From Paenibacillus sp. OVF10 (GTDB lineage Bacteria > Bacillota > Bacilli > Paenibacillales > Paenibacillaceae), in the NCBI GenBank assembly GCA_022836915.1, contig CP094668.1:4712001-4776000 (forward strand): DNA of 64,000 nt, written 5' to 3'. The position numbers were made by a program, and so were the translations under genes. Each line of letters starts with the position of its first letter. Positions within the stretch are counted from its first letter, which is position 1. Positions 1 through 64,000 of this stretch are shown in pieces. The notes under the pieces were generated by a model, which saw only the letters and a list, made by a program, of their open reading frames with translations, was not told the origin of the DNA and ran no database searches.

Positions 1-275
1 TTGGGTTGAATTGAGAAACCTTCTGTCTGATCCATATGCATTGATTGGAATGAGATAATGACGGAAATACAACCGATACCCGAGTGGCACACAAGAGCTA
101 CATACACAGATTATCAAGAGCTCTACTTGAGTGTTGAATGCGTTTACATGTTTTTAAAAATAACAATAAACCACTTCATCAATTAGCTATGTATGTAGTT
201 CCTCTATTCAGAAAATGGAACGTGCATGAGCGAATTCAACGAAATGGTTTATGTAGTAAATACGTTTAGAACCCT
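1..275 (+). other. Left-edge stretch with an unrecognised gene tail and a 42-codon ORF
   Basis: Positions 2-58 read as an open frame entering from outside the window and ending ...ALIGMR-TAA. An ATG at 58-60 overlaps that stop (TAATG) and opens 42 codons to TAG at 184-186. The overlap resembles translational coupling, but I recognise neither product and the second ORF has no clear ribosome binding site of its own. The rest, up to the palindrome at 276, holds nothing I can name. It may be the decayed end of an upstream operon. Confidence 0.25.
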
Positions 276-297
276 TTAGGGTTATCGGTAACCCTAA
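276..297. promoter_or_regulatory. Operator-like palindrome upstream of the first LacI-type gene
   Basis: The arms TTAGGGTTA and TAACCCTAA are perfect 9-bp inverted repeats around TCGG, with a central CG at 286-287. LacI-family operators are typically even palindromes with a central CG. The site lies about 80 bp before the regulator's start, which suggests autoregulation. No reporter or footprint data are implied. Confidence 0.55.
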
Positions 298-314
298 CAT
301 AGCATGCGCCTATC

Positions 315-344
315 TTGCTGTCAATTGGCATTATCCTATAGAAT
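315..344 (+). promoter_or_regulatory. Possible sigma-A promoter for the LacI-type gene
   Basis: TTGCTG at 315-320 and TAGAAT at 339-344 are separated by 18 bp and end 33 bp before the start codon at 378. The boxes are imperfect, so this is a modest call. The palindrome at 276-297 lies just upstream of the -35 box. Confidence 0.35.
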
Positions 345-377
345 GGTAAGACTATGTTGCGGAAAGGTTAGATTCTA

Positions 378-1392
378 ATGATTACCATTTACGATATTGC
401 CAAAAAAGCCAACGTCTCCGCCATGACGGTCTCCAAGGTCATTAATCATACAGGCCGCATAAGTTCCGCGACACGTGAACGTGTGCAACAGGTGATCGAC
501 GAACTGGGTTACATCCCGAACTCCAATGCACGCAGCCTTGTGCTTCAACGAACCCAGATGCTCTCCTGCTCATTACGGATATTACCAACCCTTTTTATAC
601 AACACTGGCCCGTGGTGCTGAAGATGCAGCCCATCTTCGTGGGTACCGTCTTTTATTCGGCAATAGTGACGAGGATTACAAGAAGGAAAAGGATTACGTT
701 GATGCGATTCTGTCTACTCGTGTGGATGGTGTACTCTATGCCCCTGCGGGGATCGTTCTCTTCCTCATCTGAAACAGCTGCAGGAACGTCACATTCCGTT
801 TGTCTTTCTGGACCGCACCGTACCTGGCATTACGTCAGATATGATTGCCGGAGATAGCCGGGAAGGCGCGATTGAGCTGATCCGCTACCTGGTGCAATTG
901 GGGCACCGGCGCATTGCACTGGTCAATGGTTCTTCGGAGGTTTCTACCGCCAGACTGCGGGAGGAAGGTTATATAGCGGGTTTGCGTGAGGTCGGAGCTG
1001 ATATCGATCCCGAGCTTGTGCTTCGAACCGGGTACCGGGATTTCAGTGATGACGAGGGACTGGATCGACTACTCTCTCAACCGGAGCAACCAACAGCCAT
1101 TTTTGCAGCCAACAACATGCTGGCGATTGGGGTCATTCGGCTTTTGCGTAAAAGGGGACTGCGTGTGCCAGAAGACATCTCTGTTGTGTGCTTCGACGAT
1201 CTGGATCTGGCTTCGGCCTTCGATCCTTTCCTGACCGTAGCTGCACAGCCCGCATATGAATTTGGGTTTCAGGGAGTACAGATGCTGATTGACCGGATTG
1301 AGGGCAAGGCTCCTTCCCAAGCCCAAACCGTCATTTTACCGTCAGAATTGCGCATACGTGCTTCAGCTACTGCTCCACGTGAGCAAGAATAG
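378..1392 (+). CDS. LacI-family transcriptional regulator (two frame breaks)
   Basis: This is a sugar-responsive repressor of about 338 residues once the frame is restored. The N-terminus carries the LacI helix-turn-helix (YDIAKKANVSAMTVSKVIN), followed by the hinge helix and a periplasmic-binding-protein-like effector domain ending RIRASATAPREQE. The frame breaks twice. Near 553-562 the text moves from TQM to LLLITDITNPFY in the next frame. At the G4 run 748-751 PAG continues as DRSLPHLKQLQ in the third frame. Both breaks fit single missing bases. The start at 378 follows a GGAAAGG element. The palindrome at 276-297 is a likely operator. No sugar gene adjoins it inside the window, so the effector and regulon are unknown. 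Confidence 0.85.
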
Positions 1393-1487
1393 AGTTAAGC
1401 GCGTGAGTTGACTAAATATTATCGTGTAAATGATTAGTCCCACTTATCTAGATTAGGTCCCGTTCAAATTCGAAAAATGTACAACAT

Positions 1488-1530
1488 AAACAGGGTGCAC
1501 CGGAGATTACGCTCTGGTTGCACCCTGTTT
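1488..1530. terminator. Bidirectional terminator between convergent genes
   Basis: AAACAGGGTGCA (1488-1499) pairs perfectly with TGCACCCTGTTT (1519-1530), and the stem extends inward through CCGGAG/CTCTGG. It sits between the LacI gene (ends 1392) and the leftward epimerase gene (ends 1622). Confidence 0.8.
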
Positions 1531-1621
1531 GATGTTCATTCGTTAGAATGACCCGTTCGTCTGGACCGATTGGTTCGTCAGGTTCATTCAATTTCATTTT
1601 GGTTCCATCCAAGCCGATATT

Positions 1622-2514
1622 CTACCGCTCCGACTGTAATGCAAGAGCGACCTCACGAACGAGTCCCGGGAACCAGTCCATCAGAGGTTCGAACGTATAC
1701 CCCGCTTGTTCTGCCTTGGTTGTCTCCATCGTCCATGATTGCTCAATTCCGAAGGGGACATGTCCTCTTTTACGGTTTCCGTGAGGATCTGGGACTGCAT
1801 ACCCGTGACTGTCTCGATCAGATGTATCATGGCTGACAGCGTAATCGCACCCTTGGAAGCTGCATTCACCGGACCAGTAATGGACGAATGTCCAAGCCAA
1901 GCGAGAAATCTTGCCGCTTCGGTGGAATTGATAAATCCAATCTCCGCATCCGGATTTGGCATGCCAATCGGTTTTCCTTTTTGCACATGTTCAATATGAA
2001 AATGAAGTCTTCTCGTATAATCATCAATTCCGAGAACAATTGGAATGCGCATCGCCACAACCGGGAAATCCGCTTCCTGGAAAAATACAGCCTCCGCAAG
2101 CCGTTTGCCTTCTCCATACGAAAAATCCGCCGCACTCCCATACTGTAATGGATATGTATACGGGTCAAAATCCGTTTCCTTAAATCCAGGTCTGGGATCA
2201 CCGTACACCGAGAGTGTGGATGTCAGAACGTATCTTTTGGTGCGACCTGCAAAAGCTTCACATGCCGCTTTCGCTGCATCCGGTGAATAACAGATATTGT
2301 CGTACACAACATCCCACATGTCTGTCTGCGCAACCTCTGCCAGAGATTCCGGGTCTTCACGATCCATCTTGATTCGGTTTACTTCGGGTCCGAAGTCAAC
2401 ATCCGTTTTACCACGAGTTGCGACTGTGATCTGAGACTTCCCTTCCCACAGCAAGTGATCCACCAGACGTTTACCAAAAAAACGTGTACCCCCAAGTATA
2501 AGAACTTTATTCAT
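1622..2514 (-). CDS. Extended SDR, NAD-dependent epimerase/dehydratase-like (one frame break)
   Basis: This is a Rossmann-fold oxidoreductase or epimerase of about 297 residues. The N-terminal nucleotide-binding motif is GGTRFFG, the active-site region reads TSTLSVYG, and the catalytic YxxxK pair is YGEGK. The start is the ATG at 2514, with AGGAGG seven bases upstream, rather than the slightly longer reading from 2538. Near the C-terminus the frame changes at the G4 run 1754-1757: EDMSP continues as FGIEQSWTMETTKAEQAG to the stop at 1622, as expected if one C of the coding strand is missing. It starts 20 bp after the methyltransferase gene, so the two are probably cotranscribed. The substrate is unknown. 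Confidence 0.8.
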
Positions 2515-2534
2515 CCAAAAACCTCCTATCTTGT

Positions 2535-3296
2535 TCAATTATGTTTAACAATTTGAAGCATGGTGTGAGCATTCCGTTGAAACTCATATGAAGTTGGTTC
2601 TTCGGATACCGTGCACCCACGCTCTTCGAGTATTAATTTTAATTCATCCATGTGTTTGTAACGTTCGCCAGACAGATCAACTGTTGGAAAAATGCGAACT
2701 TCTCGTTTGCTCACACGCAGTAGTTCCATCACGGTTGCAAGATGAAAATCAACATCCAATCGATCCGCATACGTAAACAGGAAATGGGCGGATAACGTCA
2801 GATCGAATTGTTCATCCGCAAAGGGTAGATCCGGGAGCACAGACGCCACATAACGGTCAGGAAACATTCTCATATCTGCGACGCAATCTGTAATGGCACG
2901 AGTTCGCTCTTCCTTTAACCCCTGGATTGATCCAAATTGATCCCACACATATATGCCTTGCACCGGTTCCATCTGTTTCATCGTATGCTCAATGTCCTGA
3001 AATCCCTTTACTTCAAGCTCCTCGATCTCGTATTTGTAGGCCATATCCACGGCCACGGGATTAGCACCCAACTTGCGCGCCTGGCTACTGAACGAACACG
3101 CTCCACCTGGACAATCCAGAATGGACTTGCCTGTAAGATCCTCCACAGTCAGGTTGAACATCTTCATATATTCCTCGAAGGTTCTTCCTATGAAAACAAT
3201 TTGTTTCAGTTTCAAACCACCAGAATCATTGAACTCCTGATCTTCTCGGCTGTTCTTCTGACGCTCTCTACTGTTGCTCTGCTCATCTCTACTCAT
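2535..3296 (-). CDS. Class I SAM-dependent methyltransferase
   Basis: The protein has 253 residues. A hydrophilic 25-30 residue N-terminus precedes a Rossmann methyltransferase core with motif I ILDCPGGACSF, an acidic strand end (VAVDMAY), and a later segment FDLTLSAHFLFTYADRLD typical of class I methyltransferases. The substrate cannot be told. It is upstream of and close to the epimerase gene (20 bp to that gene's ATG) and follows the Gfo/Idh gene by 30 bp, so the three form a leftward operon. The SD (AAGGAAG) is somewhat far from the ATG at 3296, so the true start could be slightly downstream. Confidence 0.75.
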   Translation of the reverse strand: MSRDEQSNSRERQKNSREDQEFNDSGGLKLKQIVFIGRTFEEYMKMFNLTVEDLTGKSILDCPGGACSFSSQARKLGANPVAVDMAYKYEIEELEVKGFQDIEHTMKQMEPVQGIYVWDQFGSIQGLKEERTRAITDCVADMRMFPDRYVASVLPDLPFADEQFDLTLSAHFLFTYADRLDVDFHLATVMELLRVSKREVRIFPTVDLSGERYKHMDELKLILEERGCTVSEEPTSYEFQRNAHTMLQIVKHN

Positions 3297-3326
3297 CTCG
3301 TCTCAGCTTCCTTTCCTGCGCTTGAA

Positions 3327-4307
3327 TCAATCGTTAGGGAACACAAGCCCAATCTGCTGCCGAATCTGATCCATGACCTGCATCGTAACATAAGAGCGTT
3401 CATACGTGTTCATATCAGATTCCTTTTTGCCTTCCTGAACCAGATTCACGAACTCCTCCACTTCATAATACATCGCCGGATGGTTTTGTTCGACTGTGAG
3501 CTGCTCCACCGTACCGTCATTGTATCGTATCTCTGCATGTTCCGGTGAACCAATCTTGTCAATGATGATGCTGCCCAGTTCCCCCATAATTTCGCTTGGT
3601 AGATGAGAGTTGGAGATTTTGGAGTATGTAACGACCGCATCCATCCCATCATAGTCCAGCAGCACACTGCCTTGTCCATCCACGCCGGATTCCAGCATCA
3701 TCGCTTGGGACTGAACCCGGTTAGGTGCACCGAACAATGTAATCAATGGATAGAGACAATACACACCGAGATCCATTAACGCCCCATTAGCGAGTTCAGG
3801 TTTGAACGCGTTCAGGACGATGCCTTCTTTGTACTTGTCGTAACGCGAAGAATACTGAGAGTATCCTGCTACGTATTTGCGGACAGGACCGATTTTATGC
3901 AGGTTAGACTGCACCATTTTGAACTGGGGAACAAGAGTAGATTTCATCGCTTCCATGAGCAGAACCTGATGTTCTCGTGCTGTATCGATAATACTCCGAA
4001 CTTCGGCGCTATTTGCAGCCAGAGGTTTCTCGCACAATACGTGTTTACCGTTTCTCAGAAAAAGCTCAGCCTGCTCTGCATGAACCGTATTCGGTGTTGC
4101 AATGTAGACTGCATCAATCACATCACTTGCCGCCAACTCTTCCAGATCGGTGAAGCGGTGTTCAACATCATATTTATCTGCGAATGCATTAGCCTTATCT
4201 TCAGTTCTTGAATACACGGCGGTTAATTTAAAACCTTCAACCTGTGCTGCGGCTTCAAGAAGCCTTTCTGTAATCCAGTTGGTACCCACTACGCCAAAAC
4301 GAACCAT
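3327..4307 (-). CDS. Gfo/Idh/MocA-family oxidoreductase
   Basis: This is an NAD(P)-dependent sugar or cyclitol dehydrogenase-like protein of 326 residues and appears intact. The N-terminal Rossmann domain starts MVRFGVVGTNWI and includes the family motif CEKPL. The C-terminal alpha/beta domain contains the usual beta-sheet dimerisation region. An AGAGGTAGG ribosome binding site precedes ATG 4307. It heads the leftward operon with the methyltransferase and epimerase genes and is divergent from adaA. The substrate is not evident from sequence. Confidence 0.85.
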   Translation of the reverse strand: MVRFGVVGTNWITERLLEAAAQVEGFKLTAVYSRTEDKANAFADKYDVEHRFTDLEELAASDVIDAVYIATPNTVHAEQAELFLRNGKHVLCEKPLAANSAEVRSIIDTAREHQVLLMEAMKSTLVPQFKMVQSNLHKIGPVRKYVAGYSQYSSRYDKYKEGIVLNAFKPELANGALMDLGVYCLYPLITLFGAPNRVQSQAMMLESGVDGQGSVLLDYDGMDAVVTYSKISNSHLPSEIMGELGSIIIDKIGSPEHAEIRYNDGTVEQLTVEQNHPAMYYEVEEFVNLVQEGKKESDMNTYERSYVTMQVMDQIRQQIGLVFPND

Positions 4308-4450
4308 GCTTACCTACCTCTTTCATCTATAAATTTCATTTGAGATATAAACCTGTATACCATCTTGTATATTGTAGCTCATATTTCGTTCAGATTGAAG
4401 GAAGGGGCCATATCCCCAAATATTGATATCTTGCTTTTTAAGTTGAAACT

Positions 4451-4480
4451 TCGTCAATCGCTTGGAATCAGGGGTATAAT
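4451..4480 (+). promoter_or_regulatory. adaA promoter
   Basis: A perfect TATAAT lies at 4475-4480 with a weak -35 (TCGTCA, 4451-4456) 18 bp upstream. The initiation site would fall about 4487, leaving a short leader with GAGGTG at 4488-4493 before GTG 4500. This promoter excludes longer N-terminal readings of adaA. AdaA proteins activate from just upstream of a weak -35, which fits. Confidence 0.6.
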
Positions 4481-4499
4481 TAGAGATGAGGTGATTACC

Positions 4500-5084
4500 G
4501 TGGAAAGTCCAGATCAAGATCGCATACTGCCCGAATCTATAGATGAAAAATACTGGCATGCCATCATCCACAACGATAATTCTTATGATGGAACGTTCTT
4601 TTACGGTGTGCAGACAACGGGGATCTTTTGCCGACCTTCCTGTAAGTCCAGAGCACCCAAAGCTGAAAATGTGCTGATATTTCAACATGTTGAAGAAGCA
4701 TTGGCGCGAAAGTTCAGACCCTGCAAACGTTGTAAACCAACAGGCGAGCGGGTACCTGATCAGGAGTGGATATACGGAATCACGGATTACATCGAACATC
4801 ATTACGCCGAACCTCTAACCTTGGATGTCCTTGCCACTGTAAGTCATGGCAGTCCATATCATCTGCATCGTGTGTTCAAGCGAATTACAGGCCGCACACC
4901 GGTTCAATATATACAGGAAAAACGAATCACCGAAGCCCGGAAGCTGCTTGAACATACCAGACACACCGTCACCGAGATTGGCCGCCATGTCGGTATACCT
5001 AACTCAGCTTATTTCATTACTGTATTTCGCAAACACACAGGTCTCACACCTGCACACTACCGCGAAAGGCATGAGAACTTATGA
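4500..5084 (+). CDS. adaA: AdaA: methylphosphotriester-DNA methyltransferase and AraC-type activator
   Basis: The protein has 194 residues and starts at GTG 4500 (SD GAGGTG). The N-terminal Ada zinc domain has the four cysteines C44, C48, C75 and C78 in FCRPSCKS and RPCKRC. In this family one of these takes the methyl group from an S-methylphosphotriester in DNA and so turns the protein into an activator. The C-terminal half is an AraC-type pair of helix-turn-helix motifs (LTLDVLATVSHGSPYHLHRV and TVTEIGRHVGIPNSAYF). The 3' end overlaps the next gene by four bases (ATGA), implying translational coupling. In B. subtilis adaA is paired with the O6-methylguanine methyltransferase adaB. Here the partner is a radical SAM protein instead. 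Confidence 0.9.
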   Translation: MESPDQDRILPESIDEKYWHAIIHNDNSYDGTFFYGVQTTGIFCRPSCKSRAPKAENVLIFQHVEEALARKFRPCKRCKPTGERVPDQEWIYGITDYIEHHYAEPLTLDVLATVSHGSPYHLHRVFKRITGRTPVQYIQEKRITEARKLLEHTRHTVTEIGRHVGIPNSAYFITVFRKHTGLTPAHYRERHENL

Positions 5085-5898
5085 AGACGAATCTTACTTA
5101 CAAAGTACCCAAAACGTTACTCAACAAGGGGACAGGGTTCCTTCATGGATATACACATACACTGAATCCTTACACAGGCTGCGCCTTTGGTTGTTCCTAT
5201 TGTTATGTCAGACAGATGCCTGTCTCCTTATTTCGCAAAGAGGATTGGGGGAGTTGGGTGGATGTGAAACAGGAGGCTTCTCGAATATTCGCCAAAGAAT
5301 TGCAGCGTGCCTTAATGAAAGGGAAAGTCACTCTGTTCATGTCATCCAGTACAGACCCGTATCAACCCGCCGAATACAAGGAGTGTATCACGCGTTCATT
5401 GCTTGAAACGATGGTGCAGCATCCGCCCGATTTTGTATTAGTCCAAACCCGCAGCCCACTCGTTACCCGAGATATAGATCTGCTACAGAAGTTAGGTGAC
5501 CGGGTTCGGGTCAGCATGACGGTGGAGACGGATCTGGACGATATGCGCAAGCATTTCAGTCCTTCCGCTCCCCGATTGCAGGCCGATTACATGCATTGGA
5601 ACAGTTGCGGGATGCCGGAATACCCACGCAGGTTGCGATTGCTCCCGTATTACCCAGCAGTGAACAGTTTGCAGCCATCTTGAGACCTCTGGTTCAGCGT
5701 GTATGCATTGACGATTATTTCATGGGTGATGGTAGCGAGGGCAAGCGCACCCGTCGACTCGGTATGGAGTCGCTCTATCAGCAAGTAGGGATGGAACATT
5801 GGTATCATCCAGATGCGTATCAGACTGTGGTTCAGCGGATGAAAGACTATTTTGCCGAGGATGAAATCTGGATCAGTCAGGCGGGATTTGAGCCTTAA
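5081..5898 (+). CDS. SplB-family (SPL-like) radical SAM protein (one frame break)
   Basis: This is a radical SAM enzyme of about 272 residues, related to the spore photoproduct lyase superfamily (COG1533 type). The [4Fe-4S] motif is C34-x3-C38-x2-C41 in GCAFGCSYCYV. Other features are the conserved SSSTDPYQPAE segment and the strand VRVSMTVET. The frame breaks at the CC pair 5583-5584: RLQA should continue RLHALEQLRDAGIPTQV, consistent with one missing C. The ATG overlaps the adaA stop, so expression is probably controlled by AdaA. Canonical SplB is a spore enzyme. This shorter paralogue's substrate is unknown, and the pairing suggests a role in alkylation or other DNA damage. Confidence 0.8.
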
Positions 5899-5902
5899 TT
5901 GG

Positions 5903-5975
5903 TTATATAAGTTGAACTAAAGAATATTTACACTGGTCATTCCGATGACAGAACAACCTTCCAATCGCTGTTTAT
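5903..5975 (+). repeat. Dispersed intergenic repeat, copy A
   Basis: The core at 5924-5973 begins ATATTTACACT and contains ATGACAGA, AACCTTCC and ATCGCTGTT. The same core occurs at 24184-24231 with only a handful of differences. It follows the radical SAM gene immediately and is preceded by TTATATAAGTTGAACT. I do not recognise it as a named element. Confidence 0.65.
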
Positions 5976-5997
5976 CCCAATTTTTTTGATTTAATAA

Positions 5998-6038
5998 AAA
6001 ATAGCCCCTTTCCTTGTTCAAAGGAAAAGGGGCTATTT
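5998..6038. terminator. Strong bidirectional terminator
   Basis: AAATAGCCCCTTTCCTT pairs with AAAGGAAAAGGGGCTATTT (one bulged A) across a short loop. It separates the convergent radical SAM gene (ends 5898) and the Gfo/Idh gene (ends 6066). Confidence 0.85.
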
Positions 6039-6065
6039 ATCATGACATAAGCCATGATGGCTATC

Positions 6066-7171
6066 TTATTTATCCAATGTATACAATGGCAGGTCCACCG
6101 GCAACGCAGCCGGGCGCTGACATGAACTTTTCATCTGGTAGAATGTCTGTTCATCTGATGAATCATGGAATGCCCACATGGCCTCAAGAACATGGTATGC
6201 CAGTTCCCCACTTGCCCGGTGTGCACGTCCGCTATTAGCTGCATAGGCCATATCTGCCACACCAATCCCGCGTGTATTTTCCTGATACCCTGGGAGAAGC
6301 GGAACTTCCGTCCATTCATGCTCACCTAACAAACGGTAACGAACGGGACCGCCAAAGGTATTGGGGTCAGGCACCTGTAATGTACCGTGCGTGCCATATA
6401 TCTCAATCGGTGGCAATGTACTTCCGCCAAATACGTCAAAACTCGTAATCAGTGTGCCAATAGCCCCCTGTTCAAACTGTAACAGACCGGTAACGTGAGT
6501 TGGAATTTCGACGGGAACCGTCTGGCCTCTCTTTTCTCACTCGTAATCGTGCGCTCTTCCATCGCTTTACCTGTCATACCCGCAATCGACTTGATCGGGC
6601 CCATCAGTTGAACCAATGCCGTGAGATAGTACGGACCCATGTCAAACATTGGTCCACCACCAGAGGCGTAATAAAACTCCGGATCGGGATGCCAGTGCTC
6701 ATGACCACGGCTCATCATAAATGCGGTCGCCGCCACCGGTTTGCCGATGACCCCTTCCTCCACCAATTGAAGTGAAGTCTGGATACCCGAACCGAAGAAC
6801 GTTTCTGGTGCACAACCCACAAGTAATCCTTTACGCTTTGCTGTTTCGAGCACGGCCTGCCCTTCTTCACGGGTAACAGCGAGTGGTTTTTCTACATAAA
6901 CATGTTTACCAGATTCAAGTGCCCGCAAGCATACATCCGCATGAACGGAAGGAATGGTCAGGTTGATGATCAGCTCAATCTCGGGATCAGCCAAGATTTC
7001 GTCGACGCTGTATACGTTAGGCACGTTATAGGCTGCTGCCTGCTCCTCGGCACGTTTCCGGTCGAGATCCGCAACAGCAACAAGTTCCAGCACCTCGAAC
7101 CGGTGACAGTTTTCCATATAAATTCCACTGATTTTACCGCAGCCAATAATGCCTACTTTCATTGTTTTCAT
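6066..7171 (-). CDS. Gfo/Idh/MocA-family oxidoreductase (one frame break)
   Basis: This NAD(P)-dependent sugar oxidoreductase of about 368 residues has the N-terminal Rossmann motif VGIIGCGKISGIYM and the catalytic-loop motif VEKPLA. The C-terminal domain includes GGPMFDMGPYYLTALVQLMG. Around the GG/CC site 6534-6537 the frame changes: ITSEKRE should run on as GQTVPVEIPTHVTGLLQF and then FGGSTLPPIEIYGTHG, as expected for one lost G. It is the last gene of the leftward lacI-gfo-thuA-gfo operon. With ThuA and a second Gfo/Idh protein it probably acts in a keto-sugar pathway for an unknown glycoside. Confidence 0.85.
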
Positions 7172-7267
7172 ACCTGGGGCTCCCTTCGCCGTGGATCAGA
7201 AATGGTTTATCCATTGAGGATGAATGGTTAACACTGAAGTTACGTTTGCAATCTAACTACAATCTCA

Positions 7268-7993
7268 TTAGTTCTGGTTGTCCGCCATACCTGTGTACAC
7301 TTCGGTTGCTGAACTTACTCGACTCTTGGCAAGTTCTTTACCTGCTGCTGTCCATTTGAATCCACTGCGCATCATTTCAGTCACGGGTTTCATGTCTACA
7401 ATGTCTGCATGGTGTCCCAGGGAGTTGTAGAATACCCGTCCTGCGCCCCAGCGTTTCGTCCAGACAACAGGCATATCTACGGGGCCATTCGCCGCATGCG
7501 GACCAGTCACCACTGGGAAACGAGTTGTTGCCAACACTTCCACTGCCGGGTCTACGTGCAGGTAGTACTGTTCACTTTTTACCTGAAAATCTTCAATATG
7601 ATCCAATAACGGGCTAGAGCCACGCTTCATGTTTACCATGTACTCCACACCATCATTGCCTGGATGAGCAACCCATTGTCCACCCGTCATAAACTGCCAG
7701 TCTACGTTATTTCGGAAGGCATCACACATCCCGCCATGAAGACCAGCCAAGCCCACACCGCTCTGAACAGCCGCTGATACGTTATTGACGAGTTCTTGCT
7801 CAATCTGTCCCATTGTCCACAACGGCACGATCAGATCCAGACCCATCAGCTTCTCTGCATCCGCATAAGACTCCAACGTATTTGAGACTTCAACCTCGAA
7901 CTGCTCTTCCTTCAAAATACGTTCAAAAATCGCTGCTACCTGCTCCGGTTCATGTCCATCCCAGCCGCCCCATACAATCAGTGCTTTACTCAT
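7268..7993 (-). CDS. ThuA-like domain protein
   Basis: The protein has 241 residues with the glutamine-amidotransferase-like ThuA fold: N-terminal ALIVWGGWDGHEP, the segment GVGLAGLHGGMCDAF, and HPGNDGVEY followed by a GRVFYNSLGHHADI motif. ThuA was named from trehalose utilisation in rhizobia, where it is paired with the Gfo/Idh dehydrogenase ThuB. The same pairing is seen here, with Gfo/Idh genes on both sides. The enzymatic step is inferred only by analogy. It is intact and cotranscribed leftward. Confidence 0.8.
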   Translation of the reverse strand: MSKALIVWGGWDGHEPEQVAAIFERILKEEQFEVEVSNTLESYADAEKLMGLDLIVPLWTMGQIEQELVNNVSAAVQSGVGLAGLHGGMCDAFRNNVDWQFMTGGQWVAHPGNDGVEYMVNMKRGSSPLLDHIEDFQVKSEQYYLHVDPAVEVLATTRFPVVTGPHAANGPVDMPVVWTKRWGAGRVFYNSLGHHADIVDMKPVTEMMRSGFKWTAAGKELAKSRVSSATEVYTGMADNQN

Positions 7994-8063
7994 CGTTTAT
8001 TCACTCGCTTTCGCCTAGTTTAGTTGTGTTCAACCTTATTTCTGACGTCACTGTCTTGCTTGC

Positions 8064-9241
8064 TCACATCTCTTCAAGCGTCACCCAGCGCCGTTCTGTT
8101 ACCGAACGTTCTACCGCTTCCAGTACAGCCTGACAAGCGACCCCATCGTGGAAACTCGGTGATGGTTGTCGTCCTTCAGAGATCGCTGTCACCAGCTCCA
8201 GCATTTCATGGGTGAACGTGTGCTCGAATCCAATCGTATGTCCGGCAGGCCACCAAGCTTCAGCATATTTATGTGCCGGATCGGTTGCCAGTACACGGCG
8301 GAATCCCTGTACGTCCTCTTCATCCTTTGTAAAATACACTTCCAGTTCATTCATCCGTTCAAAATCAAATCGTACACTGCCGAGACTGCCGTTAATCTCA
8401 AACGAGTTTGTACTCCGATGCCCCGCTGCAAAACGTGTAGCCTCGAAGCTGCCCAGCGCACCTCCTGCGAATCGTGCCAGGAACAGCGTAGCGTCGTCGA
8501 CGGTCACTTCTCCTTTGGGTGCATCCGCATTCGAACTGCCCTTTGCACTCAGTCCGGTCATCTCGGCTGCAAGTGGTCGTTCTTTGATGAAGGTTTCGCT
8601 CATGCCGATGACTTCCTGGAATTCACCAACGAGGAAACGAGCCAGATCGATTAAGTGTGCGCCCAGATCCCCATGGGAACCAGAGCCAGCCACTTCTTTT
8701 GCAAACGCCATACCAGCGGGAACGAAGGGTCCATGATCCAGTCCTGCAGGAAAAAAGCACGGAAATGATAGATTTTACCCAATCGTCCACTCTCCACCAG
8801 ATCTTTGGCCAACTGCACCGCTGGTGAGAAACGATAATTGAACCCGACCATATGGGCTACTCCAGCATCCTCTGCTGCCTGAAGCATCTCACGCGAATCC
8901 GCAAGCGACAGGGCCAGTGGTTTCTCACAAAACAGATGTTTACCCTGACGAGCCGCTTCCAACGCAATTTCCTTGTGGGCATCACTTGGTGCATTAATAT
9001 CAATCAGATCGATATCATCCCGCTTCACTAGTTCACGCCAATCAGTCACACTTTCGGACCAGCCGAACTGATCCGCTGCCTCCTGCACTCCCTGCTCGTT
9101 ACGTCCACAGATCACAGACATCTCAGGCTGCAGCGGAGCAGACGGGAAAAACATCGGCAGACTGCGATAGGCATTACTGTGGGCCTTCCCCATAAACTTG
9201 TATCCAACCATTCCGACACGAAGACGATTTGACATGGTCAT
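8064..9241 (-). CDS. Gfo/Idh/MocA-family oxidoreductase (one frame break)
   Basis: The protein has about 390 residues. The Rossmann start is LRVGMVGYKFMGKAHSNAYR, the family motif FCEKPLALS follows, and a long C-terminal domain contains GSGSHGDLGAHLIDLARFL, which carries the family's catalytic-region GxHxxD pattern. The frame breaks at 8697-8700: WRLQ continues as KEVAGSGSHGDLG once a fifth A is restored. AAAGGAGGAA precedes two ATGs; 9235 has the better spacing (8 bases) than 9241. It directly follows the lacI gene (gap 48 bp) and is the first structural gene of the sugar operon. Confidence 0.85.
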
Positions 9242-9289
9242 TTCCTCCTTTGGAATAATAAAAAGTCTTTCAATATGTGTACCAATAAA

Positions 9290-10339
9290 CTATTGACGGA
9301 TAGAAGAAGCACGGATGATCAGTTCGGTAGGCAGCAACGCTCTCGCTGATTCGGTTACCGCTACAACAGAGTTATTCGCTTTATGTGTGTCACCCACAGA
9401 CCCATGCATAAGCTTCGATGCTGCAAGTTCACCCATTTCAAAAAATGGAACCCTGACGCTGCTCAGCGGCGGAACCGCCATCTCGGCGGCATCGGAGTCG
9501 TCATAACCCACAAATGCCGGAAAATCCTCCACCCGGATTCCCCGCTCACGCAAACCATGCATGACCCCAATAGCCATCCGGTCATTGGCCGCAAATACAG
9601 CATCAATCTCATGTAGCCGATCTGCTACAATCGCTGCCGCCTCAATGCCACTTCGTCTACTATAATTCCCCTCAAGCAATAGACTCGGGTCCAGCTCCAT
9701 ACCTGCTTCTAGCAGGCCAAGACGGACACCTTCCATTCGCTCCTGGCTGTTGGAATAGCTGTCCGGACCATTGAGAAAAGCGATTTTGCGATATCCCTGA
9801 TCCGTAAGATGACGTATGGCAAGCCTGCTTCCTTCCACATGATCCGCATCCACTTCCGTGAACGATTGGCCCTCAAAATGCTGATTCATGACACAGAACG
9901 GGTGTCCTTCCTGGTGAAGCTGCTGCATGGCCGCCAGTTCTTCATGATCATCTCGGGCACCAAGGATAATGCAGGAGTCCACTTTCTGCCGCCGGAACAG
10001 ATCCGTATAATTCATCACTTCACCGGGTGTCCGGAACATAACCAACAGGTCCATGCCATTGTCTCTGGCTTTACTTCCAATCCCACTCAGCATTTCCGAG
10101 AAAAAATACGCCGAGAACAAATGCGCCTTCGGAACATAAGGTAATACCACGCCAAGGTTCCCGCTTTTACTTCTGGCAAAACTGCGAGCAAGAGCGCTGG
10201 GCACATAGCCTAACTGTTCGGAAGCTTCAAGAACCTTGCGGCGTGTCTCTTCTTTAATAGGACCTACCCCATTAAGCACCCGGGAGACCGTCGCCTCGGA
10301 AACACCCGCAAGATCAGCCACTTCTTTACGAGATGCCAT
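9290..10339 (-). CDS. LacI-family transcriptional regulator of the thuA/gfo operon
   Basis: The protein has 349 residues and is intact. The N-terminal helix-turn-helix is SRKEVADLAGVSEATVSRVLN with the hinge region GYVPSALARSFA. The effector domain follows (VDSCIILGARDD, AVFAANDRMAIGVM, FVGYDDSDAAEMAVPPLSSV). The start is ATG 10339 with AAAGGGTG upstream; a GTG three codons earlier is less well placed. It is the first gene of the leftward operon with two Gfo/Idh genes and thuA. A CG-centred palindrome at 10397-10412 sits on its promoter, so autoregulation of the whole operon is likely. Confidence 0.9.
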   Translation of the reverse strand: MASRKEVADLAGVSEATVSRVLNGVGPIKEETRRKVLEASEQLGYVPSALARSFARSKSGNLGVVLPYVPKAHLFSAYFFSEMLSGIGSKARDNGMDLLVMFRTPGEVMNYTDLFRRQKVDSCIILGARDDHEELAAMQQLHQEGHPFCVMNQHFEGQSFTEVDADHVEGSRLAIRHLTDQGYRKIAFLNGPDSYSNSQERMEGVRLGLLEAGMELDPSLLLEGNYSRRSGIEAAAIVADRLHEIDAVFAANDRMAIGVMHGLRERGIRVEDFPAFVGYDDSDAAEMAVPPLSSVRVPFFEMGELAASKLMHGSVGDTHKANNSVVAVTESARALLPTELIIRASSIRQ

Positions 10340-10396
10340 GAACTTCACCCTTTCTAGCTCACCTATTAAAGATGTAATAATTAAAAATCAATATTT

Positions 10397-10412
10397 ATGT
10401 ACGCGCGTACAT
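10397..10412. promoter_or_regulatory. LacI-type operator on the sugar operon promoter
   Basis: ATGTACGCGCGTACAT is a perfect 16-bp palindrome with central CG, the hallmark of LacI-family operators. It begins at the -10 box of the promoter at 10411-10439 and covers the predicted initiation region, so a bound repressor would block transcription of the lacI-gfo-thuA-gfo operon. Confidence 0.7.
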
Positions 10413-10439
10413 TTTCTCATGCCGTGTAACCGTTGTCAA
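10411..10439 (-). promoter_or_regulatory. Promoter of the lacI-gfo-thuA-gfo operon
   Basis: On the minus strand a perfect TTGACA (10439-10434) is followed after 17 bp by GAAAAT (10416-10411). The operator palindrome overlaps the end of the -10 box. Confidence 0.55.
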
Positions 10440-10456
10440 TGCTTTTAACACAAAAA

Positions 10457-10494
10457 AATAATGAGGGTTTGGATTAATCCAAGCCCTCATTATT
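10457..10494. terminator. Bidirectional terminator-like hairpin
   Basis: AATAATGAGGGTTTGGA pairs with TCCAAGCCCTCATTATT (one G-U) around TTAA. It lies downstream of leftward glpX (ends 10618) and upstream of the sugar operon promoter, insulating the two units. Confidence 0.75.
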
Positions 10495-10617
10495 ATCTTA
10501 CCAGAGATGGTACTTTCAATGATTCAAGCACCTGTAATCTTAGGGGTTCAAGTTACTTATCAAACTCAATAAAACGATTTCAGTTGATCCTATTTGTTCA
10601 ATTATGGGGAGTGCAGC

Positions 10618-11700
10618 TCATAACGTCGTTGTAACGCCAAGATCAACGGAGGATTGACTAAATTCAGCCTGTTCCATTGTTTTCACATGACTCGGAATGC
10701 GATCCGAGGGTTCTGGCGTGGATTGGAGCTGTCTTACTTTGTGCAGAACTTCTTTGTTAGGAAGGAAGTGTTGGGAACGAATAAACCGAATTGTTTTGGT
10801 TTTGGCACGCATAACAATCGAATCCGTCTCGGCACGATCATCCGCAAGATACCGTACCCCTCCCAAGATCTCACCTGGTGTCACACCTGTTGCGGCAAAA
10901 ATGACGTCCTCCGTACCGATCATATCCTGCATCGTTAACACTTTGTAAGGATTATCAATCCCCATCTGCAGGCAGCGCTGGAATTCGTCCGCGTTGGCAG
11001 GCATCAGGCGCCCTTGAATCTCACCCCCAAGGCAAGATAGCGCTGCGGCAGCCAGCACACCTTCTGGCGCTCCTCCAGATCCGACATAGAGATCAATACC
11101 CGCCTCGGGGAAGGCCGGTGCCATCGCACCCGCAACATCACCGTCACTGAGGAACTTGATCCGCACGCCAACCTTGCGCAGGGTCTTAATTGTACTCTCA
11201 TGTCGTACACGATCCAGAATCATCACAGTGAGATCCGAGATGTTTTTGTTCAATGCGGCAGCGGCTTTCTCCAGTGTGACTTCAACCGGGTCTTCAATGC
11301 TAACTTTGCCTACAAGTGCAGGCCCTACCGCCAGTTTCTCCATATACATGTCCGGTGCGTGGAGCAGGTTACCTTTTCCCGCCACTGCAATAACCGATAG
11401 AGCGTTGTTTAGTCCTTTGGCTACGATTTCTGTACCTTCGAGCGGGTCTACAGCCACGTCAACCTCAGGCCCCTCAGCGTTGCCCACTTCCTCGCCGATG
11501 TACAACATGGGTGCTTCATCCATTTCTCCTTCACCGATTACCACCGTGCCGCGAATGGACACGGAATCGAACATGGCGCGCATGGCCAAAGTAGCCGCTT
11601 CATCTGCACTGTTCTTGTCGCCTCGTCCCATCCAGGGTGCTGAAGCTAACGCAGCCAATTCTGTTACTCTGACAATTTCCAACGCCAGTTCGCGTTCCAT
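10618..11700 (-). CDS. glpX: Class II fructose-1,6-bisphosphatase (GlpX)
   Basis: This enzyme hydrolyses fructose-1,6-bisphosphate to fructose-6-phosphate in gluconeogenesis. It has 360 residues from ATG 11700, which has AAGGAAGT eight bases upstream; a longer reading to 11733 lacks such a site. GlpX motifs include PWMGRGDKNSADEAA, the metal-binding GEGEMDEAPML and DPLEGT, and the substrate-loop region YVGSGGAPEGVLAAAAL. The gene is intact and monocistronic, bounded by a terminator at 10457-10494. Upstream at 11736-11751 TGAAAGCGGTACTA only weakly resembles a CcpA site. Confidence 0.93.
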   Translation of the reverse strand: MERELALEIVRVTELAALASAPWMGRGDKNSADEAATLAMRAMFDSVSIRGTVVIGEGEMDEAPMLYIGEEVGNAEGPEVDVAVDPLEGTEIVAKGLNNALSVIAVAGKGNLLHAPDMYMEKLAVGPALVGKVSIEDPVEVTLEKAAAALNKNISDLTVMILDRVRHESTIKTLRKVGVRIKFLSDGDVAGAMAPAFPEAGIDLYVGSGGAPEGVLAAAALSCLGGEIQGRLMPANADEFQRCLQMGIDNPYKVLTMQDMIGTEDVIFAATGVTPGEILGGVRYLADDRAETDSIVMRAKTKTIRFIRSQHFLPNKEVLHKVRQLQSTPEPSDRIPSHVKTMEQAEFSQSSVDLGVTTTL

Positions 11701-11785
11701 TTTTCCCACTTCCTTTCCAATTTCCAAAAGCATAACGTGAAAGCGGTACTAAATCCATCGCAAATCCATATGAAATTGATCTATA

Positions 11786-11805
11786 AAAGGCGTAGTAGCG
11801 CCTTT
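11786..11805. repeat. Inverted repeat in the glpX leader
   Basis: AAAGGCG (11786-11792) and CGCCTTT (11799-11805) flank TAGTAG, 85-105 bp upstream of the glpX start. It could be a regulator site or an mRNA stem. No U-run follows on the glpX strand. Confidence 0.4.
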
Positions 11806-12389
11806 CGAACGATTTATACCTTATTTATCCAATTAATATTTTGATCAATTTCACTTTTTTTCGGCTGGTTTTAAGAGTCCAATCCTCCTGATTTATTACT
11901 TGAAATATTAATTTTATTTTCCATTTTCTGCTCTAAAACTAAATAATTCAACATCGTGGATTAACACGTCCGTTTCATGTGCAAAAAGTTCTTTTAACAT
12001 GAGGTATATACAACTTATATACTGATTATTAAGAACGTAACGCTATCTAATAGCCTACAAACGAAAACGATTTTCGACTGGCGGCCCAAACGCAGAAATA
12101 AACTAATAAACTGCAATGATAATCCTTGAGATCAACCTGCTCCCTTGACGGTTATTGAGCTAATTTATACAGTCAATTATGTATTAATCAGGACTTTAAC
12201 TTTTGCTAAAGCCATAGATGCAGCTTATGAGGGGCATCGAAAATAATAAGTTTACATAATATTTATTATGTATTATTCTTCATCAATTTCTTCATTTTAT
12301 GGCTCAACGGTTCTGATAAAACATAAAAAAGCCCGAAAGAATTCTGCTCAATAGCATGTTTCTCCCAAGCTTTTCCCTCAATGATCCAG
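11806..12389. other. AT-rich intergenic stretch with no gene seen
   Basis: About 580 bp between glpX and the GNAT gene, very AT-rich. I found no ORF with a plausible ribosome binding site and codon use, and no RNA gene that I can name. A short palindrome CGAAAACGATTTTCG lies at 12062-12076, and a U-rich stretch on the minus strand (12326-12331) may help end the GNAT transcript. Confidence 0.5.
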
Positions 12390-12908
<519 letters not shown>

Positions 12909-12941
12909 CTATATTCACATTCCTTTAACAAGTTAATCGTT

Positions 12942-13004
12942 TGTTGCAAATGTACTAAAAAAGGGTTACATTGAATTTAGCTCAATTTTGTTGTATTTGC
13001 AACA
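12942..13004. promoter_or_regulatory. Paired inverted motif between divergent genes
   Basis: TGTTGCAAAT at 12942-12951 recurs in opposite orientation (ATTTGCAACA) at 12995-13004. The two copies face each other across 43 bp between the divergent GNAT and YczE-like genes. This is a candidate binding pair for a shared regulator; none is encoded next to it. Confidence 0.45.
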
Positions 13005-13031
13005 TAATTTCTAAAAAAGAGGTCGAATGAA

Positions 13032-13676
13032 TTGAAATATGTACTTTTTGTCGCAGGTATTCTAATCTTAACACTTGGCATTTCCCTTACCATCCAATCT
13101 GAACTGGGTACCTCTCCGTTTGATGCACTTCTGGTAGGGCTGTCACATCATGTAGCGCTTAGTGTAGGTAGCTGGGAGGTCATCATTGCTTTCCTATTAA
13201 TTGGATGTAATTCGCTTTTGAAGCAGCAAAAACCCGAGTTTCTGGGGCTCATCACCGCATTCATTACTGGTGTGGGGATTGATATCTGGCTTTATTTATC
13301 TGATTCCTTGATCACACCCGAAGTTTGGTACAGCAAATTAATGACTTTTGTCATTGGTTTAGTGATCATAAGTATCGGCACGGCAATTTATTTACAGACC
13401 AATTTTGCACCCATTCCGATTGACCGCTTAACATTAATCTTGCATGAAATCACTCGAACTCCCTTATTTGTATCGAGAACATTCATTTACCTTGTATTTT
13501 TAATTCTGGCGTTTCTGCTCAGTGGACCGATCGGGCTTGGAACGTTGATAACCGTATGTTGTGCAGGTGTGCTTCTTCAGTTAATCATGGGCCATACGAA
13601 AAGGATAATAGATCGCATATTAACAGACATGGACACATCGTCACATACTAGAAGTGAAAAAGAACATTCCGTATAA
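13032..13676 (+). CDS. YczE/YyaS/YitT-family integral membrane protein
   Basis: The protein has 214 residues and starts at TTG 13032 with AGAGGT eight or nine bases upstream. It is mostly hydrophobic with about five membrane segments: residues 3-19, 43-58, 72-90, 105-122 and 148-190. The N-terminal ELGTSPFDALLVGLS and the later NFAPIPIDRLTLIL are typical of the family, which is common in Firmicutes but has no settled function. The C-terminal tail is hydrophilic. It is monocistronic, ending at a strong terminator. Confidence 0.8.
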   Translation: MKYVLFVAGILILTLGISLTIQSELGTSPFDALLVGLSHHVALSVGSWEVIIAFLLIGCNSLLKQQKPEFLGLITAFITGVGIDIWLYLSDSLITPEVWYSKLMTFVIGLVIISIGTAIYLQTNFAPIPIDRLTLILHEITRTPLFVSRTFIYLVFLILAFLLSGPIGLGTLITVCCAGVLLQLIMGHTKRIIDRILTDMDTSSHTRSEKEHSV

Positions 13677-13704
13677 TCGGTGTACACCTTCTACACCATA
13701 AAAA

Positions 13705-13737
13705 GGCTGGATCAGAGGTTTAACCCCTGATCCAGCC
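13705..13737. terminator. Bidirectional terminator
   Basis: GGCTGGATCAGAGG pairs with CCCCTGATCCAGCC around TTTAA, between the convergent YczE-like gene and the leftward mannanase gene. Confidence 0.85.
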
Positions 13738-13757
13738 CATCAACCGTTCATTATTCC

Positions 13758-16337
13758 TTAGGGCTCAATTCCCCATACCAGCTGACCGTTCACATACCCG
13801 GTAACCTTATCGTGGTTTGCGAACTGACTACCGGATGCCTTGAACGAGTAATCGTTAGTCTGTGTGTAATTCGACCAATTGTTTTTGGAAAAGCGTGCTT
13901 GAACCTCTGCGCTCTGGCCCGCATTCAGTGATCCCGCCGCACTTGTAAAGCCCACTTCAAGATAATGATCCGCTCCGGCAACTGGAGTCGCCAGTTTAAC
14001 AAATTGACTCGTTACATTCGCACTGCCCATACTGGCCCAGTCGGACCAGAAACTCTGAGCATCTTCCCCGTCAATTGTATAGTAATACCGGAGTTTTACA
14101 TCACTTAACGGAATAGCCGAATTACCTGAGTTGACCAATTTGAACTTGGGTGAGACGCCGTTGGTGGATGCACTTGTGTTGCCGTTAAATGCTTGAATCG
14201 TCAAATCCCCTGCTGGCACAATAACCGTGCTGTCTACGACGTTCACCGTTAGCACAGCGTCATTTCCTCCATTGAAGTGAAAGGTCAATACGTTCTGGCC
14301 CAGCGGAAGCGTGGCAAGATAGGATTTGTTCAGAACAACAGCAGAGCTGGATGTTGTATAATTCTGACCCGCTACAAGTGTAACATTCTCCTTTGTGATG
14401 CTTGTAAGCTGACGGCCGTTTAAGGTGAGAGATACGGAAATATCCTGTGCGGGATTCGTTGCTTTATCAAATGTTGCATTCACAGGAGAAATCACAGCAT
14501 TGGTACTCGGTGTTGAATCCACAATTTTGATTTTTAACACAGGGTCCTGACCTTGATTAAAATCCAGAACAATCGAATGCTCACCAACTGGCAGGGTTGC
14601 CAGATAAGCTTTTTTCAGCAGCAATGTGCTTCCGTTCAAGGTATAGTCTGTCGTTGCGGTCAATGCATTGTTGCCTACCCGGAGAGCAATTAGCGTATTG
14701 CCGTTTGCATTCACGGTTACGGTTTTATCGCTTTGATTGGGTGTGTATTTGTCAAATTCAACGTTTCCAGGTGTGATGGATGCACTGGGGTTGGGATTGT
14801 TAACCTTTAGATTTGGCAGCTCATCCAACGTAATGACATAATCACTTTGATAAAGCGTTTTCAATGTTGCCGGGTAATTAAAAGCTGAACTCATCAGATG
14901 CTCGCCATACCAAGGGCAGAAGTACAGCCATCCTGATTTCTCCTCGGTCAGATTTTTCACGCTTGGAATCGTGTCGTTCTCCGTCATGGCTACCATTTTC
15001 GTACCACCTGTCAACTCAACAAGCTTATAGAAAATCGAGGTAATCGCATCCTCATTCGGTACGCCAGACAAACCGTCATAACGGTTGTAGATCGTATTGT
15101 ATTTATCATATCCCACCAGATCTACCTGATCATCACCCGGATACCAGGCAGGAGAAGTGCTGTATACGTAGCTGTTGTATGTCCAGATCAGATTATGCAA
15201 GCCATACGTCTCGGTCAATTCGGTATAAAGCAGATCCCATAGCTCTTTGTACACTTCTGCGCCTGCCGAAGCCCACCAGAACCATGCACCTTCCCCGTTC
15301 AGTCCGCCGTTGCCTTCTGCTTCATGATATGGACGGAACAGAACCGGCACGTTGTTGTCCTGCAAAATTAACAGTTGTTCTGCCAGATCCTCAATGGTCA
15401 TCATCACGTATTGATACTCTTTCGTACCGGGAATTACCGCATTGGCTGTATTAAAATTCGTTTCTGTTGGCTTGTAGGTAGCCTCTTTCCAATCCACAAA
15501 GTCCCCGAGCTCATACGTATTGAAATTACGAGGCACATTGATATGCCAGGAAGCTGTTGCAATACCTTCACGGTTATTCACCCAATCAATCATGCGATCG
15601 GTTGTACCGTCCTCCCAACCATACAACGGATTATAGTTCATCAGATCAAAGCCTCGGATTGCCGGATACTTTCCAGTCAGATCATGAATCCATTCGAATT
15701 CAAGCTCTGTATCTCCGTCATTCCCTCCTCCATAGATCTCTTGCTGACCAGAAATAATGTTGTTTCCGTATACCTCCGTTAAATAATTCATCAAAATTTG
15801 AGTTTCCGGTGTAGCTTCAGGATCAGTGAGAACTGGCTGCACATTCAGGGGATCCAGATCAGCATGATCCACTGTAAAAGTATCAAAATACGCGAAGCCC
15901 CAGCCAGCCTTCAGCTCAATCGTGTTGGCACCCTGATTCAACTTGTGAAAGCCAAAATCGAAGTCTGACCATGTTGTCGTGTAAGGCAGCATGTACGCCC
16001 CTTTCGTAACACCATTGACGATTAAATTTTGTGACCTGCCATCTGCACTGAGCTCCTGCATATATCGTGTGGAGATTGCGTACATGCCGGTTTCCGGGAC
16101 AGTAACTGTGAAGGTTAATGTGCCAGAGTTCTGCATCCAGACAAATCCGGCCCCTGAGAATCCGGGCTTGGGTTGCCCATAGATTGAAGTAACCACTTGA
16201 AGATCCGGGGTGAGCTGCGCATCTTCGCTTTCGATGGTGAACAATGGTGTGTCTGCATGAACGGGCGCTGTCATTAATCCAATCAGTAGGGCCAATGCCA
16301 GCATCATTGCGGTTGCCTTTTTGAGCAAATTTTTCAT
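13758..16337 (-). CDS. Secreted GH26 beta-mannanase with CBM35-like, two X2 and CBM3 modules
   Basis: This extracellular endo-beta-1,4-mannanase has 859 residues from ATG 16337. Alternatives at 16346 and a TTG at 16358 are possible because SD GGGAAGGAAG serves several starts. Residues 1-28 are a signal peptide ending PVHA. Residues about 30-160 are a CBM35-like carbohydrate-binding domain. Residues about 175-505 are the GH26 barrel, with acid/base E339 in RPYHEAEG and nucleophile E453 in AMTEND. Two X2-type immunoglobulin-like modules follow (about 518-605 and 612-700), each with ATLP(V/L)G. A CBM3 cellulose-binding module closes the protein (DLTIQAFNGNTS... to WGIEP). It acts on mannan embedded in plant cell walls. 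Promoter and cre site are upstream. Confidence 0.93.
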   Translation of the reverse strand: MKNLLKKATAMMLALALLIGLMTAPVHADTPLFTIESEDAQLTPDLQVVTSIYGQPKPGFSGAGFVWMQNSGTLTFTVTVPETGMYAISTRYMQELSADGRSQNLIVNGVTKGAYMLPYTTTWSDFDFGFHKLNQGANTIELKAGWGFAYFDTFTVDHADLDPLNVQPVLTDPEATPETQILMNYLTEVYGNNIISGQQEIYGGGNDGDTELEFEWIHDLTGKYPAIRGFDLMNYNPLYGWEDGTTDRMIDWVNNREGIATASWHINVPRNFNTYELGDFVDWKEATYKPTETNFNTANAVIPGTKEYQYVMMTIEDLAEQLLILQDNNVPVLFRPYHEAEGNGGLNGEGAWFWWASAGAEVYKELWDLLYTELTETYGLHNLIWTYNSYVYSTSPAWYPGDDQVDLVGYDKYNTIYNRYDGLSGVPNEDAITSIFYKLVELTGGTKMVAMTENDTIPSVKNLTEEKSGWLYFCPWYGEHLMSSAFNYPATLKTLYQSDYVITLDELPNLKVNNPNPSASITPGNVEFDKYTPNQSDKTVTVNANGNTLIALRVGNNALTATTDYTLNGSTLLLKKAYLATLPVGEHSIVLDFNQGQDPVLKIKIVDSTPSTNAVISPVNATFDKATNPAQDISVSLTLNGRQLTSITKENVTLVAGQNYTTSSSAVVLNKSYLATLPLGQNVLTFHFNGGNDAVLTVNVVDSTVIVPAGDLTIQAFNGNTSASTNGVSPKFKLVNSGNSAIPLSDVKLRYYYTIDGEDAQSFWSDWASMGSANVTSQFVKLATPVAGADHYLEVGFTSAAGSLNAGQSAEVQARFSKNNWSNYTQTNDYSFKASGSQFANHDKVTGYVNGQLVWGIEP

Positions 16338-16394
16338 CAATTCCATCTTCCTTCCCAAGTGAAATATGATAATGAAATGTCAATGAACCCATTC

Positions 16395-16410
16395 ATGATG
16401 GCGCTTTCAT
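16395..16410. promoter_or_regulatory. Catabolite-responsive element (cre) for the mannanase gene
   Basis: ATGATGGCGCTTTCAT matches the CcpA consensus WTGNNARCGNWWWCAW at all but one position. It lies a few bases downstream of the -10 box, over the predicted initiation region, where CcpA binding represses. Carbon catabolite repression of the mannanase is therefore likely. Confidence 0.65.
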
Positions 16411-16414
16411 TTTA

Positions 16415-16443
16415 AACATAGCATGCGCATCAATTTTTGTAAA
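16415..16443 (-). promoter_or_regulatory. Mannanase promoter
   Basis: On the minus strand TTTACA (16443-16438) and TATGTT (16420-16415) are separated by exactly 17 bp. The cre site follows at 16410-16395. Confidence 0.55.
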
Positions 16444-16619
16444 TATATGGTGAATGAGAATGTTTTAAATTCTTTTGTACCAGTACTTTGAACATTATAT
16501 TTCCTTTCTCTCATCCGACTTGATAATTGACGAAAACGGTTCATAATCTAATCAATTTAGCGTATGAAACTTCACCTCACATTAGATGTGTACTTGAAAG
16601 AAAAACTGATAAACAACAA

Positions 16620-16647
16620 AAAAAGCATTCCTATTCGGATGCTTTTT
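16620..16647. terminator. Terminator of the puc operon
   Basis: AAAAAGCAT and ATGCTTTTT pair around a 10-base loop. It lies 45 bp beyond the stop of pucE (16693) in the direction of transcription, with U-runs on both strands. Confidence 0.7.
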
Positions 16648-16692
16648 CACATATGTTTCTTCAATTGCCCTTGCTTATGTCTGCGTCCCGCC

Positions 16693-17211
16693 TCAACTTA
16701 CGGTTTCCTCGGCTGATTTTTCCTTTATCGCACAACGTTCCCCTGCCTTGCGTACCGCCCGAATAATGCCACCGTAGCCGGTACAACGACACAGATTCCC
16801 GCACAATCCCGATTCAATCTGTTCTTGAGAAGGCTCAGGATGTGCATCCAGTAATGCCTTGGTTGAGATCACCATGCCCGGAGTACAGTAGCCGCACTGG
16901 AAGCCACCTTCCTCCACGAAAGCTTGTTGGATCGGATGCAGAGTGCCTTTCTCCTCGCCGTGCAGGCCTTCAATGGTCGTAATGTCACTTCCATCACATT
17001 GATAAGCCATGACAAGACAGGAATTCACGGGCTCTCCATCCATCAGAACCATACATGCACCGCAGCGACCAACTTCGCAGGATACTTTGGTACCCGTTAG
17101 TTGCAAATGAGTCCGAAGCACATCGACAAGTCGGGTCGTTTGCGCGATCTCCAGATGTTTCTCTTCACCATTCACAACGGCTGTCCAGTGATTCTCAAGT
17201 GGTTTACTCAT
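16693..17211 (-). CDS. pucE: Xanthine dehydrogenase, 2Fe-2S subunit
   Basis: This is the electron-transfer subunit of xanthine dehydrogenase, 172 residues. The ferredoxin-like N-terminal cluster motif is CEVGRCGAC plus a later Cys (NSCLV). The alpha-helical C-terminal cluster motif is FQCGYCTPGM and CGNLCRC. It carries electrons from the molybdenum centre (PucD) to FAD (PucC). The ATG overlaps the pucD stop by four bases, so the two are translationally coupled. It is the last gene of the cluster. Confidence 0.92.
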   Translation of the reverse strand: MSKPLENHWTAVVNGEEKHLEIAQTTRLVDVLRTHLQLTGTKVSCEVGRCGACMVLMDGEPVNSCLVMAYQCDGSDITTIEGLHGEEKGTLHPIQQAFVEEGGFQCGYCTPGMVISTKALLDAHPEPSQEQIESGLCGNLCRCTGYGGIIRAVRKAGERCAIKEKSAEETVS

Positions 17212-19646
17212 GATGGACTCACTCCTTCCTGCAAGGGTACATTCAAAGGTCTGACCAGTTGTTCCCTCGGTACAGGAAGACGGTTAACCCATACACCTGT
17301 CGCCTGATGAATTGCGGCTGTAATGGCTGGCGCAAGCGCTACGGAACCAATCTCACCAATCCCCCTTGGTCCAAACGCATCACCTTCGGGTAAGTCTTCA
17401 ATAGCCTCAACCTCCAGATTGGTATGAATATCCTGAATGGTTGGGATCAGATACGTGTCGAGGTTAGTGGTTACATAACGGCTGTCCTGCATGACCGCAT
17501 CCTCGGTCAACGTGAATCCAAGCGCCATGACACTGCCGCCTTCAATCTGTCCGATAAAGCCCATAGGGTTGATCACCGGGCCTGCCGCTACAACATGGCG
17601 TGTATCCAGCAGCTTGGTTTCTCCGGTCAAAGTATTTACTTCCACCTCTGCCGCAACCGCCGCATACGTATACAAATAATGCCCGCCTACCACATTGTCT
17701 GGCGTAGTTGGGTAATCAAACTTTGTATCAAAAATCCATTCATCGGCTTCGCCCTGCGTCACGAGTTCAGCATACGAGATAACTAAGCCTGAAGGTGCTT
17801 CCTCTTTCGCCAAGTATTGAGATGCACCTAAATAACTTTCAGCAATTTGAGTACTTCCAGTCCCTTCAGCAACGATCTCAGCCACTTCAATTCTTTCAGC
17901 CTTTTCTGGTGTTTCCGCTTCTGAACTTTCGGCAGGAAGCTGGCCTTTACGCCATATACCACCAGGCCCTGTCACCAGTTCATCTGCCGGAACGCCGGAC
18001 ATTTCAGACGCGACAGCGAGAACACGGGAACGAAATGGAGTCTGCAGTCGTTGAAGAGCCATCCATGCCATCGTTGTTGAACGTGAAGCTGTACTTGATC
18101 CGCTGTGTGGCACACGATCCGTATCTCCAATGATGATACTGAGATCCGATGTACTGCATAGGAATAGATCACATAACATAATTTCCAGCGTTGCAATAAG
18201 CCCCTGACCAAATTCCTCGTAGCTGAACGCCACCTCAATCTTGCCTTCGTTATTCAGGGACAGGCGGCCTCCCGCAGGGTCCGGAATCCCGTATCCCAGC
18301 CCTGCACCGTGCATGGCGATGGCTGCTCCGACTCCACGCTTGATCCATGGCAGAGAAGGATCTACCGGGGGTTGCTGATGTTTTTGCCACAGTTCGGAAT
18401 GATTCAATGCCTCCCATACTTGAGACAGTCCATCCGTGACCAGAATGCGTTGATTCAGTGGTCCGGGATCATTCTTTTCCCTCATATTACGTCTGCGGAA
18501 CTCCCAAGGGTCCATGTTCATGATTTCTGCAAGCCGATCCATCTGGCCTTCCATGGCAAAAATCGCCTGGTTCCCGCCAAATCCGCGAAACTCACCTGAC
18601 AGCCCGTTATTCGTATACACAGACACACCTTCCACATCCACATGAGGGATGGCGTATGGTCCTAGACAATGCTCGGTACAGAAATTCAGCACCGGTGCAC
18701 CCAATGTGGCATACGCGCCCGTATCTGCTGTAATACGGACACGATGCGCTTGGATGATACCTTCCTGGCTCATACCGGTCTTCATTTCAATCTTCATTGG
18801 GTGCCGTTTCAACCCTGCACGCACGGATTCTTTACGTGAATTATGCATTTTCACAGGACGCCAGCATCTCAAGGCCAGTAATGCACCATAGGGCTGTACG
18901 TTGAGTTCATCTTTTCCGCCAAATGAACCACCAATCGGTGAAGACACCACCCGAATATCTTCTTCAGGACAGCCAATAATACGCGCAAGCTGCATCCGGT
19001 CTTTATAGCCATGTTGCGTTGCCGCGTATACATTCAGCCTTCCCTCTTCATCCGGGACAAACAGGCCACCTTCTGTCTCCATGTAAGCATGCATCTGGCG
19101 AGGCGTATAATACGTCTCAGTCACGATATGATCACAAGTGGCAAAAGCTTGCTCGGTATCTCCACGTTTGATCTCCGTGCGATGCAGCACATTACCTGGA
19201 CCATGCTCATGCAACTCTGGTGCTCCGGGAGCCAAGGCAGCGTCTGTACTATTCAGTGGAGCGAGTTCCTCATACTCTACGCGAATCGCATCCAGCGCAA
19301 GTGCCGCACGTTCCGGAGAATCCGCAGCAACTGCTGCTATGGCATCCCCAACATAACGTACAATATCCTCGCAGAACACAGGCTGATCCGGGGTCGCTAT
19401 GCCAAAACGATTCAGACCAGGTACATCTTTGGAAGTCAGAACCGCATAGACGCCATCCAACGCCTCAGCTTCCGAAGTATCTATAGACAATATGCGAGCA
19501 TAAGGATATTCGCTTCGCAATACTCTGCCATGAATCATATCAGGTAGCGTCATATCCGTCAGATATTGAAGCTGGCCTGTAACTTTGGGTACCCCATCTG
19601 GCCGCAAGTGCCAGCGTTTCCCGCTCTGTTTCCGATTCAGCAGCAT
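17208..19646 (-). CDS. pucD: Xanthine dehydrogenase, molybdopterin-binding subunit
   Basis: This is the catalytic subunit that oxidises hypoxanthine and xanthine to urate; 812 residues. The start is ATG 19646 with GGGAGAGGG upstream; a reading from 19700 overlaps nothing useful and lacks such a site. Conserved features are the Moco-binding PIGGSFGGKDE, the FRGFGGNQ segment, and the C-terminal GPRGIGEIGSVALAPAI containing the active-site glutamate. Residues near 590-650 form an acidic Glu/Ala-rich insertion (ESSEAETPEKAER) that makes it longer than the B. subtilis protein. It sits between pucC and pucE. Confidence 0.92.
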   Translation of the reverse strand: MLLNRKQSGKRWHLRPDGVPKVTGQLQYLTDMTLPDMIHGRVLRSEYPYARILSIDTSEAEALDGVYAVLTSKDVPGLNRFGIATPDQPVFCEDIVRYVGDAIAAVAADSPERAALALDAIRVEYEELAPLNSTDAALAPGAPELHEHGPGNVLHRTEIKRGDTEQAFATCDHIVTETYYTPRQMHAYMETEGGLFVPDEEGRLNVYAATQHGYKDRMQLARIIGCPEEDIRVVSSPIGGSFGGKDELNVQPYGALLALRCWRPVKMHNSRKESVRAGLKRHPMKIEMKTGMSQEGIIQAHRVRITADTGAYATLGAPVLNFCTEHCLGPYAIPHVDVEGVSVYTNNGLSGEFRGFGGNQAIFAMEGQMDRLAEIMNMDPWEFRRRNMREKNDPGPLNQRILVTDGLSQVWEALNHSELWQKHQQPPVDPSLPWIKRGVGAAIAMHGAGLGYGIPDPAGGRLSLNNEGKIEVAFSYEEFGQGLIATLEIMLCDLFLCSTSDLSIIIGDTDRVPHSGSSTASRSTTMAWMALQRLQTPFRSRVLAVASEMSGVPADELVTGPGGIWRKGQLPAESSEAETPEKAERIEVAEIVAEGTGSTQIAESYLGASQYLAKEEAPSGLVISYAELVTQGEADEWIFDTKFDYPTTPDNVVGGHYLYTYAAVAAEVEVNTLTGETKLLDTRHVVAAGPVINPMGFIGQIEGGSVMALGFTLTEDAVMQDSRYVTTNLDTYLIPTIQDIHTNLEVEAIEDLPEGDAFGPRGIGEIGSVALAPAITAAIHQATGVWVNRLPVPREQLVRPLNVPLQEGVSPS

Positions 19647-19678
19647 GATCCCTCTCCCCTTTGCTTGATCCCATTCAT

Positions 19679-20593
19679 TTATTCGTGAAGTGCCTCCCAT
19701 AGCCCAGCGCCAAGCATATTGCCTGCGGTCTGTTTGCGATAATGTTCTGTTGCAAATGTATCGCCATAAGTCGTAAATTCGGCAGCCACAGCAGTTGCAA
19801 GAGTCGCCGCTTGCATGACAGTAGCTTCACTACCAAGAAGCTGTTGTTCCGACTCCAGAAGTCGCATCGCCATGCCTGAACCCCCGCCCGCAGCAATCGC
19901 AATCTTGGTCCAGCGGTTATCCGAATCAATCTCTCCATACAACGCAACCGTCACAAGAGATGCACTGAACGTCTCCCTTCGACCCAACTTGCGGTAAAAG
20001 GAAACTTCTCGTGCAGCAGGCCTGTGCCCACTGTCCACATTAAGCAGAGAGGACGGTCTCATCGGGATATGAATCGAGATTAATACATCCCCTGGATTAC
20101 GGCTGCCATCCCGTCCACCCTGAAGCCAGGAAGACACACTGCGGATCTCAATTCCGCTGTCCGTCAACCAGTGCAGCTTCGCATCATATACAAGCAAAGC
20201 AGGCAGCGTATCCCCTACTCCGGACACAATATTTCCGCCAATGGTTGCCACATTACGAATGGAAGGGGCAGCAATTGCATTCACCGCTTCTTGCAAGATC
20301 GGCAGTTGATGCAACAACGCTTGTGAAGCACATTCCTTTAATCGGGTCATTGCGCCAATGACTATCTCATTTCCACGATTAGATATACCGCTCATTTCAG
20401 GAATACGAGCCAGGCTTATCATGTGTTCAGGCGCTGGAACCAAGCCACCCTCCCACTGGGTTCGCAGCAATGTTCCGCCTGCCGTAAAACAACATATTCC
20501 CTTGAGTCTACTTCTTAACGCTTGGAGTTCTTGCAGGTTCTCAGGCTGCCATACCGATGGCAATGCTCCAGAACCGTATGCCGGTGTGACCAT
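19679..20593 (-). CDS. pucC: Xanthine dehydrogenase, FAD-binding subunit
   Basis: The protein has 304 residues. The N-terminal FAD-binding region begins VWQPENLQELQALRSRL with the TAGGTLL loop. APSIRNVATIGGNIVSGVGD is the classic flavin-binding signature of the CO-dehydrogenase/xanthine-dehydrogenase FAD subunit. The C-terminal domain ends with the usual small alpha/beta fold. It passes electrons from the iron-sulfur subunit to NAD+. A reading frame overlapping its start (20515-20754) may be an N-terminal extension or a separate small gene. Confidence 0.9.
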   Translation of the reverse strand: MVTPAYGSGALPSVWQPENLQELQALRSRLKGICCFTAGGTLLRTQWEGGLVPAPEHMISLARIPEMSGISNRGNEIVIGAMTRLKECASQALLHQLPILQEAVNAIAAPSIRNVATIGGNIVSGVGDTLPALLVYDAKLHWLTDSGIEIRSVSSWLQGGRDGSRNPGDVLISIHIPMRPSSLLNVDSGHRPAAREVSFYRKLGRRETFSASLVTVALYGEIDSDNRWTKIAIAAGGGSGMAMRLLESEQQLLGSEATVMQAATLATAVAAEFTTYGDTFATEHYRKQTAGNMLGAGLWEALHE

Positions 20594-20754
20594 CGCTGCA
20601 TCCCCTTTCTCTCTCTTCCTTGGGCAGGAAATTCAACCGACTGATCCAGATAATTCTTCAAATCATATGAGAGTTCGGCAGCAACGTCAATTACCTTTAC
20701 ATCGTTTTGGATAAATGTATAAAATCTGCGTTCCATTTGTGCTTGATGCATCAT
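20515..20754 (-). CDS. Small unrecognised ORF overlapping the start of pucC
   Basis: About 50 codons from 20754 to roughly 20604 read like real protein (MERRFYTFIQNDVKVIDVAA, then ELSYDLKNYLDQSVEFPAQG). After the G4 run (20600-20603) the text becomes arginine/histidine-rich and overlaps pucC. If one G were missing there, the frame would join pucC directly as KGDAAMVTPAYGSG. No ribosome binding site precedes either candidate ATG. It may be a small separate protein, an N-terminal extension of PucC, or chance. Confidence 0.3.
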   Translation of the reverse strand: MMHQAQMERRFYTFIQNDVKVIDVAAELSYDLKNYLDQSVEFPAQGRERKGMQRWSHRHTVLEHCHRYGSLRTCKNSKR

Positions 20755-20807
20755 GATCTATCGAAAGCTAACACAGACTCTCTTTCATCACATGATAAAA
20801 GAAGACA

Positions 20808-20840
20808 AACAGGCCAACCAGACTGCCTGGCTGACCTGTT
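20808..20840. terminator. Hairpin between pucB and pucC
   Basis: AACAGGCCAACCAG and CTGGCTGACCTGTT pair around ACTGC, with a pyrimidine-rich stretch following on the minus strand. It lies 40 bp past the pucB stop and 215 bp before pucC, so it could terminate or attenuate transcription between the maturation genes and the dehydrogenase genes. Confidence 0.55.
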
Positions 20841-20880
20841 CATGTCATTAAATTAAACATAATTTTTCATCTTCTCCTGT

Positions 20881-21531
20881 TCATGAGTCTGTCTGCTCCG
20901 ATTCATATACATGATTCAAAATGCGTTCCAATTCCGGTTCCGTATCCGCATCCCAGAAACTAGTCTCAGACAGTGGTACATGTACACCTGAATAGTTAGC
21001 GCTGCGCATAATCTTGCGTGCCCCCTCATCTCCATGCAGAGACAACAGAGGTCCGAACATATGGGAGCGAAAAGCAACGGGCGGCTTGCCTCCCTCACCG
21101 TCTGTAGCTGCGACATAGTCACACAGTTTGTGGGTAGCCAGTGCTGTGGTCACCCGATTAATATCCTGCGTTTTTAATAAAGGCTGATCACCCAGTAACA
21201 TGAGAATGCCTTCCGGTTTGTACTCCATGGCCGACAATACGCCAGAATGAAGAGAACTGGCCATGCCGCAAGCATAGTCTGCACAGGCCACAATTCGAAG
21301 TCGTGCTGTGGCATGATAAGCATATGCGGCTGAATCAACCCATTTTACAGGCAGCCATGCCAATGAATCTTCCGGTTTGACTACACAGACCACTTGATCC
21401 AGATCCGAATTCAGCGCAGCTTCCAGTGACCATGCAGCCAGTGACCTCCCGTCTGGCATGACAACCGAGAGTTTATCCCGACCAAGGCGACAACTCTTAC
21501 CTGCTGCCAGAACTATGCCCGTCATTCGCAT
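20881..21531 (-). CDS. pucB: MobA-like nucleotidyltransferase for Moco maturation
   Basis: The protein has 216 residues from ATG 21531 (AAGGGGAG eight bases upstream). The nucleotidyltransferase start is TGIVLAAGKSCRLGRDKL, with LLGDQPLL as the metal-binding GDxP-like motif. Homologues (MocA/PucB) add CMP to molybdopterin or assist cofactor delivery to xanthine dehydrogenase. The 5' part overlaps the end of pucA by about 35 bp, so the two are coupled. Confidence 0.85.
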   Translation of the reverse strand: MRMTGIVLAAGKSCRLGRDKLSVVMPDGRSLAAWSLEAALNSDLDQVVCVVKPEDSLAWLPVKWVDSAAYAYHATARLRIVACADYACGMASSLHSGVLSAMEYKPEGILMLLGDQPLLKTQDINRVTTALATHKLCDYVAATDGEGGKPPVAFRSHMFGPLLSLHGDEGARKIMRSANYSGVHVPLSETSFWDADTEPELERILNHVYESEQTDS

Positions 21532-22774
21532 GTGCAACGCTCCCCTTCTGCACCTCAGAACTCAAGGGAGACACCTTATGTTTACATGCGATCAATTCCG
21601 CTGCAATACTGATGGCGATCTGTTCGGGACCGTCCGCTCCGATGCTCAAACCGACGGGAGAATGTACATATTTCAACGGTGGTAAGCCATCCAGCAGACG
21701 GGCTGTTCGTGTTTTGGAACCCATGATGCCAAGATACGTATACTCACAGTCCACTAACATCTCCAGCAGTTCACGTTCGCGAGGAAAGTTGTGACTCATC
21801 AAAATCAAATAATCTCCTTTGTGCACGTTTAACAAAGGCATAATCTCACGCGGGAAACCCGTTTCTAGTTCAGCTTCAGGGAACCTTTCCGTGGTGCATA
21901 AGGACTCTCGCCAATCGGCTATCACAACACGGAATCCTGCGGATTGGGCGAGTTTTGCAACAGGAATAACATCATTCCCGGCTCCGATGATAATCAGACG
22001 TGGTTTAGGTGTGTACAGCGAAGTAAGTTGCTGCGGGAGGTCCCAGGAATTCGTTGAAAACTTATCGTTTGTCAATATTTCAGCATCAGACTCAGAGATA
22101 TGTTGTGAATCACCAGATAAATGGGAAGAATGAGATCCGTTTGACGTAACAGGTGCCACTTCAGGCACAAGCGTAAGGCGAGGTATATTGGGAGAATGTT
22201 GTGTTGATGCCGTATGTTCATGCTTGATATCCCCACTGCTGTGCTGGACATCAACCTGCAATGAAGCTGGATTATTGTTCGTCACGCGATCATGAGGAGG
22301 GACGAGCGAAGGACGCAAGACTGGATGTCCCTTTTCTGTAGGCTCGATCCGTCTCCAGCCATATTGAACCCTTGTGTAATCATCTTGGAACGTACGGGTT
22401 AACGCTGTTGCAGCGCCGGATTGAAAACACTCGTACATCTTCTGTAACGTATATCGGAGTTCACCACACACAGGTTCAAGTAGCACAACAACAAGTCCGC
22501 CGCAGCCGATCGTCTCACCCCAGGACAGATCATCCTCAGGACGCATGTCGTATTCCACGAATTCCATCTGCTTCGTATCCAGCACATGGCTCACCCGGGC
22601 CTGAAGATCACTCTCCAGGCATCCCGGACTGATACTGCCATACATTATGCCATCCTCGGTCAACAGCATAGAGACTCCCTGCTTACGGTAAGCATGACCC
22701 TCTACCTTGATCGCTGTTGCGAGCACGCAGCGCGTTTCACGGGCTGCGATTGCACACAGATCATGCATTTCCAT
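21497..22774 (-). CDS. pucA: XdhC/CoxI-family Moco maturation and insertion factor
   Basis: The protein has about 425 residues from ATG 22774 (GGAG six bases upstream). The N-terminal XdhC domain (about 1-160) contains SISPGCLESDL and GCGGLVVVLLEP. The C-terminal Rossmann domain (about 255-400) contains RLIIIGAGNDVIPVAKLAQSAGF and GIMGSKTR. These proteins bind molybdenum cofactor, promote its sulfuration and insert it into xanthine dehydrogenase. Between the domains lies an unusual low-complexity linker of roughly 85 residues rich in Ser, His, Pro and Asn (about 165-250), not present in typical PucA. Confidence 0.85.
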   Translation of the reverse strand: MEMHDLCAIAARETRCVLATAIKVEGHAYRKQGVSMLLTEDGIMYGSISPGCLESDLQARVSHVLDTKQMEFVEYDMRPEDDLSWGETIGCGGLVVVLLEPVCGELRYTLQKMYECFQSGAATALTRTFQDDYTRVQYGWRRIEPTEKGHPVLRPSLVPPHDRVTNNNPASLQVDVQHSSGDIKHEHTASTQHSPNIPRLTLVPEVAPVTSNGSHSSHLSGDSQHISESDAEILTNDKFSTNSWDLPQQLTSLYTPKPRLIIIGAGNDVIPVAKLAQSAGFRVVIADWRESLCTTERFPEAELETGFPREIMPLLNVHKGDYLILMSHNFPRERELLEMLVDCEYTYLGIMGSKTRTARLLDGLPPLKYVHSPVGLSIGADGPEQIAISIAAELIACKHKVSPLSSEVQKGSVAHANDGHSSGSR

Positions 22775-22816
22775 AGCGGTCTCCATCCTTTCTGGAATTG
22801 CATAAGCTTCCTTCGA

Positions 22817-24139
22817 TCAGATACGTTTCATCAATCTCGCAATACTCTTATCCGACTCACGCAGCACAATGCCACGATCAATCGTCTGAATCTTGCGATT
22901 CTTGAGTACAATGCTGCCGTCGATAATAACGGTATCCACACAGCTACGTGTTGCAGAATAGACCACACGGGAATAGACATCTGTCTCATAGGAAGGATAC
23001 GTGTGAAAATCATCCAGATCCAGCAGCAGCATATCTGCCTTTTTGCCCACTTCAAGACTGCCGATTTCCTTCGATAAGCCAAGCACCTCTGCACCACCCA
23101 TGGTAGCCATGCGTAATACCGTCCGGGCATCCATCACCGTTGGACCATGAGGAATCTTCTGCATCAGCGCCGTGAGGCGCATTTCCTGAAACATATCCAG
23201 ATTGTTATTGCATGCGGCACCATCTGCCCCGATCCCAACAGCGATCTGACGATTAAGCAGATCCGGAATATCTGCTACCCCGGAGGAAAGTTTCATATTT
23301 GATCCTGGACAGTGAGTGACTTTGACACCACGTTTACGGATGATCTCCTTCTCTTCTTCACTCAGCCATACACAATGGGCAAGCACCAGTCTCGGGGTCG
23401 CCAGACCGATATGATCAAGGTATACGATGTTACGCATTCCGCGTTCATGTTCTACCAGTTCGATCTCTCCACGATTCTCGGAGGCATGGGTGTGGACTTT
23501 GACATGATATTTATTGGACAGGTCGCGCACCTCTACCAGCAATTCTTCGGTACATGATACAACGAAGCGTGGACAGAAAGCATACTGAATGCGACCTCCG
23601 CCAAACCCGTTCCATTTTTCCAGCAGATCCACACTCTGTTGCAACGAAGTTGCTGTATCCTCACGCAGAGGTTCCGGAACCTCGTCTCCATGATCCATCA
23701 TCACCTTGCCGGAGATGACCCGGATGCCGCTCTGTGCCATCGCCTGAAACGCCGAGTCCGTGTGATGTACCGTCTCCATATCCAGAATGGTGGTGGTTCC
23801 GCTGGAGATCAATTCGCCCAATCCGAGCATTGCTGAATAATACACGGACTCCTCATCATGCGCTGCTTCCAGCGGCCAGATACGTTGACGGAGCCAATCC
23901 ATCAGTTCCAGATCATCTGCACGTCCACGGAACAAGGTCTGACACAGATGAATATGCGTCTGGATGAAACCTGGCAACAGCACTTTACCACGAGCATCAA
24001 TGACTTGGTCAGCTTGCACGTCGATGTGCGCTGCAATCTCCTTGATTTTGTTATCCTCTATTAACAGATCTCCGATGAACACTTCCTCTTCTGCATTCAT
24101 CGTCACAAGCTGTGCGCCTTTCAGCAGGATCGTTCCCAT
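22817..24139 (-). CDS. Amidohydrolase, guanine/8-oxoguanine or deoxyadenosine deaminase-like
   Basis: This metal-dependent aminohydrolase of 440 residues belongs to the TrzN/AtzB/SsnA-like branch of the amidohydrolase superfamily. Metal ligands are visible as THIHL (HxH) in the first third, HTHASE, AHCVWLS, and the Asp in GIGADGAACNNN. The N-terminal beta-sandwich and C-terminal GLSKEIGSLEVGKKADMLLLD return are standard. Its place between the GGT-like gene and pucA suggests deamination of a purine base entering the pathway, perhaps guanine to xanthine. 5'-deoxyadenosine deaminase is a real alternative. Intact. Confidence 0.75.
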   Translation of the reverse strand: MGTILLKGAQLVTMNAEEEVFIGDLLIEDNKIKEIAAHIDVQADQVIDARGKVLLPGFIQTHIHLCQTLFRGRADDLELMDWLRQRIWPLEAAHDEESVYYSAMLGLGELISSGTTTILDMETVHHTDSAFQAMAQSGIRVISGKVMMDHGDEVPEPLREDTATSLQQSVDLLEKWNGFGGGRIQYAFCPRFVVSCTEELLVEVRDLSNKYHVKVHTHASENRGEIELVEHERGMRNIVYLDHIGLATPRLVLAHCVWLSEEEKEIIRKRGVKVTHCPGSNMKLSSGVADIPDLLNRQIAVGIGADGAACNNNLDMFQEMRLTALMQKIPHGPTVMDARTVLRMATMGGAEVLGLSKEIGSLEVGKKADMLLLDLDDFHTYPSYETDVYSRVVYSATRSCVDTVIIDGSIVLKNRKIQTIDRGIVLRESDKSIARLMKRI

Positions 24140-24159
24140 GCCAATCTCCCTATCTGTGT

Positions 24160-24265
24160 CTGTCTATATAGTACAACTCATACATATTTACACTCTCACT
24201 CCAATGACAGACTAACCTTCCGATCGCTGTTATCATGTAAATATCTAGTTGAACTTATATGTTCA
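24160..24265 (+). repeat. Dispersed intergenic repeat, copy B, with partial terminal inverted repeats
   Basis: The core at 24184-24231 matches copy A at 5924-5973 (shared ATATTTACACT, ATGACAGA, AACCTTCC, ATCGCTGTT). Flanks TATATAGTACAACTCATACA and AGTTGAACTTATAT (24248-24261) are imperfect inverted repeats, giving an element of about 100 bp between the GGT-like gene and the amidohydrolase gene. It carries no ORF. Confidence 0.6.
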
Positions 24266-24273
24266 TGTAGCTG

Positions 24274-25866
24274 TTACCACCCAATAGCCATACCATCGCC
24301 TCTGGGATCTGCTGCCCCGCTAATCATGCCGTCCTCACGAATGACAATGCCTTGCGACTGTCCCATAATACCGTCCCACGGCGCTCTCGCTTCAACGTTA
24401 TGTCCCCACTGGGCAAGGGTTGCACATACGTCATCATGATATCGGTTCTCCACACGCATCGTATCACCTTCTTCGCCCCAGGTACGTCCGTACACCCAAC
24501 GCGGCAGGCTGATCGCTTCCTGGATGTTGAGCCCGTAATCAAGCACTCCGGTAAGCACCGATAATTGTGTCTGAGGCTGCCCTTCTCCCCCTGTGTACCT
24601 ACAAGCATATATGGTTTGCCATCTCGTGTAACAAGGCCCGGCATGAGGGTGTGGAATGAGCGTTTGTTCGGTTCCAGCACGTTGGCATCTCTCGGATCTA
24701 GGGAGAAAACGACCCCCGGTTCTGCATAATGACCCCGTATCCCCTGGTACATACGCTGCACCGAAGTCAAAATACAGGCTTTGAATGAAGGAAACGGCAT
24801 TGCCTTCGCTATCAACAACCGCAGCATACGCCGTGTCCTGGCCTATTGTTTTAGACAAAAACGGTTGTGCCACAGGTGGAGCAGACTGAATCTCATTCCA
24901 CAATTGGTCTCCGTAACTCTTGGATAACAGAAGATCCAGCGGAATGTCCCTGAAATCCGGGTCCGTCAGATAACGGTCACGATCACGAAACGCCTTTTTC
25001 ACCACTTCCGCCATCAGATGATAGAATTCCGGTGAGGTACGTGCTACAGAGGACAGATCCGTATGCTCCAGCATATTTAACATCATCAGCATCGAGAATC
25101 CCTGCGAGTTGGGCGGCATCTGATGAACTTCATAGCCACGATACTCCGTGCTAACGGGTTTCACCCACTCGCCCCGATGCCCTGCAAAGTCTGCTGGTGC
25201 AAGCATGCCCCCATCCTCACGAATAGCCGAAGTCAGACGATCCGCAAGTTCTCCTGTATAAAAAGCATCTCGCCCTCCCGTCTGAATCAGACGAATGGAG
25301 GCAGCAAGATCAGGTTGGATCAGCAGCTCGCCCTCCTGCAAAAGTCTACCCAAAGGCGCAAATACCGCTCGCAGCGGTGTATGCCCCATAATGAAATCTT
25401 CATCCCTTTCCATCCACAGGCGGAGATTCCGGGATACAGGGCATCCTTTTTCCGCATACTGCGCGGCAGGTTCAAGCAGTTGCTCCCACGGTAACTTCCC
25501 GTACCGGGACCAGACTTCCCACCAGGCATCCACCACTCCCGGAACCGTGATGGCACTAAGCACACCACGCTGAGGGATCGCACTCATGCCCATCGCTTTG
25601 AACGTCTCCGCATGAATGCCTGCTGCTGAGCGACCACTTCCGTTATAAGCGGTAATCTCACCGCTGGCTCCGTCATGAATCAGGAAGAAGGCATCCCCGC
25701 CAAGTCCGGTCATATGCGGATATACCACACCTAGTGCTGCACTGACCGCAATAGCCGCATCATAAGCATTCCCGCCTTGCTGGAGGATGGAGCTTCCTAC
25801 TGCACTCGCCAGATAATGAGGAGTGGTGACCATGACCTCCCTTGAGATTGGCATCTGGTTTAACAT
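24274..25866 (-). CDS. Gamma-glutamyltransferase-family Ntn hydrolase, possibly HpxW-like oxamate amidohydrolase (frame scrambled)
   Basis: This Ntn-fold proenzyme of 530 codons has N-terminal ATPHYLASAVG-type sequence and GGNAYDAAIAVSAAL. The predicted autocleavage threonine lies in GQDTAYAAVVDSEGN, and the C-terminus carries AADPRGDGMA. The frame looks open throughout, but about 45 residues after PGDTG are nonsense. Restoring one base at each of three runs (24733-24736, 24706-24709, 24587-24591) recovers the family sequence VIMQNRGSFFSLDPRDANVL, then PNKRSFHTLMPGLVTRDGKP and the block up to GGEGQPQTQL. Three losses sum to one codon, so no stop appears. A GGT homologue, HpxW, hydrolyses oxamate in the Klebsiella urate cluster. 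The placement here argues for that role over glutathione metabolism. Confidence 0.75.
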   Translation of the reverse strand: MLNQMPISREVMVTTPHYLASAVGSSILQQGGNAYDAAIAVSAALGVVYPHMTGLGGDAFFLIHDGASGEITAYNGSGRSAAGIHAETFKAMGMSAIPQRGVLSAITVPGVVDAWWEVWSRYGKLPWEQLLEPAAQYAEKGCPVSRNLRLWMERDEDFIMGHTPLRAVFAPLGRLLQEGELLIQPDLAASIRLIQTGGRDAFYTGELADRLTSAIREDGGMLAPADFAGHRGEWVKPVSTEYRGYEVHQMPPNSQGFSMLMMLNMLEHTDLSSVARTSPEFYHLMAEVVKKAFRDRDRYLTDPDFRDIPLDLLLSKSYGDQLWNEIQSAPPVAQPFLSKTIGQDTAYAAVVDSEGNAVSFIQSLYFDFGAAYVPGDTGSLCRTGGRFLPRSERCQRAGTEQTLIPHPHAGPCYTRWQTIYACRYTGGEGQPQTQLSVLTGVLDYGLNIQEAISLPRWVYGRTWGEEGDTMRVENRYHDDVCATLAQWGHNVEARAPWDGIMGQSQGIVIREDGMISGAADPRGDGMAIGW

Positions 25867-27106
25867 AAAGCGCCCTCCTTCCCTGCATACACATCCAATG
25901 CGGCCTGCACTGCTTCACCGGCAGGTAGTACATGACGATGACGGAGAAGAACAGCTTCCAACGCCCCTAGCACATGAAGTACGTTCTTGCGTTGGCAGCT
26001 GAATCCCATTGTACCGATCCGCCAGATCTGCCCTTTCAACGGGCCGAATGAACTGGCAATCTCAATGCTGAAATCGTTCAGCAACATGCTGCGCACCGAC
26101 TCACCATCAATCCCCTCCGGAATCGTGATACAAGTGACCACCGGAAGTTTACTGGACATATCCCCATACAACTGTAGTCCCATTCCCTGAATTCCAGCGA
26201 CCAACGCACGTTCATTGGCCAGATGTCTCTGGAACCTGGCCTCCAACCCTTCTTGCAGCAGTATGCGCAGGCCTTCGTGAAGACCATAGAGCATGGAGGT
26301 TGCCTCCGTATGGTGGTTCAACCGTGCTGAACTCCAGTAATCCTGCAATTGGCTCAGGTCAAAATAATTGCTGGCAATGGTGCGGCCTTCTGCCCGCGCA
26401 CTGGTTGCATCTCGGAGTCCGCGTTCAACTGTTTTGCGGCTCATCAGTTTCTGTTCCACACGACTGTTGTACGTGAGAGGTGCCATCCCTGAAGGAACGG
26501 ACAGGCATTTCTGCGTGCCACCCATCACCGCATCCAGATGCCAGGCATCCGTCTCCACCGGAGTCCCGCCAATGGTTGCTACAGCATCCACGACGAGTAA
26601 GATATCAAGGTCGCGACAGGCTTTGCCAATCTCGGCAAGGGGCTGCATCTGACCGGTGGAAGTCTCACCGTGAACCATCGCAACCAGACTTGGTTTATGG
26701 GTATGAATCGCCTTGATCACCTCTTCGGGATCAAATACCGTTCCCCATTCTGTTTCAAAAAGACAACCTCTGCACCGCAGCGTTCCGAGATCTCAACCAG
26801 CAGATGTCCAAATCGTCCGTAGATCGGAACGAGAACTTTGTCACCGGGCTGGATCAGACTAACCAACACAGCTTCAATGCCTGAACGGGATGTACCATCG
26901 ACTGGATAACACCACTCGTTATCTGTCATATATAACTCACGCAGCATCGCCATCGTCTCGTTCATTAAGGATGTGAACTCCGGGTCAAACTGCCCCAGGA
27001 TCGGAAAGGATAATGCTCTAAGAACACGTGGATCAACTTCAACCGGCCCCGGGGTCATAATGGTCCGCAAGGACGGAGATAACTCTTTATAGGTGGACAT
27101 CTTCAT
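25860..27106 (-). CDS. pucG: PLP-dependent (S)-ureidoglycine--glyoxylate aminotransferase (one frame break)
   Basis: This class V aminotransferase has about 415 residues. It transfers the amino group of ureidoglycine to an acceptor such as glyoxylate, giving oxalurate and glycine. Features are MTPGPVEVDPRVL, the cofactor-binding DGTSRSGIEAVL, VVDAVATIGGTP with the PLP aspartate, and GGTQKCLSVPSGMAP with the Schiff-base lysine. The frame breaks at the A5 (coding T5) run 26757-26761: AEVVFF should continue ETEWGTVFDPEEVIKAIHTH. It starts right at the pucF stop (TGAATG; an ATG at 27100 is also possible) and overlaps the GGT-like gene by seven bases. Confidence 0.88.
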
Positions 27107-28414
27107 TCAACTCCCGTAACCGTATTTATAGAGTAGCCGTACCAGAACCCGAAAACCGTGCATCAGGTCTGCTTCAGCTGTATATTCAAGTGGATTATGA
27201 CTGATACCGTCCTGACTCGGCACAAATATCATGGCTGTTGGACAAGCCGGCTGAAAAATCTGCGAATCATGTCCCGCGCCGCTTGGCATTAGCCAATAGG
27301 ACAACTGCTCCTGCTCACAGGTATCCTGAATGTCTGAGATCATCTCTGCATTCATAGGAATAGGCGTTACCGACAGATGTTCTTCCCAGTCCAGTCCGAG
27401 CTGCTGCTCGGCTGCGATTCGACTAAAAGCCTGAAGCATATCCTGCCAGCACCGATCAATACTCTCCTGCCGGATATGGCGGATATCCAATGAAAACACC
27501 GCCCGTGCTGCAACCACATTTCCAACACCCGGATCGGCTGTGATTCGCCCAACCGTGGCTACCAGCGGTTCTCCTGCTTCCAATGCGATATTCCTTACTG
27601 CAGTAATCATCTCGGCTGCTCCTGCAAGTGCGTCTTTGCGCCAAGACATCGGTGTCGTTCCTGCGTGATTCGCTTCTCCACTTACGGTAATACTGAACCG
27701 CTTCTGACCTACAATGTCGGATACAACTCCAATCGAATGTCCGAGACGTTCCAGAACCTGACCTTGCTCAATGTGAAGCTCAATAAAGGCACCGTAATTT
27801 TTCGCGGCAGGTCTATATGCACTATCGGGTCCAAAGCCCGCATCCCGGATCGCTTGTGCAAAGGTAACGCCGTTTTGATCCTTCAAATGATCTACATCTT
27901 CCAGAGACGTTATTCCTGTTATACTGCGTGAACCCCAATACGCAAAAGGGAATCGGCTTCCCTCTTCTTCGCATAACGATACCACTTGAAGTGTGCGTTT
28001 CGGTGCTCCGAAATGCTTCTGCAAATACTCCAAAGCAAGGACACCCGCCACCACACCGTAAGCACCATCATACTTGCCACCATACACCACAGTATCAATA
28101 TGTGATCCGGTCACAATCGGTAATTCTTCAGCACCAGTCGCTGATTCCTTACTCTCGCTCTTGAGTGTGCCATACAGATTACCGGACTGGTCAAATTCGG
28201 GAGACAGCCCTTTCTCCTGCATTTTGGCAGCAAGAGCACCTTGTGCTTCACACCAAGCCGAGTCATACAACAGTCGTGTGACGCCGCCCTGTGCATCCGC
28301 ACCATAGGTCGACAGCCAGTCAAGCATGGCTTGCAGCTCCACCTGTTCCACATTTGGCAAAGGAAGAGGTGCGTTATTTGTACCGGATGACCGGTATACT
28401 CCAGACTCATTCAT
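27107..28414 (-). CDS. pucF: Allantoate amidohydrolase (M20 family)
   Basis: The protein has 435 residues. It converts allantoate to ureidoglycine, ammonia and CO2. Binuclear metal ligands of the M20/AllC-type peptidase family are visible in TGSHIDTVVYGGKYDG, CEEEGSRF, ELHIEQG and GAGHDSQ. The lid/dimerisation domain contains VSGEANHAGTTPMSWRKDA. The start overlaps the pucH stop (ATGA). Intact. Confidence 0.92.
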   Translation of the reverse strand: MNESGVYRSSGTNNAPLPLPNVEQVELQAMLDWLSTYGADAQGGVTRLLYDSAWCEAQGALAAKMQEKGLSPEFDQSGNLYGTLKSESKESATGAEELPIVTGSHIDTVVYGGKYDGAYGVVAGVLALEYLQKHFGAPKRTLQVVSLCEEEGSRFPFAYWGSRSITGITSLEDVDHLKDQNGVTFAQAIRDAGFGPDSAYRPAAKNYGAFIELHIEQGQVLERLGHSIGVVSDIVGQKRFSITVSGEANHAGTTPMSWRKDALAGAAEMITAVRNIALEAGEPLVATVGRITADPGVGNVVAARAVFSLDIRHIRQESIDRCWQDMLQAFSRIAAEQQLGLDWEEHLSVTPIPMNAEMISDIQDTCEQEQLSYWLMPSGAGHDSQIFQPACPTAMIFVPSQDGISHNPLEYTAEADLMHGFRVLVRLLYKYGYGS

Positions 28415-29813
28415 GACGTCTCCTCCGTTCCCGCTTCGATGGGACTAAAGGAGTGGGCTGTAATGTGCTGCCCGATCGGTTCAGGAGATAATCCGGATTC
28501 CGAGTTATATACCCGTTGCCCACGACAGAATACTTCTGCAATGCGACAGTTAAATGTACGTCCCACATAAGGGCTCTGTTGATGCGTATAGAGAAGATCC
28601 TCCGTGTTCAGGATTGTGTTTTTCTCCCAATCAATCAGGACCAGATCTGCATCCTTGCCAACGGCAATCTCTCCTTTGCTCTCCAGACCAAGCCTTCTGG
28701 CAGGTTGCAGGGAAAGCACTCTTCCGAGCAACGGGAGGTCGATATTACGCTGTAGATGTCCGTCCTCCAGCATGATCAGCAGTGTGCTTTGCGCTCCGGA
28801 TATACCGCCCCAGATTTCAAAGAAGTTATCAGATTGTTTCATGGATGGCGGACATGGAGAATGATCTGAGGCAATAACATCAATCAATCCCGAAGTCAGT
28901 GCATCCCACAACTGCTCCTGCTCGGAAGAGCTGCGAAGAGGTGGAGCGCATTTCGCTATAGCACCCAATCGGACAACATCCTGATCGGTCAGCGTCAGAT
29001 AATGAGGGCATGTCTCCGAAGTCACATCCTGCCCACGCCGTTTTGCATCTGCAATTAGATCCAGGGCTTCCCGGGTACTAATATGCACAAAATGCAGCGC
29101 ACACCCGGTCTGTTCACCGTATGTCAATGCCCGCGCAACCGCGACGACTTCGGCTTCCACAGGACGCGACCGGACATAGTCCATCGGTTCCGTCTTACCC
29201 TCCGTAATGCTTTTCGCACCGAGTTCGGCAACCATGCTTTCGTCTTCTGCATGAAGTGCCAGCACACGGTTTAATTTTGCAATTTCATGCATCCCGTCCA
29301 GTAGCGTATGGTCATCGGCTCTGGCAAAGATGTCTTCCCCATCTCCACCGGGCTCAGACATAAATGCCTTGAATCCGGCAGCACCCAACCCTGCCAGTGG
29401 AGCAAGTTCATCACGATTGCCGGGAACCAAACCTCCCCAGAAGGCATAATCAACATACGATTGGTCTGCAGCTGCTTTCATTTTCATTTCCCATGCTTCT
29501 GGTCTCGTAGTTGGTGGAACGCCGTTAAGTGGCATATCGACATAGGTTGTGATTCCCCCTGCGGCAAGGGCTGCCGAACCTGATCGGAATCCCTCCCAAC
29601 TGGCGAGTCCAGGTTCATTGAAGTGTACATGAATGTCCACGACACCCGGCATCACTGTAAGACCCTCAGCTTCTATGATGCAAGTCGCTTCGCAAGCGGG
29701 CAGCCGCGTGGATAGTTCCGTTATTTTCTCACCCGTAATGCCAATATCCAGTTGTTCTACCCGATCTCTCAGCACCACCCGGGCCCCCGGATGATGGTAT
29801 CAAATGTTGTCAT
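28411..29813 (-). CDS. pucH: Allantoinase (one frame break near the start)
   Basis: The protein has about 467 residues and hydrolyses allantoin to allantoate. Amidohydrolase motifs are DIHVHFNEPG (HxH), the carbamylated-lysine region GFKAFMSEPGG, ALHAEDE, HFVHIST and ASDHSPCPP. The true start is probably ATG 29813, with AGGAGGAGGG upstream. It reads MTTFDTIIRG and, after restoring one G at the run 29784-29788, continues ARVVLRDRVEQLDIGITGEK. Read without this repair the protein would begin at 29778 without a ribosome binding site. It overlaps pucF by four bases. Confidence 0.9.
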
Positions 29814-29856
29814 GTGGATGACCCTCCTCCTGAATCAGAACCGGATGTGTGCATAT

Positions 29857-30234
29857 TCAGCTTCCCCGGTATGTACTGTAACCTCCTGGAGCAATCAATA
29901 ATGGAATATGGTAATGGCTTGAGGCATCAGATACGGCAAAACGAATCGGAACAATCGTCCATAATGCCTGCCCCAGCTCCTCCAACGAACGCTGTGCGTA
30001 ATAACTCTCGACATGGAATTGAAGCTCATATATCACTGGCTCCAACTTGCCTCCATCCAGCAGTGGTGCATCCAAACGTCCATCCGCATTGGTCACCGAC
30101 TCAGCCACTTTTATTTTGCTTTCCTGGTCTCCATCCCTCTTCAAGGTGTACAGTTCGATCCGAACACCCGCAGCAGGGACACCTTTGGATGTGTCCAGCA
30201 CATGTGTTGTAATTCGCCCACCAGATATCGACAT
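29857..30234 (-). CDS. pucM: 5-hydroxyisourate hydrolase
   Basis: The protein has 125 residues of the transthyretin-related family. It hydrolyses 5-hydroxyisourate to OHCU. The N-terminal catalytic histidine lies in ITTHVLDTSKG, the arginine in VRIELYTLKRDG, the second histidine in SHYHIPLLIAPGGY, and the C-terminus is the diagnostic YRGS tetrapeptide. Its start shares a base with the end of pucL, so the genes are coupled. Intact. Confidence 0.93.
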   Translation of the reverse strand: MSISGGRITTHVLDTSKGVPAAGVRIELYTLKRDGDQESKIKVAESVTNADGRLDAPLLDGGKLEPVIYELQFHVESYYAQRSLEELGQALWTIVPIRFAVSDASSHYHIPLLIAPGGYSTYRGS

Positions 30235-31739
30235 CAGACGTCACCTTCTTTCCCGGAGTCACGGCCGTCTGTTGCCAGATCATCCCTTGTCATCGAGAAA
30301 CCCTGGAATCCATAAGGTGGTCTCGGCTCAGTAAAGACTTTGCCTTCTCCCTCGTTCACTTCCTCCAGCACTGTCTCCCACGTCCGATTGTTGGATTCAA
30401 ATGAAACCTCACTCAGTTGCTCAAATCGGCTTAACAACCTTCGTCCAATCTGGTAGATCAGATGTTGAATGGAAGCGGATCGACACTCATGAAATACCGC
30501 AGCAGCCAAATCTCTGACCTGTTCCGCCGCCACATACCGTCCACGCTGATCATCCATGCCATCTCTCGGATCTTCATAACGCCAATTGATGTTCAGGAAA
30601 ATAAATAACGGTCGATCCCATGTCTCTGGAAGAGTGGTATATTCATCCTGCATAAATCCGGCAAATTCACTGCCTTTGACCTTGATCAGTCTCAGATCGG
30701 CTACACCACTGAAATGGTTGCTGAGTTCAATCGAGTCTCCTGATCGTTCTGCTTCCACGGCAGCTGTTGCACGATCATTCTGCGAATAACGAAATACGAG
30801 CGCACTCGGTCGATAATTTCCTTCTAATCCAATGGGTATATCTTCAAACGGAATCTGGTCCGCTGTCATCTGAACCTTGCACATCTGGGGATACGTCTCC
30901 AGGAAACGCCGACTTACCAGCGCAAGAAATCCTTCCACCGTCGCCCCTGTGTAATCCGCTGCATGTTTAAGAATGAAATTTTTCATCGAATCGGTTGCAA
31001 CCACCAGCGAATTATCTCCTTCTGCAAAAGAAGGCAAGAATTCATCGCCCTGCACAGCGACCTTAATGTTCAATCCAAACAGAATATTGCTGCGTCCCAT
31101 AAAAGGAGATTCCGGAATGGACTGAATACCCGTCAGCGGTTTGGCGTAGGATCGGTACATCCACACATCCCCTTTGCCGTAATACATCGTCCGCTGCTGC
31201 ACTGCGGCTGGTTTGCTCACGAACTCATGTTCATGACCGATCTGTGCGAGCCACTGCTCCAAACGAATGCCCGCTATCTTGAATACTTCCTTCAATGCAG
31301 TCTCAAATTCTTCTTCCCTGCCTCGGCGATGACGTTGCCTCATGGACTCGAGGATGGAGCTTGCGGTATGGCCTTTTACAGCCAATATGAAAGGAAAGCC
31401 CAATTGGCTTGTATATGCTTTGTTTAATTGTTGAAGTTCGTTGTATTGCTCTTGTGAGAGTGAATCAAGCCCTGCACCAGCCTGCTCCTGAACGGAGTTG
31501 CTGCTCATGCTGATTCGCGCTCCAAGATCCGGGTGATTTCGAAGTAACTGTAACTTCACCTGGTCATCCGATGCCTGAACCACGTTTTTCATCACTTTCA
31601 TCATCTGTTCAAATGAATCAAAAGGTCGTAAAAGCCCGGCCCGCTCAGCCACCCATGGTGATTCCTCAAATAAGCCGCCAAACGTATGCACAAACTGTGT
31701 GATAGACCAGTTGTTAACAAGTTTAATTAAGTCGCTCAT
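30234..31739 (-). CDS. pucL: OHCU decarboxylase-urate oxidase fusion
   Basis: The protein has about 501 residues from ATG 31739 (GGAGGT seven bases upstream). The N-terminal domain (about 1-165) is OHCU decarboxylase, with NHPDLGARISMSSNS and EQAGAGLDSLS typical of that fold. The C-terminal domain (about 175-495) is cofactor-free urate oxidase, including YRSYAKPLTGIQSIPESPFMG, GDNSLVVATDSMKNF and LEGNYRPSALVFRYS. It turns urate to 5-hydroxyisourate and, after PucM, OHCU to S-allantoin. The same fusion occurs in B. subtilis PucL. First gene of the leftward catabolic operon. Confidence 0.93.
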   Translation of the reverse strand: MSDLIKLVNNWSITQFVHTFGGLFEESPWVAERAGLLRPFDSFEQMMKVMKNVVQASDDQVKLQLLRNHPDLGARISMSSNSVQEQAGAGLDSLSQEQYNELQQLNKAYTSQLGFPFILAVKGHTASSILESMRQRHRRGREEEFETALKEVFKIAGIRLEQWLAQIGHEHEFVSKPAAVQQRTMYYGKGDVWMYRSYAKPLTGIQSIPESPFMGRSNILFGLNIKVAVQGDEFLPSFAEGDNSLVVATDSMKNFILKHAADYTGATVEGFLALVSRRFLETYPQMCKVQMTADQIPFEDIPIGLEGNYRPSALVFRYSQNDRATAAVEAERSGDSIELSNHFSGVADLRLIKVKGSEFAGFMQDEYTTLPETWDRPLFIFLNINWRYEDPRDGMDDQRGRYVAAEQVRDLAAAVFHECRSASIQHLIYQIGRRLLSRFEQLSEVSFESNNRTWETVLEEVNEGEGKVFTEPRPPYGFQGFSMTRDDLATDGRDSGKEGDV

Positions 31740-31776
31740 GTTAAAACCTCCGGTCTGTTGTGGATTATTGTTCTTC

Positions 31777-31805
31777 ATTCTAAGTGTCGTTCAATGTCGC
31801 GACAA
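31777..31805 (-). promoter_or_regulatory. Promoter of the puc catabolic operon with an overlapping palindrome
   Basis: On the minus strand TTGTCG (31805-31800) and TAGAAT (31782-31777) are separated by 17 bp, ending 38 bp before pucL. The palindrome TGTCGCGACA (31795-31804) covers the -35 box and is a candidate operator. Confidence 0.5.
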
Positions 31806-31903
31806 CAATATTTACGCAATTTTGTAATATAACATAACATCAGAGTTGCGATTTGTTTGCTGTGCACGGGAAATTCAGTTTTTGTGGTCCTTAAACATTA
31901 AAA

Positions 31904-31930
31904 AACCGCACTCCATCAGGGAATGCGGTT
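31904..31930 (-). terminator. pucR terminator
   Basis: AACCGCA (31904-31910) pairs with TGCGGTT (31924-31930) and the stem continues inward. On the minus strand a run of five T follows directly, 48 bp past the pucR stop. Confidence 0.8.
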
Positions 31931-31977
31931 CTTGGGGGTATGACCCGGTAACATTGTCATGTTGCACAATGTGCGGT

Positions 31978-33599
31978 CTAGAGTTGGACATTGTGCGGTC
32001 TTGAAGCTGTTTTGTCCCGAACAAACTTGCGGAAGGTGAATACCAGCTTTAATTTGAGCAGATCATTCGTTTTCTTAAAGTCCATTTGCAGCAAGCTGCC
32101 GACTTTCTCCATCCGATAAGTGACCGTGTTGCGATGCACAAACAGCTGTTTGGCAGCTTCATTGATCAGTCCATCATTTTCTATAAAGGACTCTAATGTA
32201 TTCATCAGCACCTGATTGGGATCACCGTCCCTAGCAAGTAGTGGTTCGAGTACTTTATTGCAGTAGTTCTCCATGATGTTATCCGGTACGTGTTGGAACA
32301 CATAGGCAAATTCAAGCATTTCAAATTGCAACGCACGGTCTTTCATGCCGAATCGACGAGCCAGTTGTCGTGTATCCAGACACTCCTGGTATGCTTCACG
32401 GAGCGATTTGGGTTCATGTTTCATTTTGCTGATCCAGAAGCGTGGAGCCGGTGCCCTTTTGCTTCTTGCGCTGCCAGAACATCACCGAAACGGCTTAACA
32501 GAAAACCTGACAGTTCCTCTCCATAATCTCGCCCTGTTGGACAGGTATAGATGGACAGAATGCCATCTTCGATCTGAAAATGCTGTGAGGCCGTGAATTG
32601 CATCAGCGGATTGTATTGCAACTCACGATGAATCTGTTTAAGCAGCTTACCCTCGGCAAACAGAGTCGGCTCAAGTGTGATCAACACGCACTGATAGGTT
32701 CCCTGGAACAGATGGATTCCTTTGTTTTCACTCAAGGTGGTCAATTCCTGAACAGTCATTTTGTTATCCAGATACTGTGAAAGCAGTGTACGCATCTCAT
32801 CTTGCACGGTCGGATTAATATGCTCACGATAAGTCATATCCATATAAAATGCCAGTACATCGGCAGCCTGCTGGAACAGTTCTTCTTCTGCTCGAAGCGA
32901 TAGGGCTGAATCGGTAAACACAAGCAACGATCCGTATTCTTCATCATTTTGCTTGATGGGTACGCGATGACAACTTCCCTGATTCCATTTCACTCGGTGC
33001 ATGACGGATTTCCAAGGCCAGCCCTGTGTTACCGCATCTCCCGCAATGCCTTCACTGCCATAGAGCACATGCCCACGAGAACCAATGACGGCAAGCGGAT
33101 AGTTCAACACTGTGGCTAATTCTGCAAACACATTCCGGTGTGGCTGCTGTTGCAGCGCAAACTGCATTAATTTTTTCTGCTTCTGCACGACCTCATGCAG
33201 CAATCGGTTACTACGTTCATGTTCAGCCTTGAACAAGGCATTCATCTGGTCCGAGAAGGTGAATTGAAAAGGAAGTTCAAGTAATGGTAAACGAAGTCGA
33301 TCAGCTTCCTCGACAATACCCTGGGGAATGGACTGCCAGAAACGTCCCAGCTTGATGCCGAGTCCTGCACAGCCACGTTCATTCAAGCGTCGCATCAAAC
33401 GCAGTGCATCTGTTTCACTGTCTTTCATAATAAAAGCGGTGGTGAACAACATTTCTCCGGATTTGATCCAATCCGCGATATCAGGAGCGTCCATGACATT
33501 AACGGATTTCATCATCCGTGAAGTCCCTTCTCCACCCGCAACCAGTTTGGCCTCTGACAACGGGTATACCTGTAAAGCCTCTTTAACCGTAAGTTGCAT
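31978..33599 (-). CDS. pucR: PucR-family regulator of purine catabolism (one frame break)
   Basis: The protein has about 540 residues from ATG 33599 (GGGAGGT upstream). The N-terminal PucR domain begins MQLTVKEALQVYPL and contains MDAPDIADWIKSGEMLFTTA. A GGDEF-like middle region follows, then a C-terminal PucR helix-turn-helix (NEAAKQLFVHRNTVTYRMEK). The frame breaks at the A4 (coding) run 32424-32427; restoring one A joins ASGSAK to MKHEPKSLREAYQECL. It is transcribed in the same direction as the puc genes but as a separate unit: its terminator at 31904-31930 lies before the operon promoter. PucR homologues activate puc genes in response to pathway intermediates. Confidence 0.88.
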
Positions 33600-33765
33600 G
33601 GACACTACCTCCCATATATATAACACGATATTATGTCATTCTGATTACTATAACTAAATTTCGCATTATTTTTCGAATTAAATCCATATTCAGTCGTTTA
33701 ACTTTTATTTGTTGTTAAGTATTATAACATCATTTTTCTGAATAAAGCTTACACGGCAAAAAATA

Positions 33766-33814
33766 AAACCTATGACCTAATTACAGCGCACTTCCCTGTA
33801 ATTGGCATAGGTTT
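33766..33814. terminator. Terminator of the hybrid kinase gene
   Basis: AAACCTATG...AATTACAG pairs with CTGTAATT...CATAGGTTT, interrupted by a short internal loop. T-rich sequence follows on both strands. It lies just past the leftward kinase stop at 33820. Confidence 0.85.
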
Positions 33815-33819
33815 TTAGA

Positions 33820-36562
33820 TCAGATTTCCATGGCCTCGTGATTCATCCATAATTTCATACGGGATAATACATCTTTGATATTCAGCGGTTTGCTGAGATA
33901 GTCCGAAGCACCTGCAGCAATACATTTCTCCCGATCCTCTTTCATGGCCTTGGCTGTCAGTGCAATAATGGGAAGCTGGGTCATGCCAAGCCGTTCACGG
34001 ATGTGGCGAGTCGTCTCATAACCATCCAGTTCCGGCATCATAATATCCATCATGATGATATCAGGCTTGACTCCTCCACGCTCCAGCAATTCCAGACACT
34101 CGTACCCATTCTGAGCTGAAATGACATACATGCCATATTGCTCAAGAGCGTTAGCCAGCGCATATACATTTCGTATATCATCATCAACGACAAGCACTTG
34201 CCGACCACTGAGCAAAGACTCTTCCAGAGGTGTCAATAAAATATCCGATTGTTCGGAAGTCATTGAAGGAAGCTTATTAATCTCAGGTGCAGTGCTAGCC
34301 ACCTCATTCAAGAACAACCGCGATACATTCATAGTCTCAGGTTCATCTCTTCGCAATGGCAGGAACAGCGTGAACACACTGCCATGTCCTTCACGACTTG
34401 TTGCCGAGATTGACCCCCAGCAAAGTTGCAAGCGATTGAGAGATCGACAGGCCAAGCCCTGTTCCGCCATATTTACGTGCCGTAGCCCCATCCGCCTGTT
34501 TGAATGCATCAAAGATCTGGAGAAGTTTGTTTTCCGCTATGCCAATCCCTGTATCACTGACGGAGAAAGCAATCACGTCGGTCTCTTGGTCTTTCACCTC
34601 AGGATGAGCCAGACTCATTCTGGAGATGGTTAAGGCAACTTCACCCTCACTGGTGAACTTAAATGCGTTCGAGAGCAGATTTCGGAGAATCTGGTGCATT
34701 CTCATCTCGTCAGTCACAATGGTTTCCGGTAAAGGACTTTGGAGCTGAATTCGGAAATCTATTTTTTTCTGTTCCGCTGTTTTCAGGAAATACTGGTTCA
34801 TGACTTCAGGCAGACTGCTCAGGTAAACATCATCAAAATCCACTTCCATCTGCCCGGCCTCTACCTTGGATAGATCCAGAATATCATTGATCAGATTCAG
34901 CAGGTCTTTACCTGACTTGTGAATGACCGAAGCATAGTTCTGCTCTTCACTATTCAAGTGTTGATTTTTATTTTCAGACAAGATTTCGGATAAAATCAGC
35001 ATGCTGTTGAGCGGTGTCCGCAGTTCATGAGACATGTTCGCCAAGAATTCGGATTTGTATCCCGAGCTTGTTCGTAACTGATCCGCCACAACTGCAAGTT
35101 CATTGGCTGATGTCTCAGCAGCACTCTTCTGTATTTCCAGGCGATCATTAAGCATATGAAGCTCTTCGGTCTGCATTTGCAGTTCTTCCGTCTGAGACAG
35201 CATCTCTTCGGTCTGAGCCTGAAGTTTCTCCGATTGTGCCTGTAGTTCTTCATTCAAAACTTGTGACTCATCATATAATTGCTGTAATTCCATACGAGTG
35301 ACGGTCGAGTGTAGTGAAACACCAAAAATGTCCGTCAGTTCTTGCATCAGCTTCATATCATTCTCTTGCAACGGTTTCATTGAAGCAAGCTCGATTACTG
35401 CAATCGTTCTGCCCTCGAACAGGACCGGTACTACGGTAAGTGATGTCGCAGATGTATACCCGAGACCCGAAGAGATTCGGATATAGTTCTGGGGCAGATC
35501 ATTCATGCGCAAGACTCGCTTCTCCACAGCACTTTGACCGACAAGCCCCTCACCCGGGGCAAGCGACACTTTACCGAGCGAACGTTCTTTCTCTCCATCC
35601 CCAGCATATGCAGCCACGCGCAGCAGTCGATTGTCTTTCCAGTAATATAAAACGCTATAGGGAACTTCAAACAACTTGGCAAGCTCGTTCAGGAACAAGC
35701 GGGACAATCCCTCCAGATTGGTCGGGTTCTGTAAGAGTGTGGCAATGCCTGTGATCTGGTCCTTGACCCGATTCTGTTCCTGTACTTCATCCAGTAATTT
35801 GTTGGTTTCGTGACCCAGGTCTCCCACTTCATCATGTGTCCGAACCTGGATCCGCTGCTTCAGGTTTCCACCTTTGGAGATATCACTGATGGTTTGCATA
35901 ACATCTCGCAGCGTTTTGACGATATTTCCTGATATCACAATCGCAGCGGCAATGGATAATGCTGCAATAATACCCCACAGCGTGTACATAATCGTCAGTA
36001 GTGTGGAACTGCGTCTGGCAAGTTCAGTAACCCTCGCCTCGGTCAGAGCGATCTCTGTGTTACGGAAGGTTGTAAGTTGAGAGCGCAGTAGATCAATTTC
36101 AGTTTTACCCGGATCAGATTGAAAGAATGCAACAACTTTCGCTTGATCCCCTTGCTTTTTCAAGTCCACCGACGGCTCCCCAGCAATCTCAATCCAGCGT
36201 GTAATATGAGCTTTGATGTTTTGCAGACTCTGCTGTTGTGAAGGATTATCGCTAATGAGAGCATTCAACTGATCATAGTTGGAACTCCACTGGGATAGGC
36301 CTTGGGAGTAAGGCTCCAAGTAACTTTCATTGCCTGTAATCATGAATCCACGCTGTCCTGTCTCCATATTCAAGACATTTTTTTCAATCGCGTTGGTCAG
36401 ATTATGTACTTCCAGATCATGATGGGAGATAAAATCATTTTCCTTCTGTAACACATTAATTTGGGCCGTAAGCACTAGCAGAACAGCACCAAACAAAAGT
36501 ACAACCACAAGATAGCCCAATAAAATTTTGGAGCGTATCGTAAATCTTCTCGTTTTTGACAA
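33820..36562 (-). CDS. Hybrid sensor histidine kinase/response regulator (CHASE3-HAMP-GAF-HK-REC; one frame break)
   Basis: The protein has about 915 residues from TTG 36562 (TTGGAGGTTT upstream). In order: a transmembrane segment (LLGYLVVVLLFGAVLLVL); a CHASE3-type extracellular domain with ETGQRGFMITG; a second transmembrane segment (LLTIMYTLWGIIAALSIAAA); HAMP; GAF (EGLVGQSA, TVVPVLFEG); a coiled coil of repeated LQAQTEE/LQMQTEE; HisKA with the phosphorylated His in NMSHELRTPL; HATPase with DTGIGIAENK and GTGLGL; and a C-terminal receiver with VDDD, the phospho-Asp in MMDIMMPELDG and SKPLN. The frame changes at the C5 run 34414-34418. Two missing bases (7 to 5) best restore LATLLGGSISATSREGHG. 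The signal is unknown. Confidence 0.88.
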
Positions 36563-36679
36563 CGCGGAAACCTCCAAATATATACGAATCCATTCAATTA
36601 AATTAAAACGGTGCATATGTAGTTTATATGTATACGTATAGTCTGACAAGCTTTAAGTTCATCGATAAGCATAAGAAAA

Positions 36680-36701
36680 ACGACCTACTTCAGCAGGTCG
36701 T
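36680..36701 (-). terminator. fumC terminator
   Basis: ACGACCT and AGGTCGT pair around ACTTCAGC, followed on the minus strand by five T. It lies 38 bp past the fumarase stop. Confidence 0.8.
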
Positions 36702-36738
36702 CCTCATCATTGATCTATATTACTCATTTTAGCTTATT

Positions 36739-38126
36739 TTAGGCCTTTGGAGCGATCATTTTGGCCGGATCGACATATTGATCAAATTGCTCTTCGGTAA
36801 GCAGACCCGTTTGTAACGTCGCCTGTTTCAAAGACAAGCCTTCTTTATGTGCAAGCTTCGCAATTTTGGCTGCATTCTCATAACCAATATGCGGATTGAG
36901 CGCTGTAACCAGCATAAGCGAGTTGTTCAGATTATGTTCAATCTGATCCAGATTAGGCTCAATGCCTACGGCACACTTGTCATTAAACGCAATAATGGAG
37001 TCCGCCAGGAGCTGCACGGATTGCAAGAAGTTATAGATGATAACCGGTTTGAATACATTCAGTTCAAAATTACCCTGACTTGCCGCGAAACCAATCGCTG
37101 CATCATTACCCATGACCTGCGTAACCACCATAGTAATGGCCTCGCTCTGAGTTGGGTTGACTTTACCCGGCATAATAGAGCTGCCTGGCTCATTCTCCGG
37201 AATACGGATCTCGCCCAATCCACTACGAGGACCACTGGCCAACCAGCGGACATCATTGGCAATTTTCATCAAATCAGCTGCAAGCGCTTTAACAGCACCG
37301 TGCGCATACACAACTTCATCATGACTTGTAAGTGCGTGGAATTTGTTTGGTGCAGATACAAAATCTTTCCCCGTATGTTTGCCAATCTCCTTGGCAGTGA
37401 AGTCCCCAAAGTCCGGATGCGCATTAATGCCCGTTCCGACAGCTGTACCGCCGATTGCAAGCTCCTTCAGATACTGTACACTTTCACGGATCATACGCTC
37501 ACTCTTGCCAAGCATGGCTTCCCAACCACTGATCTCCTGACCAAGCGTAATTGGTGTTGCATCCTGGAGGTGGGTACGTCCAATCTTGATAATATCTTTG
37601 AATGCCTCCGACTTGTCTGCAAAAGTGGCTTTTAATACCGCAATGGCCGGCAAGAGTTGATCCTCAACAGCCAGAACACCTGCGACATGCAGAGCCGTTG
37701 GGAATGTATCGTTGGAACTCTGGGACATATTCACGTCATCATTCGGATGCAGACGCTCTTCCTTGCCCTTTTGCTCCAGCAGTTGGTTCCCCAAATTCGC
37801 AATCACTTCGTTCACGTTCATATTGGATTGTGTTCCGCTACCAGTCTGCCACACTACCAATGGGAAATGGTCATCAATTCGGCCTGCAATAATCTCGTCT
37901 GCTGCATAAGCAATAGCATCGGACTTAGCCGCAGATAATTTACCCAATTTATGGTTACTGGCCGCAGCACTTTTTTCAAAATGGCAAGAGCACGGATCAC
38001 TTCCATCGGCATATGTTCACTGCCAATCGGGAAATTCTCCTTGCTTCGCTGCGTCTGAGCTCCCCACAGCCTGTCGGCTGGTACTTTCATTTCGCCTAAC
38101 GTATCTCTCTCAATGCGGTATTCCAC
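36739..38126 (-). CDS. fumC: Class II fumarate hydratase (one frame break)
   Basis: The protein has about 462 residues from GTG 38126 (GGAGGAGG upstream). It interconverts fumarate and malate in the TCA cycle. Signature segments are [63 protein letters not shown] and the family signature [13 protein letters not shown]. The frame breaks at the T6 (coding A6) run 37971-37976: LAILKK should continue [19 protein letters not shown] break in the middle of a housekeeping TCA enzyme is hard to accept as real and supports a sequencing cause. Confidence 0.92.
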
Positions 38127-38258
38127 TTGCTTGTCCTCCTCCAAAAAGATGGTTTGGGTCTCTACAAAGCTTGTGTATCTCGTCATATTATACATGATTT
38201 ACGAGCAGGTTTTCACCTTTTTGACAAAATTGTAAGCGTAGCGCAAAATGAGCGTGAA

Positions 38259-39269
38259 TTATTTTTGTGACGCAATTGGATACAATCGGCTGCTCTGTTC
38301 GAATAGTTCACCTGGTTCCAAACCGATCAATCCGATTTCTTCTGCCGGAATGCCTTCAACATTAGGAGCATTAACCAGGTTCATCTGTGGTTCAGGACAG
38401 AAGAATTCGCCACCCATGTTATTGTTCCAGATCATCCAGTGTTTGTACGAAGTACCCACATCGTATACCAGTTTGTCTCCAGTACGGTGATCCGTAAGTT
38501 CCATATAGTTACGTCCATTCTGCGGCTCCGCAGTGTAATGATTATCCATGGCTGCAAAAAACGGACTAACCCCGTCTTTTTTCAATTGTTCTTCCTCAGG
38601 TGTAAGCGGTTGAAATTGTCCTGTTGGCAGAGAACGCTCATTCAATTCACGACGTTGTCCAATCGTAACTTTGGCCGTGTAATCCGAGGCCTGACTGTCC
38701 GGTGCAAAAGGTACTGCAATCGCCGTGTGGAATGCAAACAAATTCGGCATATATTCAGTCCCGTTGTTGCGGACGATCAATTGTTGCTGAAGTCCTTGGC
38801 TACTCAATGAGTAACGAAGCGTCACCGTGAATGTAAACGGCAGGTACTGATGGAATGTATGTCCTTCTTTCACGTCCTGGCTAAGCAACACATAGCTCTC
38901 CAGCTGATCAGAACCGTATCCCTCTACTTTCCACTCGGCATCATGCAAAAATCCATGCAAATGGTTACCTGTAGCCGGTTCGTTCACAGGCAACTGATAG
39001 ACTTTACCATTCCACGGGAAACGTCCATCCTCATAACGGTTCGGTGGAGAAAGAATCGGAATTCCATAGACCGCAGGTGCAGCCATAAACTCATCCATCT
39101 GATCCTGATTCGGCTCTCTCAAATAACGGAAACCCTTTTCTTTATCACGGAAAGCAACGAGGTTGGCACCCACGCTTGGAATAACTGCCGCTTCAAACTG
39201 ATTAAAACGAAGCCAAATGGCTGGAATCCCTCCAAATTGTTCTTCAAATGCTGCATTTTGCTGTGTCAT
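38259..39269 (-). CDS. Aldose 1-epimerase-like protein
   Basis: The protein has 336 residues from ATG 39269 (AGGAGG upstream). It has the galactose-mutarotase-like beta-sandwich: VIPSVGANLVAFRDKEKGF, IPILSPPNRYEDGRFPW with the NR pair, the catalytic histidine region GNHLHGFLH, and a C-terminal EPGELFEQSSRL resembling the catalytic-glutamate segment. It probably interconverts anomers of a hexose. Intact; it stands alone between fumC and the MBL-fold gene. Confidence 0.8.
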   Translation of the reverse strand: MTQQNAAFEEQFGGIPAIWLRFNQFEAAVIPSVGANLVAFRDKEKGFRYLREPNQDQMDEFMAAPAVYGIPILSPPNRYEDGRFPWNGKVYQLPVNEPATGNHLHGFLHDAEWKVEGYGSDQLESYVLLSQDVKEGHTFHQYLPFTFTVTLRYSLSSQGLQQQLIVRNNGTEYMPNLFAFHTAIAVPFAPDSQASDYTAKVTIGQRRELNERSLPTGQFQPLTPEEEQLKKDGVSPFFAAMDNHYTAEPQNGRNYMELTDHRTGDKLVYDVGTSYKHWMIWNNNMGGEFFCPEPQMNLVNAPNVEGIPAEEIGLIGLEPGELFEQSSRLYPIASQK

Positions 39270-39394
39270 CGTTATATGTACCTCCTGCATACTAAGGTTA
39301 TATTATACGGCTCGACTATATCATGCCCGAGCGCAAAATACCAATCTATGATAGAGAACAAATTCATAATAGAAAGACAAAAAAGACAGGAAAA

Positions 39395-39422
39395 AGACAG
39401 CTGCAATACGTTACGGCTGTCT
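39395..39422 (-). terminator. Terminator of the MBL-fold hydrolase gene
   Basis: AGACAGC and GCTGTCT pair, with further pairing inside, and a T5 run follows on the minus strand. It lies 27 bp past the stop at 39449. Confidence 0.75.
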
Positions 39423-39448
39423 CTGCTGTCTTTCATATGATGGTTCAA

Positions 39449-40257
39449 TTAATCCACATATTTGCCGTGATCCGGCACAGCGTTCTCTTCAAAGTCCAGA
39501 TCAAGCCGCTTCAAGGATTCACTCAGCATATCTCCGCTCAAGGCATGCCCATGCCCGGTAATCGCAAGTTTCGGCTCCAGATGCCTTATATGCTGTACAG
39601 ATTGATGAGCAGCCTGCCAATCGGTTGTAAAATAGGAAGGCGGGCCATGCAACTGTTTGTCCTGAAGCAACACACTCCACAGCGACTCCTGCTTCACTGT
39701 AATGATCGCGTCTCCCGCAATTAACAAACGGTCTGCTTCCCGAAACAGCGACACATGTCCAGGCGTATGACCTGGCGTGTGCACCCACTCCCATTCTGAT
39801 AGACCTGGAACGGAATGATCTTTGGGTAAACTGAATATCCGATCATCCAGATTGATTGCCTCATTAGGATAAGCGAATGACAACCTGGACATTAAACCTC
39901 CACCTACAGAAGGGTCCGCTGGGGGTAATCTTTTAATCCCGTTAAATACGGAATTTCAAGCGGATGAGCATACACTGGCACACCCCAGAATTGTTCCAGC
40001 TCAATAACGGTTCCTACATGGTCGAAGTGACCATGCGTCAATATGATCGCAGACGGCGGACCTTGAAATCGTTCTGTTGCAACCTGAACAATATGATTTG
40101 TGAACCTCGCCATTCCGGTGTCCACGAGGACCCAGTTCCTGCTTCCTGGCTCTCCGATGAACACGACATTAACGAATAGTGTACGTAGACTGAGAATATC
40201 GGGCGCGACTTCTTCAAGTCCCGTCAACCCTTCTGTAATCAGATTGTCAGATGCCAT
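39449..40257 (-). CDS. Metallo-beta-lactamase-fold hydrolase (one frame break)
   Basis: The protein has about 268 residues. The zinc motif THGHFDHVG (HxHxDH) follows VLVDTGMARF. Later histidines are in HTPGHTPGHVS, the bridging aspartate in LIAGDAI, and the last histidine in ITGHGHAL. The frame breaks at the G5 (coding C5) run 39921-39925: DYP should continue PADPSVGGGLMSRLSFAYPN. GGGAGGTAAC precedes ATG 40257. It is a general hydrolase of the glyoxalase-II-like superfamily; the substrate is unknown. Confidence 0.82.
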
Positions 40258-40354
40258 TCACGGTTACCTCCCATTAGGCGGATTGTCTCTCTGGTTCCAT
40301 TCATCTCGTAGACTTCCCTTTTCTGGATCATCTATTCAACAATTCCAATAAAAC

Positions 40355-40390
40355 AGACGGCATACACCCTGTTTCGGGCATACACCGTCT
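40355..40390. terminator. Terminator-like hairpin
   Basis: AGACGG...CCC pairs with GGG...CCGTCT across GTTTC, with internal bulges of similar sequence (CATACA on both sides). It lies 48 bp past the small protein gene that ends at 40438. Confidence 0.6.
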
Positions 40391-40437
40391 AGTATAGTCA
40401 TCGACACAACACAATAGAACAAGAACATCTCGGCCAG

Positions 40438-40710
40438 TTAAGCCGGAAATGCCTCCAAGGCAGCATCGAGCAATTGATTGTACAGATCGTCATCATTCTC
40501 AAGCAACTCGTCCATACGAAGTAACTCTTCTTCATCACCGGATTGCTCCGTGAAATGCAAGCTATAGTCCCAATCTTTTCCATTCTTGCTCATGAAGGTA
40601 ATCTCATATACTGACTTTTCGCCTTCTGTGCGGTAAACGGTATTTCCTACGTATCCTTTTTCACCTTCACGGCGCATTTCAGCACTTATAATTTCAATAT
40701 TCACAATCAT
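40438..40710 (-). CDS. Small acidic protein, unrecognised
   Basis: The protein has 90 residues and is acidic in its C-terminal third (ELLRMDELLENDDDLYNQLL). It has no signal peptide, membrane segment or cysteine. AAAGGAG precedes both ATG 40710 and a GTG two codons later. The gene stands alone, divergent from the M29 aminopeptidases, and ends at a hairpin. I recognise no family. Confidence 0.6.
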   Translation of the reverse strand: MIVNIEIISAEMRREGEKGYVGNTVYRTEGEKSVYEITFMSKNGKDWDYSLHFTEQSGDEEELLRMDELLENDDDLYNQLLDAALEAFPA

Positions 40711-40944
40711 TCTCTCCTTTAATCTTTCATTTACAGCAGGTCTCCAACATTTCTGGTAAACCTAGTTTGGTAATTATTATTGGTTAATTGTACAATATAT
40801 AACGTAGCAACGTATACCTTATTCAATGAAGGAACCATTCTGAGTCCTTACATAGTTGTAATGAGGATTATAATACGTGTTTGAACAACATCTATATTAG
40901 CCAACAAGCTACGATATTATTATCACATTGGAGGAAAAAATAGC

Positions 40945-42177
40945 ATGAATACTTTTGAAACGAATCTTCAGCAATATGCTGAACTGGCTGTACAAGTCGG
41001 TGTCAATGTCCATCCTGGGCAGACACTCGTGGTTAACGCTCCAATCTCGGCAGCACATTTTGTACGACTGATTGTCAAAGCAGCTTACGGTAAAGGTGCC
41101 AAATTGGTCAAAGTAAACTGGAGTGATGAAACCGTTACACGTCTTCATTACGATCTTGCACCTGATGAAGCCTTCTCCATTGAACCGAAATGGTTTGCAG
41201 CTGAAATGACTGAACTCGTTGAAGAAGGTGCCGCTATTCTGCACGTCATCGCTGAAAATCCGGATCTGCTGAACGGTGTAGCTCAGGAACGGATTGTTAC
41301 TAGCCAAAAAGTGCGCGGCAAAGCGCTCGAAAAATATCGTTCTTATCAGATGGCTGACAAATTCAGCTGGTCTATCGTGGCCGTTCCTTCTCCAGAATGG
41401 GCAGCTAAAGTGTTCCCGGATCTTCCAGAAGCACAACAAGTGGATCGCCTGTGGGACGTCATTTTCAAAACAGTACGGATCGGTGAGCAGGATGCTGTTG
41501 CCGAATGGAAAACCCATTTGCAAAACCTTGATTCCCGCGCTGATCTGCTGAACAACAAAAAATACAAGAAGCTTCACTATACAGCTCCAGGCACAGACTT
41601 GACCATTGAACTTCCAGAAGGCCATATCTGGGTATCCGGTGGAAGTGTGAATGAGCAAGGACATGTCTTTATTGCCAATATGCCTACCGAAGAAGTATTC
41701 ACGGCTCCGCTGAAAACGGGTGTTAACGGTACAGTGCACAGCACGAAACCACTGAGCTACGGCGGCAACCTGATTGACGGATTCTCCCTTACATTTGAGA
41801 ACGGTCGAATCGTAGATTACACCGCTGAGCAGGGACTGGATGCACTCAAAAACCTGATCGAGATGGATGAAGGTGCACACTACCTGGGTGAAGTTGCTCT
41901 CGTTCCACATCAGTCACCAATTTCGGATACGAATATTTTGTTCTACAATACACTCTTTGACGAAAATGCCTCCAACCATTTGGCGATTGGTAATGCCTAT
42001 GCCTTCTGTCTGGAAGGTGGTAAAACGATGTCCAAAGAAGAGCTGATTGAACGTGGCATGAACTCCAGTCTCACTCATGTAGACTTCATGATTGGATCCG
42101 GAGAAATGAACATTCACGGCGTGACCTCCGAAGGTGCGGAAGAGCCGATCTTCCTGCAAGGAAACTGGGCATTTTAA
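40945..42177 (+). CDS. M29-family (thermophilic) aminopeptidase
   Basis: This metal-dependent aminopeptidase of the AmpS/PepS type has 410 residues and is intact. The N-terminal domain begins ETNLQQYAELAVQVGVNVHPGQ and the catalytic C-terminal half contains metal-binding stretches ELPEGHIWVSG, MPTEEVFTAP, GAHYLGEVALVP and NHLAIGNAY. The start is well set by GGAGG before ATG 40945. A second M29 gene of very similar sequence follows directly. Confidence 0.9.
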   Translation: MNTFETNLQQYAELAVQVGVNVHPGQTLVVNAPISAAHFVRLIVKAAYGKGAKLVKVNWSDETVTRLHYDLAPDEAFSIEPKWFAAEMTELVEEGAAILHVIAENPDLLNGVAQERIVTSQKVRGKALEKYRSYQMADKFSWSIVAVPSPEWAAKVFPDLPEAQQVDRLWDVIFKTVRIGEQDAVAEWKTHLQNLDSRADLLNNKKYKKLHYTAPGTDLTIELPEGHIWVSGGSVNEQGHVFIANMPTEEVFTAPLKTGVNGTVHSTKPLSYGGNLIDGFSLTFENGRIVDYTAEQGLDALKNLIEMDEGAHYLGEVALVPHQSPISDTNILFYNTLFDENASNHLAIGNAYAFCLEGGKTMSKEELIERGMNSSLTHVDFMIGSGEMNIHGVTSEGAEEPIFLQGNWAF

Positions 42178-42266
42178 TACCGTTTGATGTGATTTAGGAG
42201 AGGGAGATTACTCCTCTCTTTTCCTGTGTCAACAGGTCAACAATTCAACAATTGGAGGGAACTCAT

Positions 42267-43497
42267 ATGTTAAGTTTTGAACAAAAACTGGATCGTTACG
42301 CTGAACTTGCTGTAAAAGTAGGTGCTAACGTACAACCAGGGCAAGTATTTGTTATCAGTGCGATGATTGATACCGCTGAATTCGTACGTTTGCTGGTACG
42401 CAAGGGATATGAAGCTGGCGCCAAGCAGGTGATTGTAAAATACGGAGATGAAACCGTCAATCGATTGCGGTTTGAGATGGCCCCAGAGGAATCCTTCCAA
42501 GAGCCGCCGAAATGGCATGCAGCGGAGCTTGAAGAACTAGCTTCCAATAATGCAGCCTTTCTAACCGTATTGTCATCCAGTCCAGACCTGATGAAAGGTA
42601 TTGACCCGGAGCGGATTTCCACCCATCAGCGTACATTTGGTCAGGCGATGGCCAAGTACCGTCAGTATCAACAGGCGGATAAAATGAGTTGGACGGGTGT
42701 GGCTTGTCCTTCCCCGATTGGGCAGCCAAAGTATTCCCGGATCTCCCGGCAGCTGAGCAGGTTAGCCAGCTGTGGGAAGCCATTTTTGCTGCGGTGAGAG
42801 CCGATTTGGAGGACCCTGTAGCGGCTTGGGAACAACATATTGAGCGACTGGAGACCAAAGCCGTTGCCCTGAACAACAAGAAGTATCAAGCATTACATTT
42901 CCTCTCACCGGGGACGGATCTTACTGTCGAGCTTCCAGAAGGTCATATCTGGGCGCAGGCAGGTAGCGTGAATGAGCAAGGCACCCTTTTGTCGCGAATA
43001 TCCCGACAGAGGAAGTATTCACCGCTCCAGCCAAACATGGCGTGAATGGCAAAGTGTCCAGCACCAAACCGCTCAGCTATGGCGGCAGTATCATTGATCG
43101 TTTTTCACTCACATTTGAGAACGGACGTATCATTGATTTTCATGCCGAAGAAGGTCAAGATACGCTGGAAAGACTCATTTCCATGGATGAAGGATCTCAT
43201 TACCTCGGCGAAGTCGCTTTGGTCCCCTTCCATTCACCGATCTCTGAGAGTGGTATCCTGTATTACACTACATTGTATGATGAGAATGCGTCGTGCCATC
43301 TTGCAATTGGCAGTTCCTATGCATTTAATATCGAAGGTGGAAAAACGATGTCTCCTGAAGAGCTTGCAGCCCGTGGCATGAACAGCAGTATCACCCATGT
43401 GGACTTCATGATGGGCTCGCCTGAGACGGACATTTACGGTATTACGGCAAACGGCGAACGTGAAGCCATCTTCCTTAAGGGAGACTGGGCTTTCTAA
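42267..43497 (+). CDS. M29-family aminopeptidase, tandem paralogue (two frame breaks)
   Basis: The protein has about 410 residues from ATG 42267 (GGAGGGAAC upstream). It aligns end to end with the upstream aminopeptidase, for example PSPDWAAKVFPDLPAAEQV against PSPEWAAKVFPDLPEAQQV. The frame breaks at C4 42712-42715 and at T4 42987-42990. One base restored at each recovers the paralogue's text (GTLFVANIPTEEVFTAPAKH). The paralogue comparison is direct evidence that the breaks are indels and not a different protein. The two genes are 90 bp apart and probably cotranscribed. Confidence 0.88.
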
Positions 43498-43544
43498 CTG
43501 ATCACGGAGAGTTATCTCCCGTAATGTATTTTCACTGAACAGTA

Positions 43545-43594
43545 GAAAAGGCTGTCTTGCAACCATGTATTCATGGTTGGTGAGACGGCCTTTT
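43545..43594. terminator. Strong terminator after the aminopeptidases
   Basis: A long stem (AAAAGGC-GTCT-AACCATG against CATGGTT-AGAC-GCCTTTT) with small internal loops, followed by TTATT. Confidence 0.85.
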
Positions 43595-43666
43595 ATTAAT
43601 TTTCAGCAAACTTTCCCGCATGTTATACACACTTCCCTCATCTGGTTTTTCCGGACCAACCTCCCA

Positions 43667-43696
43667 TTGTATCGTTTCCATATTATGTTGTAAAAT
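43667..43696 (+). promoter_or_regulatory. Possible sigma-A promoter of the ECF sigma operon
   Basis: TTGTAT (43667-43672) and TAAAAT (43691-43696) are separated by 18 bp, 48 bp before ATG 43744. No ECF-type TGAAAC/CGT promoter was seen upstream of this gene, so autoregulation is not evident. Confidence 0.4.
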
Positions 43697-43743
43697 GTAA
43701 TGATACCAATGTTTGTGGATTGTTCACCAGAAAGGAGAACATC

Positions 43744-44333
43744 ATGGCCAATCGGCTCCAGTTATTACTAGCCTCAGATTTCCATAATTTAGGCTCTGCA
43801 CTTCAGGAAGAAGTGTATTATGAATATTATAATATGGTACATGGTCTTATTGTTTATATCATCAAGGAGCGTGCTGCAGCAGAAGATATTATTCAGGAAG
43901 CTTTTATCAAAATCATTAAAAACAAACCTATCTTTGAAGACGAGGTCAAACTGAAAGCCTGGCTCAAGGTCGTCACACGGAACACAGCTATTAATTATCT
44001 GAGAAAAAATAAAAATAACCGTAACCAATTGGATACGGATAGTGTTTTTATAGATATGGAGACGATGAATCAGACGGCAGCTTCCGTGGAAAGCATGGTA
44101 GAAACGCAGATGATGGAAGAGTCCATTGAATATTATCTCAGACAGCTCAAACCGGAATATCGTGTACTGGTGGAGTTACGGTGGAAAAAGGTCTCTCCTA
44201 CCGAGAGATGGCCGAACTGCTGGATACCTCCGAAGACATTGTGAAGCAACGTTTGTTCAGAGCCCGTGGCAGTATCAAGAAGAAATTACATAAGGAATGG
44301 GGTGGAAGCATTGAGCAAAGGCAAGTCCGATAA
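43744..44333 (+). CDS. ECF-type RNA polymerase sigma factor (one frame break)
   Basis: The protein has about 196 residues from ATG 43744 (AAAGGAGAAC upstream). Region 2 includes RAAAEDIIQEAFIKIIKNKP and LKAWLKVVTRNTAINYLRKN. Region 4 is restored across a break at GG 44190-44191 as LRWKKGLSYREMAELLDTSE followed by VKQRLFRARGSIKKK. The last codons overlap the start of the anti-sigma gene, the usual arrangement for a sigma/anti-sigma pair. Confidence 0.87.
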
Positions 44334-45259
44334 AAACGTGGAGCGATTCGATTCAGAGCTGGAAGACGAATATTTCGACGCTGCGTTTGACCTGGCTTTT
44401 GATGAAGCTTTCCATCAGGCCGTCTCTGCCCCTTCCGCCTCCCATACCGAATCCATGCAGCAATCCTGGCAGAAGGTACACAGGGAAATTAACAGAATCG
44501 GTTTACGTAAAAAGAATACGTACCTTACGACTTTCAGTTGTCGTAGCTGCGTCCGTGACCATCGGAGCCGTAATCTTCAGCCTGCCGTCCGGTACGCAAG
44601 CGGTATCCCCTTTTGTACAATCCATCAAGGATTGGGGCAATGGCATGAAATCCATTATCATTGAGGATCGCACGACCCAACTGGGGGCTGATCCGTCAAC
44701 GGCCAAAACGCCTCCACCACCGGAAACCAGCTTAGACGACATTCTTAAAGTACAAGAAGAAGAAGCTCTTAATACACCTTCGTATGAGTTATCGAGCCAC
44801 CTGCTTCGTCCAGTACTTGTTACGGAAGAGATCGCACGCGAAGGGTTCATGGGTGACTTTCTGTTATCCAATGCCATTCCCGAGCGATTCAACAAGGTCA
44901 AATTCGAACTCGTGCTTGATACTGAAAACCCTGTGAATCCAGACGATTATTATGAGTCCACACAAATGAGAGTTCAATATACCAGTGAAGGCAAGAGCAT
45001 AGAGGATGAGATCATCCAGTTTGATTATGTCTATGTCATGCCTGGGGAGAAAATTGAAGGGGCCATGCTTCGTGATATGAGCACCGTAAAGCTGGCGGAT
45101 GGCTCGGAAGCACTGATGTATATCGGCCCACCCTATAACTCCTTTCAGTGGATGATGGGTTCCAACAATATGAGTCTGTTTGGCACCCTTTCGGAAGAAG
45201 AAATGACTGCTATTGCCAACGATTTTCAAGAGCAGAAGTTTCCCGGTAGCACCCGCTGA
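44302..45259 (+). CDS. Membrane anti-sigma factor with DUF4367-like extracellular domain (one frame break)
   Basis: The protein has about 319 residues. The start is probably GTG 44302 (AAGGA upstream; TTG 44311 is an alternative), inside the end of the sigma gene. The N-terminal 75 residues are cytosolic and acidic. A single membrane helix follows (LRLSVVVAASVTIGAVIFSL), then a Pro-rich linker (KTPPPPETS) and an extracellular domain. The frame changes at the A5 run 44509-44513, where removing one A gives RKRIRTLRLSVVV; this is one of the few apparent insertions. It likely holds the ECF factor inactive until an envelope signal is sensed. Confidence 0.78.
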
Positions 45260-45264
45260 TAAGA

Positions 45265-45776
45265 TCAAAATAACACGGTGCCAGAGACATGTTTGCTTGT
45301 ATCCGTGGTACTTCCATCATACGCTGTATGAATACTCGTAACGCGATAATAATATCCTGGCATAACGGTCCAATCCGATGTGGCATTCAGTAAGTTTGTA
45401 TTCGTTGCATTGTTGGAATTGATTTTGAAAGTTACCCATGCTGTTCCTGTCCAGCGCTCAAGTCGATAATCTACGGAAAGTGTCTTCATTGCTGTATATG
45501 TCGTGGTCTTGGTATTGACGATAGCCGATAGTCCACCCCCAGGGATGACTGCACCGACCGCTTGATAAATATGTCCACGTTCGGAAGTGGTAGCAAGTGA
45601 ATGGATGAATGGTTCCGGCGGTGGCGGGGTGTAAGAGCACCAGAGGACACATTGATCATTGGGCTTGCAACGGCCGGTTCGGACGTAGGTAAAGCCAGGA
45701 TTGTTGGCACCATTAACAAGGCAACAAGGGTTATTTTTAGTATAGATGCTGCACTCTTCGTTTTCATTTTCCGCAT
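45265..45776 (-). CDS. Secreted protein of unknown function (one frame break)
   Basis: The protein has about 170 residues from ATG 45776 (GGAGGA nine bases upstream). It has a signal peptide (MRKMKTKSAASILKITLVAL, then LMVPTILALPTSEPAVAS). The mature domain is Thr/Ser/Tyr-rich and beta-like: VDYRLERWTGTAWVTF and WTVMPGYYYRVTSIHTAYDG. The frame breaks at the G4 (coding C4) run 45626-45629: SSGALTP continues PPPPEPFIHSLATTSERG. It ends five bases from the convergent anti-sigma gene. An ECF-type promoter sequence precedes it, so it may be a target of that sigma factor. Confidence 0.7.
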
Positions 45777-45820
45777 ATTGATCCATCCTCCGCTTCCATA
45801 CTTGATTTTGTGTAAGGGTA

Positions 45821-45849
45821 TAAACGGACGGATCGGGTGACAGGTTTCA
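45821..45849 (-). promoter_or_regulatory. Possible ECF-sigma promoter of the secreted protein gene
   Basis: On the minus strand TGAAAC (45849-45844) is followed after 17 bp by CGTTTA (45826-45821), close to the Bacillus extracytoplasmic-function consensus TGAAAC-N16/17-CGT. It lies 45-75 bp before ATG 45776. Confidence 0.4.
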
Positions 45850-45856
45850 AAAAATT

Positions 45857-45887
45857 AGACGCTCCGATGTTTCTGTCGGCAGCGTCT
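45857..45887. other. Terminator-like hairpin between two divergent genes
   Basis: AGACGCT and AGCGTCT close a stem that continues through CCGA/TCGG, followed on the plus strand by TTTTGTCTT. The flanking genes point away from each other, so it is not the terminator of either. It may be a leader hairpin or the end of a short untranslated RNA. Confidence 0.5.
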
Positions 45888-46005
45888 TTTGTCTTGCTTG
45901 CATCTCCAGCATGATTGAAACCTAAATTATTCCAGCCCGTATGTATTGGGTAATGGATACACGAAATCATATTAACCAACAAGATTTGCAAATGAGGTGT
46001 ATAAC

Positions 46006-46649
46006 TTGAGTAAACTTCAATCCAAATCCAGAAGGCATCGTCACAGCTCCAATCCGAATGAACTACATATCGAAGTTTCCGTCTCGTTCAAACGTTGGCT
46101 TGTTATCTTGGTGAGCTCGCTTACCGCAGGGACCTTAATATATTTATTGGCTACAGCTCGGGAAAGCTGGATAAGCATGGGGATTGACCGCTATGTATTG
46201 CCCTTTATGATCTGGGGACTTGTACTGTCCCCCATCCTTGCTTTTCTTTTCCTCAAGCAGAGCGGCCGAACCCTTTCCCATGTCAAATTTTTACGTGTTT
46301 TCGGGATTGCTTTTTGCCTCCTGCCTCTGGTACTTCTGTTTTATGTGTTACCAGCAACACTCAGTATGGTGAATGATCACCTAACCCAATATAAGCAAAA
46401 TCCGGTGTTATCCACTACTAAGGTGGGGGACTACAATTCTTACGAGGTTACTTTCGTCGATATGTACGACATCATCACCTTTAAGACACCGACAACAACC
46501 CAATCCACTCGAAAAAGCTGAATATCCAGCATGATCTCGCTCCTGGAGAGAATGTTTATGTCACTTATAAGCGAATTTATATCAAAAATAGCTTGGTCAC
46601 GGAGAACCGTTACGCTGATGTTGTCATTCATGCACCCAAAGAATCATGA
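46006..46649 (+). CDS. Membrane protein of unknown function (one frame break)
   Basis: The protein has about 215 residues from TTG 46006 (GAGGTG upstream). A basic N-terminal tail (SKSRRHRHSS) precedes three membrane segments: RWLVILVSSLTAGTLIYLLA, VLPFMIWGLVLSPILAFLFL and VFGIAFCLLPLVLLFYVLPA. A C-terminal soluble domain is recovered across a break at CC 46489-46490, reading FKTPDNNPIHSKKLNIQHDL and ending VVIHAPKES. I recognise no family. It is convergent with the CNNM-type gene. Confidence 0.65.
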
Positions 46650-46658
46650 GCATGCAAA

Positions 46659-46696
46659 GAAGCTGTACGATGACCATTACGTCACCATACAGCTTC
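46659..46696. terminator. Bidirectional terminator
   Basis: GAAGCTGTA pairs with TACAGCTTC, and inside it TGAC pairs with GTCA. It lies between convergent genes ending at 46649 and 46720. Confidence 0.75.
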
Positions 46697-46719
46697 ATTC
46701 GTTACAATTTCGATCCGGC

Positions 46720-48036
46720 TTACGCGCCTTCTTCTTCAACCAACAGTTCCAGCTTAATCACATTTACTCGGGAAATTCGCTTATGCTCTGTCTCTTGAAT
46801 GACAAATACATAACCCCCATACTCAACCGATTGACCGACCTCAGGTGGAATGGCATCTACTCTGGAGTATAACCAGCCTCCAATGGTATCGTAATCAGCA
46901 CGGTCCATCTCCAGTCCAAATCGTTCACTGACTTCTTCAATCAGCATCAATCCATCAATGGAGTATTCCATCTCATCCACTTGCTCAATGGCAGGACGTT
47001 CTTGGTCGAATTCATCCTGAATCTCGCCTACGATCTCTTCCATGATATCTTCAAGTGTGACAAGCCCGGAGGTTCCGCCGTATTCATCAATCAGAATCGC
47101 AATCTGTGTCTTGCTACGCTGCATACGCTTGAGCAGATCACTGATCAGCGTGGTGTCTGGCACAGCCAGGATGGGCCGGATTACGGAGATGGTATCCGTG
47201 AGTTGGGATCGCATTAGATCCTTAATGTGAATAAAGCCGATAATATGATCCTTGTCTCCGTTATACACCGGATACCTTGTTCGCATACTTTCGCTGGCAA
47301 TCTCCAGATTCTCCAGCATGGACTCATTGGCATTCAGACAGATCATCTCCGTCCGCGGAATCATAATTTCACGGGCGGTTGTATCCGTAAAATCAAATAT
47401 ATTATCAACAAGTGCTAATTCAGTGTTATCAATTAAACCGCTCTTATTGCTTTCTTTCATGAGAATACGTAATTCATCTTCACTATGCGCGTCGTCCATC
47501 TCCGAAGCTGGTGCCATTCGGAACAGTCTCAACAAGCCGTTAGCCATACCGTTCAGTGCCCATATGAATGGATACATTAACTTGTAGAAGAACGTTAGCA
47601 AAGCCGCAGACCACAACGTGATCGTCTCAGACTTTCGAATCGCCATCGTTTTGGGAGCAAGTTCTCCCAGTACAATGTGCAAGATCGTAATAATCACAAA
47701 TGCAATGGCAATAGAGATTCCATGAACGTAGACTGGTCCCAGTCCAAATGCGGTAAACACGGGCTCTAACAGGTGTGCAATTGCCGGTTCTCCCAGCCAC
47801 CCGAGTCCCAGTGAAGCCAAAGTTATACCTAGTTGGCAAGCTGACAGATATGCATCCAGATTACGTACGATATTGGAAGCATAGATGGCATTTTTGTTGC
47901 CTGTTTCCACCAAAGCCTCAATCCGACTTCCACGAACTTTCACCATCGCAAATTCCGCCGACACAAAGAAACCATTCATTAATACAAGTAAACCAATTAA
48001 TACTAAATTTAAAATACTCGGTAAGGGGTCACTCAA
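46720..48036 (-). CDS. CNNM/CorC-family membrane protein (DUF21-CBS-CorC)
   Basis: The protein has 438 residues and is intact. The N-terminal DUF21 membrane domain has four hydrophobic segments, starting LNLVLIGLLVLMNGFFVSAE and including LGITLASLGLGWLGEPA and HIVLGELAPKT. Two CBS domains follow (DTTAREIMIPRTEMICL, and FIHIKDLMR to EDIMEEIVGEIQDEFD). The end is a CorC_HlyC domain (YDTIGGWLYSRVDAIPP). Such proteins are linked to Mg2+/Co2+ transport or efflux, although older names call them hemolysins. Confidence 0.88.
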   Translation of the reverse strand: MSDPLPSILNLVLIGLLVLMNGFFVSAEFAMVKVRGSRIEALVETGNKNAIYASNIVRNLDAYLSACQLGITLASLGLGWLGEPAIAHLLEPVFTAFGLGPVYVHGISIAIAFVIITILHIVLGELAPKTMAIRKSETITLWSAALLTFFYKLMYPFIWALNGMANGLLRLFRMAPASEMDDAHSEDELRILMKESNKSGLIDNTELALVDNIFDFTDTTAREIMIPRTEMICLNANESMLENLEIASESMRTRYPVYNGDKDHIIGFIHIKDLMRSQLTDTISVIRPILAVPDTTLISDLLKRMQRSKTQIAILIDEYGGTSGLVTLEDIMEEIVGEIQDEFDQERPAIEQVDEMEYSIDGLMLIEEVSERFGLEMDRADYDTIGGWLYSRVDAIPPEVGQSVEYGGYVFVIQETEHKRISRVNVIKLELLVEEEGA

Positions 48037-48404
48037 ATTTTCATCCTATTCGCCGTCATTCTTCGGCAAATAGGTCCACCTCCTTCGAAAATGTAGGATA
48101 TTAGCCATTCTGCCGTTCATATGCAATTTCAACTTCCCAATGCTTCCACCTCCATCTTGTTCTGTCGAATAACAAAGATATGCTTCTTTTATTATATAAT
48201 TCTACACTACACAGTCAATCCGTGTCCTATGACAACGAAATGGCACAAACGCCTTTTTCTTTAACAAAAGTCTCGATTACGCTGTTTTTACGGAAATATT
48301 TTTTACTAAATACGCCGTTATGCTTCTTATTTTTACACTAGTTGAATCCTCTGCAACGTGTGTATTTGTATTGATAAATGATTAAATTCCAGATCATCAG
48401 ATAG
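48037..48404. other. Intergenic AT-rich stretch
   Basis: About 370 bp between the CNNM-type gene and the small gene at 48405. It holds the leader of the CNNM gene and otherwise nothing I recognise. Confidence 0.45.
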
Positions 48405-48578
48405 TTATTCCTTTTCATTTTCTGTAATACGTGTGACTGCTCGAACTATAACATCAGGATAGTTATTCTGAATGATAATTTTGGCTTCAGCTATACTTTC
48501 AGCTCTCAATTCTCGAGTGTATATGATTCCATAAGAATCTTGGAATTCTACGGAAAATTCGATTGCCTCTCGGTCCAT
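48405..48578 (-). CDS. Small 57-residue protein, unrecognised
   Basis: ATG at 48578 follows AGGTGAT by five or six bases. The product begins MDREAIEFSVEFQDSYGIIY, continues through TRELRAESIAEAKIIIQNNY and ends RITENEKE. The alternating charged/hydrophobic pattern and one likely helix (ELRAESIAEAKIII) look like a real compact alpha/beta protein. It is the distal gene of a leftward group with the MerR regulator and the 163-residue protein. No family recognised. Confidence 0.6.
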   Translation of the reverse strand: MDREAIEFSVEFQDSYGIIYTRELRAESIAEAKIIIQNNYPDVIVRAVTRITENEKE

Positions 48579-48668
48579 TTTTAATCACCTGCCCATTGTT
48601 ATTGTGCTTTACAATCACATTATCAATAAGTTTACGCATTCGTAAAATACGTTGAGCGCTCTCTTCCA

Positions 48669-49160
48669 CTAGTAGTTTATTCGATAGTCCTTTTCAAGAT
48701 AAGCATATTCACTGTCTCTTGTTTGATACGTTCTTGGTCTGATAACTAATAATTCCTTATCTGAGCCAGCCTTGCTAGACGAATTAATTTCGAGTCTCAT
48801 CACTCGTTCAATGACTTGATGATCGATATGCTCATCATCTACATCTTCCTCGTCTACAAAGCGAACTGTTATGTCCTGTTTTATTCCTTTCCAATTTAGA
48901 TGACTACTTTGATAACATAATTCCACATTAATCAATGCCTCATCACAATCTATTCTGGACTGTGTATAAAACTCAATAAATACGTCTTTATCTTGTGACA
49001 CTAATTTTATTTCACCTGTTTCTGTTTCAAAATTCCCATTCAAATTTAATCCTCGATAAAGACCATTTGGGAGGTGAATACGTAATATTGCATTTTCAAA
49101 TAATTTATTGGTATAGGTGAGCTCAATCCATAAATGATTCATTCCTTCTTCTTTTTCCAT
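48669..49160 (-). CDS. Unrecognised beta-rich protein cotranscribed with a MerR regulator
   Basis: The protein has 163 residues, or about 157 if it starts at the internal ATG in GMNHLWIELTYTN, which lies close to AGAAGGA. The first 100 residues look like a beta-sandwich of alternating hydrophobic strands (AILRIHLPNGLYRGLNLNGN, DVFIEFYTQSRIDCDEALIN). An acidic segment (FVDEEDVDDEHIDHQ) and a C-terminal charged tail follow. No signal peptide or membrane helix. It lies 21 bp after the MerR gene on the same strand. Function unknown. Confidence 0.6.
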   Translation of the reverse strand: MEKEEGMNHLWIELTYTNKLFENAILRIHLPNGLYRGLNLNGNFETETGEIKLVSQDKDVFIEFYTQSRIDCDEALINVELCYQSSHLNWKGIKQDITVRFVDEEDVDDEHIDHQVIERVMRLEINSSSKAGSDKELLVIRPRTYQTRDSEYAYLEKDYRINY

Positions 49161-49181
49161 CTTTTTTTAGCCAGCCGTAAA

Positions 49182-49604
49182 TTAAGCATCATTAAATTCC
49201 CCCTTCAAAACCTGTGAAACAGAATCAATTACCTTCTGTTTTAATTCGGCTGAAACTCGAGGACTTAATGTAATTGAAACATCATCTGTTATTGTTAGAG
49301 TTTCGTTTTCCAAGACACGGTCTGGACTATATAAACTCATCAATTGGCCGATTTTTTCCACTTCCTCTAAAGAAAGAGAATTTAATTTTTCTTGGATGGA
49401 TGCTAAGTTTTCACCAGTTCTAGATAAAGTTATAATTGCTCGAAAATAATGAATGTGTTTATCGGTGTATACTCTTTTATTTCCTACCAACTCTAACGGA
49501 GGAATCATGCCTATTTGTGTATAGTACCGAACCGTCCTCAGATTCATCTTAGTATCATCTTCTTGAAGAATTTCTGAGATACGCTTTGCAGTGTACTGAT
49601 TCAT
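49182..49604 (-). CDS. MerR-family transcriptional regulator
   Basis: The protein has 140 residues. The N-terminal winged helix-turn-helix is TAKRISEILQEDDTKMNLRT and VRYYTQIGMIPPLELVGNKR, followed by YTDKHIHYFRAIITLSRTGE. A short coiled dimerisation helix precedes a C-terminal part with TITDDVSITLSPRVSAELKQ. No metal-binding cysteines are present, so a metal-sensing role is unlikely. It heads the leftward unit with the unrecognised genes at 48669 and 48405. A nested palindrome upstream is its probable operator. Confidence 0.85.
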   Translation of the reverse strand: MNQYTAKRISEILQEDDTKMNLRTVRYYTQIGMIPPLELVGNKRVYTDKHIHYFRAIITLSRTGENLASIQEKLNSLSLEEVEKIGQLMSLYSPDRVLENETLTITDDVSITLSPRVSAELKQKVIDSVSQVLKGEFNDA

Positions 49605-49630
49605 AAACTCACTCCTTTACACTTTAGTTT

Positions 49631-49677
49631 ATACCTATACAGTAAACTGTAATATGTACAGTCTACTGTATAGGTAT
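49631..49677. promoter_or_regulatory. Nested palindromic operator upstream of the MerR gene
   Basis: ATACCTATACAGTA (49631-49644) and TACTGTATAGGTAT (49664-49677) are perfect 14-bp inverted repeats. The 19-bp interval holds a second inverted pair, ACTGT and ACAGT. Its right edge is 27 bp before the MerR start. The 19-base interval recalls the stretched spacing of MerR-controlled promoters, but I cannot place clear -35/-10 boxes. Confidence 0.65.
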
Positions 49678-49748
49678 GCATCTAGTCAAACAACTATTAA
49701 AAAAGGAAAAATCATTTTGAGAATCACAACTAATTCTTAACTAACCAA

Positions 49749-49792
49749 AGAGAGCATCCTCGCTCATGCTTCCGCATGGCTGGATACTCTCT
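49749..49792. terminator. Terminator of the sigma-DUF1835 gene
   Basis: AGAGAGCATCC pairs with GGATACTCTCT around an inner ATGC/GCAT stem, with TTTTT following on the plus strand. It lies past the leftward stop at 49841. Confidence 0.75.
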
Positions 49793-49840
49793 TTTTGTAA
49801 TACTGTTATTTTCTCAGATTCTATCCGCTAATTACGATGT

Positions 49841-51413
49841 CTACTCAATCTCCACTACGGTTTCAGAAGTGGGGTTCCAGCGCCATCTGGCTTGTTTCCC
49901 GGTTGGGTTATGCAATCCACCGATCCAGAATTCATCCTGCTTCAGCAGTGCCCAATCGACTTCTTCATTCAACACCTTAATTCCGAGTTCCGTTAGCGAC
50001 AGGACACCGTCACGGAATTTTTCATCATGTTGCTTGAAATTAGGGAACGTGGTTGCACCGCTCATCTGAAGCAGGGCATGAGGTCCTTCTGTCATCCGCT
50101 TCAGATGTGCCCAGTATTCAAGATCACCCAGACCGAGAATATGCAGCTTGTCCCCTACCTCGCGAAATAATGGATACGGATGCTCCACACCTGCTCTAAT
50201 GGTCTCTAGTGTTGTCTGCTCAATGAGCCCCAGACCGTTCGATACAGATGGCAGACGGGACAAATGTGCCTTAAAGGCAGCTTTTGCAAAGGGTAGCGCA
50301 GAAGTGTCTGCCTGCAAGTAATCCAGATGATGCCGGAAATCAGTCGACGTATAGGCTTCCCAGAACTGTGCACCGGCTTGTAACTCGTTTTTCTCAATCA
50401 CATGCCAACTGCCTGACAGCCGTTCAATCTGTGTGGAGGTAAGCTGTCCCAGTCCTCTAAAGTGCTCAATCTCTGGATACGAGTCAATACAGAGCAGATT
50501 CAGTTTCGTATTCTGGAGTGCTTGTCCTTTGAAATAATGTAACAGATACGATAACATCGTCTGATCATAGAGATCGTATTCGAACCATAAGACAATTTCC
50601 TTGTATTGTTGAAACGAATGCAACTTGCGTTCAAGCTCCTCAATCTTCAAGTATACTGCCTGTGGAATGCCCAACTGCTGCTCTAACACGGATGCCCGAT
50701 TCTGCCGCTCCTGCGTATCTCCCATCTCTTTGGCTACCGGGCCGAACGTATACAACTCTCTCCATACCAGGATGTCTCCCTGAATTCCACTCTCTTAAAC
50801 GATTAGCAGCGTGATCCCCATTCATAATGTGTAACAATCCTTTTCCCCCTTCATACAAGTCACTGAATACAGAGACCAGATCCCTTACAGGCATAGAGCG
50901 CTTGAGTTTGGATCGGGCATCGAACAATCTTTTCTTTAATGCAGGTACTTTGACCCCGAGAAAATCCGATATTTCCTTGAGCGAGTATCCTTCCAAATAA
51001 AACAGTTCAACAGCAATCCGCATCGATGATGGCAGTATTGCAATGGAATCACGAAGCGTACGATGCATTTCATTTTGCACCGCTTGTTTTTCCGGATTAT
51101 GCGCCTGATCCTCTTCATGGAATACATGCTCCAGCTCCTGAACTGGAATCATGGCATGCTGCTTGCGTCTTAGCCAGCGATAACACTGCCTCTCCACGAT
51201 CACCTTGAACCACCCGGGAAAAGCCTCAGGAGCTTCCAGCTTGGACAGATTGCCAAAGGCTTCAGTAAACGCCTCCTGCACGACATCTTCTGCCCAAAAT
51301 GTATCCCCCAGTCGGTGGTAGGCAACAGCAAGTGCCATCCCGCGATATTGAGACATCAGTTGTGCGTAAGCTTCGGGTTCGCCCTTCATCGCTCCTTCAA
51401 TCCATGAATTCAA
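49841..51413 (-). CDS. ECF sigma factor fused to a DUF1835-type domain (one frame break)
   Basis: The protein has about 525 residues from TTG 51413 (AGGGAG upstream). Residues about 1-185 are a sigma-70-like factor: region 2 EDVVQEAFTEAFGNLSK and FPGWFKVIVERQCYRWLRR, region 4 LFYLEGYSLKEISDFLGVKV with LKKRLFDARSKLKR. After a short linker the same frame enters LLHIMNGDHAANRLRE, the opening of a DUF1835 domain, which continues in another frame as SGIQGDILVWRELYTFGPVA through about 330 residues to VVEIE. The break is at the CTCTC (coding GAGAG) repeat 50790-50795 and fits loss of two bases or gain of one. Because the DUF1835 start lies in the sigma frame, a fusion is more likely than two genes. 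Confidence 0.78.
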
Positions 51414-51539
51414 TGCTATGGACTCCCTTCATATAAGCATGCTGCTTGTTCTATTCATGTATAAGTGCCATGTTATCGCCAAAAGGTTACGTATGACTCT
51501 AAACCTATAGTAACCTTCGTATATATGTTTATGTAAAAA

Positions 51540-51578
51540 GCTGTCCTGTCTGCGGATTACCTCCACATTCAGGACAGC
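51540..51578 (-). terminator. gerQ terminator
   Basis: GCTGTCCTG pairs with CAGGACAGC, followed by TTTTT on the minus strand, about 60 bp past the gerQ stop. Confidence 0.8.
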
Positions 51579-51638
51579 GAAGTAAATCAGTATGTGTTAG
51601 ACATGTCAGTTATCAATCAAAATGATGAGGGCCAATGA

Positions 51639-52154
51639 TTATCTGCTTGGAGCTTGCGGGTAATTGCCTACCACTCCTGGATATTGATACAACAACGGCT
51701 CATCAAATGTAGCATAGTCAAAGTTGACCATCAACAGCATGATCCGTCTTCCTGTCTTCGGGTCACTGATGATAATATGGTCACGTCCCGCTGCTTCAAT
51801 AATACCTTGGAATATGCGAGCGTTCCATTCTTTATTTCCTTCATATGTCATGTAGAACGTACCGAATTTACCAAGATTCAGACGTAAAATATTCTCAATG
51901 TATGACTGCTCAAACTGTGGAGCCGTTGTTGTAATCACTGCACCCGTTGGTGTCATTGGGCTTCCACTGGATACGAGTGGGGGTACACTTGTCGAGCTTG
52001 GTGATACCATCCCTGGCGTTGGTGACATGGCAGGCATTCCGTTACCAATTTTGTAAGACGTACCTTGAACCTGAGAATTGGCTTGTTGACCCAACACAGA
52101 ATTGGCTTGCTGACCCAGTGTTTGAGTCGTTGGTTGATAAGGCTGATTAATCAT
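51639..52154 (-). CDS. gerQ: Spore coat protein GerQ
   Basis: The protein has 171 residues from ATG 52154 (GGGAGGAAT upstream). The N-terminal half is Gln/Ser/Pro-rich (QPTTQTLGQQANSVLGQQAN, with a repeated GQQANS). The conserved C-terminal half is the GerQ domain (YIENILRLNLGKFGTFYMTY, then NKEWNARIFQGIIEAAGRDH). In B. subtilis GerQ is cross-linked in the coat and required for CwlJ localisation. The pairing with cwlJ just upstream is conserved here. Confidence 0.92.
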   Translation of the reverse strand: MINQPYQPTTQTLGQQANSVLGQQANSQVQGTSYKIGNGMPAMSPTPGMVSPSSTSVPPLVSSGSPMTPTGAVITTTAPQFEQSYIENILRLNLGKFGTFYMTYEGNKEWNARIFQGIIEAAGRDHIIISDPKTGRRIMLLMVNFDYATFDEPLLYQYPGVVGNYPQAPSR

Positions 52155-52172
52155 AGTGATTCCTCCCAAAAT

Positions 52173-52595
52173 TTAATATACTTCCGGACAGTCATCGCCT
52201 GTCGGACTGAAGAAACAATGCGCTTTGAAACGTCCTGTATTTTGCTGGTCATACCACGTTGGTGGGCAGTCGCCCACAGGTCGGAAAAACCACAATGAAT
52301 TGCTCGCTGGCCAGATGCGCTCTCCATTGATCACCCGTTGTGCGAGACGAATCTCGGACTGTCTTGCCCGTTGGTAAAAGTACCCCTTCTGTGTTGACTC
52401 GTAGCCTCCTGGATTCTGGAATACCATACGATTGATATCGCGAATATCCTTGAAATCCAGACAATCCACCAGCACCCGGTTCACACCTACATTGCCCACA
52501 AGCAACATACCCTGTTCGCCGTCACCTTCAGCCTCTGCCCTCATGAGCCTAGCCAGCAGCTTGACGTCCTCTGAGTTGGCTTTAATAACAGCCAT
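52173..52595 (-). CDS. cwlJ: Cell wall hydrolase CwlJ (spore cortex lytic)
   Basis: The protein has 140 residues from ATG 52595 (GGGAGGAAAC upstream); a longer reading to 52706 would run through a terminator hairpin. It carries the SleB/CwlJ hydrolase_2 domain: LLARLMRAEAEGDGEQGMLL with the family glutamate, GNVGVNRVLVDC, ALWFFRP-type SNSLWFFRPVGDCPPTW and a C-terminal GRFKAHCFFSPTGDDCPEVY. It degrades cortex peptidoglycan in germination. It is followed by gerQ after 18 bp, so the two are an operon. Confidence 0.92.
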   Translation of the reverse strand: MAVIKANSEDVKLLARLMRAEAEGDGEQGMLLVGNVGVNRVLVDCLDFKDIRDINRMVFQNPGGYESTQKGYFYQRARQSEIRLAQRVINGERIWPASNSLWFFRPVGDCPPTWYDQQNTGRFKAHCFFSPTGDDCPEVY

Positions 52596-52689
52596 AGTCT
52601 GTTTCCTCCCTTGTTTCAGCTGTTCATCACCGTACATCGTATTGTGCAGGAGCCCATTCGGTGACACGATTCCATCTTTTTTCCATAAA

Positions 52690-52727
52690 AAAGCCCGGAA
52701 CCTCACCCAAGGTGAAGTCCCGAAGCA
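52690..52727 (-). terminator. Terminator of the tandem-repeat protein gene
   Basis: TCACC and GGTGA close the inner stem around CAA, with further pairing to about 52696/52722, followed by TTTTTT on the minus strand. It lies just past the stop at 52754 and before cwlJ. Confidence 0.7.
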
Positions 52728-52753
52728 ACTCGTTTCTTATAATACTCGCCTGT

Positions 52754-54497
52754 TTAAGGCTTGGCTTCAATCCAATAATCATAGGCATGAACAATGTTGC
52801 CTTGGTAAGCCTGATGTTCGGCCAGCAGATCCGGAAGCTTGGCAAGCTGAAGTTCCATCTCCGCTGCCCCTTTTTCATAAAAAGAAATATGAGGACCTTC
52901 GTGGTTCTGCTTCATTTCTACCGAAATCATTAACCTTTTTCCAAACGATCCGCGATCTCCATCTCCTGGCTCACAACAGCAGCAATCCCATTGGAACCTT
53001 CGGCGTTGTTACGGAAAGCCATCAGCGACACATGATCGAGTGTACGGATCATAAATTCAGCCACAGATGTATCCTTTCCTGGCAACGCGAAGCTATCCAG
53101 CCATACAGCAAGGTCTGCGCTTGTTTCGAGATCACTGTCCTTCTTCGTTTCTTCCTGGAAAAATGTAATGTTGGCAGCCCATTCGATCAACAGGGTGTCC
53201 CGACTATTCTCCCACTCTGGCAAAGTGTACGGCTCAATATCCAGATGGATGCCTTCAAATCGTTCATCCGGCTCGGATTCAGCATTATAGTTTTTCACAT
53301 AATCAATCAATCGCTTAATGCGTGGACGATTCTCCTTTTTGCCCCAGATGGGGTGTCCACCCATCGCATGGATCTCAATGCCCTGCGCTTTTGCCCGTTT
53401 CACAAAACTGCGGTAACTGGAATAGGGTTGATCCAGGTCCAAACGGACATACAACCAGTTAATATTCTGCTCTCTAGCAAACGCTAGTATGTGCTCTCCC
53501 CGTCATTTGTCACCTGAGAGGCCTCCCAGATATACGTTCCCCGAATCTCTGGTTGATTGGATGGAATCTCCGGTGATGGCAGTTCTGATGGCTCCAGTTG
53601 TCCCCAGTATACGATGTCATGTACAGCAGAACCTGCGTAGGAACTATGTTCGCTGAATGCGGAGGCAACTTCTTCAATAACGCTTTCCAGTTGTGCTGCA
53701 CCTTTACCGGCAAATGTCGTGAACTCCTCGCCAGGCATTGGCTTGGTGTTCAACCCAACCGTAACGCTCACATTGCTAGTATCGGCCCAGTTCATTTCCT
53801 GTTCAATTAAACGTATAATACCATTGTTCCCTTGCGCGTTATCACGGTAAGCGAGTAAAGTGACATGCTCCACTCGTTCAATGAACCAACGTGACAATGG
53901 TTCGTTATCTGCATCCTCAGAAACTCTATTTCCTGTGACGGTGTAGGAATCCAGCCAAAATGGCAGGTCAATATTCACTGCAACTGCGCCATCCTGTCTC
54001 ACTTGCTCAAATAACAGATTCATATTGGCTACCCAGGATTGTACCAGTGGCTTAGCATCTTCTTTCCAGGCTGGTAACACATAGGGCTTGATATCCAGAT
54101 GTATGGCATCAAATTGCTCGTTGGTCTCAGCAGCTTGATTGTAATCACTTACCCACGAGGCTAATCTGAGCATGGGACCTTCACGACCACTGATTGCCCA
54201 GGATGGATCGCCTCCCAAAGCTTCAACCGCAATACCCGCACGGCTGGCTTTGGCTATAAACGTCTGGTATACCTCCTTGGGCATCGTCATGTCTACATTC
54301 ACGTACAGTCTGTTTATCTTATGTTTAGCTGCATTGGCCAACAGCTCATCTCCGTTGCTAACAGACTGTGCCTGCCATACCCAGGCCGCCCGTATATCTG
54401 CGCCGTCAGCTTCAGCAGGTGACTCATTCCCTATCATTATCATCCCTCCGATCAGCAGTAACAGCCAAAATACCTTCCGGGATTGTTTCCCGAACAT
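52754..54497 (-). CDS. Secreted protein with two tandem copies of a barrel-like domain (two frame breaks)
   Basis: The protein has about 582 residues from ATG 54497 (GGAGGAGTAT upstream). A signal peptide covers residues about 1-31 (VFWLLLLIGGMIMIGNESPA). Two copies of a domain of about 250 residues follow. Copy 1 has IRAAWVWQAQSVSNGDELLA, FDAIHLDIKPYVLPAWKEDA, FWLDSY and VTLLAYRDNAQGNNGIIRLI. Copy 2 has IRGTYIWEASQVTNDGGEHI, FEGIHLDIEPYTLPEWENSR, VWLDSF and VSLMAFRNNAEGSNGIAAVV. Breaks at C4 53498-53501 and T5 52936-52940 each fit one missing base. The second repair extends the protein to 52754 (RLMISVEMKQNHEGPHISFY ... WIEAKP). Strands ending in IHLDI and LAYR suggest a TIM-barrel hydrolase fold. 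Function unknown. Confidence 0.75.
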
Positions 54498-54562
54498 ATA
54501 CTCCTCCATTCCTCTACTGTTGTAAAATCACATTTATTATAGCAACCGAGTTATTAAAAACA

Positions 54563-54593
54563 AATAAGCCCAAGTGCTTAACTTGGGCTTATT
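54563..54593. terminator. Terminator of the SDR gene
   Basis: AATAAGCCCAAG pairs perfectly with CTTGGGCTTATT around TGCTTAA, with T-rich sequence following on the minus strand. Confidence 0.85.
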
Positions 54594-54640
54594 ACTCTTA
54601 TGTTGGGATAGCTTAGGGCTCGCCCGGCTCAATCCCGGTT

Positions 54641-55387
54641 CTAGTCCTCATATATCATTTTTCGGGTCATGCCTCCATCAATAACGAGGTTGGTCCCTGT
54701 GACAAAGGTATTGCTTGGATCAGATAAATATAGACAAGCACGGGAGATATCCGAAGGAACACCCACACGACCGGAGGGATGCTGTTCATGATCCTCCTTT
54801 TTCAATTTCTGCACGTCACCTGTCTCAATCCATCCCGGACTGATACAATTGACCCGAATTTGGTCCTTGCCCAGTGAGACCGCCAGCGCATGCGTTAGAG
54901 CTACAATCGCTCCTTTGGATGCGGCATAAGCTTCGGTATCCGGCTCAGACATCAGCGCACGGGTAGAAGCCATGTTGATAATGGCACCTCCATGTTCATT
55001 GCTTTTCATATGTTTGGCTGCTTCCCGACTCGCCAAAAACAACTTCTCACATTGGTATTGAGTACATCATCCCATTCTTCCAGCGTTAGCTCATAGGGTG
55101 ACTTCCACTTGGCGAGTCCTGCATTATTCACTAGAACATCGATTTGCTTGAATTCTTCCACGGTTGTACGAAAAAGATTCGTAATATCCTGCTCGCTCCG
55201 AACATCACATTGAACAAAGATGGCTTCTCCGCCTTCATTACGAATGGAAGCTGCTGCTGCTGCCCTCCGCTTCCTTGTAGTCAGCAAGTACAACTTTGGC
55301 CCCAGCGACCGCATAAGCCTCAGCCACACTCCGTCCGATTCCCTGAGCGGCACCAGTTACAACAACAACCTGATCTGTAAATGACAT
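54641..55387 (-). CDS. Short-chain dehydrogenase/reductase (two frame breaks)
   Basis: The protein has about 248 residues from ATG 55387 (GGAGG eight bases upstream), reading MSFTDQVVVVTGAAQGIGRS with the TGxxxGIG cofactor motif. Later motifs are NNAG (VDVLVNNAGLAKWKS-like), the catalytic S in NMASTRAL, YAASK with the catalytic YxxxK, and the C-terminal DGG. The frame changes near 55262-55270, in or before a CAG/GCA repeat, and again at A5 (coding T5) 55035-55039, where CF should continue LASREAAKHMKSNE. The first change fits one added base or two lost bases; the second fits one lost T. Substrate unknown. Confidence 0.85.
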
Positions 55388-55500
55388 ATTCATTGCCTCC
55401 TCTATGGTAATGATCCTTTGATCATAATTTCATTATGCCTCTTCTTATATAAATACACGTCAGGGCCATTAAGAAACGCTTGTCCAGTAAATAATCAAAA

Positions 55501-55526
55501 AAGCTCACGCCATCTTGACGCAAGCT
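55501..55526 (-). terminator. Terminator of the DUF2500 gene
   Basis: An AAGCT...AGCTT stem with imperfect inner pairing, followed by six T on the minus strand, directly past the stop at 55534. Confidence 0.6.
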
Positions 55527-55533
55527 TCTCAGT

Positions 55534-55926
55534 TTAACCACGTAGGCGTTCAGAATATACGCGATTATATCGCTCGAAGCCTACATAACGTGTTCCTTTG
55601 AACGAGAGCCGTCCTTCATCCCCCTCAGCGCACAAACCATACTCTTCGCCATTGACTTTGAATTCAAGCCGATCTCCACTTTCTACTTCAAAGGTGACGT
55701 AGTATAACGTTCGTGCTGTACTGCCCGGTTCAGATTGCGACTGACTCATCTTCATCCGTCTGCTGGTGATTCGTGAAGGCACGGTCAATAGCGGCTCCGA
55801 GTTGTTGCGTCCCCACCTCCATACCTCCTTTCCCATCGACAGAAGGACTATACCTATAATCAGAACAAATACAACCGGAAAGACGGTTCCAAACAAATCA
55901 AACATCCAGGATGATTCAATGCCCAT
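55534..55926 (-). CDS. DUF2500-family membrane protein
   Basis: The protein has 130 residues from ATG 55926 (GGAGGGAGAG upstream). An open frame continues to 56190 but has no ribosome binding site and non-protein-like text, so the shorter start is used. One N-terminal membrane helix (FGTVFPVVFVLIIGIVLLSM) is followed by a soluble domain (YYVTFEVESGDRLEFKVNGE and RYVGFERYNRVYSERLRG). A broken copy of the 3' end lies at 57648-57733. Function unknown. Confidence 0.8.
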   Translation of the reverse strand: MGIESSWMFDLFGTVFPVVFVLIIGIVLLSMGKEVWRWGRNNSEPLLTVPSRITSRRMKMSQSQSEPGSTARTLYYVTFEVESGDRLEFKVNGEEYGLCAEGDEGRLSFKGTRYVGFERYNRVYSERLRG

Positions 55927-56278
55927 GTCTCTCCCTCCGTTCATACAACTTAGGACAGCCGGAGTCTTGACCCGTCTCCTGTAATGTATATGCGGACGAA
56001 CACGGAACTTGTTAATCCGATTAAATATTTGAGCAATAAAATCAAAGAATGAGTGAATAAATATGTTGCGCTTCATTGAATGACTCTCGTCCGCTACCGA
56101 AACATTGCCGATATTATTTCTGGTCATCATATATAACCAAGCTATGTACAACATCAGCTCCAACTGAGATAACAGCCTTGAGTAAAGCACTGCTATCTCA
56201 GTTCAAGCAAACCAATGTTACCATTGTGGATGCATATTTAATAAAGCATTGGACAATTAGCCTAGGTTAATAACGTAC
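55927..56278. other. Intergenic stretch between DUF2500 and collagen-like genes
   Basis: About 350 bp with an incidental open frame but no gene I can support. It holds the upstream region of the DUF2500 gene and the inverted repeat at 56162-56203. Confidence 0.5.
56162..56203. repeat. Long inverted repeat past the collagen-like gene
   Basis: AACTGAGATAACAG and CTGCTATCTCAGTT pair over 14 bp with one mismatch around a 14-base loop. It lies 76 bp past the collagen-like gene's stop. No U-run follows on either strand, so it would be an unusual terminator. Confidence 0.55.
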
Positions 56279-57408
56279 TCATGCTAATTGTGTGATCACA
56301 AGATGTGCGGATACAGGTCTAGTTCCGCCCGCAAGTGGCGTGATTGTTAATGCTGTAGCATTACCAGCCGGGTTCCGCACGGTCAGAATAGAATTAATCA
56401 CGGTTGTCTGCACCAAAGCCATACCAACAATCTGAGACGTTCCCGTTGCTCGCCCAACTACAGTAGGAGCCAAATCTGCCCCATTGAGAGTTAAGATTAG
56501 TTGACCTGCTTCATTGATGCTCACCTGGAACAAAATCTGATACGTACCAATGGCTGCTAGATTGAATGCACTAGGCCCCGTGCGGGCGATAGTTGTTCCA
56601 CTTGTTGGCCCATCCTGAGGAAAGCTTACATCTGTACCGGGAGCAACCGTTGCTGCATTATCAGGTGGCATCAGTGCGAAAAAGTCAGCGAATCCCAGTA
56701 CGCTTCCGGCTACTCCTGTTGCACCTGTAGATCCTGTTGCCCCAGCGGGACCCGCTACTCCCGTTGCACCTGTCGGACCTACTGCTCCAGCAGGACCCAC
56801 GGCTCCTGTTGCACCAGCTGGGCCTGCCGGGCCTACAGCTCCAGCGGGGCCTACAGCTCCTACTGCTCCTGCAGGACCTACAGCTCCTGCTGCACCGGCT
56901 GGGCCTGCCGGGCCTACAGCTCCTGCAGCTCCTGTCGCACCCGTCGGCCCAACAGCTCCGGGAAAACCTTGAGGTCCAATCGCTCCGGCAGGTCCGGGAT
57001 TACCCTGCGGACCTTGTGGTCCTACAGCCCCTGCTTCTCCCGGAATCCCCTGTGCTCCCACGGGGCCAGCAGGTCCCACCGGACCTTGAGCGCCTACCGC
57101 TCCAGCAGGACCTGGCTGTCCCTGAGGTCCTTGTGGTCCAGGTGGCCCTCCTGCTGGTCCTTGAGCTCCAGGTGGCCCTTCTACCCCTTGTTTACCTGGA
57201 ATACCTTGTAAGCCTTGAACGCCTTGTATACCTTGTGGTCCTGTTGGGCCAACAACAGTAGGGTTAGATATGTTCACTTCTGGAGGCGGACATTTTACTT
57301 GAACGAATTTTTTAACCACTTTCAGTCGGCGGTCTTTTCTTTTAACTTTACATGGATGTAATGTTGCCTTTTTCTCTTCATACGTTTCTTCACTTCTGAA
57401 TAACTCAC
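56279..57408 (-). CDS. Collagen-like triple-helix protein with BclA-type C-terminal domain
   Basis: The protein has about 376 residues. A basic N-terminal region ([20 protein letters not shown]) leads into about 60 Gly-X-Y triplets rich in GPQ, GPA and GAV with one register break ([10 protein letters not shown]). A C-terminal domain of about 135 residues follows, with hydrophobic strands typical of exosporium BclA-like trimers ([20 protein letters not shown]). An open frame starts at 57433, but the only good ribosome binding site (GGGAGGTG) lies inside it. The better start is GTG 57408 ([13 protein letters not shown]), joining the main frame if one A is missing at 57369-57373. It is probably a spore-surface filament protein. 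Confidence 0.82.
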
Positions 57409-57614
57409 AGTGTGGACACCTCCCTATAGACATAGTTTAACGTACGTATGCAGATGAATAGATGCGTGGACGAACAACCAATTTAATTAAAAAACTCCGC
57501 TGATTATCAGGTAAAACAATAAAATCGTTAGCAACTGCCTATATGTTTAATCTATTTTGTTTAAAACCATCGATTAGAGTGAACTGGTTTACGTGAGGAG
57601 ATTGGTTCACCAAA

Positions 57615-57641
57615 AAACTCATGCCATTTGGGCATGAGTTT
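57615..57641 (-). terminator. Terminator attached to the DUF2500 remnant
   Basis: AAACTCATGCC pairs with GGCATGAGTTT around ATTTG, followed by six T on the minus strand. It ends the C39-like gene's transcript and sits in the same place relative to the DUF2500 remnant as the terminator at 55501 does to the full gene. Confidence 0.8.
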
Positions 57642-57647
57642 CATGAT

Positions 57648-57733
57648 TTAACCACACAGACGTTCCGAATAATACCGATTAGTTCGTTCAAAGCCAATAT
57701 ATCCTGTCCCTTGAAAGAGGGCCGTCTTACATC
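57648..57733 (-). pseudogene. 3' remnant of a second DUF2500 gene
   Basis: On the minus strand the text SFKG, then GYIGFERTNRYYSERLCG and TAA matches the end of the DUF2500 protein (SFKGTRYVGFERYNRVYSERLRG and TAA), with one base missing after FKG. Similarity starts abruptly at GATG (57733), inside the last codons of the C39-like gene. Only about 28 codons remain, so a recombination has replaced the rest. Confidence 0.7.
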
Positions 57734-58320
57734 TGCGTCGGGTGTACAACGATATATGAGTTTTGACAAAAGGGCAACCATGACCTCCATAACGTGTTGA
57801 GTTCACTTATGCTGATTTTTCGATTGTAATATTCTTCATCACAATTGATCTTGTGTTCTAACGATTCTGCCAAGTAAAAATGCGTTTCATCATAACCAAC
57901 GACGGGAACAAAATGCAAATAACGTTGTTTGGTATGTACTCTAATAAATAATATAACAGGCACCCCTTGGCTGATCTGTTTCTTCAACGTATTCACATTT
58001 CCACGTAAGTACATTGCCTGATATCCTAGCTTCCTGAAAAAAACAACGACCGCTTTGGGATATACTGTCCCATCCAGTAATTTGCGAGGATAGGTTTCAT
58101 AAATCTTTGTTCCGTTGGACTCCAAACCGAAATGTCTCAAGACAAAAGCACTGGAAAATGCAGCGCATTCGTAGTTTTTCTGAATATCCAACCGATTTGA
58201 AGATTGAATGTAATATGTACTTGGCACATTGACTGTGTACATGCGATATTTCTTAGGAAAACTGAAATAAAGGGAGATCACCCAGAGGATAATCAACCAA
58301 AGTAAAACATTGAGAAACAA
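57727..58320 (-). CDS. Membrane-anchored C39-like peptidase domain protein
   Basis: The protein has 197 residues. An N-terminal membrane helix (FLNVLLWLIILWVISLYFSF) is followed by a papain-like C39_2-type domain with the Cys region KNYECAAFSSAFVLRHFG and the His region YLHFVPVVGYDETHFYLAES. It may be an extracytoplasmic protease or peptide-processing protein. The last two codons and stop (CAGATGTAA) coincide with the edge of the DUF2500 remnant, so the original 3' end may have been altered. Confidence 0.7.
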   Translation of the reverse strand: MFLNVLLWLIILWVISLYFSFPKKYRMYTVNVPSTYYIQSSNRLDIQKNYECAAFSSAFVLRHFGLESNGTKIYETYPRKLLDGTVYPKAVVVFFRKLGYQAMYLRGNVNTLKKQISQGVPVILFIRVHTKQRYLHFVPVVGYDETHFYLAESLEHKINCDEEYYNRKISISELNTLWRSWLPFCQNSYIVVHPTQM

Positions 58321-58356
58321 TACGTGACCTCCTTCGTCTCATCAAGATGATATACT

Positions 58357-58908
58357 CTACCTTTTAAGTAGCCATTCACTAGACAACAAACTATACGTCA
58401 CTATATTCTCGTAATGATCGTAAACCCATTGAGCTGCTCTGGATGTACCCTCATTTGAAAATCCGATTTTCTCAGGTATAGCCCTGCTTTTAAAGTTGTT
58501 TTCTGCACATTGAATAATGACACGATTTAACTTCAACTCGTTAAAGAGATAGTTAAGCAATTGTTCTATTGATTTGGTAATGATTCCTTTGCCCTGTGCT
58601 GACTCTGCTAAAAAATATCCAATGCTCGTTGCTCTATTGTTCCAATCAATATAATGCAATCCTAACATCCCAACCAATTGTTCATTGAACCATATTCCGG
58701 AATCAAAACCGTTCCTCTCTTCATAATTATGTGTCCATACATCTATTACAGAATCTAAATCGCTGGGCGATTGTCGTTTATCAACCCAGAGTAACCACGC
58801 TCTCAAGTACTTTCTATTCTCATCAATTAACGCATACAACTCATCTCTATCTCGAGATTGGATCAGCTTTAATACAATAGATTCATTCACTTGAAAAGGC
58901 AGCATCAT
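58357..58908 (-). CDS. GNAT acetyltransferase (RimJ/RimL-like)
   Basis: The protein has 183 residues. The acetyl-CoA-binding loop is FLAESAQGKGIITKSIEQLL (Q/RxxGxG/A), followed by NELKLNRVIIQCAENNFKSR and AIPEKIGF. It resembles ribosomal-protein or small-molecule acetyltransferases of the RimJ/RimL type. Two ATGs follow GGAGG; the second (58905) has the better spacing. It is clearly paralogous to the GNAT at 59479 (NFKSRAIPEK in both). Confidence 0.85.
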   Translation of the reverse strand: MMLPFQVNESIVLKLIQSRDRDELYALIDENRKYLRAWLLWVDKRQSPSDLDSVIDVWTHNYEERNGFDSGIWFNEQLVGMLGLHYIDWNNRATSIGYFLAESAQGKGIITKSIEQLLNYLFNELKLNRVIIQCAENNFKSRAIPEKIGFSNEGTSRAAQWVYDHYENIVTYSLLSSEWLLKR

Positions 58909-58948
58909 GTTCCTCCACTCAATCTAACTATCAGGTTATTTTAGGTGT

Positions 58949-59443
58949 TCATTCCTCGCACCAGTTCTTTAAAACCCATTCTTTAACTTGTTCAGCTACT
59001 CCCACTGCTGTAAGTTCTGTCGTATCAATTGTTTGCATTGGCGGGTCAAACGCAGTTTCCGAATTCTGGAGTAACCAATTTGCAAAATTCTTGTGATCTT
59101 CTATCAGGTTCTCGTCCCACCCACGAACTCTTAAACGCGTCTCGCGAGTAACATTGTCACAATGCAAATTCATATATAGAATTCGATCAAATCGATCTAT
59201 GTAATCGGACGATGCAATGTTTTCCGGCACCATCGATCCACATAAAACAGTCCCTCGTCCACTTAGCGATATGTTATACGCAATCCTCAACCAATTCTCT
59301 TTGGCAATCTGCCAATCCACGTTATCGATGATATCCATATCAAAGACGTCAAATTCGGGAAGTTGCTTGCGAACATGTGAAGAGATCGTTGTTTTTCCTG
59401 TTCCACTTGCGCCTGTCACTACAAAAAGCGGTAATTTTCTCAT
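58949..59443 (-). CDS. P-loop nucleoside/shikimate-kinase-like protein
   Basis: The protein has 164 residues. The Walker A motif is VVTGASGTGKTTISS near the N-terminus. A DMDIIDNVDWQ segment and FDRILYMNLHCDNVTRETRL resemble the lid region of small-molecule or nucleotide kinases. AAGGAG precedes ATG 59443. It lies between two paralogous GNAT genes in a leftward series. Substrate unknown. Confidence 0.7.
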   Translation of the reverse strand: MRKLPLFVVTGASGTGKTTISSHVRKQLPEFDVFDMDIIDNVDWQIAKENWLRIAYNISLSGRGTVLCGSMVPENIASSDYIDRFDRILYMNLHCDNVTRETRLRVRGWDENLIEDHKNFANWLLQNSETAFDPPMQTIDTTELTAVGVAEQVKEWVLKNWCEE

Positions 59444-59478
59444 AACTAGCTCCTTAAGTTAAAATAAAATTTGATTTA

Positions 59479-60021
59479 TTACGTTCTCCATTGATCTGCT
59501 TTCAAACCATAAATAATCCTGTTTAAATATGCACCGTTAATATATTCGTAATCTCTTAATTCACCTTCACGTTGAAAGCCTAATTTTTCAGGAATTGCGC
59601 GGCTTTTGAAGTTGTCTGTTGCTATGCCAATTTCAACTTTATTTAATTTAAGTTCATTAAATGCGTAATCAATTAGAACTTTAATCGATTTTGTAATAAG
59701 TCCTCTACCCTCATATTCCTGACCTAGCCAATATCCTATTTCGGTCTTCTTGTTTTCTTGATCAATGTATAAGTATCCAATAGAGCCAGCAAGCTCGTCT
59801 CCACACCAGATTCCTAACCAATAACCATCATCTTGAGCATATCGTATACGAGTTCTCTTGATGAAAGTGCTTGAATCCTCTTCTGTCAATGTCATATTGG
59901 GGAACTTTAACCACGCTCCTATATGATCCCTGTTTCGATCAATCAAATTATATAATTGGGGTGCATCTTTCATCGCCAATAGCGATATATGGGTAGCGGC
60001 ATCCATTTGATATTTAAACAT
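59479..60021 (-). CDS. GNAT acetyltransferase (RimJ/RimL-like), paralogue
   Basis: The protein has 180 residues. The acetyl-CoA loop is LGQEYEGRGLITKSIKVLID and the later segment NELKLNKVEIGIATDNFKSR, AIPEKLGFQREG. It shares extended stretches with the GNAT at 58357. GGAGAG precedes ATG 60021. No substrate evident. Confidence 0.85.
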   Translation of the reverse strand: MFKYQMDAATHISLLAMKDAPQLYNLIDRNRDHIGAWLKFPNMTLTEEDSSTFIKRTRIRYAQDDGYWLGIWCGDELAGSIGYLYIDQENKKTEIGYWLGQEYEGRGLITKSIKVLIDYAFNELKLNKVEIGIATDNFKSRAIPEKLGFQREGELRDYEYINGAYLNRIIYGLKADQWRT

Positions 60022-60091
60022 AGTCCACTCTCCGATTCATTTCATTAAATAATCGTTTTCTTGCTTTAATCACAACACTACATCCAGAACA

Positions 60092-60514
60092 TCACTTGTT
60101 ACCTTCGTTGAGATATGTAATCTCATTTCCATTAAGTAAGCTTTTAAAGCCGTTCTTGTAGTAAGGCATAAGTACATCTGCCTGTGTTATATCCAACCAT
60201 GCAATCTCAGAGATTTCATCTGGTCTTGATATCTCCTCATTCCCTCCGACGATTTCCGCTCTGAATGTGATAAAAATGGCATGTTCTTTAATTTCTTCAA
60301 ATTTACACTCGTTTATTGCTACAATACCGTGGACGCCAACATCAAGTCCTGTTTCTTCTTTGGCTTCCCTGATTGCTGCTTGTTCCCATGATTCATCGGC
60401 TTCAACAGCTCCGCCAGGCAGCGACCAGCTTGAACGCCCTACATTTCTTACGGCAAGCACTTTAGATTTGGATGGATAGGTTAGTAGTGAGTAAACTACA
60501 TCGACTCGTTTCAT
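60092..60514 (-). CDS. Nudix hydrolase
   Basis: The protein has 140 residues with a full Nudix box: GGAVEADESWEQAAIREAKE followed by ETGLD (GX5EX7REUXEEXGU). It probably hydrolyses a nucleoside diphosphate derivative. AAAGGAAG precedes ATG 60514. It sits in the accessory series with a second Nudix gene at 61813. Confidence 0.88.
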   Translation of the reverse strand: MKRVDVVYSLLTYPSKSKVLAVRNVGRSSWSLPGGAVEADESWEQAAIREAKEETGLDVGVHGIVAINECKFEEIKEHAIFITFRAEIVGGNEEISRPDEISEIAWLDITQADVLMPYYKNGFKSLLNGNEITYLNEGNK

Positions 60515-60609
60515 AGATTGAACTTCCTTTCCGGAATTGACCTTCCTATGTTTTTGATATAAAGTTCATAACCTCAAGATACATAAACTGGCACACCCAT
60601 GTATATCAC

Positions 60610-61680
60610 CTAAACTGGTCTATACTCTCCTTGAAAATTAAATTGATAGCTGTCATCTACACGGATATATCCGAGAATACAATGTCCTCTTTCTCTGTAT
60701 AAAATGCTAGAGTAGTTTTTATTGTCTGTGTTCCCTTCTGCAACCAATAATTGATCACCGTCACAGGCCAAAACAATTCCAATGTGATCGTGAGAATTAT
60801 CGGTTAAGAGCTTCTCATAAATGACTATATCACCACGCTCTGGTTCAAACCCTTCTTGCATATCCCTATAAAAGAATACTGTTTCAGCAAGCTGAGCCCA
60901 GTCTAACCAAGCACCTACCCCAGCTAATCGATACATTCGATTAGGATATCGAATAGGGAGTTTTATTCCAACTTTCATACAACAATGATATACAAATGCG
61001 GCACACCAGTTGGCTTCAAGTACTTTATAGATATCAGAATCCGGCCAATACCTGCAAATTTCCTGATATCGTTTATCCCCTGGAGTACCAATAATATTTT
61101 GCCTTGCCAACGTTTCTGCTAAATCAGCTAACTTGGAACGCCGATCTTCAATATTTATGTTAACAGTTTGCACATTAACATTAACGTCTGCTTTTATTTT
61201 CTCCTTCGATATCCCCAATTCAGTAAATACATTCTCTAATCTACTTATCTCTATCTTTGATAGGCTTCTACCTGGATTCTGGAAGTACATCTGAAACAGT
61301 ATGGCATCTTTAATAATCTCTTCATATGGGCCATGAACTAGATGTGTATCTTCCTGATAAAAGATTGATTTAAGTATGATAGACAGTTCCTCTGTCGTAA
61401 AAATTTCAGCACTGCGTAATATCGGTCTAACAGCATCCGCACTATTAGGACCAGGAAAGTTTTCAATTCCTGTTTTGTAGAAATAAAAACCGTGGAGTAA
61501 CCCTGCAATCGCAGTAATTTCCGAATCCTTTACTCTTTTCATAGCAAGCTTGGAAGCAAAGTTAGAAACCCCATAAAGATGGACCAACATACATTCCTTG
61601 TTAACACTTTCCTCAAGAAGCATTTCATGAACGAGATTACGAACAGTGTCCAGCCGTTTAAATTTCTTTCCCGAATTCAA
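60610..61680 (-). CDS. HD-like domain fused to a CHAP-type amidase domain
   Basis: The protein has 356 residues from TTG 61680 (AAGGAGG seven bases upstream). The N-terminal 135 residues look like an HD-type helical domain (H34 in CMLVHLYGVSN, H63 in AGLLHGFYFYK), but the expected HD pair reads HG, so a key metal-binding aspartate is missing. A linker (EKIKADVNVNVQTVNINIED) leads to a C-terminal CHAP-like domain with catalytic C226 in EANWCAAFVYHCC, RGDIVIYEK, and H299 in SHDHIGIVLACDGDQLLVAE. There is no signal peptide or membrane helix, which is odd for a CHAP peptidoglycan amidase. Confidence 0.65.
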   Translation of the reverse strand: MNSGKKFKRLDTVRNLVHEMLLEESVNKECMLVHLYGVSNFASKLAMKRVKDSEITAIAGLLHGFYFYKTGIENFPGPNSADAVRPILRSAEIFTTEELSIILKSIFYQEDTHLVHGPYEEIIKDAILFQMYFQNPGRSLSKIEISRLENVFTELGISKEKIKADVNVNVQTVNINIEDRRSKLADLAETLARQNIIGTPGDKRYQEICRYWPDSDIYKVLEANWCAAFVYHCCMKVGIKLPIRYPNRMYRLAGVGAWLDWAQLAETVFFYRDMQEGFEPERGDIVIYEKLLTDNSHDHIGIVLACDGDQLLVAEGNTDNKNYSSILYRERGHCILGYIRVDDSYQFNFQGEYRPV

Positions 61681-61812
61681 ACTTTAGCCTCCTTACCTTT
61701 CCTGAATAGGCCATATTCGGCTTTATTCTTAGACCCATGTCTATGATGAATCTGCGATCAAAAGTAATAATAGAGGATACGCTGTAATATGTGCTACGCT
61801 TCTGGGAAACTT

Positions 61813-62238
61813 TTAAATATTATTCTTATCACTGAACTCAATGCAAAAAGGTTGCATCTCAGGGTTTAAGCAATACTCTATTCTTTCTCTGAAGTTTTTC
61901 CATTCGACTTTTAAAATGGCTTCTTCGATCGGAAAGAAACCAGACTCTAAGCTCTCCGTTGATGTGATTAATTCTCCTCCTTTTGGTTTGGCTAGAAATA
62001 ATGTGTTACATATTGAATTCTCGATATTTTGAAATATTCCACAGAATTTGATGATTTCGATGTCGATTCCGGACTCCTCTTTTGTTTCTCTGATCGCAGC
62101 TTGACTTAGAGATTCTCCTTCTTCCACTTGACCACCTGGCATTTCCCATCCTCTTCGGGGTCCTCTAATAAGTAATAATTCATTTTTGTCGTTTATCACG
62201 ATTGCAGCGGCAGATAAGATATGTTTTGGAGGGCTCAT
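61813..62238 (-). CDS. Nudix hydrolase
   Basis: The protein has 141 residues from ATG 62238 (AAGGAG eight bases upstream); an open frame to 62343 lacks a site. The Nudix box is GGQVEEGESLSQAAIRETKE followed by ESGID. The domain starts HILSAAAIVINDKNELLLIR. It starts 58 bp past the APH-family gene and lies downstream of it on the same strand. Confidence 0.87.
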   Translation of the reverse strand: MSPPKHILSAAAIVINDKNELLLIRGPRRGWEMPGGQVEEGESLSQAAIRETKEESGIDIEIIKFCGIFQNIENSICNTLFLAKPKGGELITSTESLESGFFPIEEAILKVEWKNFRERIEYCLNPEMQPFCIEFSDKNNI

Positions 62239-62296
62239 TTGTTTTACTCCTTCTAAAGAGATTGGATATGCATTTGAAGAACAATTTATAGCCAGA

Positions 62297-63076
62297 CTAA
62301 AAGAAGTTATATATCCCGTCTTCAAAATAATTATATTCTTCATCCGTTATTCTTGACTTTCCATACCCGTTATAAAATATTTCTCTATCTCTTTCATTAT
62401 CAAACGCATTATGTTTCGGTCTAATGGCTAATGCTACATCATATCTTGGATCGCCATAAGCGGCACCTGCCCAGTCAATAACTCCAACAATATTGCAATC
62501 ATTAACTAGCACATTATCTATAGTAAAATCTCCATGAATGAAAGTGTTTTCTATTGGTTTTGGTTTTGCTTCTTTTAACTGTTGAAGTAGTTCTGCTGAT
62601 CCGTCTACAGCAAAGTGAGTTAGATTATATTCTGCTTTATTAAGCATTGTATCTAACCAAGGAGTGTCATTGTTCAATAATTCAACAGGACAAGAGCATT
62701 CATGTATTTTCTTTAGACAAAGCCCAAAGTTAAAAATCGCTTTTTCTTTACTCTGGAGGTCAGGCATCTTAGAAAGAAATTCTCTTAAACTTATTCCATC
62801 AATATAATCCATCAGAAGCCATCTTGATGTCTCCTCAGTATGAAATGAATATACCTTTGGAACAGGGAGTCCCGTTTGGTAAAGGTATTGAAGCACCTTA
62901 TATTCATCTAATAACCATTCATTATAAAGATCGTTTTCTGTCTTCTTAATGATGTACTTTTGGTCGAACGTATCCAGAATAGCCACAGTAGAAGTATGAC
63001 CTTGCTTAGGAAAAGTGATTTTCTGAACTTTCCCTATATATTCTTTTATTTCAATTGGAAGATCCTGAATATTCAT
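62297..63076 (-). CDS. Aminoglycoside phosphotransferase (APH)-family kinase
   Basis: The protein has 259 residues with a protein-kinase-like fold: an N-lobe with KYIIKKTEND, then LLMDYIDGISLREFL. The catalytic loop is FIHGDFTIDNVL (HGDxxxxN) and the metal-binding segment is GVIDWAGAAYGDPRYDVALA. It may phosphorylate an antibiotic or another small molecule. AAAGGATG precedes ATG 63076. Confidence 0.85.
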   Translation of the reverse strand: MNIQDLPIEIKEYIGKVQKITFPKQGHTSTVAILDTFDQKYIIKKTENDLYNEWLLDEYKVLQYLYQTGLPVPKVYSFHTEETSRWLLMDYIDGISLREFLSKMPDLQSKEKAIFNFGLCLKKIHECSCPVELLNNDTPWLDTMLNKAEYNLTHFAVDGSAELLQQLKEAKPKPIENTFIHGDFTIDNVLVNDCNIVGVIDWAGAAYGDPRYDVALAIRPKHNAFDNERDREIFYNGYGKSRITDEEYNYFEDGIYNFF

Positions 63077-63097
63077 GGTTTCATCCTTTCTACTGCT

Positions 63098-64000
63098 CTA
63101 AAAGTACAAATCCCATCCCATAATAAAACCAGCAAATAGGAAAGCAGACATGCCAGACATGATGTATACCGCCTTTTGCTTTTTACTATAGCTTCTTTTC
63201 AGCAGTTTGTAGAACAACAAAACAAGATACGCCATAGCTAGAATCACATAAACCAGGTTCAAAATGAGATGGATGCGTAATGAAGAATAGGGGAAAAGCC
63301 TAAGGCGCGCATAAACAATAGGATCGTATTTAAAATTAATGCCAGACTGGCAATATTAATGGCAATATGATATTTATCAAATCCTGTGCCGGGTCTTTCC
63401 CAGTTTTTTAATCTGTATTTGGATAACCGAATAAAATAACCAATTATCGCTCTCAAACTGAGTAGGATGGCTACTGGAAGAGCAATACAAGATGCTTTGA
63501 TCAAGTTTATCGTTAAATTGGATACGGGCAAAAAGTCATTATAAGAAATGGAGACCTTCTCAACTGTTCCGTTACGCTCAACAACATTTGCAAAGTTACT
63601 AAGGTCAAATGTTGTATACTTCTGCAGACTTAACATTGAATATGCCTTCGTAAAACCGGAAACAACCCGTCGCGCAGGCAGATAATATCCTCCACTCTCA
63701 GATTCAACTGAATTCGTGCTGAAACTACTTCCAAACACCTTCTGGACAAGACCAACGTTATAAGCCATTTCATTTGACTGGTTTGTCATGACCGCGAATC
63801 CAAACTTAGACTCCGGATCAAAAACAAATTTACTTGTAAATCCAGCCGTACTTCCAGCGTGTTCCAGTGCAGGCACCCAGTACTCTACTTCAAAGAAACC
63901 ATGTGCAATACGAGGAGTTGAAGTCCCATCGTAATATAGACTTGTTGACAGCATCTCGTCTAAGGTGTCATTGTTCTCAAATAATAAATTACTACGATCC
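63098..64000 (-). CDS. Serine hydrolase (beta-lactamase family) with C-terminal membrane domain, partial (one frame break)
   Basis: The gene runs off the right edge; the last visible codons upstream read DRSNLLFENNDTLDEMLSTS. The visible part contains GFFEVEYWVPALEHAGSTAG and KFGFAVMTNQSNEM, typical of the end of penicillin-binding/beta-lactamase-like serine hydrolases. It is followed by a domain with several membrane helices (LIKASCIALPVAILLSLRAI, ASLALILNTILLFMRALG). A break at A4 (coding T4) 63294-63297 hides the true end: ALGFFPYSSLRIHLILNLVY continues through two more helices to GFIMGWDLYF and stop at 63098. Related to Bacillus membrane serine hydrolases of unknown substrate. Confidence 0.75.

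Follow-up and report, generated by a model that had tools for sequence, protein, structure and literature searches.

In nanopore reads, as far as the account in PMC8486125 goes, deletions predominate, accuracy falls above runs of five bases and C/G runs fare worse. For the Kastor nanopore assembly, the part of the report concerned (PMC12007338) gives a completeness of 92.2% with 23.3% pseudogenes before correction, and 99.7% with 5.6% afterwards. We have examined a stretch of 64,000 nucleotides from the genome of a soil Paenibacillus (the window), in which many genes appear to be broken by small indels. The losses are private among four genomes, one-directional, dependent on run length, evenly dense and blind to gene function, and they reach essential genes. 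Sequence comparison indicates an under-polished assembly that underestimates run lengths, the real chromosome most likely having whole genes at nearly all of the sites. We place the probability of this reading at about 0.97.

The window was aligned with three relatives (G011, G002 and G008, mostly 89-97% identical), giving 55,171 columns common to all four genomes and leaving 9,585 window bases outside this four-way set. Two further regions were aligned similarly, namely the 140 kb that follow and the 80 kb around the ribosomal/RNA-polymerase cluster, of which 34.5 kb have four-way coverage. The three regions together provide 210,866 columns (~211 kb). Chunks adjoining large size differences were left out (8,859 bases in the window and 20,521 in the 140 kb), and an indel was retained only if at least 16 of its 24 flanking columns are identical. 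Window stretches at about 48.3-49.7, 58.3-58.9, 59.5-60.1 and 60.5-61.8 kb have no alignable relative and fall outside the test, and a small difference near 63290, which aligns at a different place against G011 and against G008, was left out of the counts. The window tally used for all counts is 34 one-base losses, five two-base losses and three one-base gains; different chunk edges give 33, six and two respectively. Gene models are the longest non-overlapping frames of G011, uncurated. Effects on genes were judged by matching G011 proteins to window frames, for the window models only.

The four-way alignment yielded 28 private frame-shifting indels in the window, located in 21 of 66 gene models (21 of the 45 that are at least 80% covered). 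These are 23 one-base losses, four two-base losses and a single one-base gain. The same models carry 1, 0 and 2 frame-shifting indels in G011, G002 and G008 respectively. Lasting splits result from 21 of the 28, which break 17 genes. Three more cancel inside the gamma-glutamyltransferase gene, where the frame is whole with a garbled stretch between them, and four break no gene, being compensated relative to G011 (one), at gene starts (two) or at a gene end (one). An 18th gene is broken by a one-base loss that falls outside the four-way set and is seen against G011, L034, L035 and L039. The window total is then 18 split genes and one garbled (Table 1). A sequence-only reading had claimed about 28 small breaks in 22 genes. 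The breaks are real but the number of genes is slightly lower; that reading gave only some of its sites. The sites that it named in fumC, pucG, pucH, the MBL-fold gene and the second M29 gene (two) all appear in the alignment, as do its two-base losses at 34414 and 50790, while at 44509-44513, where it saw a gain, two bases are missing with respect to the relatives.

Table 1. Window genes touched by small indels, with positions numbered from the first base of the window.
Gene	Span	Strand	Indels and effect	Family match
LacI-family regulator	378..1392	+	One-base losses 566, 748; split	NCBIfam, all below cut-off
Epimerase/dehydratase-like	1622..2538	-	One-base loss 1757; split near end	PF01370
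Radical SAM-type	5081..5898	+	One-base loss 5570; split	NCBIfam, below cut-off
Gfo/Idh/MocA oxidoreductase	6066..7171	-	One-base loss 6532; split	PF01408
Gfo/Idh/MocA-type dehydrogenase	8064..9241	-	One-base loss 8697; split	Best match levoglucosan dehydrogenase, below cut-off
Xanthine dehydrogenase subunit D (pucD)	17208..19700	-	Indel 19656 near start, compensated vs G011; not broken	TIGR03196, over cut-off
Gamma-glutamyltransferase	24274..25866	-	One-base losses 24587, 24706, 24733 cancel; frame whole, garbled stretch	TIGR00066, over cut-off
Aminotransferase (pucG of the sequence-only reading)	25860..27106	-	One-base loss 26757; split	
Allantoinase (pucH of the sequence-only reading)	28411..29894	-	One-base loss 29784; split near start	TIGR03178, over cut-off
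PucR-family regulator	31978..33626	-	One-base loss 32455; split	PF07905, PF13556
Hybrid sensor histidine kinase	33820..36649	-	Two-base loss 34414; split. One-base loss 36590 at start of G011 model, non-splitting	
fumC	36739..38195	-	One-base loss 37971; split	TIGR00979, over cut-off
MBL-fold hydrolase	39449..40257	-	One-base loss 39923; split	PF00753
Second M29 peptidase	42252..43497	+	One-base losses 42712, 42984; three pieces	PF02073
Gene without family match	44266..45262	+	Two-base loss 44509; split	
Gene without family match	45265..45786	-	One-base loss 45628; split	
Gene with a loss outside four-way set	45997..46872	+	One-base loss at about 46512; split, window frame matches residues 1-170 of 214 in G011	
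CNNM/CorC-type transporter	46719..48036	-	One-base gain 46720 at very end, may be natural; not broken	PF01595
Sigma-factor-like (label inferred from sequence)	49841..51413	-	Two-base loss 50790 in dinucleotide repeat; split	
Gene without family match	52754..54509	-	One-base losses 52941, 53500; three pieces	
SDR-family dehydrogenase	54641..55393	-	One-base loss 55040 (not in own-base run), two-base loss 55263; three pieces	NF005559, over cut-off
Collagen-like repeat protein	56279..57433	-	One-base loss 57369 near start, alters first residues only	PF01391

Over the 210,866 four-way columns this assembly has 130 private losses of one or two bases and seven gains. The corresponding values are 11 and 14 for G011 (one of its losses being an artefact of joining two stretches), 8 and 9 for G002, and 35 and 25 for G008, and the loss bias relative to the pooled relatives has a Fisher p = 9e-15. 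If the flank threshold is removed the values become 135 and 12 here, with 14 and 20, 11 and 13, and 46 and 31 in the relatives. Losses rise steeply as runs lengthen. Among runs whose length is the same in all three relatives, those shorter here number 6/3678 for three bases, 5/900 for four (0.6%), 15/254 for five (6%), 19/74 for six (26%), 14/25 for seven (56%) and 2/2 for eight. For runs of 2 to 8 bases, 64 are shorter here and none is longer. Taking each relative in turn there were 0, 0 and 1 changes in 55-56 six-base runs, and none in 11 seven-base runs. Runs of C or G lose more (C5 9/35, C6 5/5 and G6 1/1, compared with A5 1/78, T5 4/137, A6 6/25 and T6 7/43). A run census independent of site alignment found no G/C run of at least six bases here in 212 kb against 15, 16 and 21 in the relatives, and one A/T run of at least eight against 10, 11 and 7. 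The breaks had been said to lie almost all in identical-base runs. That holds for most, since 111 of the 130 losses coincide with a run of at least three bases in a relative, but not for the remaining 19, which are away from any such run. Alignment to close relatives had been proposed beforehand as one of two checks on the artefact, and the relatives do carry the longer run at most sites.

This fits the run-length error profile of a nanopore-type method: losses far exceed gains, rise steeply with run length, are worse for C/G and are independent of gene function and selection. The source is a single-contig Paenibacillus assembly from the amylolyticus/xylanexedens/pabuli group, probably with an incompletely polished consensus. 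The base caller or the consensus step would shorten identical-base runs, mostly by one base and sometimes by two, with a base rarely lost elsewhere. Judging from the error profile alone the platform was probably a nanopore-type long-read method, and the cell's own DNA would carry the genes intact. Yet some of the 130 losses must be real, because the relatives too have natural small indels, mostly intergenic. It is quite possible, at somewhat less than even odds, that the sites listed for the window are likewise a mixture, mostly artefact with a handful of real differences. The gain at 46720 is outside a run and in the last codons of its gene, the base lost at 55040 is not part of a run of the same base, the indel at 19656 is compensated relative to G011, and the relatives have their own few frame-shifting indels in the same models. 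Such a mixture is compatible with the artefact as a refinement of it only, and no point was counted against it.

The losses extend to essential genes. gyrA and polC each have one private one-base loss, and leuS and valS have two each, in what are runs of 5 to 9 bases in the relatives. The names of these four genes are over the NCBIfam cut-offs, and both flanking pieces match G011 at 99-100%. All four are split here, with whole frames in all three relatives. There are two private losses in ispD and one in rpoC; the latter is ~230 bases before the end of the gene, and may be of little consequence. Among the genes in the family search, frames are whole here for the RpoB-, IleS-, EF-G-, EF-Tu-, IF-2- and second topoisomerase-type genes (labels inferred from family and length), as the observed loss density allows. 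Completeness is 89.42%, compared with 99-100% in 11 genomes of the same genus.

In this assembly mutS too is in three pieces, through the same kind of loss: two private deletions of a single base, in runs of 4-6, leave an open frame of 658 amino acids instead of 968-970. This, together with the location of the losses mainly in runs, might suggest a true mutator deficient in mismatch repair, in which run slippage goes unrepaired and frame breaks accumulate across the genome. However, a gene as long as mutS would by chance carry ~1.5 losses. Essential genes should stay whole in such a strain, yet gyrA, polC, leuS and valS are broken. Changes in both directions are expected, but no run of 2 to 8 bases has gained. 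Nor is there an excess of substitutions, with private counts of 820, 1402 and 189 here compared with 1046, 1508 and 264 in G011, and 828, 1858 and 316 in G002. The split essential genes, the missing gains and the ordinary substitution counts speak against a mutator arising from loss of mutS, which we consider highly improbable.

An under-polished assembly is also indicated by the distribution of the losses. Their density is even, with 0.71 per kb in the window, 0.59 in the 140 kb after it and 0.57 in the ribosomal/RNA-polymerase cluster (p = 0.60), while private substitutions in these regions vary over a 2.8-fold range (14.9, 11.6 and 5.3 per kb; p = 2e-38). The suggestion that housekeeping genes are affected like any others is borne out by the equal density in the ribosomal/RNA-polymerase cluster and by the four split essential genes. 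Gene models here contain 95 frame-shifting indels, against 4, 1 and 11 for the three relatives, and the sequence between the models has 44, against 22, 20 and 53; the difference in distribution has a Fisher p = 3e-18. By region, 21/45, 40/103 and 10/28 of the well-covered models have at least one frame-shifting indel, not all of which split their gene. For runs of at least five bases, losses occur in 35/287 within gene models and in 15/75 outside (p = 0.09), a weak deficit in genes that could perhaps reflect longer runs outside.

Many frames are open in pieces only, as they would be if these were true pseudogenes undergoing mass decay in a degenerating lineage. Relaxed selection is not observed, however. 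The N/S ratio of private codon changes is as low in models with an indel (0.140) as in those without (0.166), and overall it is 0.153 here, compared with 0.161, 0.195 and 0.149 in the relatives. There are three private nonsense changes, compared with 0, 3 and 3 in the relatives, and two private losses of at least four bases in the three regions (stretches differing by more than about 60 bases having been skipped). The genome size of 7.24 Mb is within the genus range (5.4-7.6 Mb), and the split genes include essential ones. Gene decay is rejected on the N/S ratio, and we regard it as less probable still than a mutator. Uncorrected sequencing indels in place of decay, as had been proposed, are supported by the one-directional, run-length-dependent losses, the low N/S and the split essential genes. 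No more probable than decay, and least probable of all if extended genome-wide to include the essential genes, is that the DNA truly has the short runs, with frames restored by slippage in the RNA or on the ribosome, as occurs in some insect symbionts; this would square split essential genes with viability and low N/S, but losses per run are at least as common outside gene models, they are found also in C/G runs, in dinucleotide repeats and outside runs, and the three relatives keep the longer runs.

Extrapolation of 130 losses in 210,866 columns to the complete genome suggests that some 4,000-4,500 bases are missing. Relying on this assembly for pseudogene counts, start-site calls or claims of gene loss would mislead, as would calling the strain a mutator on the grounds of its split mutS. 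The finding itself is ordinary, and its value is as a caution about the assembly, not about the biology; the run-length census, with no G/C run of at least six bases in 212 kb, provides a rapid way of testing for assemblies of this kind, with no reads required.

The near-total loss in runs of 6-8 bases would better suit nanopore than PacBio long-read errors. As in the nanopore profile described in PMC8486125, so far as that description extends, losses dominate here, climb above runs of about five bases and are worse per run for C/G, although that profile concerns reads and not a consensus. The Kastor assembly, in the portion of PMC12007338 that deals with it, has more errors in A/T than in G/C runs, whereas we find a per-run excess for C/G. 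Like Kastor, the present assembly has fragmented genes and a lowered completeness.

Four-way alignment of the window with three Paenibacillus relatives, G011, G002 and G008, with which it is collinear across most of its length, gave 55,171 columns. In these the genome studied, G000, shows 39 private 1-2 base losses against 3 private one-base gains. Twenty-one gene models (the longest non-overlapping frames of G011, not curated) carry 28 frame-shifting indels, comprising 23 one-base losses, 4 two-base losses and 1 one-base gain, and the same models in the relatives carry 1, 0 and 2. When G011 proteins were matched to the window frames, 21 of the 28 indels split 17 genes, and four are compensated or lie at gene edges; three lie inside the gamma-glutamyltransferase gene and cancel each other. 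An 18th gene is split by a loss at ~46512, which shows up in comparison with G011 and with three named relatives. The sequence-only reading had counted about 28 breaks in 22 genes; slightly fewer genes are confirmed. Its named sites are real in the alignment, although the sign was wrong at 44509-44513, which is a two-base loss and not a gain. Sites 46720, 55040, 55263 and 45628 could be natural differences.

The losses are not confined to the window. They also occur in the 140 kb downstream and in 80 kb around the ribosomal/RNA-polymerase cluster (34.5 kb alignable four ways). Private 1-2 base losses number 0.71, 0.59 and 0.57 per kb in window, 140 kb and cluster respectively (p = 0.60), whereas private substitutions number 14.9, 11.6 and 5.3 per kb (p = 2e-38). 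The force that thins substitutions in the conserved cluster leaves the losses untouched, the pattern expected of errors arising after the DNA left the cell. Two observations weigh against this reading. In runs of at least 5 bases the losses show a slight deficit within gene models (35/287, against 15/75 outside; p = 0.09), perhaps owing to longer runs outside genes. Over the three regions, 19 of 130 losses lie away from runs of 3 or more.

Essential genes are split as well. The genes gyrA, polC, leuS and valS, named by NCBIfam matches over the cut-off and essential in Bacillus subtilis, together have 6 private one-base losses, and none of the four is spared; the losses fall in runs that are 5 to 9 bases long in the relatives. 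The pieces flanking each loss are 99-100% identical to G011, and the three relatives have no losses in these genes save one in-frame 12-base loss in G008 gyrA. There are two losses in ispD and one in rpoC, close to its end. One MutS2-type and two GTPase frames are shorter than those of the relatives (768 vs 798, 439 vs 546 and 563 vs 664), and genes that we label RpoB-, IleS-, EF-G-, EF-Tu-, IF-2- and second topoisomerase-type by inference are whole.

Positions of split genes and of other features
Feature	Position	Observation
gyrA pieces	residues 1-314 and 325-854	match to G011
polC pieces	residues 1-544 and 553-1439	match to G011
leuS pieces	residues 1-18, 46-674 and 691-814	match to G011
valS pieces	residues 12-52 and 58-888	match to G011
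mutS	G000:C1:4899333-4899887 and its gene	three pieces
Purine-catabolism cluster	window 17208-33626	xanthine dehydrogenase subunit, allantoinase, aminotransferase, PucR regulator; also gamma-glutamyltransferase
Private insertion	window 24231-24270	40 bases, between genes
Tandem gene pair	window 40945-43497	~69% DNA identity by cross-matches
Variable islands	window 48290-49735 and 58350-61800	low-G+C part (37-43%)
Collagen-like repeat gene	window 56859	27 bases shorter, in frame

The gene named mutS by a TIGR01070 match over the cut-off is itself broken, by two one-base losses in runs. Loss of mismatch repair is known to leave indels in runs, so that a split mutS might be taken as their source. 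However, substitutions and gains should then rise as well, and even a mutator depends on gyrA and polC. The artefact imitates its own false cause, and could lead others into wrongly labelling the strain a mutator. Gene decay predicts a higher N/S in models with indels, yet private single-base codon changes on the G000 branch give 0.140 with indels and 0.166 without, and private nonsense changes number 3 in G000 against 0, 3 and 3 in the relatives.

Even density, run-length dependence, split essential genes and an N/S that is not raised support the earlier proposal of uncorrected sequencing indels rather than mass decay. The frame breaks are almost certainly a sequencing artefact and not a biological feature, and their value is a warning on data quality rather than biology. 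The assembly is a single contig of 7,243,271 bases with completeness 89.42, against 99 or 100 in 11 same-genus genomes examined alongside.

Almost all of the 32 loci matched by a window protein are from Paenibacillus, and the close matches, at 83-98% identity, are from amylolyticus, xylanexedens, taichungensis, pabuli and kin. The purine-catabolism genes have full-length frames in G011. The three relatives have the site of the private insertion without it; a 24-base part recurs elsewhere in G000 with 2 mismatches, and once each in G011 and G002 but not in G008, so the insertion may be a small dispersed repeat. The second gene of the tandem pair is the M29 peptidase gene with two frame breaks; G011 also has the pair (410 and 415 aa). 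The shortening of the collagen-like gene relative to all three relatives is probably natural repeat-number variation. The islands are partly absent or replaced in the nearest relatives, and the frame checks by alignment cover the window outside them.

Among runs on whose length the three relatives agree, the G000 run is shorter in 6/3678 cases at 3 bases, 5/900 at 4, 15/254 at 5, 19/74 at 6, 14/25 at 7 and 2/2 at 8, and is never longer among runs of 2 to 8. C and G runs are worst affected (C5 9/35, C6 5/5), and G/C runs of at least 6 are absent from the G000 aligned stretches (212 kb), against 15, 16 and 21 in the relatives. A published nanopore read profile (PMC8486125) shares these features. 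The long-read Pseudomonas assembly of PMC12007338 resembles G000 in the consequence for genes, but its errors fall mostly in A/T runs, whereas in G000 those of C and G fare worst.
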